The notes under the pieces are model-generated. The model did not search any database. It was not told where the DNA came from and saw only the letters and a program-made list of their open reading frames with translations. Both the position numbers and the translations under genes were made by a program. From Victivallis lenta (GTDB lineage: Bacteria; Verrucomicrobiota; Lentisphaeria; Victivallales; Victivallaceae), in the NCBI RefSeq assembly GCF_009695545.1, contig NZ_VUNS01000036.1, forward strand, positions 1-52,345: a stretch of 52,345 nucleotides of DNA, in the 5' to 3' direction. This document shows positions 1 through 52,345 of the stretch, piece by piece. Within the stretch, counting starts at the first letter, position 1. Every line of letters starts with the position of its first letter.

Positions 1-645
1 GAAAATAAATCTGACTATCAGGAAATCGTTCGGATTTCGGACGCTCAAAATTGCAAAAGTGTGCTTATATCACCAGCTTGGCGAACTCCCGGAACCGGAT
101 TTCGCCCACAAATTCTGGTGAAGAGGCTTGTTTTTTATCTCAACAGCGAGTATTTCTGTCCTGTCAATACAAACAGCAGGATATTTCCGGAGCGCTCCGG
201 AAATTCCCTGCTTTCATCCGTGTGTTCCATTGACTCATCATGATGCTCATAGCCGCAGCCTCCCGGCCGGAAGCGAAACGCCTCCTTCCCGGAAAAACCG
301 GACCGGCAGATGCCGGACACACCCTCTTCCACGGCGGGCGGCGCGGCCCTTCAAGGCGGAAGCAACTATGCCCCCCGTCAATTCCCGGAGGCAGGGTCCG
401 ACAAACCGGTACAGCAGCCGCCGAAACGTCACCGACACGGAAACCACAGCCGCACCGCGGGAACAACCGCCGTTCACCGCAATCGCGGCGACTCCTCCGG
501 CATGGACGATCCCGGCCTGCGACACCCGGAACGCGCCGGTACCGGAAGCGGACAAAACCGGCCCGGACGATTCAACCGAATATACCGGCCCGCAGGAGAG
601 AGTCTGCCGTTGTGTCGACAACACCATTGACATCCGATCCCGGGA
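1..645. other. No supported gene
   Basis: GC-rich stretch open in several frames on both strands. None of the translations has a recognisable domain or a convincing ribosome-binding site, and their arginine/proline/serine-rich composition is what out-of-frame reading of GC-rich DNA gives. It lies downstream of the small minus-strand gene at 646-900. The only clear structure is the palindrome at 183-204. Confidence 0.5.
183..204. repeat. 22-bp perfect palindrome
   Basis: Perfectly self-complementary sequence centred between 193 and 194, with core TTCCGGAGCGCTCCGGAA. It could be a dyad for a regulator or a hairpin in a transcript. There is no flanking T-run, so a terminator is unlikely. Confidence 0.6.
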
Positions 646-900
646 TTATTTTTCCTCTGCAGCGGCCGTACCGTTCTTCTGCAGAACACCGGCTTCAACC
701 AGCTTGTCGATCAGCTGCTGCATCGAATGGAAAGCGCTGAGAAATCCCTGCGGCGGCATAATGATGCGAAGATTCGAAGCCGGGATCGGCGCCTTGCCTT
801 CCTGCTCCGGCTGAAGCGTCACGAAATCAAAACGAATCATGCCGCCGGCAAAATGAATCTGCCCGATACCGTCTGCGAAAACCTCTTGTTTCCTGTCCAT
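646..900 (-). CDS. Small conserved-looking protein, unknown function
   Basis: 84 residues starting MDRKQEVFADG. The start is preceded by a GAGAGG-type ribosome-binding site. The body reads as a compact soluble domain: alternating hydrophobic strands (GIGQIHFAGGMIRFDFVTL), then RIIMPPQGFLSAFHSM and an amphipathic helix QQLIDKLVEAGVLQK. The pattern (strands, an R-I/V-x-M turn, then helix) resembles small DUF3467-like proteins, but I do not claim the family. There are no membrane segments and no catalytic motif is visible. It is isolated, with a terminator-like hairpin just upstream at 941-979 that separates it from anything further right. Confidence 0.6.
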   Translation of the reverse strand: MDRKQEVFADGIGQIHFAGGMIRFDFVTLQPEQEGKAPIPASNLRIIMPPQGFLSAFHSMQQLIDKLVEAGVLQKNGTAAAEEK

Positions 901-940
901 TCAGAACGCCTCTCTGTTAGTTGAATTCCCGGTCAAAAAC

Positions 941-979
941 AAAAAAACCGCCCTCCCCGGAAAACAGGGGGAAAGCGGT
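941..979 (-). terminator. Rho-independent terminator candidate (minus strand)
   Basis: On the minus strand ACCGC...GCGGT encloses a second CCCC/GGGG pairing and is followed by a run of seven T. It would stop minus-strand transcription just before the small gene at 646-900. Confidence 0.6.
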
Positions 980-1061
980 CTTTGACAAAATAGAATGAAT
1001 TGCAGAAATAATCTGCAAAAAAGATAGAACGCCCTACATCACAAAGACATATGGCATAAGA

Positions 1062-1190
<129 letters not shown>

Positions 1191-1211
1191 GCCTCACTTC
1201 GTTCGGCGCAA

Positions 1212-1233
1212 GTTCGCTGAATCCTCAGCGAAC
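1212..1233. repeat. Hairpin next to the microsatellite
   Basis: GTTCGCTGA-atcc-TCAGCGAAC is a 9-bp perfect stem with a 4-nt loop. It is preceded by a shorter ACTT/AAGT pairing at about 1196-1212. The microsatellite-hairpin combination looks like a dispersed repeat unit rather than coding sequence. Confidence 0.6.
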
Positions 1234-1724
1234 CTTCGGGAGCCGGAGATATGGAATCGACAGGGTGAGCGGAACCAGCCGCCCCGGAGACATCTCCGTG
1301 CGGCTGAACCGGAAGAAAACGGCACTCTGTGTTTGACCTCATGATCATACTCAAAAAAAGATTCTTATATAAATAATAGTACATTTTTCACGCAGATGCA
1401 AGTCAAATATTGAAATAATCCATATTTTTTGTATTATCAGGTGCCAATTGAAAAAGATTCCGCCGATTTTATACTGAAATAACGATACACCCAACCGTTT
1501 TCTTCCGATTCGGCTGACATTTAAACGACTAACTCCGGCCACGGCACAAGTCTGTTCGAACCGAAGAAATCATGCATGCAGGAATTGCGAAATCATCGCC
1601 CGTTCCTGCCCCCGTTGTTTCTTCAGGTCTCTGCAACCATTTTCGTTTCAGCGGATTTCATCGCTTTTCATTGCATTTCCATGCAATCTCCGGAACGGCC
1701 GCGATACCGCCGGGAGAAAACCGC
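1234..1724. other. Gene-free intergenic region
   Basis: AT-rich between about 1340 and 1480, with no supportable gene. At 1670-1687 ATTGCAT-ttcc-ATGCAAT forms a small hairpin downstream of the AraC gene, which ends at 1725. It lacks a T-run on the minus strand, so it is only a weak terminator candidate. Confidence 0.5.
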
Positions 1725-2555
1725 TTATTTGGCGTAACGGTTGTAGTGCCGCCGGAAATCTCGGGGAGAAACGGCGCATTTCTCCTTGAACAGACGCGAG
1801 AAATAATACTGATCCTGCCAGCCGCACATGGCGGAAATCTCCTTGACGGTGAAAGCGGTGCTGGTCAGAAGACGCTTCGCGGCAAGTATCCTCGCGTCGA
1901 TGAGCTCCGCGTAGGGAGACCTGCCGAAAAACTTCCGGTAGAGGACCGAAAACCGCTCCGGGCTCAGATTCACTTCGGCGGCGAGGGAACCGATGCGGAA
2001 CTCGCGGCGGTACTCCTTCCGCAGGGAATCGCAGATTTTCCGGAACGCCGGGTAATAGTCGCGCTCGCTCGGCGTCATCACGGTCCGGCAGCGCATCTCT
2101 TCCGTATAGGCGCGCCGGACGGTCAGCAGCAGCTGGTGCAGCAGCAGCCGGACCGCGGTATCCGAATACCCGTCGGGATTTTCGAGCTCCGCCCGGATCG
2201 CCGCGATGCCGGATTCGAGCAGATCCGGCCGCCCGGTCGGCAACAGCGTGTCGTAGGGCAGCTTCAGCTCCGCAACGATCGGCGAAACGACCTCGAAAGC
2301 GGCCTTCAGCCAGTCGTTGCGGAACCCCTCGCGGGAACCCGGCACACTGAAATGATACTCCCTGAAGTCGAGACTGTGCAGGATGCAGCATCCCGGCGCG
2401 CCGGTTTCGATGCCGTTCCGGGTCAGAATCCGGACGGGAGTGCGGAAACACATGACAAGGCAGGTTTCGTCGATCGCTCCCGGCGAATCGAACCGGAATC
2501 CCGGCGCATGACCGGTGTCGATGCCGAGCAGGTGCGGTTGAATCAATTGACGCAT
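1725..2555 (-). CDS. AraC family transcriptional regulator
   Basis: 276 residues. The C-terminal ~100 residues carry the double helix-turn-helix of AraC/XylS regulators: RIGSLAAEVNLSPERFSVLYRKFF for the first helix pair, then TVKEISAMCGWQDQYYFSRLFKEK with the family's spacing before the closing SPRDFRR. The N-terminal ~150 residues should be a cupin-like effector-binding domain (for example FDSPGAIDETCLVMCFRT and PGCCILH). It is transcribed away from the oxidoreductase pair starting at 2655, with about 100 bp between the starts, so it probably controls the carbohydrate genes to the right. The start codon at 2555 lacks a strong ribosome-binding site (GGAG lies about 12 nt upstream). Family assignment is secure; the inducer is unknown. 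Confidence 0.93.
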   Translation of the reverse strand: MRQLIQPHLLGIDTGHAPGFRFDSPGAIDETCLVMCFRTPVRILTRNGIETGAPGCCILHSLDFREYHFSVPGSREGFRNDWLKAAFEVVSPIVAELKLPYDTLLPTGRPDLLESGIAAIRAELENPDGYSDTAVRLLLHQLLLTVRRAYTEEMRCRTVMTPSERDYYPAFRKICDSLRKEYRREFRIGSLAAEVNLSPERFSVLYRKFFGRSPYAELIDARILAAKRLLTSTAFTVKEISAMCGWQDQYYFSRLFKEKCAVSPRDFRRHYNRYAK

Positions 2556-2654
2556 ACAACGGTTTTCTCCATCATTATAAATCCTTTCTCCATTCCGTTT
2601 TCACTAAAATAACGCATAATATCAGCAGACGCAAACAAACGGAAAGTGTATCCA

Positions 2655-3707
2655 ATGAAAAAAATCGGAATCTGTTTCATCGGCTGCGGGAATCATGCCA
2701 ACCGCTTTGTCTATCCCGCCCTCTCCGGCCTGCCGGACGCGGCGCTGCTGGCGGTCTGTTCACTCGACCCGGAGGAGGCGGAAACGAACCGCCGCAGACA
2801 CGGCGCGGCACACGCCTACACCGACTACCGGGAAATGATCCGGCGCGAACGGCCGGAGGCGGTGATCGTCGTGGGGCCGCCGCAGCTGCACTTCGAGGCC
2901 GGCGCGTTCTGCATCGAATGCGGAATCCCGTTCTATACGGAAAAGCCGTCCGGCGCCGACGTCCGGCAGGCGCGGGAGCTGGCCGGACGGGCGGAAGCGG
3001 CCGGAGTCTACGGCCAGGTCGGCTTCATGATGCGTCACAGCGCGGTAATCCGCGAAGCCGGGCGGCTCATGGCGGAGCACCGGACCGGCGCGCCGGAGTA
3101 CGGCATCGTGCGTTATTTCACCAGCGGCCCCTACCGCTCCGACGAAATCTACGGAATGCCGGGAACGGACGACCTCTCGTTCCTGCGCAGGTACCTGGCC
3201 GTTCAGGCGGTCCACCCGGTCAACCTCGCGGCGTCGTTCCTCGGGGATATCGCGGAAGTCACCTCCGAAGTCCGGTTTTCCGGCGAAAACATCCTGACGG
3301 AGATCCGGCTGAAGGACGCCGCCGGAAAACGGATGAACGCCCTTCTGCACACCTTCGTCGCGCCGGAATACGGCAACCTGAAATTCGGAACCGAGCTGTT
3401 CTTCGCCGACCGCAGCATGATCTTCACCAACGCCTTCGCCTCGCTCGACTACTACCCGCCCGCGCCGTCGCCGCATGGAAATTCACATCACTGGGAATTC
3501 GCCGCGTTCGGCAACAGCAACATCAAAATGGGCTACGAAACCGAACTGCGCTATTTCCTCGACTGCGTGCGGGGAAACGAGCCGCGCGAAGGCCTCGCCA
3601 CGCTCCGGGACAGCCTGAAAACCATGGAAATCCTGGAAACCGTCGCCAACGAACAGGAGAAACGGGAACATGATTCGCAAAATTCTGACATTCAACGGGC
3701 TGGATAA
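2655..3707 (+). CDS. Gfo/Idh/MocA family oxidoreductase
   Basis: 350 residues. The N-terminal Rossmann fold binds NAD(P): IGICFIGCGNHANRF is the glycine-rich loop. The family EKP signature is present as YTEKPSG near residue 95, the lysine that contacts cofactor and substrate. The following alpha/beta domain (VQAVHPVNLAASFLG) has the His expected for substrate binding. Such enzymes oxidise or reduce sugars, inositols or sugar-derived substrates. The ATG at 2655 is preferred over GTG at 2646 because GGAAAG lies 8 nt upstream. It overlaps the next gene by 38 bp, and the two very likely act in one pathway. The substrate cannot be told from sequence. Confidence 0.92.
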   Translation: MKKIGICFIGCGNHANRFVYPALSGLPDAALLAVCSLDPEEAETNRRRHGAAHAYTDYREMIRRERPEAVIVVGPPQLHFEAGAFCIECGIPFYTEKPSGADVRQARELAGRAEAAGVYGQVGFMMRHSAVIREAGRLMAEHRTGAPEYGIVRYFTSGPYRSDEIYGMPGTDDLSFLRRYLAVQAVHPVNLAASFLGDIAEVTSEVRFSGENILTEIRLKDAAGKRMNALLHTFVAPEYGNLKFGTELFFADRSMIFTNAFASLDYYPPAPSPHGNSHHWEFAAFGNSNIKMGYETELRYFLDCVRGNEPREGLATLRDSLKTMEILETVANEQEKREHDSQNSDIQRAG

Positions 3708-4632
3708 CGTGTCATTCACCACCGAAGAATACGTTCCGCCGGAGGGCGGCTGCGTGCTCTTCACCGACTTCAGCACGGTCAGCCCCGGAACCGAGCTCTT
3801 TTCCATCCGGGAAGGCCGGCCGGTGCAGCCCGGCTACATCCGGACCGGACACACCGCGGACGGACAACACTGTTTCGTCTTCCCGTCGATGGCGGAGAGC
3901 TCGGCCGGACACTGCAATCTGCACGCCCCCGGTCCCGGCTCGCTGCTGCTGCCGCTGCCGGACGGGCTGCCGCCGGAACTCGCCGGTTTCCTGCGGTTCA
4001 TCAACATCGGGCTGCACCCCTTCTGCCGCCGGAAACCTCTGCCGGAACGCGTCGCGGTGATCGGGCTCGGTCCGGTCGGCAACCTCGCCGCCCAGACCTC
4101 GAAGCTTCTCGGATGCGACACGACCGGCGTCGATCCGTCGCCCGGACGACGGAAACTCGCGGCCCGGTGCGGAATCGGCCGCGCCATCCCGCCGGAGGAT
4201 TTCAATACGCGCGAGCGGCAGTTCGATCTGGTCATCGACACGGTCTGCTCTTCCTCCAGTCTGGAAGCCTCCGCGCGAAGCCTGAAGGACGGCGGCGGAT
4301 GCAGCATGGTCGGCATCGTGAAGGACGGCCCGTTCGCGGCCTCGCAGCTCTGCCGCGAAATCTGGAACCGCGACCTGCATTTCGAATCGGGGTGGGAGAT
4401 GAAAAATCCACTCTCCCGGACCGAGCAAAATCTGAAGCGCGGCCTGAACTGGGTCCTCGCGGGCGGCTACACGCTGCGCCCGCTGCTCTCCGGCATCGTG
4501 GAGCCGGAACCGGAGGCGATCCGCGCCGCCTACCGGAATCTGGCGGACCATCCCGGCGACTGCTTCTGTTACGCGATCGACTGGAGACGGCTTTCCGAAC
4601 GTTCCTCTCGCCGCAGAGCAGGATATCAATAA
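3670..4632 (+). CDS. Zinc-less MDR-type (alcohol dehydrogenase-like) oxidoreductase
   Basis: 320 residues of the medium-chain dehydrogenase/reductase fold. The N-terminal GroES-like part includes SPGTELFSIREG. The Rossmann part begins near residue 125 with VAVIGLGPVGNLAAQTSKLLG, whose GxGxxG-type loop binds NAD(P). The acidic residue ending the second strand (GVDPSPGRR) favours NAD, which is an inference. The structural cysteine quartet of zinc alcohol dehydrogenases is absent. It starts inside the upstream Gfo/Idh/MocA gene, so the two are translationally coupled and probably perform successive oxidation/reduction steps on a sugar or cyclitol. Confidence 0.85.
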   Translation: MIRKILTFNGLDNVSFTTEEYVPPEGGCVLFTDFSTVSPGTELFSIREGRPVQPGYIRTGHTADGQHCFVFPSMAESSAGHCNLHAPGPGSLLLPLPDGLPPELAGFLRFINIGLHPFCRRKPLPERVAVIGLGPVGNLAAQTSKLLGCDTTGVDPSPGRRKLAARCGIGRAIPPEDFNTRERQFDLVIDTVCSSSSLEASARSLKDGGGCSMVGIVKDGPFAASQLCREIWNRDLHFESGWEMKNPLSRTEQNLKRGLNWVLAGGYTLRPLLSGIVEPEPEAIRAAYRNLADHPGDCFCYAIDWRRLSERSSRRRAGYQ

Positions 4633-4674
4633 GCATCATCCGGATGAATACGGAAGAATTTTCCGGCCGGCCTA

Positions 4675-4703
4675 TTGCCATCGAGCCAGATTTATCATAT
4701 AAT
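4675..4703 (+). promoter_or_regulatory. Sigma-70-like promoter for the prepilin-like gene
   Basis: TTGCCA (4675-4680), a 17-bp spacer and TATAAT (4698-4703) match the consensus closely. They lie about 115 bp upstream of the start at 4818 in an otherwise GC-rich region. Confidence 0.65.
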
Positions 4704-4817
4704 AAATATTCGGAGAGATGCCACGGATGCACGGCCGGCTTCCGCCCCTCTCTCTCCCGACACGGATATCCATGAAACAACCGGAATTCATTCACTCAAC
4801 CCAAACAGGAGAAAATC

Positions 4818-5522
4818 ATGAACAAACGCCGCTTCACCCTCATCGAACTGCTTGTGGTTATCGCGATCATCGCCATTCTCGCCGGAATCCTTCTGCCGGC
4901 GCTGAACCGGGCCCGCGAACGCGGCAGGTCGATCTCCTGCCTGTCGAACCTGAAGCAGCTCGGACAGGGCTTTGAATTCTACGCCATGACCTACAACGAC
5001 TATTATCCCCGCAGCTACGGCACGATCGGCGGCTACACCGGTACGAATCTCTTCTGGCAGCGTCAGATCTATCCGATGATCTTCTCTTCGCTGAGCGCCG
5101 CCGGCAGCGAACTTCAGGCGTTCGCCAAAACCAGGCTCCACTGCCCCTCCGCCCGGCCCGTCGAAGGCGAGTGGCAGGAGTGGACAGTCATCACCTCCTA
5201 TGCGATGAACGCCTATCTCGGCGGCGTCAACTGGGACAACCACGCATTCCCGGATGACCGCTTCTGCAAGCGGAACAAAATACGAACCCTCTCGCAGGCG
5301 TACCTGCTGGCCGAAGACTCTTCCGGCAACACGGGGAACGCCTACTGCCTGTACTCCTACGACTTCAACCTGCCGCCGAAAGTCCAGACGCGCCACACCA
5401 ACTCCGGCAATTTCCTCTTCGCCGGAGGAAACGCGCGCTCGGTCACAATGGGGGAATTCACCCACTGGGACCAGTGGAACGGGCTTGAGATCGGCCAGGG
5501 CGTTTACCATAACTGTTACTGA
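4818..5522 (+). CDS. Prepilin-like protein, DUF1559/H-X9-DG family
   Basis: 234 residues. The N-terminus has a type IV prepilin-like cleavage/methylation signal: basic KRR, then [19 protein letters not shown] with the conserved Glu at position 5 of the mature protein and a hydrophobic helix. This directs export and processing by a prepilin peptidase. The tail has the family's H-X9-DG position, but it reads [15 protein letters not shown], with Asp replaced by Gly. Planctomycetes and Lentisphaerota encode many such proteins; they are thought to be pseudopilin or surface components, often beside glycosidases. AGGAGAAAATC precedes the ATG. It sits 16 bp upstream of the LamG/GH2 gene, which suggests co-transcription. 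Confidence 0.9.
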
Positions 5523-5538
5523 CCCGGCGGTGATTGCC

Positions 5539-7866
5539 ATGAAATCCGGACTCATCTGTATCCTGCTCGCACTCGGTGCCGTTATTTCCGGCGGCGCGGA
5601 GGAAAACAATCTCAAATTCTACGCCTCGTTCGACCGTTCCGCGGAGCCGGAGCTCGCCCTCGACGGCGCCGGGCTCCGGGAGGCCGGAAAGCTCTCCTTC
5701 GTCGAAGGAAAATACGGGAAAGCGCTTCACTTCAGCCGCAAGGATTCGCCCGGCGACCTGCAGTACAACCTCGGCGGAATTTTCAGCCGGAATGAATGGA
5801 CGGTCGCCATGTGGGTCAGGCCCGATCAGTCCGGGAATGCGAACTACGGCAGCCGGGAACCGGGGCGTTACCTCTTCCGCACCAACCTCGGCTGGGAGTG
5901 CGGCAACCTCTACGCCGGCTTCGACAACTGGGGCAAATTCATCCTGAACCACTTCGACGCGAAAAACCGTTACCGCGGCGTTGCGTTCTCCAGCCTCGGT
6001 TTCGCTTCCGGCGAATGGGTTCACCTCGCTTTCGGCTGCCGGAACGGCAAGCACCGGGTCTTCATCAACGGCAATGAAGCCGCCTGCACGAAAAACGAGG
6101 ATGTCACCGAGCCCGGCCCTCTCCAGACCGTTCTCCGGCTCGGCAGCATGGACTTCCGGGCCGGAGACCAGTTCGAAGGCGCAATCGACGAGTTGAAGCT
6201 CTTCGACAAGTGCCTGACCGCGGAAGAGGTCCGGGAAGCGATGGAATCCACACCCGGCAGGGCCCGGCGCAAAACGCTCGTCTACGATCCGTTCGAAGGC
6301 GAAACCGCGCCGGCGGGGGCGGGCTCCTTCACGGCCTCGGAACTGGTCTTCCCGGCCGGCGGCGGCGTCAAAATCATCCGCCACGGCTATGACCGGCGCG
6401 GCAGCCTCGTGCTGGAGCGGATTCCGGGGCTCGGAGGCCCGGCCGTATCGTTCTCCTGCCGGTTCACGCCGGAATGGAACGGCGCCGACGACCGCGAAAC
6501 GCACGGAATTCTGTATGCCGACGCGCCCGGCCTGCGCTGCGAGCTGGCCAAACGCGGCGAAAAACTCGCATTCACACTCGCCTCCGGCGGGAACAGACAC
6601 GAAATCACGCTTGACGCCGCCCCGCTGAAGAAGGGAATCCCCGCAACGATCGCCGCGGGATTCGATCTCGTTTCCGGGGAACTTTACCTGGCGCTCGACG
6701 GAACCGTCGAACGGAAACGGACAGCGCCCGCCCCCCCGTCCGCCGCCGGGGCCGCAACCGGAAAACTCGGAGTCGGCGACCTCCCGGATACCGACGTTTA
6801 CGCCCGGACGCAGGCGGAAGGAACCATCGCGGAGCTCTTCGCGGTCGACGCATTCGTCCTGCCGGACGAGCTTGCCCGTCTCCACGCGGCCGAACGGGCG
6901 GCATGGGAACGCAAACGGGCCGGAGAAACCCTCGCCCAGCTCCCGGTCCGGCCGGCGGAACTCCCGCTGTGGTCCCTCAACGGCGCGGAAACCGTCTCGA
7001 CGGCGACCCGCAGACGAATGACGCTGAATGCACTGTGGCGCTTCCAGCTGACCGCGCCGGACCGGCCGTTCGATGTCCGGAACTGGGAGTATCTCGCCGT
7101 TCCGGGCCGGTACAGCGGCCAGGGCAACGGACTGGCCGACTGTGAATTCTACCGCCGGAACGCGCAACTCGCCCGGCTGCCCCGCAATGCGGATTACCAC
7201 GGCCGGTCGCCCTACGACTATGTGAGCGGTTATTTCGAGCGCGCCTTCCGCGCTGATCCCGCCTGGCGCGGCAGACAGGTCATCTTCCTGCTCGACGAGC
7301 TCAGCAGAAGCCAGAAGGGGACGCTCTACCTGAACGGCCGGAAGCTGGCCGACCTGCCGGAAGGCGCCTTTTTCGAAATTCCGCTGCCGGCCGAACGGCT
7401 GAAATTCGGAGAGGACAATTTCCTGACCATCCACGCCGTCGACGACGGAGGCTACTGGAACTGGCGCGGAATCAAAGGCGACACCGCGCTTCTCATCAAA
7501 CCGCCGGTCACGGCGGAATATCCGGGAATCGTCACCTCCGTAACCCGGAAAACCATAACCTTCGAACTGACGCTGCGAAACCGCTCCGCCGCCCCGGCGA
7601 CTCTCCGCGCCGAAGCGCGAATCGCGGGCGGGGACGCTCCGGACGCCTTTGTCTCTCCGGACGTCACCCTCGCCCCCGGCGAGGAGAAAACGATCTCATT
7701 CGGCGGCAGATGGGAGAATCCCAGGCTCTGGAGCCCGGACACCCCCCATCTCTACACTGCGCACTTTCAACTGAAAAGCAGCTCCGGCATCCTCATCGAC
7801 GAACCGGAGCCGGTCCGCTCTTCGGCTTCCGCGAATTCGAACTGCGCGGACGCGACTACTACCTGA
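5539..7866 (+). CDS. LamG/GH2-like glycosidase, N-terminal part (frameshifted)
   Basis: The start at 5539 gives a signal peptide (MKSGLICILLALGAVISGG), so the product is exported. Domains in order: a LamG/concanavalin-like domain at roughly residues 25-230 (WTVAMWVRPDQSG; GEWVHLAFGCRNGKHRVFINGNEA, split here by function not sequence), a second LamG-like region to about 460, a GH2 sugar-binding jelly roll (about 490-650) and an Ig-like GH2 linker ending LWSPDTPHLYTAHF. The frame then closes at 7866 with an unrelated tail. The expected continuation, GFREFELRGRDYYLNG, is found in another frame from 7821. The intact gene would span 5539-10928, about 1,795 codons. Either a natural inactivating frameshift or a sequence error explains this. 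Confidence 0.8.
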   Translation: MKSGLICILLALGAVISGGAEENNLKFYASFDRSAEPELALDGAGLREAGKLSFVEGKYGKALHFSRKDSPGDLQYNLGGIFSRNEWTVAMWVRPDQSGNANYGSREPGRYLFRTNLGWECGNLYAGFDNWGKFILNHFDAKNRYRGVAFSSLGFASGEWVHLAFGCRNGKHRVFINGNEAACTKNEDVTEPGPLQTVLRLGSMDFRAGDQFEGAIDELKLFDKCLTAEEVREAMESTPGRARRKTLVYDPFEGETAPAGAGSFTASELVFPAGGGVKIIRHGYDRRGSLVLERIPGLGGPAVSFSCRFTPEWNGADDRETHGILYADAPGLRCELAKRGEKLAFTLASGGNRHEITLDAAPLKKGIPATIAAGFDLVSGELYLALDGTVERKRTAPAPPSAAGAATGKLGVGDLPDTDVYARTQAEGTIAELFAVDAFVLPDELARLHAAERAAWERKRAGETLAQLPVRPAELPLWSLNGAETVSTATRRRMTLNALWRFQLTAPDRPFDVRNWEYLAVPGRYSGQGNGLADCEFYRRNAQLARLPRNADYHGRSPYDYVSGYFERAFRADPAWRGRQVIFLLDELSRSQKGTLYLNGRKLADLPEGAFFEIPLPAERLKFGEDNFLTIHAVDDGGYWNWRGIKGDTALLIKPPVTAEYPGIVTSVTRKTITFELTLRNRSAAPATLRAEARIAGGDAPDAFVSPDVTLAPGEEKTISFGGRWENPRLWSPDTPHLYTAHFQLKSSSGILIDEPEPVRSSASANSNCADATTT

Positions 7867-10800
7867 ACGGCAGCAGGATTCACCTCTTCAATCACGACGG
7901 CTGGGCCAACGCAAGCTCGGACCCCGAAGAAGCGCGCCGCGTCGCCCGGACGCTGAAGCGTCTCGGCTACAACAGCGTACGCACGCTGTTTCCGGTCGAG
8001 GCCAAAGACAATTATCCGGACAACATCATGCGCATATGCGACGAAGAGGGGCTGCTTCAGTTCGTGAACCTCGACGGCGTCACCGGCCGGGAGTTCGCAA
8101 TCTGGAACGATCCGGAGGTCCGCCGGAATCTCGAAACGAGAATGGCCGCATCAATCCGCCGCCGGCGCAACCATCCTTCCTGCGTCATGTACTTTCTTTC
8201 CAGCAACTTCCTCGGTTACGGCTGGGATTACCATCCGCTGAAGATGGCCGACGGCTATCTGCCCGCGTTCCAGAAAAGCCGGGCCGGCATCTGCTCCGAG
8301 GCCGTGAAGATCATGCGGAAATACGATCCGTCCCGCCCGTTCTTCTTCCAGGCGGGCGGCAATTTCGGGCCGGTCATCACCAGCAACGCCTACTTCTGCT
8401 GGTGGCCGCAGGCCGAGCGCAACGCATGGCCGGAGGTCTGGAGCGCCATCGGAACAAAACCGCTGCACATCATCGAAACCGGATTCCCCTACATCCGGTC
8501 GTTCTACGGCATGGACCTGCAGTATCCCGGGGAAAAACCGCTGTTCTACCATGAAAACCTCGCGCGTTACTACGGCCCCGCCGTCTACCGGGATTCCGAC
8601 CGGGAAATGCTTGCCTCCACCGCCGCCTCGACGCAGGGCAAAGCGGCCGAGGTCTACTATGACGCCCCCTGGCACCAGAAGCTCCGGAGCGACCTGCTCC
8701 GGGAAACAATCCCCCTCTGGCGCAGCTTCGGAATTTCCGGCATCTGCCCGTTTTCCGAAATCCACTATGCGTTCCGGAAACATGCACCGCACCGGACCAG
8801 CCACACCGCCAAAGCATGGGAGGTGGAGGCTCCGGAATTCCGCCGCTTCGGCTGGACCCCCGACCTGCGGAAAATCCAGTATCAGAGCGATATCGACTCC
8901 AGCCGGCCGCTGCCCGCCGCTTCGGCGCTGGCGGACGCTCTCGCTCCCCGGCTCACCCTCCTCGACGGAGGGGCCGCCGCGCCGAGCGACAGACGCCGCA
9001 ACTACTTCGGCGGCGAAACGCTCCGGAAAGGGCTCACGCTGATCAACGACACGCAGGCGGAAACCCGTTTCGAAACCGGCTGGCGGCTGCTTGACGCGGC
9101 GGGAAAAACCGTCGCCGGGAACCGGAAAGGAGAGCTCCTCGCCCCCGGGGAAACCGCCCGGCTGCCGGTTGAAGTCAAACTGCCGGCGGTCGCCTCGCGC
9201 AGCAGCTTCCGGCTGACCGCCGCCGGCGCGGCGCGTGCCCTCGAAATCACCGTATTCCCGCGCCCGGCGGCGCGGCGGGCGGACTCCGTCGCCCTGTACG
9301 ACGAAAAGGGATTGACCGCCGCCGCGCTGCAGGCCGCCGGGATCACCTGCCGCAACGCGATCGGGCTCGACACGCTTGACGGCATCACCCTGCTCACCAT
9401 CGGCCGCGAGAGCCTGACGCCGGAGTTCGCATCCTTCGCCCTCCGGATGCACCTGAAAGAAAGGATCGACGCCGGAAAACTCAACGTCCTGTTTTTCGAA
9501 CAAACCCCCGAAGCGCTTGCCGGGCTCGGGCTGCGCGCCAGACCGGTCTACGCCCGCGAGGTGTTCCTCTCCCCTGCCCTGTCCCTGCCCGGCCTCTCGG
9601 ACGGCGACTGCCGGGATTGGGCCGGAAACGGAACGCTCGCGCCGTCGGAGCAGCCGCCCGCGCCGGAAACCGAAGAAAGCGTCGCCAGCCCGCTCTGGCA
9701 CTGGAGCAACCGCAATATGGTCGCAAGTTATCCGCTTCGCCGCCCCGTGGAAGGCGACTGCCGGATTCTCGCCGCCTGCGGCATGGATTTGCTCTATACG
9801 CCGCTGCTCGAAATGCGTTCGGGCGCGGGGCGGATCGTCTTCTGCCAGCTCGAGATCTCCGGCCGGAGCGAGCCGGACCCGGCGGCACTGCTTGTCGCCT
9901 CGGGCCTCGTCACGGCCTATGCCGCCCCGAACCCGGAAAGAGGGGAAACGGAATTCCTTGCGCCGGCCGCCGTCACCCCGGCGGAGACGGCCGGTTATCT
10001 CGAAAAAGTCCGGAACGGCGCCGTCCTGCTCGCACCGCCCGGCAGCGGCCCGCTTTTCGGCCTGCGCGAAAAGACGGAAAACGTCAACCGGTTCGCCTTC
10101 ACTCCGGCCGGGAAAGCCCACTGGCCGGACCTGACGGAACGGGACGGCTTTCTGCGTGCGCCGCAGACGCTCACCGTGCTCTCCGGCAAAGGACTCATCC
10201 CGCTGACCCTCCCGGCCTTCGCAGCCGAACTCCGGTATGGCCGGGGCAGAATCATCTTTCTGGAAACCCCTGCCGATCCGCAGCGCGAAGAGAGAGAACG
10301 CGGCCGGAAAAACGGCCCGGATTCCTCTGCGGAATGGAGCGCCGAGATTCTGGCGGAACGCTTCGCCCAGCTCAGAAACCGGATCATCGCCGCCAACAAC
10401 CCCGGACTGCCCTCGACGGCGGAACGGCTCGAACGCCCGCTCGCCGCCGGGCAGCAGCTTGATTTAAGCGGCCGCTGGGAGTTCAAAGCCGGAGACGGCG
10501 GAAAGCCGGAAACGGTCGTCGTCCCCGGCTTCTACAACCTCCAGCTGCCGCACCACGAAGGATTCGTCGGAATTGCCGAATATCGCCGGACAGTCACGCT
10601 GCCGGAACATTTCCGCGGCCGGGAACTGCTCCTGGACCTCGGCGCAGTCGACGACCTCGACGAAAGCTTCGTCAACGGCGTGAAAATCGGAGCGACGGGC
10701 GAGGAGACTGCCGGATACTGGGCTGCCCGGCGGCGCTATCCGGTCCCTGCCGATCTCACGCAGTCCGGCAGGCTCGATATCGTCATCCGGGCGGAAAACC

Positions 10801-10928
10801 TGCGCGGGAACGGCGGCATCACCGGCCATGCCCGCCTCCTGCTGCCGGAAAAAGACGAAGACGCATCCGAGTATCCCTATACCGGGCTGAACGCCCGGTA
10901 CGACACCGAAACCCACGTCCGCTGGTAA
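7710..10928 (+). CDS. GH2-like glycosidase, catalytic and C-terminal part (frameshifted)
   Basis: Open from 7710, but homology-like sequence begins only at 7821 (FGFREFELRGRDYYLNG). It continues the GH2 protein starting at 5539, so the true gene start is upstream and the ATG at 7710 is unlikely to be used. The TIM barrel follows, with GYNSVRTLFP and RRNHPSCVMYFLSSNF. In GH2 enzymes the last segment normally ends in Asn-Glu, where Glu is the acid/base; here it is Ser-Asn-Phe. A nucleophile-like Glu is present in PLHIIETGFPYI. Past the barrel lie Ig-like domains, and near the C-terminus a second jelly roll (DLSGRWEFKAGDGG to residue ~1060). Likely an extracellular glycan-binding or glycan-cleaving protein; activity is doubtful. 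Confidence 0.75.
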   Translation: MGESQALEPGHPPSLHCALSTEKQLRHPHRRTGAGPLFGFREFELRGRDYYLNGSRIHLFNHDGWANASSDPEEARRVARTLKRLGYNSVRTLFPVEAKDNYPDNIMRICDEEGLLQFVNLDGVTGREFAIWNDPEVRRNLETRMAASIRRRRNHPSCVMYFLSSNFLGYGWDYHPLKMADGYLPAFQKSRAGICSEAVKIMRKYDPSRPFFFQAGGNFGPVITSNAYFCWWPQAERNAWPEVWSAIGTKPLHIIETGFPYIRSFYGMDLQYPGEKPLFYHENLARYYGPAVYRDSDREMLASTAASTQGKAAEVYYDAPWHQKLRSDLLRETIPLWRSFGISGICPFSEIHYAFRKHAPHRTSHTAKAWEVEAPEFRRFGWTPDLRKIQYQSDIDSSRPLPAASALADALAPRLTLLDGGAAAPSDRRRNYFGGETLRKGLTLINDTQAETRFETGWRLLDAAGKTVAGNRKGELLAPGETARLPVEVKLPAVASRSSFRLTAAGAARALEITVFPRPAARRADSVALYDEKGLTAAALQAAGITCRNAIGLDTLDGITLLTIGRESLTPEFASFALRMHLKERIDAGKLNVLFFEQTPEALAGLGLRARPVYAREVFLSPALSLPGLSDGDCRDWAGNGTLAPSEQPPAPETEESVASPLWHWSNRNMVASYPLRRPVEGDCRILAACGMDLLYTPLLEMRSGAGRIVFCQLEISGRSEPDPAALLVASGLVTAYAAPNPERGETEFLAPAAVTPAETAGYLEKVRNGAVLLAPPGSGPLFGLREKTENVNRFAFTPAGKAHWPDLTERDGFLRAPQTLTVLSGKGLIPLTLPAFAAELRYGRGRIIFLETPADPQREERERGRKNGPDSSAEWSAEILAERFAQLRNRIIAANNPGLPSTAERLERPLAAGQQLDLSGRWEFKAGDGGKPETVVVPGFYNLQLPHHEGFVGIAEYRRTVTLPEHFRGRELLLDLGAVDDLDESFVNGVKIGATGEETAGYWAARRRYPVPADLTQSGRLDIVIRAENLRGNGGITGHARLLLPEKDEDASEYPYTGLNARYDTETHVRW

Positions 10929-10944
10929 GCGGCCGCCGCGCGGA

Positions 10945-12102
10945 TCAGAGGTCCTGAACCGCATGATCCGCCGGCAGGTCGCAGCCGGACCAGATCTTCA
11001 CGGAGCTCCACGGTTCGGCCGGGGCGCTCCAGAATTCGTCGCTCTCCGGCAGGCCGAGCGGCAGGAAGGCCGTCGAAGCCAGGTAGAGGCTGCCGGTCGA
11101 AATGTATATCTCGCCGAGTCCCGGCTGGTGGCCGCAGAGGCCGATCCGGAGCCAGCCGTTTTCATCCCGGGTCCCGGGGGCATCCAGCGTGCGGGCGATG
11201 ACGGCGGAAAGCGCTTCGCGGACGGCGGACGGATGCAGCTCCTCCGGCAGTTCCCGGCGCAGCGCGATCGCCGCCAGCGCCTGAAACGCGCCGCAGCGGT
11301 AGGCGATGGAGCGCCCGACCGCCGGAAACGACCCGTCCGGCGCGATCAGCCGCTCCTGAATCGCCGCATACCGGCGCATCCGGCGCAGAACCCGGGAGCG
11401 GAGAAGCTCCCACTCCTCCGCGTCACCGGCAATCGTCTCGACGACGTCCAGCATCATCGGCTGGATGACAAAACTGTTGTAATAGTCGAAAGCGAAGTTG
11501 CGCCCGTCGCCGTAAACGCCGTCCCCCTTGAACCACTGGTCATGCTGGCGCAGCGCATACGCCATGCGGGTCGAATCGGCCGGAAAGCCCATCTTCCGCA
11601 GCGCCGCCTCGACCATCGCGGAGAAAAGCAGCCAGTTATTCGGCCCCGGCGTGATGACCCGGGAGCGGATCAGCAGATCGGCCGTCAGCTTCCGCAGCTC
11701 CGGCGTCATGCCGCCGATGAGCCGCCGCGGGGCGCGCACCAGCGCGTGCGCGAAAAACGCGGTGTCCACCAGCAGCTGCAGATTCGGTTTCGGCTCGTCC
11801 GGCGGCGCCCAGAGGTAATCGGGGGAAGCCGGATCGACCGCCGCGGCGACCGCCTCAAGCGTCAGCTCCGCATACCGGCGGCGCAGGGCGCCTTCATCCG
11901 AGCCGTCCGGCCCGAGTTCAAGCCACGGCGCAATGCCGCAGAGCAGCCGCCCGAACGCCTCCATATGGGTGCAGTCGGAACGGGGCGCCGCGGACTCGAC
12001 CGGCATCGCCTGTTTCAAAACCCTCTGCCGAAGCGCCTCCAGAACCGGGTCGGCCATGCGCCGCAGCTGCCGGACCCACTCCTCCCGCCGATTGTTCGCC
12101 AT
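10945..12102 (-). CDS. DUF2264 domain protein
   Basis: 385 residues matching the DUF2264 pattern: an all-alpha (alpha/alpha toroid-like) protein with WLELG, PDEPKPNLQLLVDTAFFAHAL, GDGRNFAFDYYNSFVIQPM and GRSIAYRCGAFQALA. Members occur beside polysaccharide utilisation genes in Bacteroidetes and Lentisphaerota; their biochemical role is not established, although the fold suggests carbohydrate binding or hydrolysis. The ATG at 12102 follows AGAGAGG at a 9-nt spacing, so the upstream TTG is not used. No signal peptide, so probably cytoplasmic. It lies downstream of the glycosidase gene at 12225-13963 on the same strand and converges with the GH2 gene, separated by only 16 bp. Confidence 0.88.
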   Translation of the reverse strand: MANNRREEWVRQLRRMADPVLEALRQRVLKQAMPVESAAPRSDCTHMEAFGRLLCGIAPWLELGPDGSDEGALRRRYAELTLEAVAAAVDPASPDYLWAPPDEPKPNLQLLVDTAFFAHALVRAPRRLIGGMTPELRKLTADLLIRSRVITPGPNNWLLFSAMVEAALRKMGFPADSTRMAYALRQHDQWFKGDGVYGDGRNFAFDYYNSFVIQPMMLDVVETIAGDAEEWELLRSRVLRRMRRYAAIQERLIAPDGSFPAVGRSIAYRCGAFQALAAIALRRELPEELHPSAVREALSAVIARTLDAPGTRDENGWLRIGLCGHQPGLGEIYISTGSLYLASTAFLPLGLPESDEFWSAPAEPWSSVKIWSGCDLPADHAVQDL

Positions 12103-12224
12103 TGTCAACGACCTCTCTTTTCATTGGTGACAGGCACACAGTGTACGAAGAAACCCGAAACCGTAACGGTTCCGGGGCATAAAACGTTTTTTCACCTCTT
12201 CAAATCCGCCCGGCCCTCTCCGCT

Positions 12225-13217
12225 TCAGAGTTGAAATCCGTCGCCGGAGATGACCTTCAGCTGACCGGCCTCCCCTTTCAGCGGAGCCGGGGCGATATGG
12301 AATGCGGGCGAAACGGGGCCGAGCTCCGCCGGAGCCGACGCGACCATCTGGCCGTTGATATAGAGCCGCCGGCCTTCCCAGCCGGCCGCGTAGGTCATGC
12401 GGGTCCACCGGCCCGGCGGCACGGCTTCATTGGTGCCGATGGGCTCAAGCCACTTCTGCCCCTGCCGGACCCGGTGACGCACCGAGGGGCGTCCCTCGGC
12501 GTCGAGCCGGAACTCAAGCGTCAGGAAAGAGCGGTCCAGATCTCCGCCGGTCAGAATCGTTTTGCCGAAATCCTCCTTCTCCGGGCGGAACCAGTAATCG
12601 ACCGCGCCGGAGAGGTCGCGGACGCCGGTCGCCAGGCGTTCCCCGCGCACCGCAGCTTCCGCGGAGGGTTCGGCCTGCCACGGCCCGGCGGCATCCGGAG
12701 CCGGCAGGAGCACCCCGAGAACCTTCCAGTTCTCCGGCTTGGCGGCTTCCGGAATCAGGTACTCGACCGCCGGGCCGGATACGAGACGGTCGCCGGGCCG
12801 ATAAACGCCGATGCGTTTCTGCCCGGTCATCGTGACGCGGGAAAACATGCCGAATCCGGCCGGAACCCGCCATTCGTGCTCCTTTTCGTCGTCGCTCCAA
12901 TGCGCATACCGTTTTTCCCCGGAAGACGAGACAAACTCAAGCAGAAAGCGGTTCGGATTCTCCTCCGCCCCGATCCGGCGCGAGAACCGGAAGCCGGCGA
13001 GCGCCTTCGCCACCGTCTTGAGAGCGACAGCGGCCGGCTTCTCCATCAGGAACGGCGGCGAAGTGAAGAGCCCGTAGTTGTGTTCGCTGTTGGTCGCGTC
13101 GCCGCCGTCGTTCCAGAGGTCATAATAGATCCGGCCATAAGCGAAAGCAGCGCCGCGCGCGGCACGCGCAGAGCCTGCCCGTTCTCGCCGTCGTGCTGGG
13201 TTGCGCTGAATCCCCAT
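12225..13217 (-). CDS. Glycosidase C-terminal part with LamG-like tail (frameshifted)
   Basis: Second half of the glycosidase that starts at 13963. Credible homology begins near 13141 (YGRIYYDLWNDGGD), which completes the TIM barrel; the first ~25 codons of this open frame are out-of-frame sequence. A beta-rich region follows (RIGVYRPGDRLVSGPAVEYL). The last ~110 residues are a LamG/concanavalin-like module (DYWFRPEKEDFGKTIL; GRWTRMTYAAGWEGRRLYIN) like that in the giant GH2 gene. With the upstream half the protein would be about 580 residues. Confidence 0.75.
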   Translation of the reverse strand: MGIQRNPARRRERAGSARAARGAAFAYGRIYYDLWNDGGDATNSEHNYGLFTSPPFLMEKPAAVALKTVAKALAGFRFSRRIGAEENPNRFLLEFVSSSGEKRYAHWSDDEKEHEWRVPAGFGMFSRVTMTGQKRIGVYRPGDRLVSGPAVEYLIPEAAKPENWKVLGVLLPAPDAAGPWQAEPSAEAAVRGERLATGVRDLSGAVDYWFRPEKEDFGKTILTGGDLDRSFLTLEFRLDAEGRPSVRHRVRQGQKWLEPIGTNEAVPPGRWTRMTYAAGWEGRRLYINGQMVASAPAELGPVSPAFHIAPAPLKGEAGQLKVISGDGFQL

Positions 13218-13963
13218 TCGCTGCAGACGATCGGCGGCAGTTCGCGGCCGGGACCGCGGTATTTCCGCATCAGTTCGCGCAGCACGGCGACATCGTCGAG
13301 CACCTCCTCCGGCCGGTGGCGGCGGTACGGGTGGAAGCTCACGGCATCGACATAATCGAACAATCCGGCCTTGAAGCAGGCCTCCATGTATTCCGGGGCG
13401 ACGCGGTAAGCCGACGGGCCGAGAATCACAGCCTGAGGGTCCGCCTCGCGCATCGCCGGAACCGCGGCTTTCACCAGTTCCATGTACTCGCCCGGATCGT
13501 TGCCGGGCCAGAAGCCGCTGTTGTTCGGCTCGTTCCAGATCTCCCAGATCACGTCATGCCCGGCGTAACGCCGCACCAGCGCGGCGGCATAGGCGGAGTA
13601 GGCCCGGCGCCCGGCCTCGGAAATCACTTTCTGCTCCGGCTCGTAGAGTTTGTTCGCATAATCGATGATGGCGAGCACGCGCAGGCCGCGCGCTTTCGCA
13701 TCGTTCATGAGCTTATCGACCTGCGAGAAGTCATAGACTCCCTTTTCCCGCTCGACGCGATCCCAGGTGATGTCCATGCGGAGCCATCGCATATCGAGCG
13801 ACTTCAGCGCATCCATGCCGGACTCATGGTCGAAGAAATGGATGTTGACCCCCATCCCCTCCGGAACAATGCGGTTCCGGTCGAACAGTTCACTGCCGCG
13901 AAAATCGGCGGCAGCCAGCATGCAGCCGGCTGCCATGCTGGCAAGAAATATCGGAAACTTCAT
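13046..13963 (-). CDS. Secreted glycosidase N-terminal/catalytic part (frameshifted)
   Basis: A signal peptide (MKFPIFLASMAAGCMLAAA) is followed by a clan-A TIM barrel. MRWLRMDITWDRVE and GLRVLAIIDYAN are early barrel strands. DVIWEIWNEPN carries the acid/base Glu, and ELPPIVCSEWGFS a Glu in the nucleophile position, so both catalytic residues lie in this half. The arrangement fits GH5/GH39-like families; I would not assign a number. After RVPRAALLSL the frame drifts into serine/threonine-rich nonsense, while the correct continuation lies in another frame near 13135. ATG is preceded by CGGGGAAATC. Probably an extracellular glycanase co-transcribed with the DUF2264 gene. Confidence 0.78.
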   Translation of the reverse strand: MKFPIFLASMAAGCMLAAADFRGSELFDRNRIVPEGMGVNIHFFDHESGMDALKSLDMRWLRMDITWDRVEREKGVYDFSQVDKLMNDAKARGLRVLAIIDYANKLYEPEQKVISEAGRRAYSAYAAALVRRYAGHDVIWEIWNEPNNSGFWPGNDPGEYMELVKAAVPAMREADPQAVILGPSAYRVAPEYMEACFKAGLFDYVDAVSFHPYRRHRPEEVLDDVAVLRELMRKYRGPGRELPPIVCSEWGFSATQHDGENGQALRVPRAALLSLMAGSIMTSGTTAATRPTANTTTGSSLRRRS

Positions 13964-13979
13964 TCTGATTTCCCCGGAT

Positions 13980-14507
13980 ATCGATTACTGACAACGGAGC
14001 TTTCCTCCGGACAACCGGCATACGGAACAACGAAATCACGATATTCCACGAATGCCGCACCTTCCTTTAACATGAATCCAAAGACAATTGATGTCAAGCA
14101 GCCTCATGCAAAAATTGCGTCATTTTCCAACTCTCCGGTCCGGCGGTAAAAGATCCGGATAAAATAAGAATTGTTCTTGATTATATCTTAAATGAATACT
14201 ATATTGATTCAGATTCAAAATTCAAAATCATTCAAACCGGATTGTCATGCCTCCCGAGATACATGCGGAACCGACAACACCCGTTACGACTCCCGGGTGG
14301 GAGCGCACGGACATTTTCATCTGTGAAAAAGGCGGAAGGATTCCGGACTTCGACTGGCCGGAAGGCGCAATGATTCCGCAGGAAGCGCTGCCGGAAAGGT
14401 CACCCATATGGAGATCCGGATCGTCGGACTTTGCGGACAGTGTTCAGCCGCCGGGCGGCAAAAACAGTTGTTTCCCCTAACCATAATCAACAGAAGGGAC
14501 GGAAAAC
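13980..14507. other. AT-rich intergenic region
   Basis: Separates the divergent glycosidase and pterin synthase-like genes. It is AT-rich from about 14060 to 14235 and should contain promoters for both directions. An open frame at 14247-14480 has no homology-like features. No riboswitch (for example preQ1) was recognised. Confidence 0.4.
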
Positions 14508-15071
14508 ATGAGAAGCATCACGAAGTTCGAGCTGCAGTACGCGCACCGATTCTACAAATTCCAGGGGGAGGCCCAGTATCTGCACGGCCACACCGGCGTC
14601 CTGACGATTGAGGTAGAGGATGCCATCGAGCCCGGCGTCAACATGGTTTATCCCTGCAACGAGATTCAGAAAGTCGCCTGGAACGTGCTGAAAAACTTCG
14701 ACCACGCCCTGGTCCTGCGGGAAGACGACCCGCTGCTTCCGGCCATCCTCGACGTCTACGAGAAGCAGGGGATCAGGAACGGCGCTCCCGCCAACAAGAT
14801 GAAGGGGGAAGCTTTCCGGACCGGGCTTGCAACCGCCTATCCCGACTGCCGCCTGGTCGTCACCAAAGAGACCATGACGGTCGAAGGCATGATCAAGATC
14901 GTCTACGATCTGCTGAAGGACAAGCTCAACATCGCGAAGATCACCTTCACCAGCGGCGTCAATGCCGCCGCGCAGGAGTACGCGCCGGGCAAAACGATCG
15001 ACCGCTGCCCGCTCTGCGGCGTCGCCCTGATCGACGGCGTCTGCCCGAAGTGCGGATACAGGAAGCACTGA
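14508..15071 (+). CDS. 6-pyruvoyl-tetrahydropterin synthase/QueD-like protein with zinc ribbon
   Basis: 187 residues. The tunnelling fold of the PTPS/QueD family is recognised from FELQYAHRFY (first zinc His), YLHGHTG (HxH zinc ligands) and FDHALVL with the catalytic-site Asp-His. The family converts dihydroneopterin triphosphate to a tetrahydropterin, in QueD the 6-carboxy form needed for queuosine and 7-deazapurines. The C-terminus adds a zinc ribbon, CPLCG then CPKCG 11 residues apart, which standard ~120-140-residue QueD lacks. Other queuosine genes are not nearby. GAAGGGACGG precedes the ATG. Family is clear; exact pterin product uncertain. Confidence 0.85.
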   Translation: MRSITKFELQYAHRFYKFQGEAQYLHGHTGVLTIEVEDAIEPGVNMVYPCNEIQKVAWNVLKNFDHALVLREDDPLLPAILDVYEKQGIRNGAPANKMKGEAFRTGLATAYPDCRLVVTKETMTVEGMIKIVYDLLKDKLNIAKITFTSGVNAAAQEYAPGKTIDRCPLCGVALIDGVCPKCGYRKH

Positions 15072-15118
15072 TCCGGCAGCACCGGTTCCGGACAGGTCAT
15101 GCTGCGCCGAATACCATT

Positions 15119-15167
15119 CGCCCCGACCTGCCTTTCCGCTTTCCCGGCGGAAAGACAGGTCGGGGCG
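15119..15167. terminator. Long inverted repeat downstream of the pterin synthase-like gene
   Basis: Two 21-nt arms (15119-15139 and 15147-15167) pair with a single mismatch around a 7-nt loop, beginning 48 bp after the stop codon. There is no T-run on either strand, so termination would be atypical. It could also act as an mRNA-stabilising hairpin or mark a dispersed repeat. Confidence 0.55.
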
Positions 15168-15389
15168 GACTTCATGCAAGAACCGGATTCACTCCGGTCA
15201 CAGAAACCGGCCGGAAGGGAAACTGAGTTACCCTGACTTAACACGTTTCGGCATAAAACATCTGAAAAAAGCTGAATTGCAAATATCAATAAACTGCACT
15301 TGATCTCGGAAATTACAAGTGTTCAGCCGGGAAATAGAATTTATATTGGTAAAACGACTGTGCATGTGCTCTTCCTCGAAAATCGAATT

Positions 15390-16016
15390 TCAACATTGAG
15401 TTAAGATTTCCAAATTTCCCGATTGGATTGCCGGGATCGCTTTCCGTATCCGTTCATCCGGCCAGTTCCACCATTGCAGCTCCAACATGCGTGCCACAGT
15501 TGCTTCATCAAAACGCCTGCGGATCGGCTTTGCCGGCACTCCTCCGACAATCGTATAGGGCGGAACATCTTTGGTTACCACGGCACGCGTCCCTACGATG
15601 GCTCCGTCACCTATCGAAACGCCGGCGAGAATGACCGCCTCATAACCGATCCAGACATCGTTTCCTATGATGATGTCGCCTTTGTTGTCCCAGGCCGAAG
15701 CCACCTCTTTCCGCTCAAGTCCCCATTCTTCAAAAAAAATCGGGAACGGATAGGTCGAGAGTGAATGCAGCGTATGGTTCGCGCTGTTGAAGATGAATTT
15801 TGCTCCGCAGGCAATCGAACAGAATTTGCCGATGATCAATTTATCATGGTTGACCGGATACTGATACAATACATTGTTTTTCTCGAATAATACCGGATCA
15901 TTGACGAAATCATTGTAGATCGTATATTCGCCGACCTGAATATTCGGATTCGTAATGACCTTTTTCAGATAAACCGTTTGGGTATCCCCGGTTCTGGGAA
16001 AGACGGCATGATTCAT
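15390..16016 (-). CDS. CatB/Vat-type xenobiotic acetyltransferase
   Basis: About 208 residues of the left-handed beta-helix hexapeptide family that O-acetylates chloramphenicol or streptogramin A using acetyl-CoA. [17 protein letters not shown] is the family's N-terminal signature. [23 protein letters not shown] contains the catalytic-loop His. [33 protein letters not shown] (positions 120-152, quoted as the motif block) is the hexapeptide helix. Start ATG at 16016 with AAAGGAG upstream. Length matches CatB (~210). The substrate is not predictable; many chromosomal relatives give no resistance. It belongs to a cluster of acetyltransferase genes and fragments that looks acquired. Confidence 0.85.
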
Positions 16017-16019
16017 TTT

Positions 16020-16291
16020 CAGACAACTCCTTTGCTTTTTCCGGATTTCGGCTTTGGCGGCCAGGTCGAACAACATGGTTCGGCATTCAGCTGATATTCA
16101 TCATCAATCAGATATCCCGAGAAGTGAGAATGGTTCCGCCGTCCCGTTTCATGGAAACCGGCACGTTCATACATTATTTTGCGCGAAATCATCAGGTCGC
16201 CGGCCGCGACAATAATTTTGCGCGGATTGTCGAAAAAAATCTGGCAGCATATCAAACAACATGCCGCGTGGAAAATCGGGGCTCCTTTCAA
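16020..16291 (-). pseudogene. C-terminal fragment of a GNAT acetyltransferase
   Basis: The stretch translating MISRKIMYERAGFHETGRR, followed by a short strand and [10 protein letters not shown], looks like the last strands of a GNAT enzyme (the YE-x-A-GF-x-ETGRR pattern is typical). There is no acetyl-CoA-binding motif and no proper N-terminus, so this is a remnant. It lies between two intact acetyltransferase genes. Confidence 0.5.
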
Positions 16292-16300
16292 AATGACACT

Positions 16301-17245
16301 TCATTTTTGCCCGATGATCATCGTACTCATGCCGTTTTCATTGCCGGAATGCGGGAGCGCGACAAAACCGCAATGCTGATAAAAATCCCGTTGTCCTTCC
16401 GCCGCAAACAGTTCACAGCTTGCCCGCCAGCCGTCCGGAACGTCCCGGGCGATCCACTGCTGAACGGCCAGCATCAGGAACGTTCCTGCACCTTGCTTCT
16501 GAAATTCCGGCAGGACAACGACTTCCCGCACCATATACGCCATGGCGCGATCACCGATCAGTCGAGCCATGCCGATCAATGTTCCCCCATTGTAAAGTGA
16601 AAATGTGACCAATGAGTTCCGCAGCGCCGCGGCGCTCTGCTTTTCGGACGGCATTTCCCAGCCGGCCGCACATCCCAGGCGGTTGAATTCCGACGCGGTC
16701 AGAACATCGGTTTTGACGGAATAATGTTCCGTTCCAAGCAGTTTGACCGGAATCCAGATCCGGCAGAGATAGTCGTCTTTCTGCGAATCCTCCGGAGTTT
16801 CGCAGCAGCCGTACTCCTCAATATCCATGCCGTAAATGCGTTCCAGACCGCCCGGCCACTCCTTTTCGATTTCAGGATAGGTGCTCTGAATGGACTTGGG
16901 AAGAGCGCCGCGGGCTTCGACCTTCAGCCACGTTTGCGCGGGAATGGTGCGTACTTCAAAGCCGTCCGGTATTCTCGTCAGATCGGGACAGTTGAAAACG
17001 TGACAGACCGTTGCGCCGTCAGGCTTTTGCTCCACTTCGCAACGATTGCCGATGCCGTAATGGAATGTTCCGTCGGCGCTGCCGCCAAAACAGATGCCGA
17101 ATTGTCCGCAGGCGATTGCGCCATTGCCGCTCCGGTAGTATTCCTCCCAGAATTTCGGAATTTCCTCCGCGGCATTTTTTGCATCAAACGACCGAATTTT
17201 CGCTAAAACGGTGAACTCCGGTACACACTCTATTCTGTAATTCAT
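16301..17245 (-). CDS. Fusion of GyrI-like effector-binding domain and GNAT acetyltransferase
   Basis: 314 residues. The first ~155 match the GyrI-like/AraC effector-binding fold: YRIECVPEFTVLAKIRSF, then GFEVRTIPAQTWLKVEARG and an acidic RIYGMDIEEYG segment, ending in a closing strand YLCRIWIPVK. From about residue 175 a GNAT domain follows: TFSLYNGGTLIGMARLIGD, then REVVVLPEFQKQGAGTFLM, whose QKQGAG loop binds acetyl-CoA, and the late strand FYQHCGFVALP. The pairing suggests a small-molecule sensor or binding module joined to an acetylation module, perhaps for drug inactivation. Architecture is clear; substrate is not. Confidence 0.82.
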   Translation of the reverse strand: MNYRIECVPEFTVLAKIRSFDAKNAAEEIPKFWEEYYRSGNGAIACGQFGICFGGSADGTFHYGIGNRCEVEQKPDGATVCHVFNCPDLTRIPDGFEVRTIPAQTWLKVEARGALPKSIQSTYPEIEKEWPGGLERIYGMDIEEYGCCETPEDSQKDDYLCRIWIPVKLLGTEHYSVKTDVLTASEFNRLGCAAGWEMPSEKQSAAALRNSLVTFSLYNGGTLIGMARLIGDRAMAYMVREVVVLPEFQKQGAGTFLMLAVQQWIARDVPDGWRASCELFAAEGQRDFYQHCGFVALPHSGNENGMSTMIIGQK

Positions 17246-17399
17246 TTCTTACGATCCTGTTTTTGCAAATTTTCAGCGGCATATGCGGTTCGCACCGGCG
17301 GTCGGTGGGAATGATGCCGCGACAGGCTTGCGCCGCGTCGTTGACGATCTCATAAACGGTTTCAAAATCATCCTCCGCAACCGGACGGATCGCGCCCAT
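17184..17399 (-). pseudogene. N-terminal fragment of a GNAT acetyltransferase
   Basis: From the ATG at 17399 the translation MGAIRPVAEDDFETVYEIVN then DAAQACRGIIP looks like a normal GNAT N-terminus. After about 45 residues it changes into unrelated sequence and overlaps the start of the fusion gene at 17245. The catalytic half is missing, so it is a truncated remnant. Confidence 0.55.
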
Positions 17400-17556
17400 G
17401 CCGAGGCAGAGCTGTCCTAACCTGACCTGTTTCGTTTTCGGCGGGAAATTCCGGCGATACCGCAAGCGGGCCGAAAGCGGCAATGAGCGGCGGTGAGCCG
17501 TCTTTGCGGACGCTGGAGCCTTTCACATAGAAAATCCCCCCGTTCCGGTCTCTCTT

Positions 17557-17943
17557 TCAGAACGCCGAATGCATGTTTTTCTCGACTTCGGCGATGGCAT
17601 CAAGCAATTTTTTCATCGGTTCCGCCTGCGCTTCCGGGACATACTCGAAGAAGCCGGAGAGCTTTTCACACGGATATTCCGCGCACTCCGAACAGACCTT
17701 CACCTGCTTTCCCCCGACGCACTTGCGGATTTCACACGAATGCTCGCAGTGATGGCATTTGCGCCCGCCTTCGGTCATACAGCCGTCGCAGGGAATCAAT
17801 TCGGCCCTGATGTCATCGCAATGATACCGTTTGCGCCAGTCGGCCGCAACGAGTTCAAGTTTTTCAGGGCTGTTTTCCTGTGTGGCGCGATAGGCGTCGC
17901 AACGGGAACAGACCAAGCCGCAGGGAGCAATATTGATTTGCAT
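17557..17943 (-). CDS. DUF3795 cysteine-rich protein
   Basis: 128 residues rich in cysteine pairs: CGLVCSRCDAYRAT at the N-terminus, then IPCDGCM, CHHCEHSCEIRKC and CSECAEYPCEKL. This Cys pattern is that of DUF3795, predicted small metal-binding (zinc or iron-sulfur) proteins of anaerobes with unknown function. No membrane segment. ATG at 17943 has AAGGAAGG 10 nt upstream, which decides against the TTG at 17952. It is flanked by gene remnants, and its lower-GC codon use differs from the host-like genes before 15 kb. Confidence 0.85.
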   Translation of the reverse strand: MQINIAPCGLVCSRCDAYRATQENSPEKLELVAADWRKRYHCDDIRAELIPCDGCMTEGGRKCHHCEHSCEIRKCVGGKQVKVCSECAEYPCEKLSGFFEYVPEAQAEPMKKLLDAIAEVEKNMHSAF

Positions 17944-17982
17944 TTGATTCAATCCTTCCTTGAACAGATTTCCATTTGAATT

Positions 17983-18315
17983 TCATTGACATTTGCGGGG
18001 CGTTCCGTGAAATTCGCATACGCTCCGGCGACGGGTATTCCGTTCTCGCGCATGATCCGGCGTATTCATCGGCCGAATAGAGCCGCGGCGGACATCCTTC
18101 TTCAAAAAACGGATGAGGCGAAGTGCTTCCATACGGAAAATCCTGCTGTCCGCAGAGCAGAATCCGTTCCAGCTTATCCCGCTCGAATTTTGACAGCGTA
18201 AGTCCTTTTCTCCGCCATCCCGGAGTTGACTGGGGAAATGGGTATCGGCAAAGTCGCCGTTCATCAGATCCATCAGGTGCTTGCCGCCGGGCTTCAGGGA
18301 ACGGGAGATGACTTT
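17983..18315 (-). pseudogene. SAM-dependent methyltransferase remnant
   Basis: Reading right to left, the minus strand gives VISRSLKPGGKHLMDLMNGD followed by FADTHFPSQL and DGGEK, a typical C-terminal segment of a class I methyltransferase. Later frames give YRRRSVCEFHGTP, the expected final strand. Frame changes are needed in between and the SAM-binding half is absent. Clearly a decayed gene. Confidence 0.5.
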
Positions 18316-18458
18316 AAAATTTTATTATTTTCAGCCTATGGTTCGTTTTACTGCGACGAGTGGAGAAGCACTTTATGCGAGAGGGAAAAAATCATGCCTT
18401 TCAGATTCATCAACAAAATACAGCTCTCTTATGCCAGGCAGTCTACAGCAGGCAAAAA

Positions 18459-18473
18459 AAATGGCGGAGAGAG
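18459..18473. repeat. Left attachment-site candidate
   Basis: AAATGGCGGAGAGAG, identical to 23559-23573. On the minus strand it continues as GTCCCTCTCTCTCCGCCA, which looks like the acceptor-stem 3' end of a tRNA-Ser. No complete tRNA is present. Confidence 0.5.
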
Positions 18474-18553
18474 AGGGACTCTCGTAAATCTACATCATAA
18501 CTATTGAAATTACAATAGTTTAACTGTGATTTATCGGTCGTGTTTTGAGGGAA

Positions 18554-18567
18554 CACTTTGTGTACCA
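18554..18567. repeat. 14-bp repeat CACTTTGTGTACCA, left copy
   Basis: Identical and in the same orientation as 23479-23492, just upstream of the integrase gene. In the circular form the two copies would flank the 15-bp core on both sides, as integrase arm sites do. It could instead be the crossover site itself. Confidence 0.45.
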
Positions 18568-18815
18568 GTTTTTTGTTTTTGAGGTTAAAATTGCTTTTAC
18601 GATAGCACCGTGACAAGGAAAATGCAAGTTCTCCCTCCTCCTGCGGGAGAACTCTGTTAAGTCCCTCTTGCATTCCGGTCTTAGCGGTGCCGATTGTTTC
18701 TACTATTTCCAAAGTATTTTTCGCCGAAGACAGGGTAGCCCTTTTATAATTCCGTTGCAGAGATACCCTCCCGGATAGTTCCGGATGGTCAAGAAATACC
18801 ATTCGAGACAAGTCG

Positions 18816-18849
18816 GGGAAAGCCGCCTCGCATGACAATGAGACGGCTT
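18816..18849 (-). terminator. Terminator-like hairpin after the lipoprotein gene
   Basis: AAGCCGTCTC pairs with GAGGCGGCTT on the minus strand (one G-T pair), and a short TTTCCCC follows. It lies about 30 bp beyond the lipoprotein stop codon. Confidence 0.5.
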
Positions 18850-18879
18850 GGAGTTCATCGTATCAGGAGAAATCTACTC

Positions 18880-19131
18880 TCAATACCATTTCCCGTCTCT
18901 CATACGATTGTCACGCCGCCTCTCTTCATCTCTTTTTTGTATTTTCCTTAACTCGTCATTAGTCTCCTGCATTTTCTTCTTAAGCTCCTGTTCAATTTTC
19001 TCTTGTTCCCGCATAGCTTCACGGGCTTCTTCCAATTGCTTTTTTGATTGTCTGGTTTTGGCATCATCACAGCCGGTAAAGACAAAGGCGGTCAGAAGGC
19101 TTGCGACGGTAAGAATCATTGCCTTTTTCAT
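18880..19131 (-). CDS. Small coiled-coil lipoprotein
   Basis: 83 residues. MKKAMILTVASLLTAFVFTG followed by Cys is a signal peptide with a lipobox (FTGC). After cleavage and lipidation the mature protein is DDAKTRQSKKQ and a long charged helix rich in Glu, Lys and Arg (about residues 25-80) that should form a coiled coil. It would be membrane-anchored, facing the periplasm. Start ATG at 19131 is chosen because GGAG lies 9 nt upstream and it places the signal peptide at the N-terminus; longer versions add implausible sequence. It lies within the 5.1-kb integrated element, downstream of a 30-aa ORF and a candidate attenuator. A phage-lysis (Rz1-like) or entry-exclusion role is possible but not shown. 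Confidence 0.7.
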   Translation of the reverse strand: MKKAMILTVASLLTAFVFTGCDDAKTRQSKKQLEEAREAMREQEKIEQELKKKMQETNDELRKIQKRDEERRRDNRMRDGKWY

Positions 19132-19238
19132 GTTTGGCATCTCCATAAATTTTCGTTGTTTCTGATTCAAATAAGAGCGTTCTTGAGGCGAATCAAACGC
19201 AGTCCATGCGTTTGATCGCCGCTGCTTTGCAGGGCGAT

Positions 19239-19331
19239 TCAACAACGAAAATGGAAAGATGGAGAACGGATATGAGGACAGTAAAGCAGGACAATTGCGG
19301 TGATTGTCCACAAGTTATTTTTGTTTTTCAT
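19239..19331 (-). CDS. 30-residue hydrophobic peptide
   Basis: Short frame starting MKNKNNLWTITAIVLLYC and ending after a Ser/Phe/Arg tail. It has a near-perfect ribosome-binding site (GAAGGAGG) 7-8 nt before the ATG. A single hydrophobic stretch could insert in the membrane. It lies between a structured RNA (19392-19501) and the lipoprotein gene on the same strand, so it may be a leader peptide or a small toxin-like membrane peptide. No homolog is recognised. Confidence 0.45.
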   Translation of the reverse strand: MKNKNNLWTITAIVLLYCPHIRSPSFHFRC

Positions 19332-19391
19332 GCTCCTGCCTCCTTCAGGTAGTCTTTCGACTTATTGCCGGAGACAGGTAACTGGTACCAT

Positions 19392-19501
19392 AAAAAGGTG
19401 GCCCAGTCACATCATATCGTGGTACCGCTAAGAACCCGTGTAAGAATGCAAAAGGGCCACCAGCACAAAGCAGGTGCTTCCCTTCAGCGACACTCTTACA
19501 C
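19392..19501 (-). ncRNA. Candidate attenuator or riboswitch-like RNA
   Basis: On the minus strand an 11-bp stem forms between 19501-19491 and 19448-19438 (GTGTAAGAGTG with CATTCTTACAC). It encloses a GAAGGG/CCCTTT pairing and an AGCAC-ctgcttt-GTGCT hairpin. The 3' arm GGTGGCCC (19461-19454) can alternatively pair perfectly with GGGCCACC (19404-19397), which is followed by five T, forming a terminator. Two mutually exclusive folds ahead of a gene are the hallmark of transcription attenuation. It does not match a riboswitch class known to me. Confidence 0.5.
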
Positions 19502-19673
19502 TGTGAAATTAGCGGTTTCCGATATGAGTCTGCCGAAAGTCAAAAAATTATCTACGATTGTTAATCAAGCTCAGGTTATCATAACCCCAAAATTCCTTAT
19601 TTTATCTTGAAATTTGCCGTAAAATCTTATTCCATCAACATAACACCATTAAAGGCGTTTTTCAAGCATCGAT

Positions 19674-19890
19674 TACCGATAAAATTCCGATACCTTACCG
19701 ATATTCGGTAGCAAATCTGCTTATCATGGTTTTAGCTGTTTTTACGCTCAATTAAGGGAGTTTTATCTGTTTATAGGTGGTTTATTCATACTTTTTAACT
19801 CTTGACCGTAATTCGGAAAAGGTGCGGAAAACATCAGGGAAAAAGGTGCGGGTTTTCTTTCTGCTTTTGGCCCCGAAAAAGGTGCGAAAA
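19674..19890. other. Candidate replication origin with iterons
   Basis: ACCGATA/CCGATA motifs lie at 19674, 19687 and 19697, the last inside a 15-bp palindrome TACCGATATTCGGTA (19696-19710). Three copies of AAAAGGTGCG follow, with GGTGCG at 19821, 19845 and 19881. The region is AT-rich and adjoins the replication protein gene, as iteron origins usually do. Confidence 0.4.
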
Positions 19891-20058
19891 ATCATTTGTC
19901 TTATAGTGGGGCGTGTCGGAGACGGCAGGGCTTGCCCGTGTGTCTTTCTCCCCACTGACCTGTAACTATAGAGTAATATTATCTACCCTACCTGATAAGG
20001 GTATTCCCAACTATACCAACCAAAAAGAGAGAAGAGAAAAAAGCGAAAGGGGCAAAAC

Positions 20059-21681
20059 TCACTGCTCCACTTTCCGGGGACGGCCTCCCTTCCGGTTGGA
20101 ACGCTGAATCAACCCGGCCTCTTCCAATGCCTTGAGGTCTGACCGGAGGGTCGTTTCCGAAAGACGGTATTTCTTCCGCTTCATCATTGCCAACAGTTCA
20201 GTCAAAGAATGATTTTCCGGTTCAAGGCGCAACAGGACCTCTCTCCTGCGTCTCAATTCCTTCTCCTTGTCCGACATCACATTCAGCTTTCCCGCTGCCG
20301 GGGGGCGTAATACACGTAATTCCAAGCGTTCCGCCGTTTCCTTGTCGATATTCCAGAATTTTGCCAATACCTGATTGCTGAAAAGGAAGGGGCATTTGTC
20401 CTCATCGTGATAAGCTCGCTCAACAACCTTCCTGACCGGAATGTCATTGACTTCGCCCTTTGTCGGATAGGGAGGGCGGCAGAAACGGGCCAGCTTCTCC
20501 AAATGCTTAACCGCCTCTGCTTCCTCTGTTCCTGCGTAAAGATGAAACAGGGCCATCGTCCGCAAAGAGTGATAACGCTTCCCCTTTTTTATCAGGCGTT
20601 CCCGGAACAGCTTCTCCACATCGGCAAGACGGTATTTCATGCTGGCCTTTACCCCATTGGCACGGGCCGGAGTGGAAAAGGGTGCGGCGGCACGTTTGAA
20701 AATCGTCACGGCTGGAGAATCAGGCGAAGGCGTTGCGTCTTTCACCTGTAGAAAGTTCATCATCTGCTCAAGGGTGTAAATCCTTTCCGGGGTCACGTCA
20801 TCCAATCGGGAGGGCCAGTAACAAACTCTTGTCCCGGTAGAGGTGTGAATCGAGCTTGGAATCCGCAGAATCCGCGCTCCATCGGTCGCAAGGTGGTCTC
20901 CGGGCAGAAGCGGCAAACCGGCATTTCCCCGAATGGAATCTACAAGGGCGCGGTTACAGGCTTTGTAGTTCGTCAATATCCAATGCTTTTCGTAGTGGAA
21001 TTTTACCGGTTCCAGCAACCAGAAGAGATAAATACCTCTGCCGCTCCGGGCGTAAACGCTGACCGGTGGAATCGTTCCCTGTTCCTCCAATATCATTGCC
21101 AGCAAAAGAGCTTGTTCCCATGTCAGGCGCTTTTCTCCGGGTATCTTTTCGTCAAGGTCATCCGGCAGGAGTTCCGGGCAATATTTGCCAAGCAGGAACT
21201 CATTCTCACAACCGAAACGGCCAACATCAATATCGACATAACAGGCATTCAGCCAGCGAATATTCTTTTCTTGTCTTGCCGGGCGCGGCAAAAAGGTAGC
21301 GGTACACGCGCGGCCTAAAGTCCGGTAATAGGAATTGACGGTAAAATACACGTTGTTCGTCAATGCCTGTGGAACATGGTCATAAAGCCTTTCCAGCACT
21401 TCATCCGTCTTTTCCTGTGCGATTGCTCCAACTTCTATCATCCGGTTCATTCCTTTGCGGAGCAGACAGAAATAACCATTCCGCCGATGGAACATGCGGA
21501 AAAAATCACCGTCAACCCTGATTGACTGTTCCTGCAAGTGCTTCCGAATCTGCTTGAAACGTGCTTCCAGTTCCGCATAAGGCTGAACCTTAAAGGGCAC
21601 TCCCTCCTGTTCCTCCAAAGACTCCCGGAAATAATCCTCCGGGGTCTGGTAGGGTCTTAAGCGTAGAAAATTACTGTTCAT
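20059..21681 (-). CDS. Replication protein with AEP-type primase domain
   Basis: 540 residues. The N-terminal half resembles archaeo-eukaryotic-type primases of plasmids and satellites: NACYVDIDVGRFG carries the metal-binding hDhD motif (near residue 150), SVYARSGRGIYLFWLLEP the second motif, and HLATDGARILRIPSSIHTST the third. The C-terminal ~90 residues contain a winged-helix-like segment (SLTELLAMMKRKKYRLSETT, then LRSDLKALEEAGLI) for DNA binding. It probably primes replication of the excised element at the adjacent iteron region. ATG at 21681 has ATGGAGG just upstream. No helicase domain, so a host helicase would be needed. Family call is good; details are inference. Confidence 0.75.
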   Translation of the reverse strand: MNSNFLRLRPYQTPEDYFRESLEEQEGVPFKVQPYAELEARFKQIRKHLQEQSIRVDGDFFRMFHRRNGYFCLLRKGMNRMIEVGAIAQEKTDEVLERLYDHVPQALTNNVYFTVNSYYRTLGRACTATFLPRPARQEKNIRWLNACYVDIDVGRFGCENEFLLGKYCPELLPDDLDEKIPGEKRLTWEQALLLAMILEEQGTIPPVSVYARSGRGIYLFWLLEPVKFHYEKHWILTNYKACNRALVDSIRGNAGLPLLPGDHLATDGARILRIPSSIHTSTGTRVCYWPSRLDDVTPERIYTLEQMMNFLQVKDATPSPDSPAVTIFKRAAAPFSTPARANGVKASMKYRLADVEKLFRERLIKKGKRYHSLRTMALFHLYAGTEEAEAVKHLEKLARFCRPPYPTKGEVNDIPVRKVVERAYHDEDKCPFLFSNQVLAKFWNIDKETAERLELRVLRPPAAGKLNVMSDKEKELRRRREVLLRLEPENHSLTELLAMMKRKKYRLSETTLRSDLKALEEAGLIQRSNRKGGRPRKVEQ

Positions 21682-21744
21682 GCCAACCTCCATCCGAAGC
21701 CGAATCCTGTGGCTCATAGCCGCAGGATCGGCGCGACTTCCTGC

Positions 21745-23460
21745 TCACCGTTTCGGCAGTTGTTCCACCTGTCCGGCTATGATTTCATCCTCAAGGGGCA
21801 TCTTCCCCAATATCTCAAACATATCGATTTTATAATCGAGCTTCATGATATTTTCCAATCGAATCTCGGGGTTATATTCCTTTCCGTATCGGGCGAAGGT
21901 CATGGACTTTATCGAATGCCCGACCAATTCGGCAATCATGCTTTCCTGCACTCCCTGCTGTTTCAGGTTATCGGTGAAATTATGCCGGAAACTGTGAAAT
22001 ACCTTCTTGCTGTCCTGCGTCACATAACGCTTGTTGAAGTTCCGGTAGGATTTCGAGAAGTCATGCGCGTAACCGTGCCCCTCTTTGTATTTCAGCATCG
22101 GCCAGAGGCGGGGAACTTCCTTTGTCCTGCTCCGCTTCTCTTTCCGGCGCTCCAAGACGTAATTCAGGAATCCCAATTGCAACAGCACCGGATGAACCGG
22201 AACAATCCGCTTGCTGCTTTCGGTTTTCACGCTGGCTGTTTCGTCTCCCTCATCGGTTATCTCGAAACTGGGAATCCCCCCGACCGTGAAAATATTATCG
22301 ACCTGTAGCTGACAAATTTCATTCATCCGTGCCCCGGAGTAAAGAGCAATCAGGGGAATCCAGAGCTTATAGGAGCGCCAGTTACGCAAACGGTCTTCCC
22401 GCAGGTTTTCAAATATTTTCTGCAACTCTTTTTGAGAGTACGGCAAGCGCTCCGTATTGGCTTTATGGCGTAAATCCAATTGCAGGTCCTCGGCCGGATT
22501 ACGATGGACATATTCATGCTTGAAGCACCAGATGAAGAAGCCCCGGATTTGCGCCATCTGTAAATTGACCGTCTTCCGTGCCAGCGTCTTCCCTTTGTGC
22601 TTCGCCAGCAACTCCATGAGTGGAAGTCCCTGATACTTCGGATTCGTATTCCGGCCCGGAGGCAGTTTCAAAACCACATTGTCCCGGTAGTCCAGAAGGT
22701 TTTGATGTTTGACGGCTTTCACGTCCGTTTCCGCATCGAAGTATTCCATGAGGGTATCAAGCGCCGCCTTTGCAAGGCTTTGCATGGATATTCCCCAAGA
22801 GGCGTTCTTTTCGGCAAGGTAACGCTTGACCAACTCCCCAAGCGTCAGGACGGTTTCCGCTTCCCGGATTTCTGCGGCGCTACGATAATTGCCGGACATG
22901 ATTTCATCATATAAGGTCTGGCTGTATTCCGTAGGGAAACGCTTCCCGGCTATCCGGTCATACTGCACTCGCGCAAGGAAAATCTGCATCAGGGTCCATT
23001 CCTGCGCCATGAGGTTGATATCGCTGCCTGTGTGAGGAACATCCCGGAGTGTTGCTTCCGCACATTGCTTGCCGCTGGGATTGCCGGAATTGAGTTCCTG
23101 TTCATAATGCGCCATGATATTCAAAGCTCCGGCTAACCCCTGCTTGCGTGTTTTGGGGCATATCGGCCCATAGTCGGCCAGTTGCCGGGCATAGTCTTCG
23201 ATATATCCGGTTGCATACTCTTCGATAAGAATACGGCGTATTTCGTTCAAGGTCATGGTGCGCACTGCTCCTGTTTTCACAAGAGAATTTAACCTGTCGG
23301 TCAGTAATTTACAAGCACTTATGGCAATTTTCTGGTCAGAAGTCCGAAGGGATATTTTTATCTCTGCGGGAGATAAGGCGCTGTAGCCGTTTTGAGGAAG
23401 ACGACAACGGAAGTAATATTTTCCATTGCGGGATACAAGGTGATTGACCGGGATATTCAT
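21745..23460 (-). CDS. Tyrosine recombinase/integrase of the 5.1-kb element
   Basis: 571 residues, long for the family (usually 350-450) because of an extended N-terminus (MNIPVNHLVSRNGKYYFRCR, the arm-binding-type start of phage-like integrases). The catalytic domain shows all family residues: Arg in LYSGARMNEICQL, His-x-x-Arg in FHSFRHNFTDNL, His in LVGHSIKSMT and the nucleophile Tyr in FARYGKEYNP. It should catalyse integration and excision at the 15-bp repeats. ATG 23460 with AGGGAGCGG upstream is preferred to the longer version. It ends 64 bp upstream of the replication protein start, so both may be co-transcribed. Confidence 0.9.
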   Translation of the reverse strand: MNIPVNHLVSRNGKYYFRCRLPQNGYSALSPAEIKISLRTSDQKIAISACKLLTDRLNSLVKTGAVRTMTLNEIRRILIEEYATGYIEDYARQLADYGPICPKTRKQGLAGALNIMAHYEQELNSGNPSGKQCAEATLRDVPHTGSDINLMAQEWTLMQIFLARVQYDRIAGKRFPTEYSQTLYDEIMSGNYRSAAEIREAETVLTLGELVKRYLAEKNASWGISMQSLAKAALDTLMEYFDAETDVKAVKHQNLLDYRDNVVLKLPPGRNTNPKYQGLPLMELLAKHKGKTLARKTVNLQMAQIRGFFIWCFKHEYVHRNPAEDLQLDLRHKANTERLPYSQKELQKIFENLREDRLRNWRSYKLWIPLIALYSGARMNEICQLQVDNIFTVGGIPSFEITDEGDETASVKTESSKRIVPVHPVLLQLGFLNYVLERRKEKRSRTKEVPRLWPMLKYKEGHGYAHDFSKSYRNFNKRYVTQDSKKVFHSFRHNFTDNLKQQGVQESMIAELVGHSIKSMTFARYGKEYNPEIRLENIMKLDYKIDMFEILGKMPLEDEIIAGQVEQLPKR

Positions 23461-23478
23461 TTTCCGCTCCCTGTGGCC

Positions 23479-23492
23479 CACTTTGTGTACCA
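23479..23492. repeat. 14-bp repeat CACTTTGTGTACCA, right copy
   Basis: Matches 18554-18567 exactly and lies 18 bp upstream of the integrase start. Candidate integrase arm site and/or autoregulatory site. Confidence 0.45.
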
Positions 23493-23558
23493 CTCGGGAA
23501 CAACCGGTCAAATCCGTTTGAAATTTCAGAACTGTTCAAAATGAACAGGTTATAACGT

Positions 23559-23573
23559 AAATGGCGGAGAGAG
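23559..23573. repeat. Right attachment-site candidate
   Basis: Identical to 18459-18473, about 100 bp upstream of the integrase start, as expected for an att site next to int. Confidence 0.5.
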
Positions 23574-23622
23574 TTACTTTCGACCCCCCTGTGTCTGAAA
23601 CCCCGTTTTAACCTCACAAAAC

Positions 23623-23678
23623 TCAGAATTTGGCGAGTGAAATGAGTTTAAAAAACGCTTCACTCGGCAGGATTCTGA
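23623..23678 (-). terminator. Two-part inverted repeat downstream of yolD-like gene
   Basis: TCAGAAT (23623-23629) pairs with ATTCTGA (23672-23678), and inside them CGAGTGAA (23634-23641) pairs with TTCACTCG (23659-23666). The position, about 50 bp after the last gene of the polymerase operon, suits a terminator, but a T-run is missing. Confidence 0.4.
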
Positions 23679-23725
23679 CTCAGAATGGTTCTCCACCCGT
23701 TGACAGTAATATATCCCCCTTTTAT

Positions 23726-24142
23726 TCATATTTCAAACTGAAATCCAGAAATCGCGGCAATATCCTCAAAACCGATGACCGTCCCGTCCTCCATGACCAG
23801 CGTCTTCTCCGGAACGGAAATATGCCGCACCCGCCCCGTGACGGTAACATACGCACCGCCAGATTTCCGGTCATCGGGAACGAAATATTCGATGGTCGCC
23901 TCCGGGCGATCCGGCAGATTGGCGATGAGCGCGGCAAGACGGCGGTTCAATTCTTCGGCCTCCTGCGCGTCCAGTTCGCGCCTTTCGGCGGTCAGCCGGG
24001 CGGTTTCCCCTACCGCCGCTTCGTAGCCCGTCAGCGCGGCAAACGGCGCGAACTGTGCGGCCCTGTCGAGCATCGGCATCTGCGGATGGTTCTGCGAGAC
24101 GTGGTGCGGCAAGTGGATGATGTCGGCATAAGGACTGTTCAT
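23726..24142 (-). CDS. YolD-like protein
   Basis: 138 residues. The N-terminus MNSPYADIIHLPHHVSQNHP then MLDRAAQFAPFAALTGYEAA is the YolD-like signature found in Firmicutes next to UmuC-type polymerases. The C-terminal half forms a small beta barrel (YFVPDDRKSGGAYVTVTGRV, VMEDGTVIGFEDIAAI). YolD proteins are predicted counterparts of UmuD, partnering Y-family polymerases in the DNA-damage response. The start overlaps the polymerase stop as ATGA, so synthesis is coupled. It is the last gene of the interrupted minus-strand operon. Confidence 0.9.
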   Translation of the reverse strand: MNSPYADIIHLPHHVSQNHPQMPMLDRAAQFAPFAALTGYEAAVGETARLTAERRELDAQEAEELNRRLAALIANLPDRPEATIEYFVPDDRKSGGAYVTVTGRVRHISVPEKTLVMEDGTVIGFEDIAAISGFQFEI

Positions 24143-25641
24143 TTCCGATGTCCTCCTATCTGTTCGTTCCGCACCTTGCCTGTCGCGCCTTTCTCCAGAT
24201 TCATGCCCTTGAGGATGGCATTCGCTCCCATACGTTTTTTGATGTTGAGAACTGCCTGCTGAAGACGCTTCTCCTTGTCCAGCTCCGCCTGTTCCGCCGC
24301 TTTCTTTTTTTTCAGCGCCTCGTAATCCGCGAAAAGATCGGGCTGCTCCTCCGGGGCAGCCGGGATGTCCTTCTCGTTAAGGACGTGCGCCGCCACAACG
24401 GTGATGCGCCGAACCAGCAGATTCGGATCGACGCGGCGGTCGAACAGTTTCATCATGGCATCCGTAATAATTCTGCCGGATGAGGTGAAGCGATCAAGGT
24501 TAACCGAGCCGTGTGCCTCCTTGGGAATCTCTCTGCCGTAATGGTCGATTCGAACCGGCCCGGCATATCTCATGCGGCGGTCCGAATCGGTCAGATTGGA
24601 GGCGTCATATCCCACGGTCAGGACCAGCTGATCGGTCACGAGATGTTTTTCCACGAGATCGAGCACCAGCTGGTCGGTCATCTCGCGAGCGACCAGTTTC
24701 CCTTTGTCAAATTCATACGGCTCCTGCAGAACCTGACCGGAACTGATGCTGTTGTTCTCCGGTTTGTATGCCTTGATCTCCGCGATAGTGACCGGCTCCC
24801 AGCCCCAGGCATGGTCGATCAGCAGTTCCGCATTGATGCCGAACATTCGGTAAAGCAAATCCTCATTTCGGACCGACATCCGGGCAACATCACCCATCGT
24901 GTACATCCCGGCGGCTTCCAGTTTGCTGGCATATCCTTTGCCGACTCTCCAAAAGTCTGTAAGCGGTCGGTGTGACCACATCTTTTCCCGGTAGGACTGC
25001 TCGTCCAGTTCGGCGATTCGGACGCCGTCCTTGTCTGCGGGAATGTGTTTCGCCACGATATCCATTGCGATTTTGGCGAGATACAGATTCGTGCCGATTC
25101 CCGCCGTGGCGGTGATTCCGGTATTGGCGAGCACCTCCCGGATCAGCTTCATCGTGAAATCATGGGCGGAGAGTTTGTAAAGTTTCAGATAAGAGGTCGC
25201 GTCGATGAACACCTCGTCGATGGAATAGACGTGGATGTCGTCCGGCGAGACGTATTTCAGGTAAATGCCGTAGATCTGCGAGCTGACCTCGATGTAACGG
25301 GCCATGCGCGGCACGGCGACGATGTAGTCCAGTTCCAGGGACGGGTTCGCCGCCAGTTCCGGGGCGCTCACGGACTTGCCGCTGAATCGGTGTCCCGGCG
25401 CGATGCGCTGCCGCTGGGCGTTGACCTGCCGGACCTTCTGCACCACTTCGAACAGGCGCGGCCGTCCGGGGATGCCGCAGGCTTTCAGCGCCGGGGAAAC
25501 CGCGAGACAGATCGTCTTGTCCGTCCGGGACTGGTCGGCAACCACAAGATTGGTCGTGAGCGGATCGAGCTTCCGGTCGGCACACTCCGCCGAGGCGTAA
25601 AAGGACTTCAGGTCAATGGCTATGTAGACGCGCGCTGTCAT
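24139..25641 (-). CDS. Y-family (UmuC/UvrX-like) translesion DNA polymerase
   Basis: 500 residues. IAIDLKSFYASAEC near residue 10 holds the first catalytic Asp and the FY steric-gate position. YSIDEVFIDATSYL near residue 110 holds the catalytic Asp-Glu pair. GIGTNLYLAKIAMDIVAKH is the fingers/palm helix and FWRVGKGYASKLEAAGMYTM a helix-hairpin-helix in the thumb. The long C-terminal region covers the little finger and a charged tail. It copies damaged DNA with low fidelity. The start at 25641 overlaps the DUF2293 stop as ATGA, and the end overlaps the YolD start. Because the upstream gene is cut by the tet(W) element, the polymerase has lost its native promoter connection. Confidence 0.92.
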   Translation of the reverse strand: MTARVYIAIDLKSFYASAECADRKLDPLTTNLVVADQSRTDKTICLAVSPALKACGIPGRPRLFEVVQKVRQVNAQRQRIAPGHRFSGKSVSAPELAANPSLELDYIVAVPRMARYIEVSSQIYGIYLKYVSPDDIHVYSIDEVFIDATSYLKLYKLSAHDFTMKLIREVLANTGITATAGIGTNLYLAKIAMDIVAKHIPADKDGVRIAELDEQSYREKMWSHRPLTDFWRVGKGYASKLEAAGMYTMGDVARMSVRNEDLLYRMFGINAELLIDHAWGWEPVTIAEIKAYKPENNSISSGQVLQEPYEFDKGKLVAREMTDQLVLDLVEKHLVTDQLVLTVGYDASNLTDSDRRMRYAGPVRIDHYGREIPKEAHGSVNLDRFTSSGRIITDAMMKLFDRRVDPNLLVRRITVVAAHVLNEKDIPAAPEEQPDLFADYEALKKKKAAEQAELDKEKRLQQAVLNIKKRMGANAILKGMNLEKGATGKVRNEQIGGHRK

Positions 25642-25862
25642 TGGTTTAGCACCTTGGCCAATGGGCACATAGTGAAATCAATATCTTCGCCGGAACGGTA
25701 TTTTTCAAGCAGAGACCTTGAGCGAACCGCCAATTTACGGCGCACCTCCCGCCGCTCGCCCTTGATTCTGGCAATGGACATATTGTCATACGCCGTTGTC
25801 TGATGACGCATCCATGCGATTACCGCAGCCTCCGCACGTTGTTGAGTGGGAATGACCGTCAA
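25638..25862 (-). pseudogene. DUF2293 gene, 3' fragment
   Basis: The frame encodes QRAEAAVIAWMRHQTTAYDN and KGERREVRRKLAVRSRSLLE, the conserved DUF2293 core. Upstream of about 25853 the sequence is that of the tet(W) element, and no ATG start is present (only TTG at 25862). The 5' part of the same gene lies at 34964-35512. Joining the two at the shared ATTCCCA-TC-ACAA core restores one protein of about 230 residues. It overlaps the polymerase start as ATGA. Confidence 0.85.
25839..25853. repeat. Left element/chromosome junction core
   Basis: TTGTTGAGTGGGAAT matches 35027-35041 (TTGTCGAATGGGAAT) at 13 of 15 positions. Both lie in the same codons of the split DUF2293 gene, so the crossover occurred within this segment. 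Confidence 0.75.
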
Positions 25863-25914
25863 AACGGCTCAAACCCGCATGAATACAGGGTTTTTGACCT
25901 GTCAATCTGCCTTG

Positions 25915-25932
25915 TGATACTGGATTGATACT
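25915..25932. repeat. Paired TGATACT sites, left end
   Basis: Two TGATACT heptamers whose starts are 11 bp apart. The right end has the same pair with the same spacing at 34911-34928. One helical turn of spacing near both ends suggests integrase arm-binding sites. Confidence 0.6.
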
Positions 25933-25978
25933 ATTCGTGTCAACCCGGTACACAAGAGAATGATTGCAAAGGGCAAGC

Positions 25979-26017
25979 AAGCCGCCCTGCTGAACGACAA
26001 ATTCAGCAGGGCGGCTT
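25979..26017. terminator. Strong hairpin after the XRE repressor gene
   Basis: A 16-bp perfect stem (AAGCCGCCCTGCTGAA and its complement) with a 7-nt loop, just beyond the repressor stop. It would insulate the element's left end from chromosomal transcription. Confidence 0.7.
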
Positions 26018-26025
26018 TGCTTGTC

Positions 26026-26583
26026 CTATTTTTCTTTTCTCCAAGGAACATAGTAGTCAAACCGTTTGCTGTCGTCACAGGTACACGGCCAGTTGATTTT
26101 CCATTCAAAGTATTCCTCCCTGGTAATTTCCCCGGCGTGAAGTTCCTGCTGACGCAAGAGCCATTCCCGCATGAACTCATCTACCAGCCCATAGTTGAAG
26201 TATATGCCCACGGGAGGTTGAGCGGGCCAGTCGTCCGTGTCATTGTAGCGGACGGCGGTATCATCGGAGGCCCCCGTCTTGCCGGGATTGCGGACAAGCT
26301 GAAACAAGCGGATGGAGCCGGGGCTGTCCTCGTCCAGCCAGAAGAATGTCCGCATGAAGTCCTCGGCGCAGCCAGGACGGAGCGTGTAGAAGTTCTGGAA
26401 GTCTACCCGAAGCGCCTGGGCAATCTTGTCCAGCAGTTCCCTTTTCGGAACACGGTAATTCGTTTCGTACTGGGCAATACGGTTGTCCGCTCCCTTTTCC
26501 TCAAAACCGACAGCCAGCCCCAATTCCTTTTGCGTCATGCCTCGAAAAGTTCGGATTTTCTTGATTTTTTCTCCTACTGTCAT
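26026..26583 (-). CDS. XRE family repressor of the mobile element
   Basis: 185 residues. The N-terminal helix-turn-helix MTVGEKIKKIRTFRGMTQKE, then LGLAVGF and RIAQYETNYRVPKRELLDKI, is a Cro/C1-type domain. The C-terminal ~120 residues are acidic with aromatic clusters, as in the regulators that sit at the left end of Firmicutes mobilizable elements. Start ATG 26583 with GGTGGA upstream; the longer reading adds an implausible hydrophobic leader that crosses the operator region. It is divergent from xis-int, and the three repeats at 26642-26725 between them are its likely operators. Confidence 0.85.
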   Translation of the reverse strand: MTVGEKIKKIRTFRGMTQKELGLAVGFEEKGADNRIAQYETNYRVPKRELLDKIAQALRVDFQNFYTLRPGCAEDFMRTFFWLDEDSPGSIRLFQLVRNPGKTGASDDTAVRYNDTDDWPAQPPVGIYFNYGLVDEFMREWLLRQQELHAGEITREEYFEWKINWPCTCDDSKRFDYYVPWRKEK

Positions 26584-26641
26584 ATGTTCCACCGCCTTTG
26601 AACATAGTATAGCGCAAATAAGCGAAATACGCAAGAGAAAA

Positions 26642-26725
26642 ATTAACAAAATTGCGAAATTTCCTCTTGACATTAACAACCATGCGAATGTATAATAAGG
26701 ACGTTGGCATTAACAATTTTGCGAA
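26642..26725. promoter_or_regulatory. Three operator-like repeats and the xis-int promoter
   Basis: ATTAACAA-nnn-TGCGAA occurs at 26642-26658, 26672-26688 and 26709-26725. Between them TTGACA (26667-26672) and TATAAT (26691-26696), separated by 18 bp, form a near-consensus promoter towards xis. The middle repeat covers its spacer, so binding would block transcription. Confidence 0.7.
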
Positions 26726-26747
26726 TAAGAAGCGAGGAGGTGAAAAC

Positions 26748-26936
26748 ATGAGCAAGGAACTGTTTGTACGGGCCGAGGAAGTGGCCGGGGTGCTGGGTAT
26801 CTCCAAACCCTACGCCTACAAGCTGGTGCGGGAGATGAACGAGGAACTGAAGCAGAAGGGTTTCCTCACCATCCCCGGACGGGTGAGCAGGAATTACTTT
26901 GAGGAAAAGTTCTATGGACTGCGGGAAAATCAGTAA
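26748..26936 (+). CDS. xis: Excisionase-type helix-turn-helix protein
   Basis: 62 residues: MSKELFVRAEEVAGVLGISK followed by PYAYKLVREMNEELK is a winged helix-turn-helix of the MerR/excisionase type. GFLTIPGRVSRNYFEEKFYG forms the wing and last helix. Such proteins bend DNA at attachment sites and steer the integrase towards excision. It has an excellent ribosome-binding site (GAGGAGGTG) and sits 12 bp before int. The start at 26748 is chosen over an upstream in-frame ATG that would include operator sequence. Confidence 0.85.
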   Translation: MSKELFVRAEEVAGVLGISKPYAYKLVREMNEELKQKGFLTIPGRVSRNYFEEKFYGLRENQ

Positions 26937-26948
26937 GGAGGGAACAAA

Positions 26949-28025
26949 ATGCCAGCATACAAAGACAAGGCCAAAGGCACATGGTATGCGTCCTTTTACT
27001 TTGAGAACTGGACAGGGAAAAAGGAAAAGAAGATGAAACGGGGTTTCAAGACCAAGCGGGAGGCGCTGGAGTGGGAACGGACGTTCCTGCAACAGCAGAC
27101 CGCTGACCTGGATATGACCTTTGAGAGTTTCGTGGCGCTCTACGCTACGGACATGAAAGGCCGTATCAAGGAGAACACCTGGGGGACGAAAGAGCATATC
27201 CTCTACAAGAAGCTGGTGCCATACTTCGGCAAGCGGAAAATGAGCGAGATTAGTTCTAAAGAGGTCATGGCGTGGCAAAGCGAAATGCTCAACTACCGGG
27301 ACAAGAACGGCAAGCCCTACTCCCCCGTTTACTTGAAAACGCTGCACAATCAGTTGAGCGCCGTTTTCAATCATGCGGTGAAGCACTACAAGCTGAAAGC
27401 CAACCCCGCCGCCCAGGTGGGCAACATGGGCAAGGCCAAGGGCCGGGAAATGCTGTTCTGGACGAAAGCGGAGTATCTGAAATTTGCTGACGCTATGATG
27501 GACAAGCCCCTCTCCTACTATACCTTTGAAATGCTCTACTGGTGCGGTATCCGGGAGGGGGAATTGCTGGCCCTCACCCCTGGGGACTTCGACTTTGAGA
27601 AGCAGACGGTTTCCATCTCAAAATCCTATCAGCGTATCAAGGGCCAGGATGTAGTCACCGACCCCAAGACCGCCAAGAGCAACAGGGTCATTCAAATGCC
27701 CGCTTTCCTCTGTGAAGAAATGGAGGACTACATCAAGAGCCTGTATGCCGCAAAGCCGACAGACCGCATTTTCCCCGTGACGAAATCCTACCTTCACCGG
27801 GAGATGGACAGGGGAGCGAAAGAGGCGGGGGTCAAGCGGATCAGGATTCACGACCTCCGACACAGCCACATTTCCCTGCTGATTGACATGGGCTTCACCG
27901 CCCTGGCAATCGCTGACCGGGTGGGACATGAAAGTATCGACATCACCTACCGCTACGCTCACCTGTTTCCCACCCGGCAGGCGGAGATGGCGAACAAACT
28001 GGACATGGAGCGAAAGGGGGCTTAA
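26949..28025 (+). CDS. int: Tyrosine integrase of the tet(W) element
   Basis: 358 residues. N-terminal AP2-like arm-binding segment (KGTWYASFYFENWTGKKEKK), core-binding domain (residues ~55-150), then the catalytic domain: Arg in YWCGIREGELLAL, His-x-x-Arg in IHDLRHSHISLL, His in RVGHESIDITY and Tyr in RYAHLFPTRQ. It integrates and excises the element at the 15-bp core in the DUF2293 gene, using the TGATACT pairs as probable arm sites. Follows xis after 12 bp with AAGGAGGG upstream. Confidence 0.93.
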   Translation: MPAYKDKAKGTWYASFYFENWTGKKEKKMKRGFKTKREALEWERTFLQQQTADLDMTFESFVALYATDMKGRIKENTWGTKEHILYKKLVPYFGKRKMSEISSKEVMAWQSEMLNYRDKNGKPYSPVYLKTLHNQLSAVFNHAVKHYKLKANPAAQVGNMGKAKGREMLFWTKAEYLKFADAMMDKPLSYYTFEMLYWCGIREGELLALTPGDFDFEKQTVSISKSYQRIKGQDVVTDPKTAKSNRVIQMPAFLCEEMEDYIKSLYAAKPTDRIFPVTKSYLHREMDRGAKEAGVKRIRIHDLRHSHISLLIDMGFTALAIADRVGHESIDITYRYAHLFPTRQAEMANKLDMERKGA

Positions 28026-28028
28026 ATC

Positions 28029-28349
28029 ATGTCTGCAAAGAACCTTGACAACCACAACCGATGGAGAAGCAAAACCATAGCGTTCCGGGTGTCCCCGGAG
28101 GAAAACGAACAGATTGAGATTGCCGTCCGCCTCTCCGGGCTGACCAAGCAGGACTACATCACCCGGCGGCTCTTAGACCGGGCCGTGGTGGTGCAGGGCA
28201 ATCCCAGGGTCTACAAGGCCCTGCGTGACCAACTCGCCGCCGTCCTGGGGGAACTGCGGCGCATTGAGGCCGGGGGCGGCGTGGGGGATGAACTTCTCGC
28301 CACCATTGACCTTATCTCGATGACGCTGGGCGGCATGAAGGAGGATTGA
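28029..28349 (+). CDS. MobC-like mobilization accessory protein
   Basis: 106 residues. IAFRVSPEENEQIEIAVRLS with LTKQDYITRRLL matches the ribbon-helix-helix start of MobC/relaxosome proteins that help the relaxase open DNA at oriT. The rest is helical (LRDQLAAVLGELRRIEAGGG). It lies 3 bp after int and 7 bp before the ATPase gene, within one operon. Its role in mobilisation is inferred from family and from the relaxase gene downstream. Confidence 0.75.
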   Translation: MSAKNLDNHNRWRSKTIAFRVSPEENEQIEIAVRLSGLTKQDYITRRLLDRAVVVQGNPRVYKALRDQLAAVLGELRRIEAGGGVGDELLATIDLISMTLGGMKED

Positions 28350-28356
28350 TAGATTG

Positions 28357-29511
28357 ATGGATTCCAGAGAAACGAAAAGGACTGTCCCGGTTCCGTCTGT
28401 TGGCGCAGACGGGGAACAGCCCATTTCACAAACAACTATCAAAAGTATAGCAGAGGAAACGGCTGAAAACAACCCCCAAGAGGAAAGTTTGGAAGAAATG
28501 CTCCGAGATATGCGGCGCATGAGCGACTCGGCTTACCTCCACACGGTTTCTATGAACGACCTTTACCAGAACATCTACCAGAGCAGACCGCCCGTCATTG
28601 ACGGTCTGCTCTACCCTGGGACATACCTCTTTGCGGGAGCGCCCAAGGTGGGCAAGTCGTTCCTGATGGCCCAGCTTGCCTACCATGTCAGCACCGGCCT
28701 CCCGCTGTGGGACTATCCCGTTCACAAGGGGACTGTCCTCTATCTGGCGCTGGAGGACGATCACCGCCGCTTGCAGGGGCGGCTATACCGAATGTTCGGC
28801 ACAGAGGGCACCAACGACCTGCTCTTTGCGGTCTACGCCAAGCAGCTCGGCGTTGGCCTGGAGGAACAGCTAAAGAAGTTCGTCCGGGAACACCCGGACA
28901 CCAAGCTGATTATCATTGACACCCTCCAGAAAATCCGAGAGGCTGGCGGGGATAAGTACAGCTACGCCAACGATTACGAGGTGGTGGGGAAACTGAAACG
29001 ATTTGCCGATGATTGCGGCGTCTGCCTCCTGCTGGTACATCACACCCGGAAACAACAGGCCGATGATAAGTTCGATATGATCTCCGGCACCAACGGACTG
29101 GCGGGAGCAGCGGACGGAGCCTTTCTTCTTCAAAAGGAGAAGCGGACGGACGGCAACGCCGTTCTGGACGTGGCCGGGCGTGACCAGCAAGACCAGCGAT
29201 TCTATCTTACCAAGGACAAGGAACGGCTGATATGGACGCTGGAGCGTACGGAAACGGAGGCATGGACAGAGCCGCCCGACCCGGTGCTGGAGGCCGTAGC
29301 CGCCCTTGTAACAGCGGAAAGCCCCTCTTGGGCAGGGACGGCCACAGAACTGGCGGCGGCGCTCCAGACTGACATGAAGCCCAATGCCCTGGCAATGCGG
29401 CTGAATGTCCGGGCCGGGAAGCTGCTGACAGACTACCACATCCGCTATGAGAACAGCAGGAGCCACGCCGGGAGAAGTATCAGCCTGACGCTGGAACCGC
29501 CCCAGGCGTGA
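28357..29511 (+). CDS. RepA-like AAA ATPase
   Basis: 384 residues of the RecA-fold group that includes the plasmid helicase RepA. LFAGAPKVGKSFLMAQLAYH is the Walker A P-loop (about residue 95), VLYLALEDDHRRLQGRLYRM the family's A'-type Glu-Asp segment, LIIIDTLQKIR the Walker B, and LLLVHHTRKQ the following motif. The last ~80 residues look like a winged helix. It probably drives replication or unwinding of the excised or transferring DNA. The ATG at 28357 is preferred, with GGAGG in the preceding gene's last codons. Confidence 0.85.
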   Translation: MDSRETKRTVPVPSVGADGEQPISQTTIKSIAEETAENNPQEESLEEMLRDMRRMSDSAYLHTVSMNDLYQNIYQSRPPVIDGLLYPGTYLFAGAPKVGKSFLMAQLAYHVSTGLPLWDYPVHKGTVLYLALEDDHRRLQGRLYRMFGTEGTNDLLFAVYAKQLGVGLEEQLKKFVREHPDTKLIIIDTLQKIREAGGDKYSYANDYEVVGKLKRFADDCGVCLLLVHHTRKQQADDKFDMISGTNGLAGAADGAFLLQKEKRTDGNAVLDVAGRDQQDQRFYLTKDKERLIWTLERTETEAWTEPPDPVLEAVAALVTAESPSWAGTATELAAALQTDMKPNALAMRLNVRAGKLLTDYHIRYENSRSHAGRSISLTLEPPQA

Positions 29512-30021
29512 CGACCGTGACGGCTTTTTTGAGGGCGGGGGCGGTGTCTGAAACATCGTCACAGTCGTCACGGCTGTCACAGGGAGCGGCCCCAGACGTT
29601 TCCCACCCCCACCGCAACCCAGCGAAGCGGTTGCGGTGGGGAGAGGAGGGGCAAGGGAGCGGAGTGAGGGATGGACACAAGGCCGTCCCGAATGGAGCGG
29701 ACTTTGACCCGACGAGGTGCAGGGTGCCCTTTTCTGCGAAGTATACCCTGCGGGTAAAAGGGCGGCCCTGCTGGGGGAGGCAACCGCACACCGAGCCGCA
29801 GCGAGGCGTTTCGGAGGCCAACCGCCGCTTGCGGCGGCTCTTAGGCCGGAGATGTTGCCGGGGACAAAGCCCCCACACCCCCTCGGAGAGCCCACGACAC
29901 TTTGCAGCCCGAAGGGATGAAAGTGTCATAGTGGGTTATTACACTTCCCGCAGGAAGTGCCTCCCCTGAACTTCCGTCCTCGATCAACAACCCAACATCT
30001 GAAACAGGAGGATTTTTGCCT
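29512..30021. other. Non-coding GC-rich segment with hairpins and oriT
   Basis: 510 bp without a supportable gene. Repeats of GTCACG/GTCACAG cluster at 29515-29580. A 13-bp perfect stem occupies 29607-29641 (CCCCACCGCAACC and complement), usable as a terminator of the int-repA transcript. The right part holds the oriT candidate. Confidence 0.55.
29896..29957 (+). other. Candidate oriT of MobV type
   Basis: GACACTTT (29896-29903) and AAAGTGTC (29920-29927) form an inverted repeat. Directly after it TAGTGGGTTATTACACTT (29929-29946) resembles the nick-region pattern TAGTGTGTTATACTTT of pMV158-type MobV origins, and ACTTCC-cgca-GGAAGT follows as a small hairpin. It lies immediately upstream of the MobV relaxase gene, the usual location. 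Confidence 0.6.
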
Positions 30022-31365
30022 ATGGCGAGAGGCGACGGTATTGACCGTATCAACGCAAGAAATATGAGGCTGACCGAAACCAAGATCGGCAACACCCAGC
30101 AGCACAATGAGCGTGAGAAAGATTCCTATGTCAACCAAGACATTGTATTAGAGCGGACGCCGCTCAATGTCCATTTCAAAACCCCGTCCGCTGGGTATCG
30201 GGAGATATTTGCTCAAATGGAGGCTGATGGCGTGATTTCCACCCGTGGTATCAAGGAGGACGCCTTTCGATACAGTGAGCTGGTCTTTGACGTAAACTCC
30301 GCTTACTTCTACAATCACGGCGGGTATGACTTCGCAAAACAATTTTACACCGAAGCCTATAAAGCCGCAATCAAAATCGTGGGTGGAGAGCAGTATATTT
30401 TGTCGGCGGTCATGCACGCCGACGAGCGCAACCGGGCCATGTCCGAGGCGCTGGGGGAGGACGTGTACCACTACCACCTCCATGTGGTCTATATCCCGGT
30501 GGTGGAGAAGGAGATACGCTGGACAAAGCGGTGTAAGGACAAGTCCCTGGTGGGAAAGGTCAAGGAAACGATCATGCAGGTGAGCATGAGTAAGAAGTGG
30601 GCGTCCAAGTCCATTCTGGACGAAGCTACCGGAGAACCGCTATGCACAGCTAAGGGCAAGCCCGTCCTACGAAAGTCGTACAGTGTCCTGCAAGACGATT
30701 TCTTTGAGCATATGCGCTCCGCTGGCTATGACAATGTAGAGCGCGGGGAGCGTGGCAGTTCCGAGGAACATCTGACTGTTATGCAGTTCAAGACGGAGCG
30801 TGAGCAGGAACGGCTTGCACAGCTTCAAGAGGCATCGGCGCTGGCCCAGGTTGAGGCCGACCAAAAGAATAAGGAGGCGGCAGCAGCCGAGAAGAAAGCG
30901 GCCCAGGCCAGGGCAAAGCTGGACGATGTAGCTCCCTTGCTCAAGGGCATGGAAAAGCTGGCGGCGGACTTCTCCGACGATTCAGAGCGGACGCTGCCGG
31001 AGGCGGGGCCGCTGGAATCGGCCAAGTCTTACCGAGAGAAGAAGGCCAAGCCCCTTTGGGAGAAAATCGTCAAAGTGCTGCGCTCCGTCTATCGGGCCTA
31101 TTTCGACCTCAAAAGCAGGTTTGAGCGGTTGCAAAGCGCCTATGATCGGGAGGTCAGCAAGAACGGCTCTCTTTCCACCAGGATTTACGAGGTCTGCGCC
31201 GAGAGGGACGGCTTAAAAGGACAGGTCAGGGACTATGAGCGGGTCAGACGGGCCATTGGCCCAGAACAGGCGGACAAGATATTGGAGGCTGTTTACCAGC
31301 AGGAACAGGCTGAAAAGGAACGGAAACGGGCCGCAAGGCCCAAAATGAGAGTAGGCGCACGATAA
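30022..31365 (+). CDS. mobV: MobV family relaxase (Pre/Mob)
   Basis: 447 residues. The N-terminal ~200 carry the relaxase fold: an early ARNMRLTETKIGNTQQHNER segment, catalytic region around YFYNHGGYDFAKQFY, and the metal-binding histidine motif DVYHYHLHVVYIPV (HxHxH-type). It nicks oriT and pilots single-stranded DNA. The second half is a long charged coiled coil (about residues 260-330 and 360-440), typical of Pre/Mob. ATG 30022 with ACAGGAGG about 12 nt upstream. The element has no coupling or secretion genes, so a co-resident conjugative system is needed. Confidence 0.9.
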   Translation: MARGDGIDRINARNMRLTETKIGNTQQHNEREKDSYVNQDIVLERTPLNVHFKTPSAGYREIFAQMEADGVISTRGIKEDAFRYSELVFDVNSAYFYNHGGYDFAKQFYTEAYKAAIKIVGGEQYILSAVMHADERNRAMSEALGEDVYHYHLHVVYIPVVEKEIRWTKRCKDKSLVGKVKETIMQVSMSKKWASKSILDEATGEPLCTAKGKPVLRKSYSVLQDDFFEHMRSAGYDNVERGERGSSEEHLTVMQFKTEREQERLAQLQEASALAQVEADQKNKEAAAAEKKAAQARAKLDDVAPLLKGMEKLAADFSDDSERTLPEAGPLESAKSYREKKAKPLWEKIVKVLRSVYRAYFDLKSRFERLQSAYDREVSKNGSLSTRIYEVCAERDGLKGQVRDYERVRRAIGPEQADKILEAVYQQEQAEKERKRAARPKMRVGAR

Positions 31366-31387
31366 TCAAAAAAATGGAGGTAACATT

Positions 31388-31502
31388 ATGGAAAAGTACA
31401 TCTTCGACGAGAGCAACGGCCTGTGGTATGAGTTGCAGAGGAACTAACAATATCCGGGCGTGTGCGGCGGAAATCGTGGACACAGAAATTATTTGCGCAT
31501 GA
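31388..31502 (+). pseudogene. tnpV remnant with internal deletion
   Basis: Starts MEKYIFDESNGLWYELQ, the N-terminus of the TnpV protein common in Firmicutes transposons, with GGAGG upstream. It stops after 19 residues. In a shifted frame the following bases encode NIRACAAEIVDTEIICA, the usual TnpV C-terminus. The central ~85 codons have therefore been deleted. Confidence 0.7.
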
Positions 31503-31570
31503 GGCCCCAAATCGAAGGGTGTCCCGGTGAATGCCCTCCTGATTTATTTGGGACAGCGGGTAAAAACTTC

Positions 31571-31599
31571 TTGCATTTTAGAGTGTACTATGCTATATT
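31571..31599 (+). promoter_or_regulatory. Promoter for tet(W)
   Basis: TTGCAT (31571-31576), a 17-bp spacer and TATATT (31594-31599), about 280 bp before the tet(W) start and directly upstream of the leader region. Confidence 0.6.
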
Positions 31600-31631
31600 G
31601 CTGTCATCCTGATTTGAGGAGTCTATTCAAC

Positions 31632-31843
31632 ATGCGGCAAGGTATTCTTAAATAAAATTTGATAATGGGCACAAAAATAATTGCCCCTTGCAGGGGCTTG
31701 GTTTTTGTACCCAATTTAAGAATGCTTTTGCCTTTTTATCAAATATCGTGACGGATAACGGCTCATGTTAGCTGAATGCGTTTCCATGTATCCGAAGTCA
31801 TGATCCCCAGTGGTAAAAGTATTTTACTGCTGGGGATTTTTAT
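31632..31843 (+). promoter_or_regulatory. tet(W) leader: short peptides and attenuators
   Basis: A 7-codon ORF (MRQGILK, 31632-31655) with TGAGGAG upstream overlaps a large stem: GGCA...ATTCTTAAAT (31636-31653) pairs with ATTTAAGAAT...TGCC (31712-31732), enclosing GGGCACAAAAA/TTTTTGTACCC and CCCC/GGGG arms, and is followed by TTTTT. A second 12-codon ORF (MLAECVSMYPKS, 31765-31803) precedes another hairpin, CCCCAG...CTGGGG (31805-31835), followed by ATTTTT. This resembles the ribosome-stalling attenuation known for ribosomal-protection tet genes. Confidence 0.65.
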
Positions 31844-31875
31844 GCCCTTTGGGGCTGTAAAGGGAGGACAATCAC

Positions 31876-33795
31876 ATGAAAATAATCAATATTGGAATTC
31901 TTGCCCATGTAGACGCTGGAAAGACGACCTTGACGGAGAGCCTGCTATATGCCAGCGGAGCCATTTCAGAACCGGGGAGCGTCGAAAAAGGGACAACGAG
32001 GACGGACACCATGTTTTTGGAGCGGCAGCGTGGGATTACCATTCAAGCGGCAGTCACTTCCTTCCAGTGGCACAGATGTAAAGTTAACATTGTGGATACG
32101 CCCGGCCACATGGATTTTTTGGCGGAGGTGTACCGCTCTTTGGCTGTTTTAGATGGGGCCATCTTGGTGATCTCCGCTAAAGATGGCGTGCAGGCCCAGA
32201 CCCGTATTCTGTTCCATGCCCTGCGGAAAATGAACATTCCCACCGTTATCTTTATCAACAAGATCGACCAGGCTGGCGTTGATTTGCAGAGCGTGGTTCA
32301 GTCTGTTCGGGATAAGCTCTCCGCCGATATTATCATCAAGCAGACGGTGTCGCTGTCCCCGGAAATAGTCCTGGAGGAAAATACCGACATAGAAGCATGG
32401 GATGCGGTCATCGAAAATAACGATGAATTATTGGAAAAGTATATCGCAGGAGAACCAATCAGCCGGGAAAAACTTGCGCGGGAGGAACAGCAGCGGGTTC
32501 AAGACGCCTCCCTGTTCCCAGTCTATCATGGCAGCGCCAAAAATGGCCTTGGCATTCAACCGTTGATGGATGCGGTGACAGGGCTGTTCCAACCGATTGG
32601 GGAACAGGGGGGCGCCGCCCTATGCGGCAGCGTTTTCAAGGTTGAGTACACCGATTGCGGCCAGCGGCGTGTCTATCTACGGTTATACAGCGGAACGCTG
32701 CGCCTGCGGGATACGGTGGCCCTGGCCGGGAGAGAAAAGCTGAAAATCACAGAGATGCGTATTCCATCCAAAGGGGAAATTGTTCGGACAGACACCGCTT
32801 ATCAGGGTGAAATTGTTATCCTTCCCAGCGACAGCGTGAGGTTAAACGATGTATTAGGGGACCAAACCCGGCTCCCTCGTAAAAGGTGGCGCGAGGACCC
32901 CCTCCCCATGCTGCGGACGACGATTGCGCCGAAAACGGCAGCGCAAAGAGAACGGCTGCTGGACGCTCTTACGCAACTTGCGGATACTGACCCGCTTTTG
33001 CGTTGCGAAGTGGATTCCATCACCCATGAGATCATTCTTTCTTTTTTGGGCCGGGTGCAGTTGGAGGTTGTTTCCGCTTTGCTGTCGGAAAAATACAAGC
33101 TTGAAACAGTGGTAAAGGAACCCTCCGTCATTTATATGGAGCGGCCGCTCAAAGCAGCCAGCCACACCATCCATATCGAGGTGCCGCCCAACCCGTTTTG
33201 GGCATCCATAGGACTGTCTGTTACACCACTCTCGCTTGGCTCCGGTGTACAATACGAGAGCCGGGTTTCGCTGGGATACTTGAACCAGAGTTTTCAAAAC
33301 GCTGTCAGGGATGGTATCCGTTACGGGCTGGAGCAGGGCTTGTTCGGCTGGAACGTAACGGACTGTAAGATTTGCTTTGAATACGGGCTTTATTACAGTC
33401 CGGTCAGCACGCCGGCGGACTTCCGCTCATTGGCCCCGATTGTATTGGAACAGGCATTGAAGGAATCGGGGACGCAGCTGCTGGAACCTTATCACTCCTT
33501 CATCCTCTATGCGCCCCAGGAATACCTTTCCAGGGCTTATCATGATGCACCGAAATACTGTGCCACCATCGAAACGGCCCAGGTAAAAAAGGATGAAGTT
33601 GTCTTTACTGGCGAGATTCCCGCCCGCTGTATACAGGCATACCGTACTGATCTGGCCTTTTACACCAACGGGCGGAGCGTATGCCTTACAGAGCTGAAAG
33701 GATATCAGGCCGCTGTCGGTCAGCCGGTCATCCAGCCCCGCCGTCCAAACAGCCGCCTGGACAAGGTGCGCCATATGTTTCAGAAGGTAATGTAA
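31876..33795 (+). CDS. tet(W): Tetracycline resistance ribosomal protection protein Tet(W)
   Basis: 639 residues, the exact length of Tet(W), and start to end it reads as that protein ([18 protein letters not shown]; tail [11 protein letters not shown]) rather than Tet(O) or Tet(M), which differ already in the first 40 residues. It is an EF-G-like GTPase: AHVDAGKTT is the P-loop, DTPGHMDF the G3 motif, NKIDQAG the G4 motif. It binds tetracycline-blocked ribosomes and dislodges the drug. AAGGGAGGACAATC precedes the ATG. No truncation or frameshift is visible, so it should confer resistance. It is cargo of the mobilizable element. Confidence 0.96.
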
Positions 33796-33845
33796 AGATA
33801 CATAATCGTCAAGACGGCAACAATCAGAAGTTATGGAGGGTAACA

Positions 33846-34613
33846 ATGGAATATAGTAAGGAAGATTTAATGGAAGCAAAAAAGCAAATTTGGGGAGTGG
33901 GAGAGAACATGGGAACAGAGGAAAGTAAAAAAATCTGGGAGGAGAACGCACAATTTTGGGATAATGCAATGGGTGACGAATCTAATGAATTTCACAGAGA
34001 GGTAGTGCGTCCCAAAGTAACGGAACTTCTATCTCCTAATCCTGCGGATTACATTTTGGATATTGCGTGTGGCAATGGAAATTATTCTTCGTATCTTGCA
34101 CAAAGAGGCGCTTCGGTTGTCGCTTTTGATTACAGCAAAAAAATGATAGAATTGGCTAAAAGACGGCAATCACAATATGCAAAACAAATTGAATTTTGTG
34201 TGGCGGATGCGACCGATAGAAAAAGTATATTAGAATTAAAAAGAAATCGAGCCTTTACGAAAGCAGTTTCTAATATGGCAATTATGGATATTACGGATAT
34301 TGAACCACTTCTTATGGCTGTTTATGAACTGTTGCAGGAAAGCGGAATTTTTGTCTTTGCAACGCAACACCCTTGTTTTGTCACGTTGACTGAAAAATAT
34401 ATGACACCGCACAGTTACTATGATATAGCGATTGAAGGGCAACCGAAAGAGCAGATTTATTATCATCGTTCCATACAAGATATTTTTAACCTTTGTTTTA
34501 GAGCTGGATTTGTCATTGATGGATTTTATGAAGAATGTTTCAAAACCAACAAAGAAATTCCTATGGTAATGATAGTAAGGCTTAAGAAGGTAAAACGTGA
34601 TAACTTAAAATAA
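33846..34613 (+). CDS. Class I SAM-dependent methyltransferase
   Basis: 255 residues. ADYILDIACGNGNYSSYLAQ is motif I, binding S-adenosylmethionine; VVAFDYSKKMIELAKRR supplies the acidic residue for the ribose; FCVADATDR is the next motif and SNMAIMDITDIEPLL the post-catalytic strand. The family modifies small molecules or RNA; the substrate is unknown. ATG at 33846 has ATGGAGGG upstream. It is far more AT-rich than tet(W), 50 bp away, so it has a separate origin. It lies directly downstream of tet(W) and may be co-transcribed. Confidence 0.82.
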   Translation: MEYSKEDLMEAKKQIWGVGENMGTEESKKIWEENAQFWDNAMGDESNEFHREVVRPKVTELLSPNPADYILDIACGNGNYSSYLAQRGASVVAFDYSKKMIELAKRRQSQYAKQIEFCVADATDRKSILELKRNRAFTKAVSNMAIMDITDIEPLLMAVYELLQESGIFVFATQHPCFVTLTEKYMTPHSYYDIAIEGQPKEQIYYHRSIQDIFNLCFRAGFVIDGFYEECFKTNKEIPMVMIVRLKKVKRDNLK

Positions 34614-34653
34614 ATTCAAGTTTGTCGGATAAATAGCAAACCCAGCCGAGCCA

Positions 34654-34685
34654 GCGGGCGGCGGCGCATACGCGCCGCCGCCCGC
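34654..34685. terminator. Very stable GC hairpin
   Basis: A 14-bp perfect stem (GCGGGCGGCGGCGC and complement) with a 4-nt loop, followed by CTTTGC. It lies about 40 bp after the methyltransferase stop and probably ends the tet(W) transcript. Confidence 0.6.
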
Positions 34686-34763
34686 CTTTGCTGGTAGGCA
34701 ATCAAGGGGCGACAGCAAGGAGTGCTGCCGCCCTGCACTATTATTCAGAGAGGGGGAATTTCC

Positions 34764-34913
34764 ATGAACGACCAGAAAGCCTACCAAGAGTATATCCAGC
34801 GCAGATACAACGCCTTTTGCAAGGCTGTTATCCGCTATGCCTGGCAGCGTCCGTCCGTGCCGGAATTATGTAGAGCTCCACATAATTCTGTTGCATTTCC
34901 CTGCCTTTTATGA
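34764..34913 (+). pseudogene. Truncated sigma-70-like gene
   Basis: MNDQKAYQEYIQRRYNAFCK then AVIRYA is the start of the short (~140-residue) sigma-70-like proteins common in Firmicutes conjugative elements, with AGAGGGGG upstream. After about 28 residues the sequence changes and stops at 34913, next to the TGATACT sites of the right end. The remainder has been lost. Confidence 0.6.
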
Positions 34914-34928
34914 TACTATTTTGATACT
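34911..34928. repeat. Paired TGATACT sites, right end
   Basis: Two TGATACT heptamers with starts 11 bp apart, mirroring 25915-25932. Candidate integrase arm sites. Confidence 0.6.
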
Positions 34929-34962
34929 AAGAAAATTAACAGCCGAAAATAACAGGTAAAAT

Positions 34963-34979
34963 ATTAACAATTTTGCGAA
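34963..34979. promoter_or_regulatory. Fourth ATTAACAA-TGCGAA repeat, at the right end
   Basis: ATTAACAATTTTGCGAA is identical to the repeat at 26709-26725. Its presence at the opposite end suggests that the XRE or Xis protein also binds here, or that it is a recombination arm site. Confidence 0.6.
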
Positions 34980-35512
34980 TATTTTGCTTGCGAAAACACA
35001 CCAGATGTAACTTCATATACTTGAATTTGTCGAATGGGAATTCGTTCCGTTCTTGCGACTGTCCCGCTCCCGACCGGAACCGCCTGTTCGGTTACCGCAT
35101 CGGCAAGACGCCGTGCGAAATCCTCATATCGCGGCGCAAAGGCAAGAAAGTCAATGACTGCCTGTCGGAATTCAATGACATAGGCTTCCTGTTCCGCTTC
35201 GCGCTTTTTACGGGCGGAATCCAATTTCTTCTGATACGCTGGATCGGCGCGTTCGGCTGTCAACTCCCGCCGAATGGATTCAATCCGTGCCGAATCGGTC
35301 CAAAGTCCGAGTGTTTCGAGCCTGTTTTTCCGCTTATGAACCAAAATCCAGCAAATACCGGTCTTTTTCAAACGGCGGGTCAACGCCGGATCTCCGGCCG
35401 GACAAAAACTCCAGCCCGTTGGCGGCGAGACCTCCCGTCCGTCAAGCAAAACGGTATTGGAGGTCTTTCCCCGCCATACCTGAGGATGAGTTGTTTTCGC
35501 TGGCTGTGTCAT
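34964..35512 (-). pseudogene. DUF2293 gene, 5' fragment
   Basis: The frame from 35512 encodes GWSFCPAGDPALTRRLKKTG, AERADPAYQKKLDSARKKRE and VGSGTVARTERIPIRQ, the N-terminal two thirds of DUF2293 proteins. It then runs about 20 codons into the tet(W) element and stops at 34964. The missing C-terminal core is at 25638-25853. Its start overlaps the stop of the 383-residue gene as ATGA. Function of DUF2293 is unknown; the basic helices suggest nucleic-acid binding, which is inference. Confidence 0.85.
35027..35041. repeat. Right element/chromosome junction core
   Basis: TTGTCGAATGGGAAT, 13 of 15 identical to 25839-25853, at the point where DUF2293 homology ends. Confidence 0.75.
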
Positions 35513-36660
35513 TCCTGCTCATCTCCGCCGTCTTCAAAATTTCCGAGGCAAAAGTCATAAAACGTCACCCTGGTATTTTCTCGGATTGTCTTGCTCAGAC
35601 GGCGAAGTATCTTGGAAAATTCCTTTTGACTGCATTCATACTGAAGCAGAAAACAGGCCGCCGCCGTCCAGATCATATTATGAAGAAACGATTGCGACGG
35701 GGAGTCCGGATCGTTGGCCATGGCCGAAAATATTTTTATGAAAGCATCGTTGTTTACGTTGGCGATATATTCATTTTCCACAAGAGCTTCAATGATGTTT
35801 CGGACGAAGGAAATGAAAAAATTGTTGCAATACGCATCCTCCATTGTATCTTTTCGGAAGAGAGACTTCAGCGAAGGGAAGTCCGCCTGAAAATCGCATG
35901 ATTCCATTCCCATCACGGAAACAATCACTTTGCCCCGCACAAAGTTTTTGACATCCTTTTGGGCCGGGATATTGTCGTGTTCGTCGACAAAAATGCAATC
36001 CGGATCGCCATCCCATCGCGGGCATTTCCGCTTGACGAGTTTCAGTAGCTCCGGATGTATGACAGCCGGCGGTTCGGCATCCTCATATTGAGGCGGCGGT
36101 TCTCCATGGGAGTTCAGTTCATAATCTGGACAATCATCGTCTTCATCTTCTATTATAAAAGGGGATGTGAATGGCAAAAAATTATGTAATGACGCTGTTT
36201 TGTCAGGACAATCTTCCATATTTACGCCCCATTGCGTTTGAATCCCCATAGAATTCAGGTACTCGAAAAACGGATTTCTCGCAGATGATTTTTCAGGACA
36301 TTCATCTTTCAAATAAGCAATCGCCTGTGGTTTGCCATCGACAACTTTCACATCAACAGAAGCAATGGTATCAGTATCTTCCCGATACTCTCTCCATTTC
36401 AACTCAGCTGCATCAAAAACATACTGTGATGCACTATGACCACTTCCGAAGTTTTCTTCTGTAAACTTTTTTAAGAATTTCTTTACATCTGAATATGTCT
36501 TTTGCATTATGCAGGCGTTCCATGCAATCATGGTAAAGTTTGCAATAAACTTCCTCATAGCAGACACGACTTCTTTGTCGAGTTTTTCTTGATACTGAGC
36601 CTTGTCCCAAAGGCACTCGCAAATTTCAGCAAAATGCTGTTTCGTTTTTTCTGCGCTCAT
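35509..36660 (-). CDS. 383-residue protein of unknown function in the polymerase operon
   Basis: Not recognised. Helical N-terminus (KQHFAEICECLWDKAQYQEK) followed by FIANFTMIAWNACIMQKTYS, a middle region with clustered acidic residues (EDEDDDCPDYELNSHGEPPP), and a C-terminal helical part (YCNNFFISFVRNIIEALVEN; FLHNMIWTAAACFLLQYE). No signal peptide or membrane span. Its MIAWN motif also occurs in the neighbouring 215-residue HTH protein, so the two may share a helical domain. Start overlaps the upstream stop (ATGA at 36657-36660) and its end overlaps the DUF2293 start, so it is coupled to both. Confidence 0.8.
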   Translation of the reverse strand: MSAEKTKQHFAEICECLWDKAQYQEKLDKEVVSAMRKFIANFTMIAWNACIMQKTYSDVKKFLKKFTEENFGSGHSASQYVFDAAELKWREYREDTDTIASVDVKVVDGKPQAIAYLKDECPEKSSARNPFFEYLNSMGIQTQWGVNMEDCPDKTASLHNFLPFTSPFIIEDEDDDCPDYELNSHGEPPPQYEDAEPPAVIHPELLKLVKRKCPRWDGDPDCIFVDEHDNIPAQKDVKNFVRGKVIVSVMGMESCDFQADFPSLKSLFRKDTMEDAYCNNFFISFVRNIIEALVENEYIANVNNDAFIKIFSAMANDPDSPSQSFLHNMIWTAAACFLLQYECSQKEFSKILRRLSKTIRENTRVTFYDFCLGNFEDGGDEQE

Positions 36661-37301
36661 TGTACATTTTCCTTATTTAAAGAGTTCATCTTCTCACTCT
36701 GTTCTGCGGATGGCTGCGACTTCCCGTGTTCCCATTCAGAGACCTTTCTGGCAGTAACGCCGAAGATTTCTCCAAACTTCACCTGCGTGAGTTTCATCGC
36801 TTTACGCAGAGCGGCGATGTCTTCGGCACAAAGGGGCTTTTTAGGCTCGCTGACGGGCTTTGCTGGCAGTTCCGGGAAAGTGTCCCCCGGTCGGGCTTTC
36901 GCCCGTGGAGAGCCGTTTACAAGCGTTGCGGCAACATCACGGATCGCAGTCATTTGCCGGGGATAAAGTTCAATTTTTCGTTGCACAAGACCGGCGATTT
37001 CTTTACGGACCAGAATCTGCTGTTCTGCATCAAGTTTGCTTCCGGCAAAGGCGCAGTCGGCAAGCTCCTGCCGCCCGGTAACATGGATGTTCCAAGCAAT
37101 CATTCCCATTTGCCAGACAATACTCCGTCCGGTAAGATCCGGACCTCTGGAGTCATCAATATATTCCGGCAAGACAGGTTCGCAAAGCTTTTCCAAAGCA
37201 ATGGATAAGCGTTCCGTCAGCGACTGCTGATTATGGATCGCCTGCTGTTTTTTTGCCTTGAGCTTCGCTTTCCGTTTCTGTTCTTTTGTCGGCTTTGCCA
37301 T
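36657..37301 (-). CDS. HTH protein with lysine-rich N-terminus
   Basis: 214 residues from the ATG at 37301. Residues 1-20 are strongly basic (MAKPTKEQKRKAKLKAKKQQ). A helical middle contains SIVWQMGMIAWNIHVTGRQE. The C-terminal ~60 residues are an XRE/MqsA-type helix-turn-helix: IAALRKAMKLTQVKFGEIFG, then VTARKVSEWEHGKSQPS. A DNA-binding regulator or the antitoxin-like partner of the downstream 383-residue protein is possible. It starts 1 nt after the 62-residue gene's stop and ends in an ATGA overlap with the next gene. Confidence 0.8.
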   Translation of the reverse strand: MAKPTKEQKRKAKLKAKKQQAIHNQQSLTERLSIALEKLCEPVLPEYIDDSRGPDLTGRSIVWQMGMIAWNIHVTGRQELADCAFAGSKLDAEQQILVRKEIAGLVQRKIELYPRQMTAIRDVAATLVNGSPRAKARPGDTFPELPAKPVSEPKKPLCAEDIAALRKAMKLTQVKFGEIFGVTARKVSEWEHGKSQPSAEQSEKMNSLNKENVQ

Positions 37302-37302
37302 A

Positions 37303-37491
37303 TTACCTGTTCTCCTCTCCGATGCCCATCTTCTCAATCAGGCAGTTCAGGCTTTTGTCGTGCTGGGACTGGCTGATCGCACCGGTGGCAAGGAACGTGT
37401 CGAGCAGTTCCTTCTGGCGACGGAATAACTCCAGCTTCTTTTCGGCCGGAGACAAAGTGGCCCAATTATCAGATTTGCCAGCTTCCGTCAT
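37303..37491 (-). CDS. 62-residue helical protein
   Basis: Small charged protein: MTEAGKSDNWATLSPAEKKL, then a helix (LFRRQKELLDTFLATGAIS) and a second helix (HDKSLNCLIEKMGIGEE). Antitoxin-like size and composition, but no family is recognised. It begins directly after the metallophosphoesterase stop codon (0 bp) and is followed after 1 nt by the HTH gene, so it is firmly in the operon. The codon pattern and tight packing support it as real. Confidence 0.7.
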   Translation of the reverse strand: MTEAGKSDNWATLSPAEKKLELFRRQKELLDTFLATGAISQSQHDKSLNCLIEKMGIGEENR

Positions 37492-38265
37492 TTATACCTC
37501 CAGCACAAAGGATTCCAGCCGGTCGTAATCACTGCCGACGTTGACTCCCATGAAGCCGGGAACGACCTCTCCGATCACGCGCCGGTGGGTGTGGCCACAG
37601 ATCAAATAGTTGTTGTAAAGCGGATCAAAAGGCAGATCGTGAACAAGGTCCTGCATGCCGGTATAAAAGCTGTAATGGCCCGGCTCGTGACCGTTCAGCC
37701 TGACGTGCGGAACGTGATGCGTGCAAAGCGCAGTCGGCATCCCCGGCTTCATACTGGTCCGGATCATATCAACGTAATAAGCGTTAAATTCCATGTAGCG
37801 GCTTTCAACGTCGATGATCCGCCAATCTTGCCAGCCATCCCACTGGTCGATTCGCTGATTATCCCGGATGCGCATGGAGCCGTCAAAGAACAGCGTTCCG
37901 CCGACGAAGTTCACGCCATCGAGGATCACGCTGCCACAAAGGTCCAGATAAAAGATATTTTTGTCGGCAACGGTCTGCGCCTTCAGTTTTTCCAAAGTGT
38001 CCTCAAACGTCCGGCCCCAGAACTCGTGATTGCCCAGCGTGACCACGATCGGCAGGTCGCCGGAGATCACGCTTCGCAACAAGGCCGAAAGCAGGCGCAC
38101 CTGGGCCGGGCAAACGGTGTCCCCGGTAACGACAACGGCTCCAGGAGAAACCTCGGCCACACGCGCCGCTATGCCCGACAGAAACGGAGACAGCTTCTTC
38201 CGGTCGATCGCGTCAACGACCGCTTCGGAACGCAGGTGAAGATCGGAAAGGCAGAGGATATGCAT
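37492..38265 (-). CDS. Calcineurin-like metallophosphoesterase
   Basis: 257 residues with the full metal-binding set: CLSDLH at residues 5-10, VVVTGDT near 50, LGNHEF near 78, LCTHHVPH near 190 and CGHTHRR near 232. The family hydrolyses phosphomonoesters, phosphodiesters or nucleotides using two metal ions. No signal peptide, hence cytoplasmic. It follows hsdR by 11 bp on the same strand. Nuclease, cyclic-nucleotide or RNA-repair activity would all make sense in a defence context; none can be chosen from sequence. Confidence 0.88.
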   Translation of the reverse strand: MHILCLSDLHLRSEAVVDAIDRKKLSPFLSGIAARVAEVSPGAVVVTGDTVCPAQVRLLSALLRSVISGDLPIVVTLGNHEFWGRTFEDTLEKLKAQTVADKNIFYLDLCGSVILDGVNFVGGTLFFDGSMRIRDNQRIDQWDGWQDWRIIDVESRYMEFNAYYVDMIRTSMKPGMPTALCTHHVPHVRLNGHEPGHYSFYTGMQDLVHDLPFDPLYNNYLICGHTHRRVIGEVVPGFMGVNVGSDYDRLESFVLEV

Positions 38266-38276
38266 AACACGCCCTT

Positions 38277-41200
38277 TTATAATAACGAGTTATCCGTCCA
38301 CATTTCGCACTGGCTGATTACGGTTTCCAGAGCTTCTTCCTGACCTTCAGGCGGATATTTGTATTTTTTCAGCAGGCGTTTTACCATTGAACGCATTTTT
38401 GCTCTGGCGGTTTCTTTTTTCTGCCAGTCAACGGTTCGATTGCTTCGGAGCATTTCGGTCAGTTCTTTGGTGATCGCCACCAACTGGTCATTGTCGTAAA
38501 AGTCTTTGACTGCCTGCGGTTTGGTCAAGGCATCATAAAACGCGATCTCTTCGACGGATAAGCCAAGCTGATTACTGCTGGCGGCGGCAGCGGCGATTTC
38601 GGCTGCCATCTTTTTCAGTTCTTCGATCACTTCTTCGTTGGTCAGCATACCGTTGAGGTAAGCGTTCATCGCCCGCTGGAGCTTTTCAGAAAAGAGTTCC
38701 GATTTCACCACATTGGTACGACGATAGACCGAGACCTGTTCTGCGATCAGTTTTTTCAGAATTTCAATAGCAACATTCTTTTCCTTCATCTTGGAAATTT
38801 CTTCCAGGAACTTTGGATCAAAAAGCGAAAAACCTTCTTTTACATCGGCAAAAAGGTTGATAACGCCGTCGCTTTTGATACTCTGTTTCAGCAGTTCATT
38901 GATCCGTTCGTTGATCTCTTTCAATGAGAAATGCTTGGGATTGCCGGTAATACGGGTAAGCATGGTTCTGACGGCTTCAAAGAAAGCAGCTTCATAACGT
39001 TCGTTTTGCGGAACAATGCTGCGACAAAGCGACAACGCCTGACGAAGCAGCAGACCTTCTTTGATAAAGAGTTCTTTCTTTTTCGGTTCTTTCGGATCGG
39101 AAAGGAAGTTCACGCCGCCAATGATAAGTTGGGAACGCTGAAGGTCGGTTCCGTCCATAAAGTTGGCATAATCGAAACCGTGAAAGAGATCCCGGCAAAC
39201 TTCCAGTTTCTCCTGAAATTTGGGCAGTACAGCCTTGCCAATATCGGTATCCCCGTAGTTGCTCTGGTCGCGTTTGGAATAGTCGTTCATCGCCTGTTTC
39301 AATGCGCTGGCAATGCCGACATAATCGACCACAAGACCGCCTTCTTTATTTTTGAACACACGATTAACACGGGCAATCGCCTGCATGAGATTGTGTCCGG
39401 ACATGGGCTTATAAACGTACATCGTCGCCAATGACGGAACATCAAAGCCGGTGAGCCACATATCAACAACGATAGCGATTTTCAGCGGATCGTCGTTGTC
39501 TTTGAACTTACGGGCAAGTTCATCTTTGCGGGACTTGTTGCCGATGATACTGCGCCATTCTTCGGGATCGTCGTTGCCGGAAGTCATCACCACTGCAATT
39601 TTTTCATTCCAAGCGGGACGCATTTCGAGGAGTTTCCGGTAAATATCCATTGCAATCGGTCGGGAGTATGCCACGATCATGGCTTTGCCGGTCAATTCCT
39701 GCGCCCGGTAGTTTTCGTAGTGATCCACAATGTCATTGCAGAGAGCTTCTATGGTCTGGGGTGCTCCGAGGATGCTTTCCATTTGGCCCAGCTCTTTTTT
39801 GCTTTTTTCGATGGCGTGTTCTTCTGCGTTTTGTGCCAGAAGCTCATATTCAGAGTCGATCTTTTTCAAGATCTTTTCGTCAAGGTTCAAATGAATCACG
39901 CGGCTTTCGTAAAAGACAGGGCGTGTTGCGCCATCTTCCACAGCCTGAGTCATATCGTAAATGTCGATATAGTCACCGAAAACCTCGCGGGTGTTGCGGT
40001 CTTTTTGCGAGATCGGAGTTCCGGTAAAACCGATAAATGTGGCATTGGGGAGACTGTCGCGGATGATCCGGGCTGTACCGATATGAATTTTGCCGTCCTC
40101 GTTGATCTTTTCAAAACCATACTGTCCCCGGTGAGCTTCGTCCGCCATTACAACAATGTTGCGCCGCTGAGAAAGTGCGGAATCGGATTCCTCAAACTTC
40201 TGCATGGTGGTGAAAATAATGCCGTTTGCTTCCCGATTGGCAAGCAGCTCTTTCAGGTTCTCCCGGCTGGAAGCCTGCTGCGGAATCTGCCGGAGGAACT
40301 CCTGACACTTGGAAAACTGTCCGTAGAGCTGATCGTCAAGGTCATTGCGGTCGGTCAATACAACAATGGTGGGACTGTTGAGTTCCTGCTGGAGCAAGTG
40401 GGCATAAAAGACCATAGACAGGGATTTACCGCTGCCCTGTGTGTGCCAGAAAACGCCGCCGCGCCCGTCGGTCTGTGTGGCATTAACGGTGGAAACAACA
40501 GCTTTGCGGACAGCATAGAACTGGTGATAACCAGCGAGGATTTTCGCATCATTGCCATTGTCGCGGGAAAAGCAAATGAAGTTCCGCAAAATGTCAAAGA
40601 AACGCTGTTTTTCCAACATTCCTTCAAAAAGCACATTAAAGTCAGCAAAGGCTGTGCTTTCGGTTTCGCCGTCAACGGTTTTCCATTGCATAAAACGATC
40701 TTCGCCGGAGGTGATCGTTCCGACACGGGTTTCCGCCATATCGCTCATAACACAGAAAGCATTGTAAACAAAGAATGACGGAATTTCCAGCATATAGTTG
40801 CGGAGCTGCCGGTATGCTTCCGAGGCATCGGTTTCTTCTCTTGACGGAGATTTGAGTTCAATAACGACCAGCGGCAGACCATTGACAAAGATTACCACAT
40901 CGGGGCGTTTTTCGGAGTGTTCCTGAAAGGTCCATTGATTGGCGACAATAAAACTGTTGCGGTCAATATGGGCATAGTCGATCAGGTGAACACGCTCATA
41001 TTTCTGCTCGCCGTTATGAAAATAGGCTACCTCAATACCATTTTGCAGATAATCAGTAAAAATGATATTCCGCTGTTCCAGTTTGCCGTTTTCGATATTG
41101 CGGAGTTTGAACAAGGCTTCGTTGATCGCCGCCTGAGGAATACCAGGATTGACAGCGATAAGAGCCCCTTCCAAAACATCCGAATACAACGGATCGGTAT

Positions 41201-41297
41201 AGTCCCGAACCACATCCGGCCCGTAAACATGGGTATATCCGAGCTGTTCAATCAGCTGGATCACCGCATTTTCATAATTTGCTTCTGTATATGCCAT
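38277..41297 (-). CDS. hsdR: Type I restriction endonuclease subunit R
   Basis: 1006 residues, the normal HsdR length. The nuclease domain has D133 in RPDVVIFVNG and E147-x-K149 in VVIELKS, a PD-(D/E)xK site. The superfamily 2 translocase follows: FWHTQGSGKSLSMVFYAHLL (Walker A), VVMADEAHRGQYG (DEAH box), FIGFTGTPI (motif III) and ANO-like later motifs AIARVNRVF (motif VI). The C-terminal helical region binds the methyltransferase. It translocates DNA from an unmethylated site and cuts at a distance. Intact. It follows the DUF3644 gene by 3 bp. Confidence 0.95.
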   Translation of the reverse strand: MAYTEANYENAVIQLIEQLGYTHVYGPDVVRDYTDPLYSDVLEGALIAVNPGIPQAAINEALFKLRNIENGKLEQRNIIFTDYLQNGIEVAYFHNGEQKYERVHLIDYAHIDRNSFIVANQWTFQEHSEKRPDVVIFVNGLPLVVIELKSPSREETDASEAYRQLRNYMLEIPSFFVYNAFCVMSDMAETRVGTITSGEDRFMQWKTVDGETESTAFADFNVLFEGMLEKQRFFDILRNFICFSRDNGNDAKILAGYHQFYAVRKAVVSTVNATQTDGRGGVFWHTQGSGKSLSMVFYAHLLQQELNSPTIVVLTDRNDLDDQLYGQFSKCQEFLRQIPQQASSRENLKELLANREANGIIFTTMQKFEESDSALSQRRNIVVMADEAHRGQYGFEKINEDGKIHIGTARIIRDSLPNATFIGFTGTPISQKDRNTREVFGDYIDIYDMTQAVEDGATRPVFYESRVIHLNLDEKILKKIDSEYELLAQNAEEHAIEKSKKELGQMESILGAPQTIEALCNDIVDHYENYRAQELTGKAMIVAYSRPIAMDIYRKLLEMRPAWNEKIAVVMTSGNDDPEEWRSIIGNKSRKDELARKFKDNDDPLKIAIVVDMWLTGFDVPSLATMYVYKPMSGHNLMQAIARVNRVFKNKEGGLVVDYVGIASALKQAMNDYSKRDQSNYGDTDIGKAVLPKFQEKLEVCRDLFHGFDYANFMDGTDLQRSQLIIGGVNFLSDPKEPKKKELFIKEGLLLRQALSLCRSIVPQNERYEAAFFEAVRTMLTRITGNPKHFSLKEINERINELLKQSIKSDGVINLFADVKEGFSLFDPKFLEEISKMKEKNVAIEILKKLIAEQVSVYRRTNVVKSELFSEKLQRAMNAYLNGMLTNEEVIEELKKMAAEIAAAAASSNQLGLSVEEIAFYDALTKPQAVKDFYDNDQLVAITKELTEMLRSNRTVDWQKKETARAKMRSMVKRLLKKYKYPPEGQEEALETVISQCEMWTDNSLL

Positions 41298-41300
41298 ATT

Positions 41301-42305
41301 TTATGCTCTTTTCTTTAATGAAACTGGACCCTCATACAACGATTTATTTTTTTGACAATGGTCCAAAACAAAATCCAACCACGATTGATACCAGCGCCAA
41401 TCTTTTCCCGCAATCATTACGCCAAATCCTTTTGCAGTATTTTTAGCATCTTCTTGCTTGACTAACATGGTATGTTCATGCATCCTAAATTTTCCATAAC
41501 CTTTAGACTGCACATAACTTACTATCTGACCAGGTAAAAATTTAGGGCGTTCTGTTTCTTTTATGACAGCGTAGTGAGCATTTACTTTTTCTGCCAATTC
41601 AGAATCAGCTTTCACAAATTCAATTACTTGGTCAGCTTGTCCTTTTCTGTTTGCCGTTTTGGGAACAAAAAGAATGCGATAAGCATATTTGGGAGATCCA
41701 TATTCTACATCAGACAGTAATTTATCAAAATTAAGAATATATGACTTTATATTTCCTGGCAAATCTTTTTTGTCAGACAGCATTTCTTTTTGTTCATCAG
41801 AAATAGATGAAAATTGCAAACTAAATGATAGATGACGCTGCATTGTGCTGTCATTAAATAATTTTCTTAAATATTCATCATAGTTCAAACAACAGGCTTG
41901 AAATTTAGCGGAGAGAATATCATCTATACGCGTTGTCATTTGGTGTTCTATTTCGTGTCTTATGCCAATGAGAAAACGTAAATTATTGGATGTATCTTTA
42001 TCTAATGGCGAGGATTCATCGTTTAAACATCTTTCGAGTTCCCAGAATTTATATGCACCATTTTTTGTTCGATCAAATTTTCTTTTTCCATTGGCTTGAG
42101 TTTGAAAATAGCGATATTCAATGCCTGTGCTTCTATAAAATGCATGTAACAAATATGTCCAGGCTATTATCATAAGGACAATATAGGTTTCAGCTTTAAA
42201 AGAAATATTAGGGTTATTAAATATTTGAACGGCAGAAAGTGCAGCTTCTTTTGATTTTTGCAATAATTCTTGCTTTACTGAACCAACTCTACGAATTCTT
42301 CCCAT
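41301..42305 (-). CDS. DUF3644 protein
   Basis: 334 residues. LLQKSKEAALSAVQIFNNPN, with FKAETYIVLMIIAWTYLLHA and FYRSTGIEYRY, is the DUF3644 signature; LIGIRHEIEHQ resembles the helical histidine motif seen in HEPN-like domains. Members are common in restriction-modification loci and defence islands; their function is unproven and an RNase (HEPN-type) role is an inference from RHEIEH. Its AT-rich codon use differs from hsdR and hsdM. It lies between hsdS and hsdR, a frequent place for accessory defence genes. Confidence 0.82.
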   Translation of the reverse strand: MGRIRRVGSVKQELLQKSKEAALSAVQIFNNPNISFKAETYIVLMIIAWTYLLHAFYRSTGIEYRYFQTQANGKRKFDRTKNGAYKFWELERCLNDESSPLDKDTSNNLRFLIGIRHEIEHQMTTRIDDILSAKFQACCLNYDEYLRKLFNDSTMQRHLSFSLQFSSISDEQKEMLSDKKDLPGNIKSYILNFDKLLSDVEYGSPKYAYRILFVPKTANRKGQADQVIEFVKADSELAEKVNAHYAVIKETERPKFLPGQIVSYVQSKGYGKFRMHEHTMLVKQEDAKNTAKGFGVMIAGKDWRWYQSWLDFVLDHCQKNKSLYEGPVSLKKRA

Positions 42306-42314
42306 AATTTTCTG

Positions 42315-42355
42315 CTCCGCTAAATTGCTATTTAGATTTCCACTTCCGACACGTC
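42315..42355. repeat. 41-bp direct repeat, copy 1 (3' end of intact hsdS)
   Basis: Perfectly identical to 44571-44611. It contains TAAATTGCTATTTA and the last codons and stop of hsdS. Recombination between copies would delete the recombinase gene and one hsdS (2,256 bp). Confidence 0.9.
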
Positions 42356-43525
42356 GATTTCCCCGGACATCAGCTTGGGCAGCAGGGCGTCCCGCAGCCG
42401 AGTCAGTCTTTGGTTTTCTGATTCAAGTAATTCTTGCTGGTCAAATAAAGGCTGTGTAATCGTTGAAAAATTCATCAAGGCTTCTTTCGCAGGGATAACA
42501 GCTGGAATAGCTTTCATTACACTGCCAGACACTTCTTTAAATGTTGAACCAGATGCCATTGATTCAATCTTAGGCAAATTGTGCTTCAGAAAACAATAAA
42601 CAAATGCAGTTCCGATATGTAAATGCGGTACAACAGATTTGAACCCTTGATTTGTGGTGATTTCATTTTTTGCAATAGCAATATAACCGATAGGAGCTCT
42701 CGAACTAAACAATACTGTTCCGCGTGGCATAATGACAGCACTGCTATTTCGCAATCCTGCTGGCGTTATATCTGACTCTCCCTTCGATATGAACTTTGAT
42801 TTGTTTCCCGACAAATCTTTAGGCGTTATCCATGCAATTCCATTTGATGTATAGTATTCAGGCTTCGCTTTGGATGGGGTACTTCCGCCAACAACATTTC
42901 CCAGATCCGCAATAGTACCTTGTTTCCAATTTGCACAATGCTGCGAATTTATGAAAAAATCTTCAAAGAGCACTCGTATTTGTTCTTCCAAATTATGGTT
43001 TATCTGAGTGTTCCATCGTATCTTTGAATCAAGAGAAGATAAAATATCGACAGTCAAATCCTGTTGTGAACGCGGGGGAAGCGGAATCTCCATATTTGCG
43101 TATGTTTGAGCATTTATATTTCCGCGTGTACTTCCAGTGTTAAAAGATGCGATCCAACCACGATACGCTTCTGAAATGGCATAATATTTTATAAACAAGG
43201 GATTCACTTTCTGGTGATCAAGAGAAAATTTAATCAAAAATCCTGCGTAAACAAGTTCACCATCCCGAGAGTCGTAAAAATAACTTCTTCCCGTACTGTT
43301 GCCAGTTCTTGCAAAAACAATGTCATTCTCTTTCAGAATATAATTTTTTGCTTTGGGATCGTTCACAGATTTCTTATCGGCAAGATTCAATGTTCCATCA
43401 TCATTTATATCCGTTATACGCAGATAAGTGTAAAGATCCTCTGAAAATGGAACCGCAGAAGCAGGGATACCATAATTACCTTTTCCAATGCAAATATCTG
43501 ATAATTTTACTTTTGTTATATTCAT
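42332..43525 (-). CDS. hsdS: Type I specificity subunit S, intact copy
   Basis: 397 residues with the two-fold design of HsdS. Target recognition domain 1 is at about 1-150, the central conserved helix follows (QQDLTVDILSSLDSKIRWN; TQINHNLEEQIRVLFEDFF), domain 2 at about 200-350, then the C-terminal conserved helix (LESENQRLTRLRDALLPKLM) ending GEIDVSEVEI. The two domains set the bipartite DNA target of the methylase and nuclease. The start overlaps the recombinase stop as ATGA, so its translation follows the recombinase. Recognition domains differ from those of the split copy upstream. Confidence 0.93.
   Translation of the reverse strand: MNITKVKLSDICIGKGNYGIPASAVPFSEDLYTYLRITDINDDGTLNLADKKSVNDPKAKNYILKENDIVFARTGNSTGRSYFYDSRDGELVYAGFLIKFSLDHQKVNPLFIKYYAISEAYRGWIASFNTGSTRGNINAQTYANMEIPLPPRSQQDLTVDILSSLDSKIRWNTQINHNLEEQIRVLFEDFFINSQHCANWKQGTIADLGNVVGGSTPSKAKPEYYTSNGIAWITPKDLSGNKSKFISKGESDITPAGLRNSSAVIMPRGTVLFSSRAPIGYIAIAKNEITTNQGFKSVVPHLHIGTAFVYCFLKHNLPKIESMASGSTFKEVSGSVMKAIPAVIPAKEALMNFSTITQPLFDQQELLESENQRLTRLRDALLPKLMSGEIDVSEVEI
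42981..43008. repeat. Central hsdS repeat, copy in intact hsdS
   Basis: TGTTCTTCCAAATTATGGTT, continuing TTATCTGAG, encodes the conserved INHNLEEQ helix. The split hsdS has two related copies at 45201-45221 and 45290-45312. It is a candidate exchange point between hsdS genes. Confidence 0.7.
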
Positions 43526-44514
43526 CCCACATACCTCCGGTGAGCAATTTTTACGTTACTTTGATTGACCAGAGCATAGCACATGGTCGTATCAATCTTT
43601 TTATGCCCAAGCAGACGCTGGACTTGTTCAATTGGCATACCTTTATCAATCGCACGTGTTGCCAGTGTTCGCCGGAACCGGTGCGGATGTACATTTTCAA
43701 TAGCAGCGATTCTCCCCAGCTTCCGGAGTAGAAATTCAACCCCGCCGATTTCCAGCCGTTTGTGCGGGGATCTCAGCGAAACAAAAAGAGCCGGGTTATC
43801 GTCTGTTCTGCTGTTCAAATATTGCCACAGATGAATCTTTGTCCGGGCATCGAAATAAACTTCCCGTTCGCTGCTGCCTTTCCCGAAAACGATGCAGGAT
43901 CGCTCGTTGAAGTTTATATCCGTTCGGTTCAGTTTGACCAGTTCTCCAACACGCATCCCGGAGGAAGCCAGCAGTTCCACCATTGCCAAGTTGCGAATTT
44001 CAGAACAAGTATCACGCAAAACTTCAATGGTTTCGTCGGTAAACGCTTCTTTAATGATCTTTGCGGTCTTGATCCGATGGATACGCCGCACCGGACTTTT
44101 AACGATATAATCTTCATCCTCAAGCCAGGCAAAAAAGCTGGAGAGAATCCGGCGTATATTGTCAATAGTAACCTTGCTGACATTCCGTTCCTGTTGGTAT
44201 TCTGCCAGATACAGGCGAAGATCGTCGGTATCAATCAGCGTTATTTCTTTTTTGATCCAGGCAAAGAAGCGACCTATTGTTTCCTGATAATAAATGACCG
44301 TTTTCCCGGAACAGCCTTCTATTTGCTTTGCCGAAATAAACATGGTCAACAGGCGATTATTCGCTTCTTGTGTATTATCAACAGGCGAGACCGGTTCGGA
44401 GATCTGGTATTTTTGCAGACAGCTCCGCATAGCGGTCACCAGCTGTTCTTTCTGGCGATCGCTCAATTTTCCGTTCATAGCCTGTTGAATTTCCTTCATC
44501 AATTTTTCTTTCAT
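43522..44514 (-). CDS. Tyrosine recombinase within the hsd locus
   Basis: 330 residues, XerC/D-like. The core-binding domain spans about 45-150 (FFAWIKKEITLIDTDDLRLY). The catalytic residues are Arg in SSGMRVGELVKL, His-x-x-Arg in VHPHRFRRTLATRA, His in LLGHKKIDTTM and Tyr in MCYALVNQSN. Recombinases in this position invert or exchange hsdS segments in many gut bacteria, changing restriction specificity. Here both hsdS genes face the same way, so exchange or deletion between direct repeats is the visible possibility. TCAGGAGAAAC precedes the ATG. Stop overlaps the next hsdS. Confidence 0.9.
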   Translation of the reverse strand: MKEKLMKEIQQAMNGKLSDRQKEQLVTAMRSCLQKYQISEPVSPVDNTQEANNRLLTMFISAKQIEGCSGKTVIYYQETIGRFFAWIKKEITLIDTDDLRLYLAEYQQERNVSKVTIDNIRRILSSFFAWLEDEDYIVKSPVRRIHRIKTAKIIKEAFTDETIEVLRDTCSEIRNLAMVELLASSGMRVGELVKLNRTDINFNERSCIVFGKGSSEREVYFDARTKIHLWQYLNSRTDDNPALFVSLRSPHKRLEIGGVEFLLRKLGRIAAIENVHPHRFRRTLATRAIDKGMPIEQVQRLLGHKKIDTTMCYALVNQSNVKIAHRRYVG

Positions 44515-44570
44515 ATTGTTTCTCCTGATTTATGATGGTTAAGGTAAACTGCACATATTATATCAGGATA

Positions 44571-44611
44571 CTCCGCTAAATTGCTATTTAGATTTCCACT
44601 TCCGACACGTC
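44571..44611. repeat. 41-bp direct repeat, copy 2 (3' end of split hsdS)
   Basis: Identical to 42315-42355. It lies just upstream of the recombinase gene, whose start is at 44514. Confidence 0.9.
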
Positions 44612-45277
44612 AATTTCTCCGGCCATCAGCTTCGGAAGCAGTGCGTCACGAAGCTGTGCCAGTCTTTGGGATTCCATTTTGTTTGTTTCAATAGTTTCCC
44701 AGAAAAAAGATGTCAAACGGTCAAATTCTTTTAACACATTTTCTGCGGGAAGTACGATTTTTATTGCATTAAGTATATCTGTTGTCATGCTTGGAACCGC
44801 AGAACCACTATTCATAGATGCTAAATCTAAGGCCGATAAAATATGGTATGTATATTTAGCTGCTCCTGCTTTTTTCGGCACAGAATAAAACATCGTATCA
44901 ACGGTCCAAAAATCGCCAATTACCCGCATAACATTATTCAAAGTACCTTTCCGAGGGATCAAAACTGATTCCCCTGAAAATAAAGCTTTTTCGGCATAGC
45001 GCATAAGTCCTCCCGATCCATAAACAGGAATTGCTCCATCCGCCAATTTCTTATGATCCTTTCCATACCGTATTTCAAGCATGTCTTTTAATGTGCCTAC
45101 ATTCCATCCTGCTGGGATCTGTCCAAGTTCAGAGTCGACAAACGCTCCATTCTGGAACGGATCAAAATCTACAAACCAAGATTTGAAGATTGCCTTTGCC
45201 TGTTCTTCCAAATTATGGTTTCCATAAGCAGGAAACAGGCACAAAGCCATAAAAATTGTCACGATAACAATTTTCAT
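44588..45277 (-). CDS. hsdS: HsdS C-terminal half-subunit with new N-terminus
   Basis: 229 residues. Residues 1-19 (MKIVIVTIFMALCLFPAYG) are encoded by the inserted 83-bp unit and look like a hydrophobic leader. HsdS sequence starts at NHNLEEQAKAIFKSWFVDFD and continues with target recognition domain 2 (QIPAGWNVGTLKDMLEIRYG) and the C-terminal helix ending AGEIDVSEVEI. GGAGGGG lies 8 nt before the ATG, which overlaps the upstream stop as ATGA. The half carries one recognition domain and one conserved helix, the minimum that in other type I systems can pair as two halves. The hydrophobic leader might hinder this. Confidence 0.8.
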   Translation of the reverse strand: MKIVIVTIFMALCLFPAYGNHNLEEQAKAIFKSWFVDFDPFQNGAFVDSELGQIPAGWNVGTLKDMLEIRYGKDHKKLADGAIPVYGSGGLMRYAEKALFSGESVLIPRKGTLNNVMRVIGDFWTVDTMFYSVPKKAGAAKYTYHILSALDLASMNSGSAVPSMTTDILNAIKIVLPAENVLKEFDRLTSFFWETIETNKMESQRLAQLRDALLPKLMAGEIDVSEVEI

Positions 45278-45304
45278 GCAGCGATCCCCTCCAAATTATG
45301 GTTT
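45207..45304. repeat. 83-bp insertion with duplicated 15-bp hsdS sequence
   Basis: TCCAAATTATGGTTT occurs at 45207-45221 and 45290-45304, 83 bp apart. The unit is not a multiple of three. Between the copies lies AAAATTGT-tatcgtg-ACAATTTT (minus-strand reading), an 8-bp perfect stem. Removing one unit restores a single continuous HsdS frame (INHNLEEQAK). Confidence 0.9.
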
Positions 45305-45813
45305 ATCTGAGCGTTCAGCTCAATTTTGTCGTCAAAGGCTGTCAAAATTGAAGCAACTTTTTGTTGTGTCTTCAGGTCTGGTAAAATTACTGAGATGGAT
45401 TCAAATGTGTCCCGCGTAATGGTATCAAAAACAGAGCCGTGAGTATTCTTTTTTATCGTTTCGATGGAATGACGCAGCAAATAAAAAAGATAGTCATTAC
45501 AGGTTATTCCAGGCTTTGCTCTTAAACCATAGCAAGATTGATTAAAAGCCATTTCCTTTGCAACCTGGGCCAATACCCCAACTGTTCCCCGCGCAGAAAT
45601 GATGATTTCTCCTGGATACAATATTCGAGTGGAACTATTGTTTAGTCCAGCCTCTGTAATTGTTTTTTCGGTTGTAAATACATGTCTAAAATCGTTATTA
45701 AAGTCGACAACAGAAAGCCAGGGAATATCGCCACCCCAATAATCTGAACGAGAGGTTTTCGGAGTTCCACCACCTATAATATCTGCCAATTCAGACAATT
45801 TATATTCTTTCAT
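45274..45813 (-). CDS. hsdS: HsdS N-terminal half-subunit (split)
   Basis: 179 residues from the ATG at 45813, which lies 1 nt past the hsdM stop; the longer reading from 45834 would lie inside hsdM. Target recognition domain 1 includes YKLSELADIIGGGTPKTSRS and GDIPWLSVVDF. The conserved helix LKTQQKVASILTAFDDKIEL then AQINHNLE is followed by GIAA and a stop created by the 83-bp insertion. It would normally continue into the 44588-45277 frame as a ~385-residue HsdS. Confidence 0.85.
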   Translation of the reverse strand: MKEYKLSELADIIGGGTPKTSRSDYWGGDIPWLSVVDFNNDFRHVFTTEKTITEAGLNNSSTRILYPGEIIISARGTVGVLAQVAKEMAFNQSCYGLRAKPGITCNDYLFYLLRHSIETIKKNTHGSVFDTITRDTFESISVILPDLKTQQKVASILTAFDDKIELNAQINHNLEGIAA

Positions 45814-45814
45814 A

Positions 45815-47317
45815 TCATTCCACCTCGAATCCAATGGCTTTCAGATTCTTTTTGATCTCGCTTTCCAGATCGTGGGATTTTGCGAACAGTGCTGAAAGTT
45901 CGGTGGTCAGGCGTTCCATTTTTTCATCGAAAGGCTCGCCGTCATCTTCCTGTTCTTCAATGCCAACGTATCTGCCCGGAGTCAGAATATAATCCTGTTC
46001 GGCAATCTGGGCTGTGGTGGCAACAGCACAGAAGCCTTTGACATCTTCCAGCGTCCCGTTTTCGTAGGCATCAAAAGTTTTTGCAAGTTCCTGAATGTCT
46101 GCATCGGTCAGCATACGCAGTTTCCGGGAAACCATCGTTCCCATTTTGCGGGCATCAATAAAGCAGGTTTTCCCCTTTTGCTTTTTATTGCGGCTCAAGA
46201 ACCACAGCGAAACCGGGATCTGTGTCGTATAAAAAAGCTGTGTCGGCATTGCAACGATACAAGATACGAGATCATCTTCAATGATATTTTTGCGGATTTC
46301 GCCTTCGCCGCCGGATTGGGACGAAAGAGAACCATTCGCCAACACCATGCCAATTTTGCCGTTGGGAGCCAGGTGGTGGATCATGTGCTGAAGCCAGGCA
46401 AAGTTCGCATTGCCTGACGGCGGCACACCATATTTCCAACGAACATCATCTTTCAGGCGATCCGCCCCCCAATCGGAAAGGTTGAAGGGAGGATTTGCCA
46501 TCACAAAGTCAGCTTTTAAAGTCGGATGACAGTCGTTGAAAAAGGTATCCGCGTTATAATTTCCCAGATTTGCTTCAATGCCCCGGATCGCCAGATTCAT
46601 CTGTGCCATCTTCCAGGTGGTCGGATTGGAGTCCTGACCGTAAACCGAAATATTGTTGATATTGCCCTGGTGGTTTTCCACAAACTTTGCCGACTGCACA
46701 AACATGCCACCGGACCCGCAGGCAGGGTCGTAAACCCGGCCGTTGTAAGGCTTCAGGAATTCAACCAACGTTTTAACCACACAGGCTGGTGTGAAAAATT
46801 CTCCGCCTTTCTTGCCTTCCTGTTCGGCAAACATAGCAAGGCAGTATTCGTAAGTGCGGCCCAGAATGTCGCGGGTGTCGCCATGATCTTTCATCTTGAT
46901 ATTGGTGAAAAGGTCCACCACATCACCCAGACGGCGTTTGTCCAGTTCCGGGCGGGCAAAGTTCTTCGGCAAGATGCCTTTCAGTCGGACGTTTTCTTTT
47001 TCAATCAGAATCATCGCATCGTCAATGGTTCTGCCGATTTCAGGCGTATGAGCCGCGTCTGCAATCTTTGCCCAACGTGCTTCCGCCGGAACGAAGAACA
47101 CATTGCAGGAGGTGTATTCGTCCCGATCTTCCGCAAAGTCCGGATCTTCCGCCATAAGTTCATTATAGCGGGCCTCAAATTTGTCCGAGATATATTTCAG
47201 AAAGATAAGCCCAAGAACCACCTGCTTATATTCCGCAGCATCCATATTTCCGCGCAAAATACAAGCGGCATCCCAGATCTCTTTCTCAAAACCAATATTC
47301 GCAGTGTTTTCTGTCAT
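45815..47317 (-). CDS. hsdM: Type I DNA methyltransferase subunit M
   Basis: 500 residues. The N-terminal helical domain (FEKEIWDAACILRGNMDAAE; VVLGLIFLKYISDKFE) is typical HsdM. GRVYDPACGSGGMFVQSAKF is the SAM-binding motif I and KADFVMANPPFNLSDWG the catalytic NPPF motif IV of N6-adenine methylases. The C-terminal helix ends IKKNLKAIGFEVE. With HsdS it methylates the target site and protects host DNA; with HsdR it forms the nuclease complex. AAGGAGATAAAAC precedes the ATG. Intact and of family length. Confidence 0.95.
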   Translation of the reverse strand: MTENTANIGFEKEIWDAACILRGNMDAAEYKQVVLGLIFLKYISDKFEARYNELMAEDPDFAEDRDEYTSCNVFFVPAEARWAKIADAAHTPEIGRTIDDAMILIEKENVRLKGILPKNFARPELDKRRLGDVVDLFTNIKMKDHGDTRDILGRTYEYCLAMFAEQEGKKGGEFFTPACVVKTLVEFLKPYNGRVYDPACGSGGMFVQSAKFVENHQGNINNISVYGQDSNPTTWKMAQMNLAIRGIEANLGNYNADTFFNDCHPTLKADFVMANPPFNLSDWGADRLKDDVRWKYGVPPSGNANFAWLQHMIHHLAPNGKIGMVLANGSLSSQSGGEGEIRKNIIEDDLVSCIVAMPTQLFYTTQIPVSLWFLSRNKKQKGKTCFIDARKMGTMVSRKLRMLTDADIQELAKTFDAYENGTLEDVKGFCAVATTAQIAEQDYILTPGRYVGIEEQEDDGEPFDEKMERLTTELSALFAKSHDLESEIKKNLKAIGFEVE

Positions 47318-47389
47318 GTTTTATCTCCTTGAGTGTGGTTATATATCCGTAATATATCATCGGAACCTGGACATCTAACGTCCACTCTA

Positions 47390-47590
47390 TTACGCTTTGT
47401 TAATTTTTTTTCTACTTTTTTCAGGACCGCCTTTTGCCAGCCAGCCCTCGATCTGGTCTTTTTTAAACTTCCAACATTTACCCATCTTCATTGACGGCAT
47501 ATTATAGTTGGCGATCCAGCGGGAAATCGTGTCATGGCTGACGCCCAGGTAAGCACAAATTTCCTTCATTGAAAGCCAGCGATCGTCCAT
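47390..47590 (-). CDS. Small helix-turn-helix (excisionase-like) protein upstream of hsdM
   Basis: 66 residues. WLSMKEICAYLGVSHDTISR then WIANYNMPSMKMGKCWKFKK is the MerR/excisionase-type winged helix. The basic tail (PEKSRKKINKA) should contact DNA. Such genes lead many type I restriction loci and probably control them; an excision role with the downstream recombinase is an alternative. It ends 73 bp before hsdM on the same strand and has its own promoter at 47635-47663. Confidence 0.82.
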   Translation of the reverse strand: MDDRWLSMKEICAYLGVSHDTISRWIANYNMPSMKMGKCWKFKKDQIEGWLAKGGPEKSRKKINKA

Positions 47591-47634
47591 AATAACCTCT
47601 TGTCGTTATTTGAGTTTTGTAAGTCTATAACTCC

Positions 47635-47663
47635 AATATACAAAAGATAGCATACTTTTTCAA
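47635..47663 (-). promoter_or_regulatory. Promoter for the HTH-hsd operon
   Basis: On the minus strand TTGAAA (47663-47658), a 17-bp spacer and TATATT (47640-47635), about 45 bp upstream of the HTH start at 47590. Confidence 0.65.
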
Positions 47664-47713
47664 ATTTTCAAACGCGATTCTACGCACACATACGATTTTT
47701 CTAAGATAAAAAC

Positions 47714-47747
47714 AAAAAATCCGACCCGAAAGCAACGCCCGGATCGG
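47714..47747 (-). terminator. Terminator for a lost minus-strand gene
   Basis: On the minus strand CCGATCCG pairs with CGGGTCGG (one G-T pair), followed by six T. It lies 60 bp beyond the gene fragment ending at 47809 and would have ended its transcript. Confidence 0.6.
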
Positions 47748-47808
47748 CTCAAAAAGTCATTTATTTTCCCAAGTGCAAATTTGGCACTTTGGAATTGCAC
47801 TTTGAAAG

Positions 47809-47886
47809 TTACTCCACCACCACATACCTCATCACCGTCGTCAGGAGATCGTCGTAGTTGCCCGCTGTGGCCTCGGAGACAAACGT
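47809..47886 (-). pseudogene. C-terminal fragment of an unidentified gene
   Basis: The minus strand reads FVSEATAGNYDDLLTTVMRY then VVVE and a stop. This looks like a real protein end and is followed by a terminator, but the frame has no start and joins unrelated nuclease sequence at about 47887. The parent gene is not recognised. Confidence 0.45.
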
Positions 47887-48230
47887 GTTGGAAACGTCTG
47901 GAAGAACAGGTGCGAAAATTTGCGCTTCATGAAGGCGAGATCATGGTTGTGACCGGACCTGTTCTGCCGAAAGAGAAAAGCATCACGATCGGAAACAACA
48001 AAGTCACGGTTCCCGATCGGTACTACAAGGTCGTCTATGACCTGACTCCGCCGCAAAAAATGATCGGTTTTATCATTCCAAATAATGGAAGTACCCGTCC
48101 TCTGCAGGATTTCGCTGTCACGGTTGATGCGGTTGAAAAAGAGACCGGGCTGAATTTCTTTTCTCTCGTTCCCCGGCAGGAGCAGGATCGTCTGGAAAGC
48201 ACAATTACACTGGATGCGTGGTCGTGGTAG
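47887..48230 (+). pseudogene. 3' fragment of a DNA/RNA non-specific endonuclease gene
   Basis: WKRLEEQVRKFALHEGEIMV, VVTGPVLP, then VPDRYYKVVYDLTPPQKMIG and FAVTVDAVEKETGLNFFSL match the C-terminal half of the NUC1/endonuclease G family. The catalytic DRGH region and signal peptide are missing. Sequence before about 47887 is out of frame and belongs to another fragment. The nuclease is therefore inactive. Confidence 0.65.
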
Positions 48231-48234
48231 TCTC

Positions 48235-49884
48235 TCAGCTGATCCGGTTTGAGAGATGCCCGGGGAGCCATCCGACTACGACTTGATTGCTCTCCTCATC
48301 CCAGAAGAAGTAGATCCGCATGCAGTAGCGCGGCTCACGTGAGTTGCCTCGCTCAATGTGAAACTGAAGCATTCTCCGATTGTTGCTTCCCGGTGGATAA
48401 TTGACGAAATAGGCATCGCCCTCCTGACCGGCTCTGGCTTTATCGATGGAACCGGAAAAATCCATGCCGTATTTTGCCAACGCAGTTCGAAAGGACTCAT
48501 CGCTGCCAATCCCCATGCGACTGTTGCGGTATTCATTGGCGAGGATAAGAAGAGCCCGGTATACCATCTCCGGCTCGACATATTCCGCTTTCCCGACAGC
48601 CCGCTCTGCGCGTGGATGGAGAATCAGACGTCCTGCGAGATGCTGGCGGACCCAGTCCGGCATGGCATCATATCCCCGGGGAATCGGCACGTCCGTATCA
48701 AGCTCTTTGTCACCTCTTTGACGTTTCAGATGGTTGCGCAGAACATCAATCTGCCGACGCAGGGAAATATTTTCATTCCGGTAGAATTCCGCGATTTCCT
48801 GGGCTTGTTCCACTTCGGCCAGCCAATCCGCATTTTCTTCTTCCGCCGCGTCCAATTTCCTCTGGAGGGCCGCGACATGATGGTTCAATGCAGCTTCGCG
48901 CGCAGGTGCATTGGCAAGGTGCGTGGAGTGAGCCAGCTCCAATTCCGCAGCAAGAATCCGGGCATCTGGAACGAAATACAACCCGCGCCAGTCCGTCCGG
49001 TTGGTGGATGCTGTTTGATGGACGGTATGGATCAGGAATGATGTGTAAGCATTCGGTCCGCGATCTCCGTCATATACCCAATACCAGATTTTATCTTTTC
49101 TGTTGCCCGGATGGCCTGCGGGAATCCCTTTCTCAATATTGACATTTTGAAAATAGGTCCGGCATGCTCCGTCGTAAACCGCCCAGGGTTTCCCGACACG
49201 CTTTGTCCATGCAAACGCCGCCTGAAAGGAAAGCCGGACGATGTGTGCATATCCGGCAACCTGTCTGGCGAGATAATCATCGTTGACCAGAAAACCTGGA
49301 GGATTCGGTGTGAGCGTCCAATGATTCCAGTTTACTTGAGAAATCACAATAACCGGCAAGTTGCGATACGGAGAAGTGATAAGAGCATAAAGATCTTCAA
49401 TTTCGGCTGGATCATTAATTTTCCATGAAGAAGCAGAGATCGGTCTGAACTGGGCCAGGCTGATTCTGGAAAGCAACTCCGTCACAAGAGGCAGTTGCGC
49501 TTGCGCTTCCTCCAGCGGGATTTCTGTGGAAATCTCAATTTTAATACCGAACAACAACCTGCCGTTCTCTTCAATCATAGCGACATCATAGAACCAGCAG
49601 AGGTTATTCTTTGTCGTAAAACGGAACCGGGCAGTCCAGAGGCGGCGTTCTTCAACCGATACGCATTCACATCGTCCTCTTTCACTATCAAGTTCAAAAC
49701 TGCGGTATTCCGTTGCTTCTGATGGCAGTTTTACATACAGATGCTTTGCAATGTAACTCAGCACCAGATCCGCGACCGCATGCAAGGCATTATCCAGATC
49801 GCCCGATGCATTCACGGTGGCCCGGAGCTGATAGACGGTTAGCCGCCGGTGGCGGAAATTTGTGTTTGCATAAGAAAACGGCAT
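48235..49884 (-). CDS. 549-residue protein of unknown function
   Basis: Not recognised. The N-terminal ~130 residues form a mixed alpha/beta domain (FSYANTNFRHRRLTVYQLRA; YVKLPSEATEYRSFELDS). A middle domain has VIVISQVNWNHWTLTPNPPG and a central coiled coil spans about 340-410 (NHHVAALQRKLDAAEEENAD). The C-terminal domain of ~110 residues ends RYCMRIYFFWDEESNQVVVG then WLPGHLSNRIS, a layout like small RNase/toxin-type domains often found at protein ends in defence loci. ATG 49884 has CAGGAG 7 nt upstream. It converges with the nuclease fragment, 4 bp apart. Confidence 0.8.
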   Translation of the reverse strand: MPFSYANTNFRHRRLTVYQLRATVNASGDLDNALHAVADLVLSYIAKHLYVKLPSEATEYRSFELDSERGRCECVSVEERRLWTARFRFTTKNNLCWFYDVAMIEENGRLLFGIKIEISTEIPLEEAQAQLPLVTELLSRISLAQFRPISASSWKINDPAEIEDLYALITSPYRNLPVIVISQVNWNHWTLTPNPPGFLVNDDYLARQVAGYAHIVRLSFQAAFAWTKRVGKPWAVYDGACRTYFQNVNIEKGIPAGHPGNRKDKIWYWVYDGDRGPNAYTSFLIHTVHQTASTNRTDWRGLYFVPDARILAAELELAHSTHLANAPAREAALNHHVAALQRKLDAAEEENADWLAEVEQAQEIAEFYRNENISLRRQIDVLRNHLKRQRGDKELDTDVPIPRGYDAMPDWVRQHLAGRLILHPRAERAVGKAEYVEPEMVYRALLILANEYRNSRMGIGSDESFRTALAKYGMDFSGSIDKARAGQEGDAYFVNYPPGSNNRRMLQFHIERGNSREPRYCMRIYFFWDEESNQVVVGWLPGHLSNRIS

Positions 49885-49977
49885 GAACAGCTCCTGCATT
49901 AGAATATGTAATATACCATGAAAAGAGTCTTATGGCAACGTGTTCTTTCTCTTTTTCCGGAGGTTGGATCTACTCTA

Positions 49978-50187
49978 TCACCCATTCACCCTCCACCGCC
50001 AGACGCGGACAGCGCAGAATGCGAGGAATGAAATCCCTGTAATGCAGAACATGACGATTCCGAGCGGAAGCCAGAGATACATCAGCCCGAGCCCGGCGGC
50101 AATGCTTCCGAACAAGCACATCAAAACGATCAGTTCTGCGAGTTTGATTTTCTTTGCGGTCTGCTCAATCAATACAGTCTCTTCCAT
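49978..50187 (-). CDS. Small two-span membrane protein
   Basis: 69 residues with two hydrophobic helices (LAELIVLMCLFGSIAAGLGL and LWLPLGIVMFCITGISFLAF) and a basic C-terminus (VRVWRWRVNG), predicted in the inner membrane. GAGGTGAACC precedes the ATG. It follows the gamma-glutamylcyclotransferase-like gene by 3 bp. Function unknown. Confidence 0.65.
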   Translation of the reverse strand: MEETVLIEQTAKKIKLAELIVLMCLFGSIAAGLGLMYLWLPLGIVMFCITGISFLAFCAVRVWRWRVNG

Positions 50188-50190
50188 GGT

Positions 50191-50559
50191 TCACCTCGCC
50201 TTCCAGTCGCCGGAGGGAATGATTTTTGCCTGTTCCGGCAGATGGTTCATGATGTAGATCCATGCCTGAACAGTCGAACCGTCAGGCAGGCGGAAATCCG
50301 TCAGAACACGATCGTAGAGGCGTGGATATCCCTCCAGACGGTCGACATCTGCCCAGTCCCGGATCGGGATCTCTATCAGTTCGACTGTGACCTTCGTTTT
50401 CCCCGCCGGGACAAATGCCGGGAATCCCCATCCGGTGTCATAGAGTGTGCCTGGGATGGTTGCGTTTCTGCGGGAAATGGCATTCCGGCAGAAACGTTCA
50501 TTCCGTTCGCCGGAACGGAGTGTGCCGTATGCGGCGATCAGGACAGTTTCTTTTTTCAT
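50191..50559 (-). CDS. Gamma-glutamylcyclotransferase-like (AIG2/GGCT) protein
   Basis: 122 residues. AAYGTLRSGERNERF is the YGxLR substrate loop and DRLEGYPRLYDR the LExYP segment; the catalytic Glu of the family would be in VDRLEGYP. FPAFVPAGKTKVTVELIEIP forms the central barrel strands. GGCT-fold enzymes release 5-oxoproline from gamma-glutamyl amines or peptides. Length is normal for the small bacterial form. Start preceded by GGAGGCGC. It forms a two-gene unit with the membrane protein. Confidence 0.82.
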   Translation of the reverse strand: MKKETVLIAAYGTLRSGERNERFCRNAISRRNATIPGTLYDTGWGFPAFVPAGKTKVTVELIEIPIRDWADVDRLEGYPRLYDRVLTDFRLPDGSTVQAWIYIMNHLPEQAKIIPSGDWKAR

Positions 50560-50671
50560 TTGCGCCTCCTTTTTCTGATAAAGCTTTTGTCAAAAATTTT
50601 CATTTTATGACAATGTTAAATACTTCTATTTCAATGAGGAAACTACAAATTCAGTAATTTCCTCTCTTTTT

Positions 50672-52214
50672 TCGGATTTCAAAAGGTTCAAGAGGCCTTT
50701 CTTGTGGCATGTTATTTTGCCTGAAACTTCCAACAAGGAGGTCCTCTTGAAAAACTCTCTCGATAAGCTCGCGAAATGGCTTTGCCGGCAACTCACTTGC
50801 GATGAATTTGCCTCCATCGTTCCGCTCTTTCTTGAAATACTTTCCGGGACACGGTCCGGATTTGAATTTAAACCGGAACCTAAAACAGAAAATTATCGCA
50901 AATTTCTTGTTGATCTCCCCCCGCCACTTTCAGCGCCTCCCTCTCGCGCCCAAGTCGACTGGCGCGAACTCAAAGATGCAATCGAAAAACAAACCGGCAA
51001 ATTGCTAAAGCCGGTTCGGCGTCGCGGCGGCTTCAGCGTTCCGGAGCATTGCCGGTGCGAACACTGCAATGCTCCCGCCGACTTCCTTTACCTCAATGAT
51101 GGCCAAAAAGGCAATCAAGTCCGTTGCAAAATCTGCAATCATCTTGGAACCACCGGACGCATCCGGCAAAGAAGCGGCGCCAAATATTTTTGTCCGCATT
51201 GTGGCTCGGCGCTCTCCGTCTGGAAGCAACGCGCCCATGAAACCATTTACAAATGCTTCAGCTACAAGTGTCCGCATTATCTTACTCAAGAAAGCCGATT
51301 GACCGGTGAGGAACGCGTCAAACGACAAGCGCAAAAGTTCGATCCGAACTACAAGCTCCATTATCAATATCGCGAATATCACCTGAAACCGGAGGATTTG
51401 CTCTGCCGCCGTCCGGAGTTCTCAACCAACGTCGATTTGCGGAGCATTCACAACTCCCATCATGTCGTCGGCCTAGTGTTGACCTTTTTCGTCAACGCCG
51501 GACTCTCATCCCGCCTGACCCGCGATCTGCTTTGGGGTCTCTTCGGAATCAAACTTTCCCATCAGACCGTCATCAACTACGTCAATGCCGCCGCTGCCCG
51601 AATCGCGCCATTTCTCGATGCCGACTTACCGAAACCCGGCCCTATAGCCGCCGCCGACGAAACCTATCTCATCATCGAAAACGAATGGCATTACACCTGG
51701 TTCATCATCGATGCGGCGTCCAGAGCCATCTGCGGCTACAACCTTTCCGATACGCGCGGAACCGTTCCGGCACTGGCGACGTTGCACGATGCTTACGGAA
51801 AGCCAGAAACCAATCAAGGAAAGCAATTTATCCTCGTTCGGGATGGGCTTCCGTCGTACGATTCGGCATTGCTGGCCTATAATCAAGGGCTGGAGGCTCC
51901 GGTCTTGACCGGACCAAAAGTCATCGGCCTGGAAAACCTCGACGAAATCAGCAAGGAATTCCGCCCTTGCAAACAGTTGGTCGAACGCCTCAATCGCACT
52001 TACAAATTCCATACCCGGCCAAGGGCCGGAATGAAAAGCATGGAAGGCGCAACTTGCCTGACCACTTTATTTGTAGCATATTACAACTACCTCAGGCCGC
52101 ATGGCGGATTGAAGCATTCACCGCTGAGCCGGGAACCATTGCAAGGCATTGAGCGTTATCCAAAACAGTGGGAAACCTTGCTGGCTATGGCCGCCGCATA
52201 ATTCTGAAATCCGA
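50672..52214. mobile_element. Insertion sequence with DDE transposase
   Basis: One transposase gene flanked by a short inverted repeat, TCGGATTTCA (50672-50681) and TGAAATCCGA (52205-52214), giving about 1.54 kb. The repeat is short and no target duplication was identified, so the ends are tentative. Confidence 0.5.
50747..52201 (+). CDS. DDE transposase with zinc-binding N-terminal region
   Basis: 484 residues from a TTG start at 50747, chosen because AAGGAGG lies 6-8 nt upstream. Cysteine pairs (CRCEHCNAPADF; VRCKICNHLG; YFCPHCGSALS; YKCFSYKCPHY) form zinc ribbons. SHQTVINYVNAAAARIAPFL is a helix-turn-helix. The catalytic triad lies in IAAADETYLIIE (Asp), LVRDGLPSYDS (Asp) and QLVERLNRTYKFH (Glu), with the late YYNYLRPHGGLKHSPL signature of IS6/IS240-like DDE enzymes. 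It cuts and joins the ends of its own element. Intact. Confidence 0.88.
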   Translation: MKNSLDKLAKWLCRQLTCDEFASIVPLFLEILSGTRSGFEFKPEPKTENYRKFLVDLPPPLSAPPSRAQVDWRELKDAIEKQTGKLLKPVRRRGGFSVPEHCRCEHCNAPADFLYLNDGQKGNQVRCKICNHLGTTGRIRQRSGAKYFCPHCGSALSVWKQRAHETIYKCFSYKCPHYLTQESRLTGEERVKRQAQKFDPNYKLHYQYREYHLKPEDLLCRRPEFSTNVDLRSIHNSHHVVGLVLTFFVNAGLSSRLTRDLLWGLFGIKLSHQTVINYVNAAAARIAPFLDADLPKPGPIAAADETYLIIENEWHYTWFIIDAASRAICGYNLSDTRGTVPALATLHDAYGKPETNQGKQFILVRDGLPSYDSALLAYNQGLEAPVLTGPKVIGLENLDEISKEFRPCKQLVERLNRTYKFHTRPRAGMKSMEGATCLTTLFVAYYNYLRPHGGLKHSPLSREPLQGIERYPKQWETLLAMAAA

Positions 52215-52299
52215 TTTTTGTGCTAAGTTGCAGGAAAATGGTTTGAAGAGTTTGTAAAAACGGGTAACACTTTTCTCTGAACAAGGAGGAAGGTGTGAA

Positions 52300-52345
52300 A
52301 TGAAAGCTGCACCGGAAACAGGGCCGAATCGGAGTGGAACCCGTT
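52300..52345 (+). CDS. Start of an unidentified gene (runs off the window)
   Basis: ATG at 52300 with AAGGAGGAAGG upstream opens MKAAPETGPNRSGTR to the last base. The ribosome-binding site is strong, but 15 residues are not enough to assign a family. Confidence 0.35.
   Translation, partial: MKAAPETGPNRSGTR

Follow-up and report, generated by a model that had tools for sequence, protein, structure and literature searches.

rumB is a umuC-type gene on the SXT/R391 element. According to the available portions of the published account, the hotspots of SXT/R391 (HS1-HS5) hold variable DNA in which restriction and repair genes are over-represented. They lie between conserved genes and have nearly identical edges, one of them right behind a stop codon, and rumB is disrupted in several members by ISCR2 elements, which tend to bear resistance genes (PMC2791158). 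In P2/P4 prophages, high-turnover defence genes occupy hotspots between two conserved genes of the mobile element (PMC9122126, in part). Gram-positive bacteria have a putative UvrX/YqjW-YolD mutasome, in which a YolD-like gene is found right behind the Y-family polymerase gene (excerpts of PMC6511836 and PMC12926913). A RecA-NT-like motif and a conserved C-terminal tail are features of the UvrX/YolD type (PMC6511836). A full-text literature search, with subscription papers mostly outside its scope, gave no account of a restriction-polymerase-YolD operon or of a slot of the kind described below.

The window analysed here is the whole stretch of 52,345 nucleotides of Victivallis lenta (contig NZ_VUNS01000036.1, positions 1-52,345). 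A train of minus-strand genes runs from 47590 to 23726, and all the genes that the earlier note had named are present in the order it gave (Table 1). Pfam matches cover HsdM, HsdS, the tyrosine recombinase, the second HsdS, DUF3644, HsdR, the metallophosphoesterase, the HTH_3 protein, and the Y-family polymerase. The 14 junctions are spaced by 72, -20, -4, 73, -4, 26, 3, 11, 0, 1, -4, -4, -4, and -4 bp. Six of them are 4-bp overlaps, and two, with 72 and 73 bp, are well beyond the 0-27 bp given in the earlier note.

Table 1. Features of the gene train and its surroundings in the window
Feature	Coordinates	Strand	Evidence or remark
GGCT2, gamma-glutamylcyclotransferase-like (122 aa)	50191..50559	-	93% aa identity to C11 copy; conserved left edge
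p69 (69 aa), last conserved left-edge gene before HEC-07	49978..50187	-	77% aa identity to C11 copy
HEC-07 (554 aa), candidate defence protein, left edge of variable slot	48235..49899	-	PADLOC
Promoter-like site	47635..47663	-	consensus match only; directly before the train's first gene
HTH_17 protein (66 aa, HTH66)	47390..47590	-	opens the train
hsdM, type I methyltransferase	45815..47317	-	PF02384 E=5.7e-110
hsdS1a, first half of split specificity gene	45274..45834	-	PF01420 E=1.5e-32
hsdS1b, second half of split specificity gene	44588..45277	-	PF01420 E=9.5e-12
Tyrosine recombinase, between both specificity genes	43522..44514	-	PF00589 E=3.7e-30
hsdS2, intact specificity gene	42332..43525	-	direct repeats in common with hsdS1
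DUF3644 protein = PADLOC candidate PDC-S19	41301..42305	-	PF12358 E=5.3e-56; PDC-S19 E=5.4e-160
hsdR, type I restriction subunit	38277..41297	-	PF04313, PF18766, PF11867
Metallophosphoesterase	37492..38265	-	PF00149 E=4.6e-11
p62, small protein	37303..37491	-	homologue in G006
HTH226, N-terminal domain (1-145) + Xre-type HTH	36657..37301	-	PF01381, alignments, fold match
p383, mosaic protein	35509..36660	-	comparison with G031 protein
DUF2293 gene, 5' part	34992..35512	-	65% to residues 7-156 of intact 223-aa homologue
Mobilizable tet(W) element	25870..34991	.	integrase, MobV-type relaxase, AAA protein, tet(W); ends approximate
DUF2293 gene, 3' part	25638..25865	-	76% to residues 154-223 of the intact 223-aa homologue
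UvrX-type Y-family polymerase (500 aa)	24139..25641	-	PF00817 E=1.9e-24 + PF11799
YolD-like partner	23726..24142	-	PF08863 E=0.0022, 18.5 bits vs cut-off 27.5 (weak)

The type I gene set is complete (hsdM, hsdS, and hsdR), and the train is predicted to encode a type I restriction-modification system. The first hsdS of the train, taken before as one gene, is present but split into two reading frames, with hsdS1b overlapping hsdS1a by 4 bp. A recombinase placed between two hsdS genes is a known layout of phase-variable type I systems. The window has the same hsdS-recombinase-hsdS layout, but its repeats are direct instead of inverted (104 bp at 88% and 27 bp at 96% between hsdS1 and hsdS2), so that simple inversion is unsupported. 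An invertible hsdS locus was rejected, inverted pairs being only 16-18 nt long.

The promoter-like site before the train has 10 of 12 matches and is one of three equally good sites on the minus strand; the other two lie inside train genes. Upstream of it is the best-scoring terminator-like hairpin (47747-47721). In the whole region, terminator-like sites are at chance level (16 against 15.4 expected), and promoter-like sites are somewhat more frequent than chance (30 against 21 expected, sd 4.3). Note that these signals are consensus matches and no proof of a single transcript.

The same genome has a second, uninterrupted train (G000:C11, hereafter C11). Its order is an HTH66 homologue, an EcoRII system, Vsr, small genes, an HTH226 homologue, the polymerase, and YolD. 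In another family, G102:C1 has a BglI endonuclease (E=4e-115), an N4/N6 methylase, and a polymerase remnant with YolD. HTH66 homologues head the EcoRII train (50%) and a BREX locus (48%). This BREX locus is found in G031, where one contig has the left edge, HTH66, BrxF, and BrxC, and a second, separated from that edge by a contig break, has BrxHI, PglZ, BrxA, small genes, and the polymerase. Contig breaks leave G031 and G006 unlinked. Both edges are on one contig at three loci (the window, C11, and G102:C1), and all three hold a restriction system.

These loci have a common left edge, GGCT1-GGCT2-p69, often followed by HEC-07. The C11 copy of GGCT2 matches PF06094. HEC-07 matches its PADLOC profile over the full length (E=1.8e-96, residues 16-554) and is 91% identical in nucleotides to G102:C104. 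DNA homology at 49978-50582 is 87% to C11 and 87% to G102:C1, and edge DNA is 83-92% identical across two families of the order; element ends were not found. The edges are sharp. In five of seven comparisons, homology with C11 stops at its positions 2185-2187, by the p69 stop, the exceptions being L234 and L202 (133 bp inside p69). At HEC-07 it stops no more than about 7 bp from the stop codon in all five comparisons, and at the polymerase it sets in between -5 and +17 bp relative to the start in seven of eight (L105 at +30). DNA homology is mostly lost within about 20 bp of the stop or start codons of the edge genes.

Restriction or BREX genes are found at eight of 13 left-edge loci, which had to carry a match to C11-type GGCT1, GGCT2, or p69, or a HEC-07 of 58% identity or higher, and to extend 2 kb or further beyond the final edge gene. 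Type I methylases are found at four of the 13 against about 0.5% expected per 10 kb (P=4e-7, with genome size assumed and loci of one genome not independent). At the other five loci (G000:C30, G102:C5, G102:C33, G026:C1, and G123:C142) no restriction genes were seen, the family libraries having been run on some of their genes only. Several groups were excluded from the 13. Seven loci have less than 2 kb behind the edge (G102:C99, G120:C318, G120:C128, G006:C192, G116:C152, G031:C312, and G164:C193). Others have a 118-aa protein alone, among them G104:C6 and G123:C227; the latter is a fragment of 43 residues, followed by 3.8 kb in which no restriction gene was seen, and including it would give 8/14. 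The rest are distantly related loci that have amidotransferase-type clusters or match weakly (L144, L246, L248-L252, L254-L259) and HEC-07 homologues that reach 30-36% identity and lack the other edge genes (L197, L198, L200, L201).

What recurs, with different systems inside, is an architecture, and we consider it somewhat more likely than not that the window shows one of several fillings of a defence slot that is mobile in Lentisphaeria and whose genes are exchanged one by one. Such a slot would have the left edge described above and, where present, a right edge made of the Y-family polymerase with YolD. Between them would lie one complete DNA-targeting defence system (type I here), then small modular proteins. 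Without the tet(W) element the filling of the window is about 13 kb. In this group of gut bacteria, the link of phage defence with the polymerase is real but modular, that is, a swappable slot and not a fixed new cassette.

The earlier note had singled out the phosphoesterase, 62-aa, HTH, 383-aa, DUF2293, polymerase, and YolD genes as one undescribed defence or damage-tolerance cassette. They are adjacent and tightly spaced in the window, and an HTH226 protein is followed by a 383-type protein at three loci (the window, L108, and L134). No second locus with the full set was found, however, and its genes are exchanged one by one. p62, HTH226, p383, and the phosphoesterase are each found elsewhere with different partners: the phosphoesterase has an 84% identical homologue in another filling, the BglI train of G102, and a homologue of p62 or HTH226 sits immediately before the polymerase at other loci. 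In G006, for example, the p62 homologue overlaps the polymerase start directly. The C-terminal half of p383 is 97% identical in nucleotides to a G031 protein with a different N-terminal domain. DUF2293, where present together with the polymerase, is outside the polymerase operon everywhere but in the window. A fixed cassette is therefore largely refuted and extremely improbable.

The DUF2293 assignment itself is a weak Pfam match (16.7 bits against a cut-off of 25). Homologues are found in 58 of 198 genomes. Thirteen genomes have both the polymerase and a DUF2293 homologue, in a common operon in the window only; G139 has the two on opposite strands with 1.4 kb between them, and the remaining 11 genomes have them on separate contigs. 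Homologues scattered with no conserved neighbourhood were to refute the proposal of the earlier note; DUF2293 turned out to be scattered, and the neighbourhood of polymerase and defence genes is conserved, but in a minority only. The tet(W) element is not located between DUF2293 and the polymerase. It splits the DUF2293 gene, whose 3' part has a stop codon overlapping the polymerase ATG. Because the insertion is within this gene, the polymerase and YolD are separated from the rest of the train in this strain, and the right edge of the slot would be severed here.

Among the small proteins, the HTH of HTH226 resembles those of HigA2, MqsA, and Aca2, with a fold match over residues 150-214. An alignment of relatives puts the start of this protein at 37301 rather than at 37337. 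Its predicted fold has matches over the HTH half only and none over the N-domain, for which viral contigs gave no confirmed match. p62 has no homologue in plasmids; in phages there are two records, neither with a polymerase homologue in the surrounding stretch. p383 has no homologues in plasmids and phages at E<=1e-5 and one unconfirmed pattern match in viral contigs. Its predicted fold was not used due to a mean pLDDT of 45.8. The HTH226 N-domain, the p383 family, p62, p129, and Ymh/PD-Lambda-3_B, all found between restriction genes and the polymerase, are candidates through their position.

The polymerase exceeds the cut-offs of both PF00817 and PF11799, matches Pol IV structures, and is 94% identical to its C11 copy. 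The YolD-like gene overlaps it by 4 bp, and YolD homologues are found downstream of the polymerase at many related loci. The C11 copy of YolD has retained the first ~40 codons and differs in the remainder, which would be expected if an N-terminal arm binds the polymerase.

The dN/dS ratios are 0.15 for the polymerase (against the C11 copy), 0.13 for HTH226, and 0.09 for the phosphoesterase (with high dS), and the N-terminal part of p383 is also within 0.09-0.15. YolD (0.29) and HEC-07 (0.22) are under weaker constraint; the set leaves out p62 and DUF2293. These ratios indicate purifying selection on most of the tested genes. Could the train be a decaying remnant or an assembly artefact, with non-functional genes brought together by repeats? 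DUF2293 is split by tet(W), hsdS1 is split, a transposase gene is found at the contig end, and relatives have broken polymerases (G031:C4 and G102:C1). The selection on the polymerase, HTH226, the p383 N-terminal part, the phosphoesterase, and HEC-07, as well as the uninterrupted second train in the same genome, make this very improbable.

The proposed link between restriction and polymerase recurs, with EcoRII and Vsr, with a BglI-type system, and with BREX, but involves a minority of polymerases. The polymerase search gave 36 matches, spread over 32 of the 198 genomes, and restriction or BREX genes were seen upstream in the same direction at three (the window, C11, and G031:C192), as judged by BLAST against train proteins and by eye, with many short contigs. 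Most of the polymerase-YolD pairs seen stand alone, clearly so in the g41 group and others. Train polymerases are found at three places on the tree (calculated without the short L106), and shuffling the labels gave values down to the observed one in 40 of 500 runs. No shared SOS-like palindrome was found in up to 300 bp before 48 polymerases with the few patterns tried and no LexA box of this phylum for comparison. The five Firmicutes plasmid loci inspected, out of 412 matched records, show no annotated restriction-modification genes over 8 kb upstream. Among 20 loci of viral contigs, BLAST against train proteins and inspection by eye showed one (L150) with a pair of GmrSD-type genes immediately upstream; methylase-like genes several kilobases downstream at a few more loci were not counted.

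The solitary pairs speak against a tight functional link, as do G097 and G180, two genomes in which a type I system follows the left edge but no such polymerase is found at E<=1e-100. Both observations also favour hitch-hiking, in which a mobile or prophage-like element would tolerate insertions at the slot, polymerase-YolD would be a long-standing accessory pair of such elements, and restriction genes would land beside it for their own benefit. The overlaps would then reflect only a selective advantage of compact operons, and the genes would share no function. Moreover, the filling of G000:C30 consists of a radical SAM protein that matches no defence family, distant left-edge relatives adjoin a large serine recombinase and ORFs that are tail-fibre-like by eye, and similarly precise edges with mixed content are described for SXT/R391 (PMC2791158, in the part available). 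On the other hand, several fillings have repair genes (Vsr, HhH-GPD, NUDIX, polymerase) downstream of restriction or BREX genes, and the polymerase start overlaps or directly adjoins a different upstream gene in each of four trains (-4, -4, -4, and 0). Hitch-hiking is thus a real possibility, which we rate as somewhat improbable.

With the slot that we favour, a joint function can be proposed. A promoter before the 66-aa HTH gene would drive one transcript, so that the loaded restriction system is made together with a polymerase-YolD-RecA mutasome. The restriction enzyme would cut invading DNA and occasionally that of the host, and the mutasome, together with adjacent repair genes (Vsr, the HhH-GPD glycosylase, and NUDIX in other fillings), would allow replication past the damage. 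A further and rather unlikely reading is a restrict-and-repair operon. In it, any DNA-cutting defence of bacteria of this class (type I, EcoRII, BglI-type, or BREX) would be translationally coupled to a translesion mutasome, small exchangeable proteins would adapt or regulate the pair, and the bypass of damage, whether self-inflicted or infection-borne, would belong to the immune response. If the operon works as proposed, restriction and mutagenic repair are inherited together as a unit, which would allow direct tests of the cost of restriction and of immunity-linked mutation. Even if the genes share no function, the conserved edges are a handle to mine defence systems in the little-studied Lentisphaeria.

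As in the UvrX/YqjW-YolD mutasome, the polymerase of the window is followed by a YolD-like gene. The slot differs in belonging to Lentisphaeria and in placing the pair at the end of restriction trains, a context not reported in the excerpts of PMC6511836 and PMC12926913. P2/P4 hotspots likewise have variable defence genes between conserved genes, but are about 1-5 kb, against a filling of about 13 kb here, and a translesion polymerase at the edge is unmentioned in the available part of PMC9122126. SXT/R391, as far as its partial account goes, is similar in its variable content rich in restriction and repair genes, its sharp edges, and the insertion of elements that tend to bear resistance genes, there into the umuC-type gene rumB itself. 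Its hotspots are intergenic and the rumB insertion is at a separate site, whereas the block in the window enters the polymerase start codon as one train. The phylum and the backbone genes are also different, with UmuC/UmuD there and UvrX/YolD here.

The gene order and minus-strand orientation that the earlier note had read in the window hold from the HTH gene (HTH66) to YolD. The tight spacing it had described holds at 12 of the 14 junctions, which lie within -20 to +26 bp with 4-bp overlaps at six. The other two exceed its range: HTH-hsdM (72 bp) and hsdS1b-recombinase (73 bp). A promoter-like site lies immediately 5' of the first train gene, preceded by the best terminator-like hairpin, and is one of three equally good sites on the minus strand, the other two falling within genes. 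Across the region terminator-like sites are at chance level and promoter-like sites somewhat above it. On this footing the note's observation is partly confirmed. In the train's type I system a tyrosine recombinase accompanies two specificity genes. Direct repeats of 104 bp (88%) and 27 bp (96%), shared by the hsdS genes, flank the recombinase gene, and hsdS1 is a split gene of two overlapping ORFs.

The DUF2293 gene is interrupted by a tet(W) element. Its two parts, searched separately, align to residues 7-156 and 154-223, respectively, of a single uninterrupted homologue of 223 aa, and the stop codon of the second overlaps the polymerase ATG. Presumably the train was unbroken before the insertion; the polymerase is now parted from the rest by a foreign insert of ~9 kb. 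Besides tet(W), the element encodes an integrase, a MobV-type relaxase and an AAA protein. A Subdoligranulum plasmid matches three quarters of its length at 88%, and for the tet(W) part there are ~98% matches in Cutibacterium plasmids. A 14-bp hairpin, spotted by eye, is placed between the minus-strand gene that belongs to the element and the polymerase side, and was not called as a terminator on the minus strand by the scan. The methyltransferase following tet(W) has a second copy, also found by eye, in another contig of the same genome (G000:C30).

Trains, related loci and other features
Feature	Coordinates	Strand	Content
Window train	47590 to 23726	minus	HTH gene, type I restriction system, DUF3644, HsdR, metallophosphoesterase, 62-aa protein (p62), HTH226, 383-aa protein (p383), DUF2293, Y-family polymerase, YolD-like gene
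hsdS genes, window	42315-45316		Direct repeats; split hsdS1
Hairpin, window	25979-26013		14 bp
G000:C11 train (same genome as window)			Left-edge genes, HTH66 homologue, EcoRII methylase, EcoRII, Vsr, Ymh/PD-Lambda-3_B protein, two small genes, HTH226 homologue, polymerase (94% identical), YolD
C11 YolD (L076)	9935-10366		
G102 locus (another family of the order)			Same left edge, HEC-07, N4/N6 methylase, BglI-type endonuclease (opposite strand), NUDIX gene, Ymh, phosphoesterase, other genes, remnant of polymerase 3' end, YolD
G031 contig 1			Left edge, HTH66 homologue, BrxF, BrxC
G031 contig 2			BrxHI, PglZ, BrxA, small genes, polymerase
G031 contig 3			AIPR, cytosine methylase, Vsr, small genes, 383-type protein, contig end
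G006 locus			p62-pol-YolD; hsdS gene on other strand
Broken polymerase gene, L105 (G031:C4)	3740-6772		
Polymerase locus, L096 (G139:C32)	9218-15244		
Methyltransferase copy, L233 (G000:C30)	19230-19898		

The proposed link between restriction and the polymerase recurs with other systems in three genomes (G000:C11, G102 and G031); we infer that the first two G031 contigs, which carry BREX genes, join into one locus. A short MAG contig (L134, CALVMH010000075.1) is 92-98% identical to the C11 EcoRII train and lacks the Ymh gene, a glimpse of single-gene gain or loss. Labelled 'Clostridia', it is either misbinned or recently transferred.

Recurrence is nevertheless limited: restriction or BREX genes were seen upstream in the same direction in only 3 of 36 polymerase matches, as judged by BLAST against train proteins and by eye on contigs many of which are short. 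Most of the polymerase-YolD pairs seen are on their own, and at E<=1e-100 this type of polymerase is absent from two left-edge genomes that do have type I systems. A hotspot in which these genes hitch-hike without joint function is a strong rival. Among Firmicutes plasmid loci (412 matching records), five were examined and had no restriction genes annotated upstream of the polymerase; in viral contigs GmrSD genes lie directly upstream in 1 of 20 (L150). No SOS box is shared upstream of 48 polymerases for the few patterns tried. In G139:C32 the polymerase is closely preceded by a glutathione peroxidase-type gene and closely followed by genes of NYN-domain and GmrSD type. Many plasmid records in public databases annotate UvrX-type Y-family polymerases, such as those of plasmid loci L171-L175, as 'DNA methylase'. 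Their window homologue matches IMS domains, and the misnaming could yield false restriction-modification calls.

The left edge consists of a 118-aa protein, DUF3846, two GGCT genes and a 69-aa protein (p69), often followed by HEC-07. Loci were counted if at least 2 kb lay behind the edge and if they either matched a GGCT gene or p69 of the C11 type or carried HEC-07 at >=58% identity. Restriction or BREX genes occur in 8 of these 13 (G000:C36, G000:C11, G102:C1, G102:C104, G097:C248, G031:C68, G180:C469 and G116:C99). None was seen in G000:C30, G102:C5, G102:C33, G026:C1 or G123:C142 with family libraries that covered some genes only. A listed type I methylase match occurs in 4 of the 13, compared with 355 in 198 genomes (~0.5% per 10 kb if each genome is taken as 3.7 Mb); P=4e-7, with genome size assumed, is a guide only, since loci of one genome are not independent and window lengths differ. 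The edges are precise. In BLASTN comparisons with C11, 5 of 7 show homology stopping at C11 position 2185-2187, beside the stop codon of p69 (at 2056 in L234 and L202), and 5/5 show it stopping no more than ~7 bp from the stop codon of HEC-07. On the right, in the eight comparisons with the 5' end present, homology sets in between -5 and +17 bp relative to the polymerase start in all but one (L105, +30). The polymerase is commoner with the 118-aa protein (6/11 genomes vs 26/187 others at our chosen threshold of E<=2e-20; Fisher P=0.003, ignoring kinship).

The earlier note had singled out the seven genes from phosphoesterase to YolD as a candidate cassette. This is largely refuted by the separation of DUF2293 from the polymerase, the mosaicism of p383 and the alternative partners of p62, HTH226 and phosphoesterase. 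Homologues of DUF2293 are present in 58 of 198 genomes, counting that of the window, and 13 of these also have the polymerase. Only in the window do the two share an operon; in G139 1.4 kb lies between them and they are on opposite strands, and in the remaining 11 they are on different contigs. Over its C-terminal half p383 shares 97% nucleotide identity with a stretch of a G031 protein whose N-terminal domain is different. Immediately 5' of the polymerase stands p62 in G006 and the HTH226 homologue in G000:C11, and an 84% phosphoesterase homologue in G102 has a different setting.

In a tree of 58 rows, three state changes, imposed by well-supported branches, are needed to place the four train polymerases. 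No bootstrap tree had one change only; 40 of 500 label shuffles were equally low. The joining of trains to this polymerase thus arose more than once or was repeatedly lost. For the polymerase, dN/dS between the two trains is 0.15; it is 0.13 for HTH226, 0.22 for HEC-07 and 0.29 for YolD. It is 0.10 for the p383 N-part and 0.09 for phosphoesterase, both with high dS, and saturated for p62 and DUF2293. Edge DNA 83-92% identical across two families points to probable recent transfer. Because distant left-edge relatives adjoin a large serine recombinase and tail-fibre-like ORFs (by eye), as well as amidoligase and glutamine amidotransferase genes, a prophage-like origin is possible. A small cluster of amidoligase (Pfam in L249), glutamine amidotransferase-like, GGCT and 118-aa genes occurs in L249-L251, L258 and L259, and is possibly a prophage modification cassette. 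A large-serine-recombinase-like ORF follows it in L249-L251, and tail-fibre-like ORFs lie upstream in L249 and L250 (by eye). In L105 a foreign ORF separates the two parts of a broken polymerase gene. Directly 5' of the 5' part are three tandem ORFs, two matching tyrosine recombinase, which we take to be RIT-like.

Architecture, recurrence, edges and selection on most genes tested are established here. A single transcript, which we infer, would mean that whichever restriction system is loaded is produced together with a polymerase-YolD-RecA mutasome. HTH226, whose C-terminal HTH has HigA2, MqsA and Aca as nearest structures, may on that account be an autoregulator. Vsr, HhH-GPD and NUDIX genes downstream in other fillings agree with a damage-tolerance role. 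In C11 YolD ~40 N-terminal codons are common to relatives at the DNA level and the remainder differs, so that it reads as a C-terminal swap. Two sources view YolD as a UmuD analogue (PMC6511836, PMC12926913), and the C11 pattern fits the N-terminal arm being reported as the shared polymerase-binding part.

Precise-edged hotspots with over-represented restriction genes are known in SXT/R391 elements, several of which have rumB interrupted by ISCR2 elements (PMC2791158), and defence hotspots in P2/P4 phages (PMC9122126). A full-text literature search found no description of a variable defence block running into a translesion polymerase start. Unlike these hotspots as described in those two papers, the variable block here is a tightly spaced train that reaches the translesion polymerase's start codon, and this is its distinguishing feature.

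Follow-up and report, generated by a model that had tools for sequence, protein, structure and literature searches.

An 83-bp stop-restart unit, recurrent in Victivallales, divides hsdS in a putatively tvr-like type I restriction-modification locus of Victivallis lenta

The window analysed here is a 52,345-nucleotide stretch of Victivallis lenta DNA, whose minus strand carries a type I restriction-modification locus in the order hsdM–S1a–unit–S1b–tyrosine recombinase–hsdS2–DUF3644–hsdR. The hsdM-proximal hsdS is divided by the unit into an N-terminal half (S1a) and a C-terminal half (S1b), and the tyrosine recombinase gene lies between two same-orientation hsdS regions, with hsdM and hsdR outside. 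The same layout is found in G049, another genome of the class, in which a recombinase homologue 75% identical to that of the window sits at the equivalent position. The features of the locus are listed below by their positions in the window.

45815..47317, minus strand: hsdM
45274..45813, minus strand: S1a, the HsdS N-terminal half, 179 aa, with one recognition domain (TRD) and the central helix; last residues NHNLEGIAA, then stop
45207..45304, minus strand: the unit with both repeat copies, also in three other genomes
45290-45304, minus strand: midpoint repeat 1 of the unit
45222-45289, minus strand: 68-bp interior of the unit
45207-45221, minus strand: midpoint repeat 2 of the unit
45248..45278, minus strand: predicted 14-bp hairpin, 5' arm containing the S1b start codon; -12.3 kcal/mol, z = -4.1
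44588..45277, minus strand: S1b, the HsdS C-terminal half, 229 aa; first residues MKIVIVTIFMALCLFPAYG, later TRD2 and tail helix
44571..44596, minus strand: 26-bp tail repeat GAAATCTAAATAGCAATTTAGCGGAG, covering the stop codon of S1b
43522..44514, minus strand: tyrosine recombinase (Phage_integrase, SAM-like N domain; NCBIfam XerA-type)
42332..43525, minus strand: hsdS2, an intact second HsdS of 397 aa; start/stop ATGA overlap with the recombinase gene
42987..43001, minus strand: midpoint repeat in hsdS2
42315..42340, minus strand: second tail repeat, covering the stop codon of hsdS2
41301..42305, minus strand: DUF3644 gene, beyond the second tail repeat
38277..41297, minus strand: hsdR

As the preliminary description of this DNA had proposed, each half of the divided gene keeps a recognition domain and a helix: the PF01420 (Methylase_S) model is matched at nearly full length by both S1a (positions 3-167 of 168) and S1b (1-165 of 168), and S1a aligns to residues 231-406 of 1yf2. 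The most likely start of S1a is ATG 45813, in preference to the upstream TTG 45834. Scans for promoters and terminators returned chance-level scores only.

The unit is delimited by two identical 15-bp copies of AAACCATAATTTGGA inside hsdS, spaced 83 bp apart (45304-45290 and 45221-45207, minus strand). Everything previously ascribed to it is found on the minus strand: the 83 bp contributes a stop codon, a GGAGGGG ribosome-binding site, an ATG and a frame shift, the last because 83 mod 3 = 2. Specifically, the first frame ends in INHNLEGIAA at a TGA; the S1b start is the ATG at 45277-45275, which overlaps the S1a stop as ATGA, with GGAGGGG located 8 nt upstream. With the 83 bp taken out, the flanks form a single open HsdS frame of 380 aa, in agreement with the earlier prediction that loss of the unit would restore a full-length protein. 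The N-terminus of S1b comprises MKIVIVTIFMALCLFPAYG, a unit-encoded hydrophobic leader in place of the start of the central helix, followed by NHNLEEQAKAIFKSWF, TRD2 and the tail helix. Derivation of the unit from the adjoining central-helix sequence by duplication was considered and rejected (DNA similarity p 0.43; protein comparison inconsistent). Apart from a CTTG microsatellite (1062-1190), the AAACCATAATTTGGA pair is alone in the window among direct repeats of at least 15 nt spaced 30-199 bp apart. The microsatellite itself comprises 32 perfect copies of the tetranucleotide and may be a phase-variation tract; the open reading frames that cross it (1063-1344, plus strand; 1034-1384, minus strand) have no clear identity.

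The midpoint repeat extends beyond the unit. The copy in hsdS2, at the corresponding point of that gene, is identical to the second copy of the unit over 21 bp and matches the first over 27 bp at 96%, and unit-less hsdS genes of relatives likewise hold AAACCATAATTTGGA or a near-identical sequence; therefore no target duplication was created by insertion. The preliminary description was right that the 15 bp occurs in two identical copies around the insert, and its attribution of the second copy to the insertion event does not hold. In V. vadensis, the tail repeat is found over the stops of two other genes, one Fic and one KilA-N, and one of these copies carries a single mismatch; given that the sequence coincides with the stops of unrelated genes (S, Fic and KilA-N), protein conservation cannot account for it. 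A possible core common to midpoint and tail repeats, TAAA-N4-AATTT-N-G-N2-GA, agrees at 12 of 19 positions, which was equalled in 9.5% of shuffles and is not significant. Contigs of several assemblies stop at or near the repeats (the end of G088:C22, the start of G179:C194, the ends of G007:C48 and C68), as would be expected if the downstream sequence varies or repeats.

The 83-bp unit occurs in 4 of 198 genomes of the class, the window genome included, and these span three families; the copies in the other three Victivallales carriers are ~95% identical to that of the window. Victivallis vadensis DSM 14823, of the same genus, has a different second domain behind the unit, while G088, a Victivallales metagenome-assembled genome (MAG) of another family, has a different TRD1 and a contig that runs to the last base of the second 15-bp copy and no further. 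G146, a sheep-rumen Victivallales MAG of the third family, has just the last part of hsdS ahead of the unit and lnu(C) behind it, joined at the AATTTG of the second repeat copy. This junction could stem from recombination at a look-alike site, from microhomology joining or from an assembly chimera. The sequence upstream of lnu(C) in ISSag10 agrees with the tail repeat at 17 of 21 aligned positions (p 0.0015 against 40-nt shuffles, p 0.04 against 200-nt shuffles). The G146 gene (L018:7137-7551) is 92% identical to the known ISSag10-borne one.

The architecture was also sought by pattern, as two midpoint-type repeats 45-75 bp apart in the 198 class genomes, with the reversed pattern as control. 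Four genomes matched (the window genome, V. vadensis, G088 and G049), against none for the control. The G049 match adds a fifth genome, with a diverged 74-bp unit in which AAACCAAAATTTGGAG is the duplicated sequence, and the ATGA stop-start overlap and a hydrophobic restart, MNHWIMTICLLGLSLT, are again present; its interior has weak DNA similarity to the 83-bp unit (p ~0.02). It lies in the hsdS behind the recombinase, the hsdM-proximal hsdS being intact and the split copy downstream. Together, the unit and its diverged version are present in 5 of the 198 genomes. Unit-less alleles occur at the hsdM-proximal site in G179, of the same genus as G088 (open until the contig end), and in G012 (full length). 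Two further pattern matches were rejected, one outside hsdS (G003) and one with a TAA inside (G103), and a phylum-wide pattern search for further linkers yielded, besides G049, a single match, considered unrelated from its sequence. In G034 (L049, reverse-strand 2700-2730), the junction within an hsdS falls precisely on the midpoint site but breaks the reading frame, as an imprecise crossover would. Searches with the unit found no match in plasmid, phage or IMG/VR collections and, among 388 genomes of the phylum, the known carriers only, and the idea of a widespread mobile element was rejected accordingly. Recurrence in relatives, once with a different second half, gives the unit the look of a maintained module and not of a random break.

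Between the window and G088, hsdM is 81% identical, with synonymous sites saturated, and the two copies of the unit are mismatched at 5 of their 83 sites (94% identity), fewer than any 83-bp stretch of hsdM (at least 9). Such low divergence would point to constrained DNA or to an exchange among lineages in recent time; in both cases the unit would count as a moving or maintained module. Against V. vadensis, the unit has 4 differences where 6.9 are expected from hsdM (p 0.17) and is not significantly more conserved. Six positions of the unit vary, and at four of them the change is silent in the half that they encode. S1a, compared between the window and V. vadensis, where both are split, has 32 synonymous and 7 non-synonymous changes (dN/dS 0.053), a constraint that may date from a time when it was still part of an intact HsdS.

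The second ATG appears to be embedded in secondary structure. The stem of the predicted hairpin is identical across all four copies of the 83-bp unit; the ATG of the G049 unit also falls in a predicted stem, the stability of which is no better than that of shuffles. The hairpin suggests translational coupling of S1b to S1a, in which ribosomes arriving at the S1a stop would open the structure hiding the overlapping ATG, so that S1b synthesis would depend on prior S1a synthesis and reach a comparable level. Another conceivable route, programmed bypassing of the repeat by ribosomes, was set aside; a restart from the unit's own ribosome-binding site is simpler and is also kept in the diverged version. 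The hydrophobic leader could act as a signal peptide (PAYG|N) and misroute S1b. A structure prediction for S1b, with a pLDDT of 44, was too poor for use.

Comparison with V. vadensis outlines what is exchanged at this locus. The two genomes align at 91% from beyond hsdM to slightly past the unit and are unrelated through the TRD2 region, which is of type A in the window and of type B plus Fic in V. vadensis. TRD2 type A directly abuts the tail repeat in the window; from the tail repeat to the recombinase start the two are identical (100% over 100 bp), to the point where the V. vadensis contig ends. The pattern of the swap therefore indicates that exchanged segments extend from the midpoint repeat to the tail repeat. 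In V. vadensis, the downstream hsdS holds a relative of the window TRD2 (84% aa identity), preceded by a midpoint repeat that lacks the unit. We infer that the recombinase is the agent of this midpoint-to-tail exchange. The recombinase gene is absent from the V. vadensis assembly save its first bases. Accessory genes are found within the exchanged segments of V. vadensis, between TRD2 and the tail repeat, namely Bro-N/Fic and KilA-N genes (L012:91-990, L013:689-1555). A second slot of variable content lies between hsdM and hsdS, with a TIR-domain gene in G049 and, in G088, G179 and G012, DUF6680 or genes that look like it (L048:8725-9492; L014:5869-6417; L019:690-1244; L047, reverse-strand 2789-3298).

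Among known systems, the closest is tvr/SpnIV of Streptococcus pneumoniae, in which hsdM and a first set of hsdS segments are followed by a toxin-antitoxin pair and a tyrosine recombinase, then by further hsdS segments and hsdR (PMC6265443). Its same-orientation repeats are a 'midpoint' of ~18 bp and a 'tail end' of ~70 bp, and its recombinase moves segments by way of circles that are excised and reinserted (PMC6265443). The window locus shares with tvr its gene order, same-orientation midpoint and tail repeats and a tyrosine recombinase, and corresponds to a '2+2' form of the tvr layout. The repeat sequences differ, and the window has no toxin-antitoxin gene by the recombinase, where tvr has phd-doc; V. 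vadensis and G049 do have a Fic/DOC family gene close to it. Since phd-doc is regulatory in tvr and not part of the recombination machinery, we claim that the locus works like tvr and not that it is a member of that family. The parts of PMC6265443 consulted make no mention of a TRD-less stop-restart linker between two midpoint repeats.

Other type I systems bear on the split itself. In NgoAV of Neisseria gonorrhoeae, hsdS is likewise split near its centre into two ORFs, and the split and fused forms of HsdS have different specificity (PMC9577141). The NgoAV split arises by polyG frameshift and its second half is reported inactive (PMC9577141), whereas in the window an inserted unit gives the second half its own start. 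Half-HsdS proteins of EcoR124I, EcoDXXI and NgoAV form dimers that methylate symmetric targets (PMC3874165, PMC9577141); in EcoDXXI and EcoR124I one TRD plus helix suffices for this, the proteins being truncated derivatives (PMC3874165), unlike the window, which has a conserved linker in a shuffling locus. Both halves in the window have what such activity needs, one complete TRD and a dimerisation helix. Finally, recombination between hsdS copies alters specificity in SpnIII/ivr, S. suis and other inverting type I loci, which use inverted repeats where the window has direct ones (PMC7394358).

The reading we favour, at a probability of roughly 0.55, is that of a tvr-like hsdS shuffling locus in which the unit is a maintained stop-restart linker giving two coupled half-HsdS proteins. 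The tyrosine recombinase between the hsdS copies would swap segments bounded by the midpoint (AAACCATAATTTGGA) and tail (GAAATCTAAATAGCAATTTAGCGGAG) repeats. The unit, between two midpoint repeats at the hsdM-proximal and presumably expressed hsdS, would occupy the slot of the extra N-terminal segment in the pneumococcal '3+1' arrangement, terminating the N-terminal half and restarting translation of whatever segment comes next. The product would most likely be two half-HsdS proteins pairing together on the original bipartite target, with S1a perhaps also pairing with itself on a symmetric target. The anatomy of the locus, the recurrence of the unit, the different partner behind it, the repeats as segment borders and the constraint on sequence are observed; recombinase action, translational coupling and half-subunit activity are inferred. 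The earlier suggestion of a switch in specificity rather than an inactivation is retained in part: the designed-looking two-half split, the switch-type layout and the unit-less alleles in related genomes (G179, G012) agree with it, and specificity is more likely to change by swapping of whole domain segments than by gain or loss of the 83 bp. A point against the linker is G146, where the unit precedes lnu(C) and follows an hsdS fragment and so is not always within a working S.

The division of hsdS might instead serve to silence it. If the unit were a TRD-less dummy N-terminal segment that destroys the expressed HsdS, shuffling past it would re-enable the enzyme, and its place in the extra-segment slot, the hydrophobic, signal-peptide-like stretch that replaces part of the central helix, the unit-less alleles at the equivalent site in G179 and G012 and the intact hsdM-proximal hsdS of G049 all fit such a cassette. 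We consider this possible, though the less probable account. Simple inactivation is argued against because the unit is kept in three families, its architecture is kept in the 74-bp version and S1a has a dN/dS of 0.05; moreover, a stop alone suffices for an OFF state, yet the ribosome-binding site, the overlapping ATG and the hairpin are all kept, and for this reason active coupled halves are somewhat more likely than an OFF state.

A relic is harder to reconcile with the data and seems unlikely. Here the unit would be a decayed N-terminal segment that lost its TRD by deletion, was passed among related loci by recombination and no longer has a function, as its '3+1' position, its rarity (5 of 198 class genomes even with the diverged version) and the out-of-frame joining of an hsdS-family segment at the site in G034 would allow. 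Set against decay are the unit's divergence from G088, lower than that of any hsdM stretch of its length, the open frames on both sides of the unit in carriers with complete sequence and the identical architecture of two diverged versions. Least probable is an ordinary insertion, a mobile element or IS scar that broke hsdS with a 15-bp target duplication: a 68-bp insert between two direct copies has that outward form, and in G146 the unit adjoins lnu(C), a gene carried by ISSag10, but unit-less hsdS copies also have the 15 bp, no terminal inverted repeats (by eye) or transposase were seen, and the unit is always at one site and is absent from the plasmid, phage and IMG/VR collections.

Building on the stop-restart linker that we favour, a more tentative and on balance doubtful extension is that it makes any incoming segment, even lnu(C), a separate, translationally coupled half-protein, with the locus toggling between single-chain and two-chain HsdS; if true, this would be an extra mode of specificity change besides segment swapping. 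No description of a stop-restart linker of this kind was found in the literature searched, relative to which the new part is a conserved linker that would convert a single-chain HsdS into two halves through an overlapping stop and start. One carrier of the unit, V. vadensis DSM 14823, is in culture. The REBASE survey of such systems targeted inverted repeats (PMC7394358), and an inverted-repeat-only survey would miss the Victivallales locus. On the reading favoured here, direct-repeat shuffling of type I enzymes, of the tvr type, would extend from streptococci to Victivallales.
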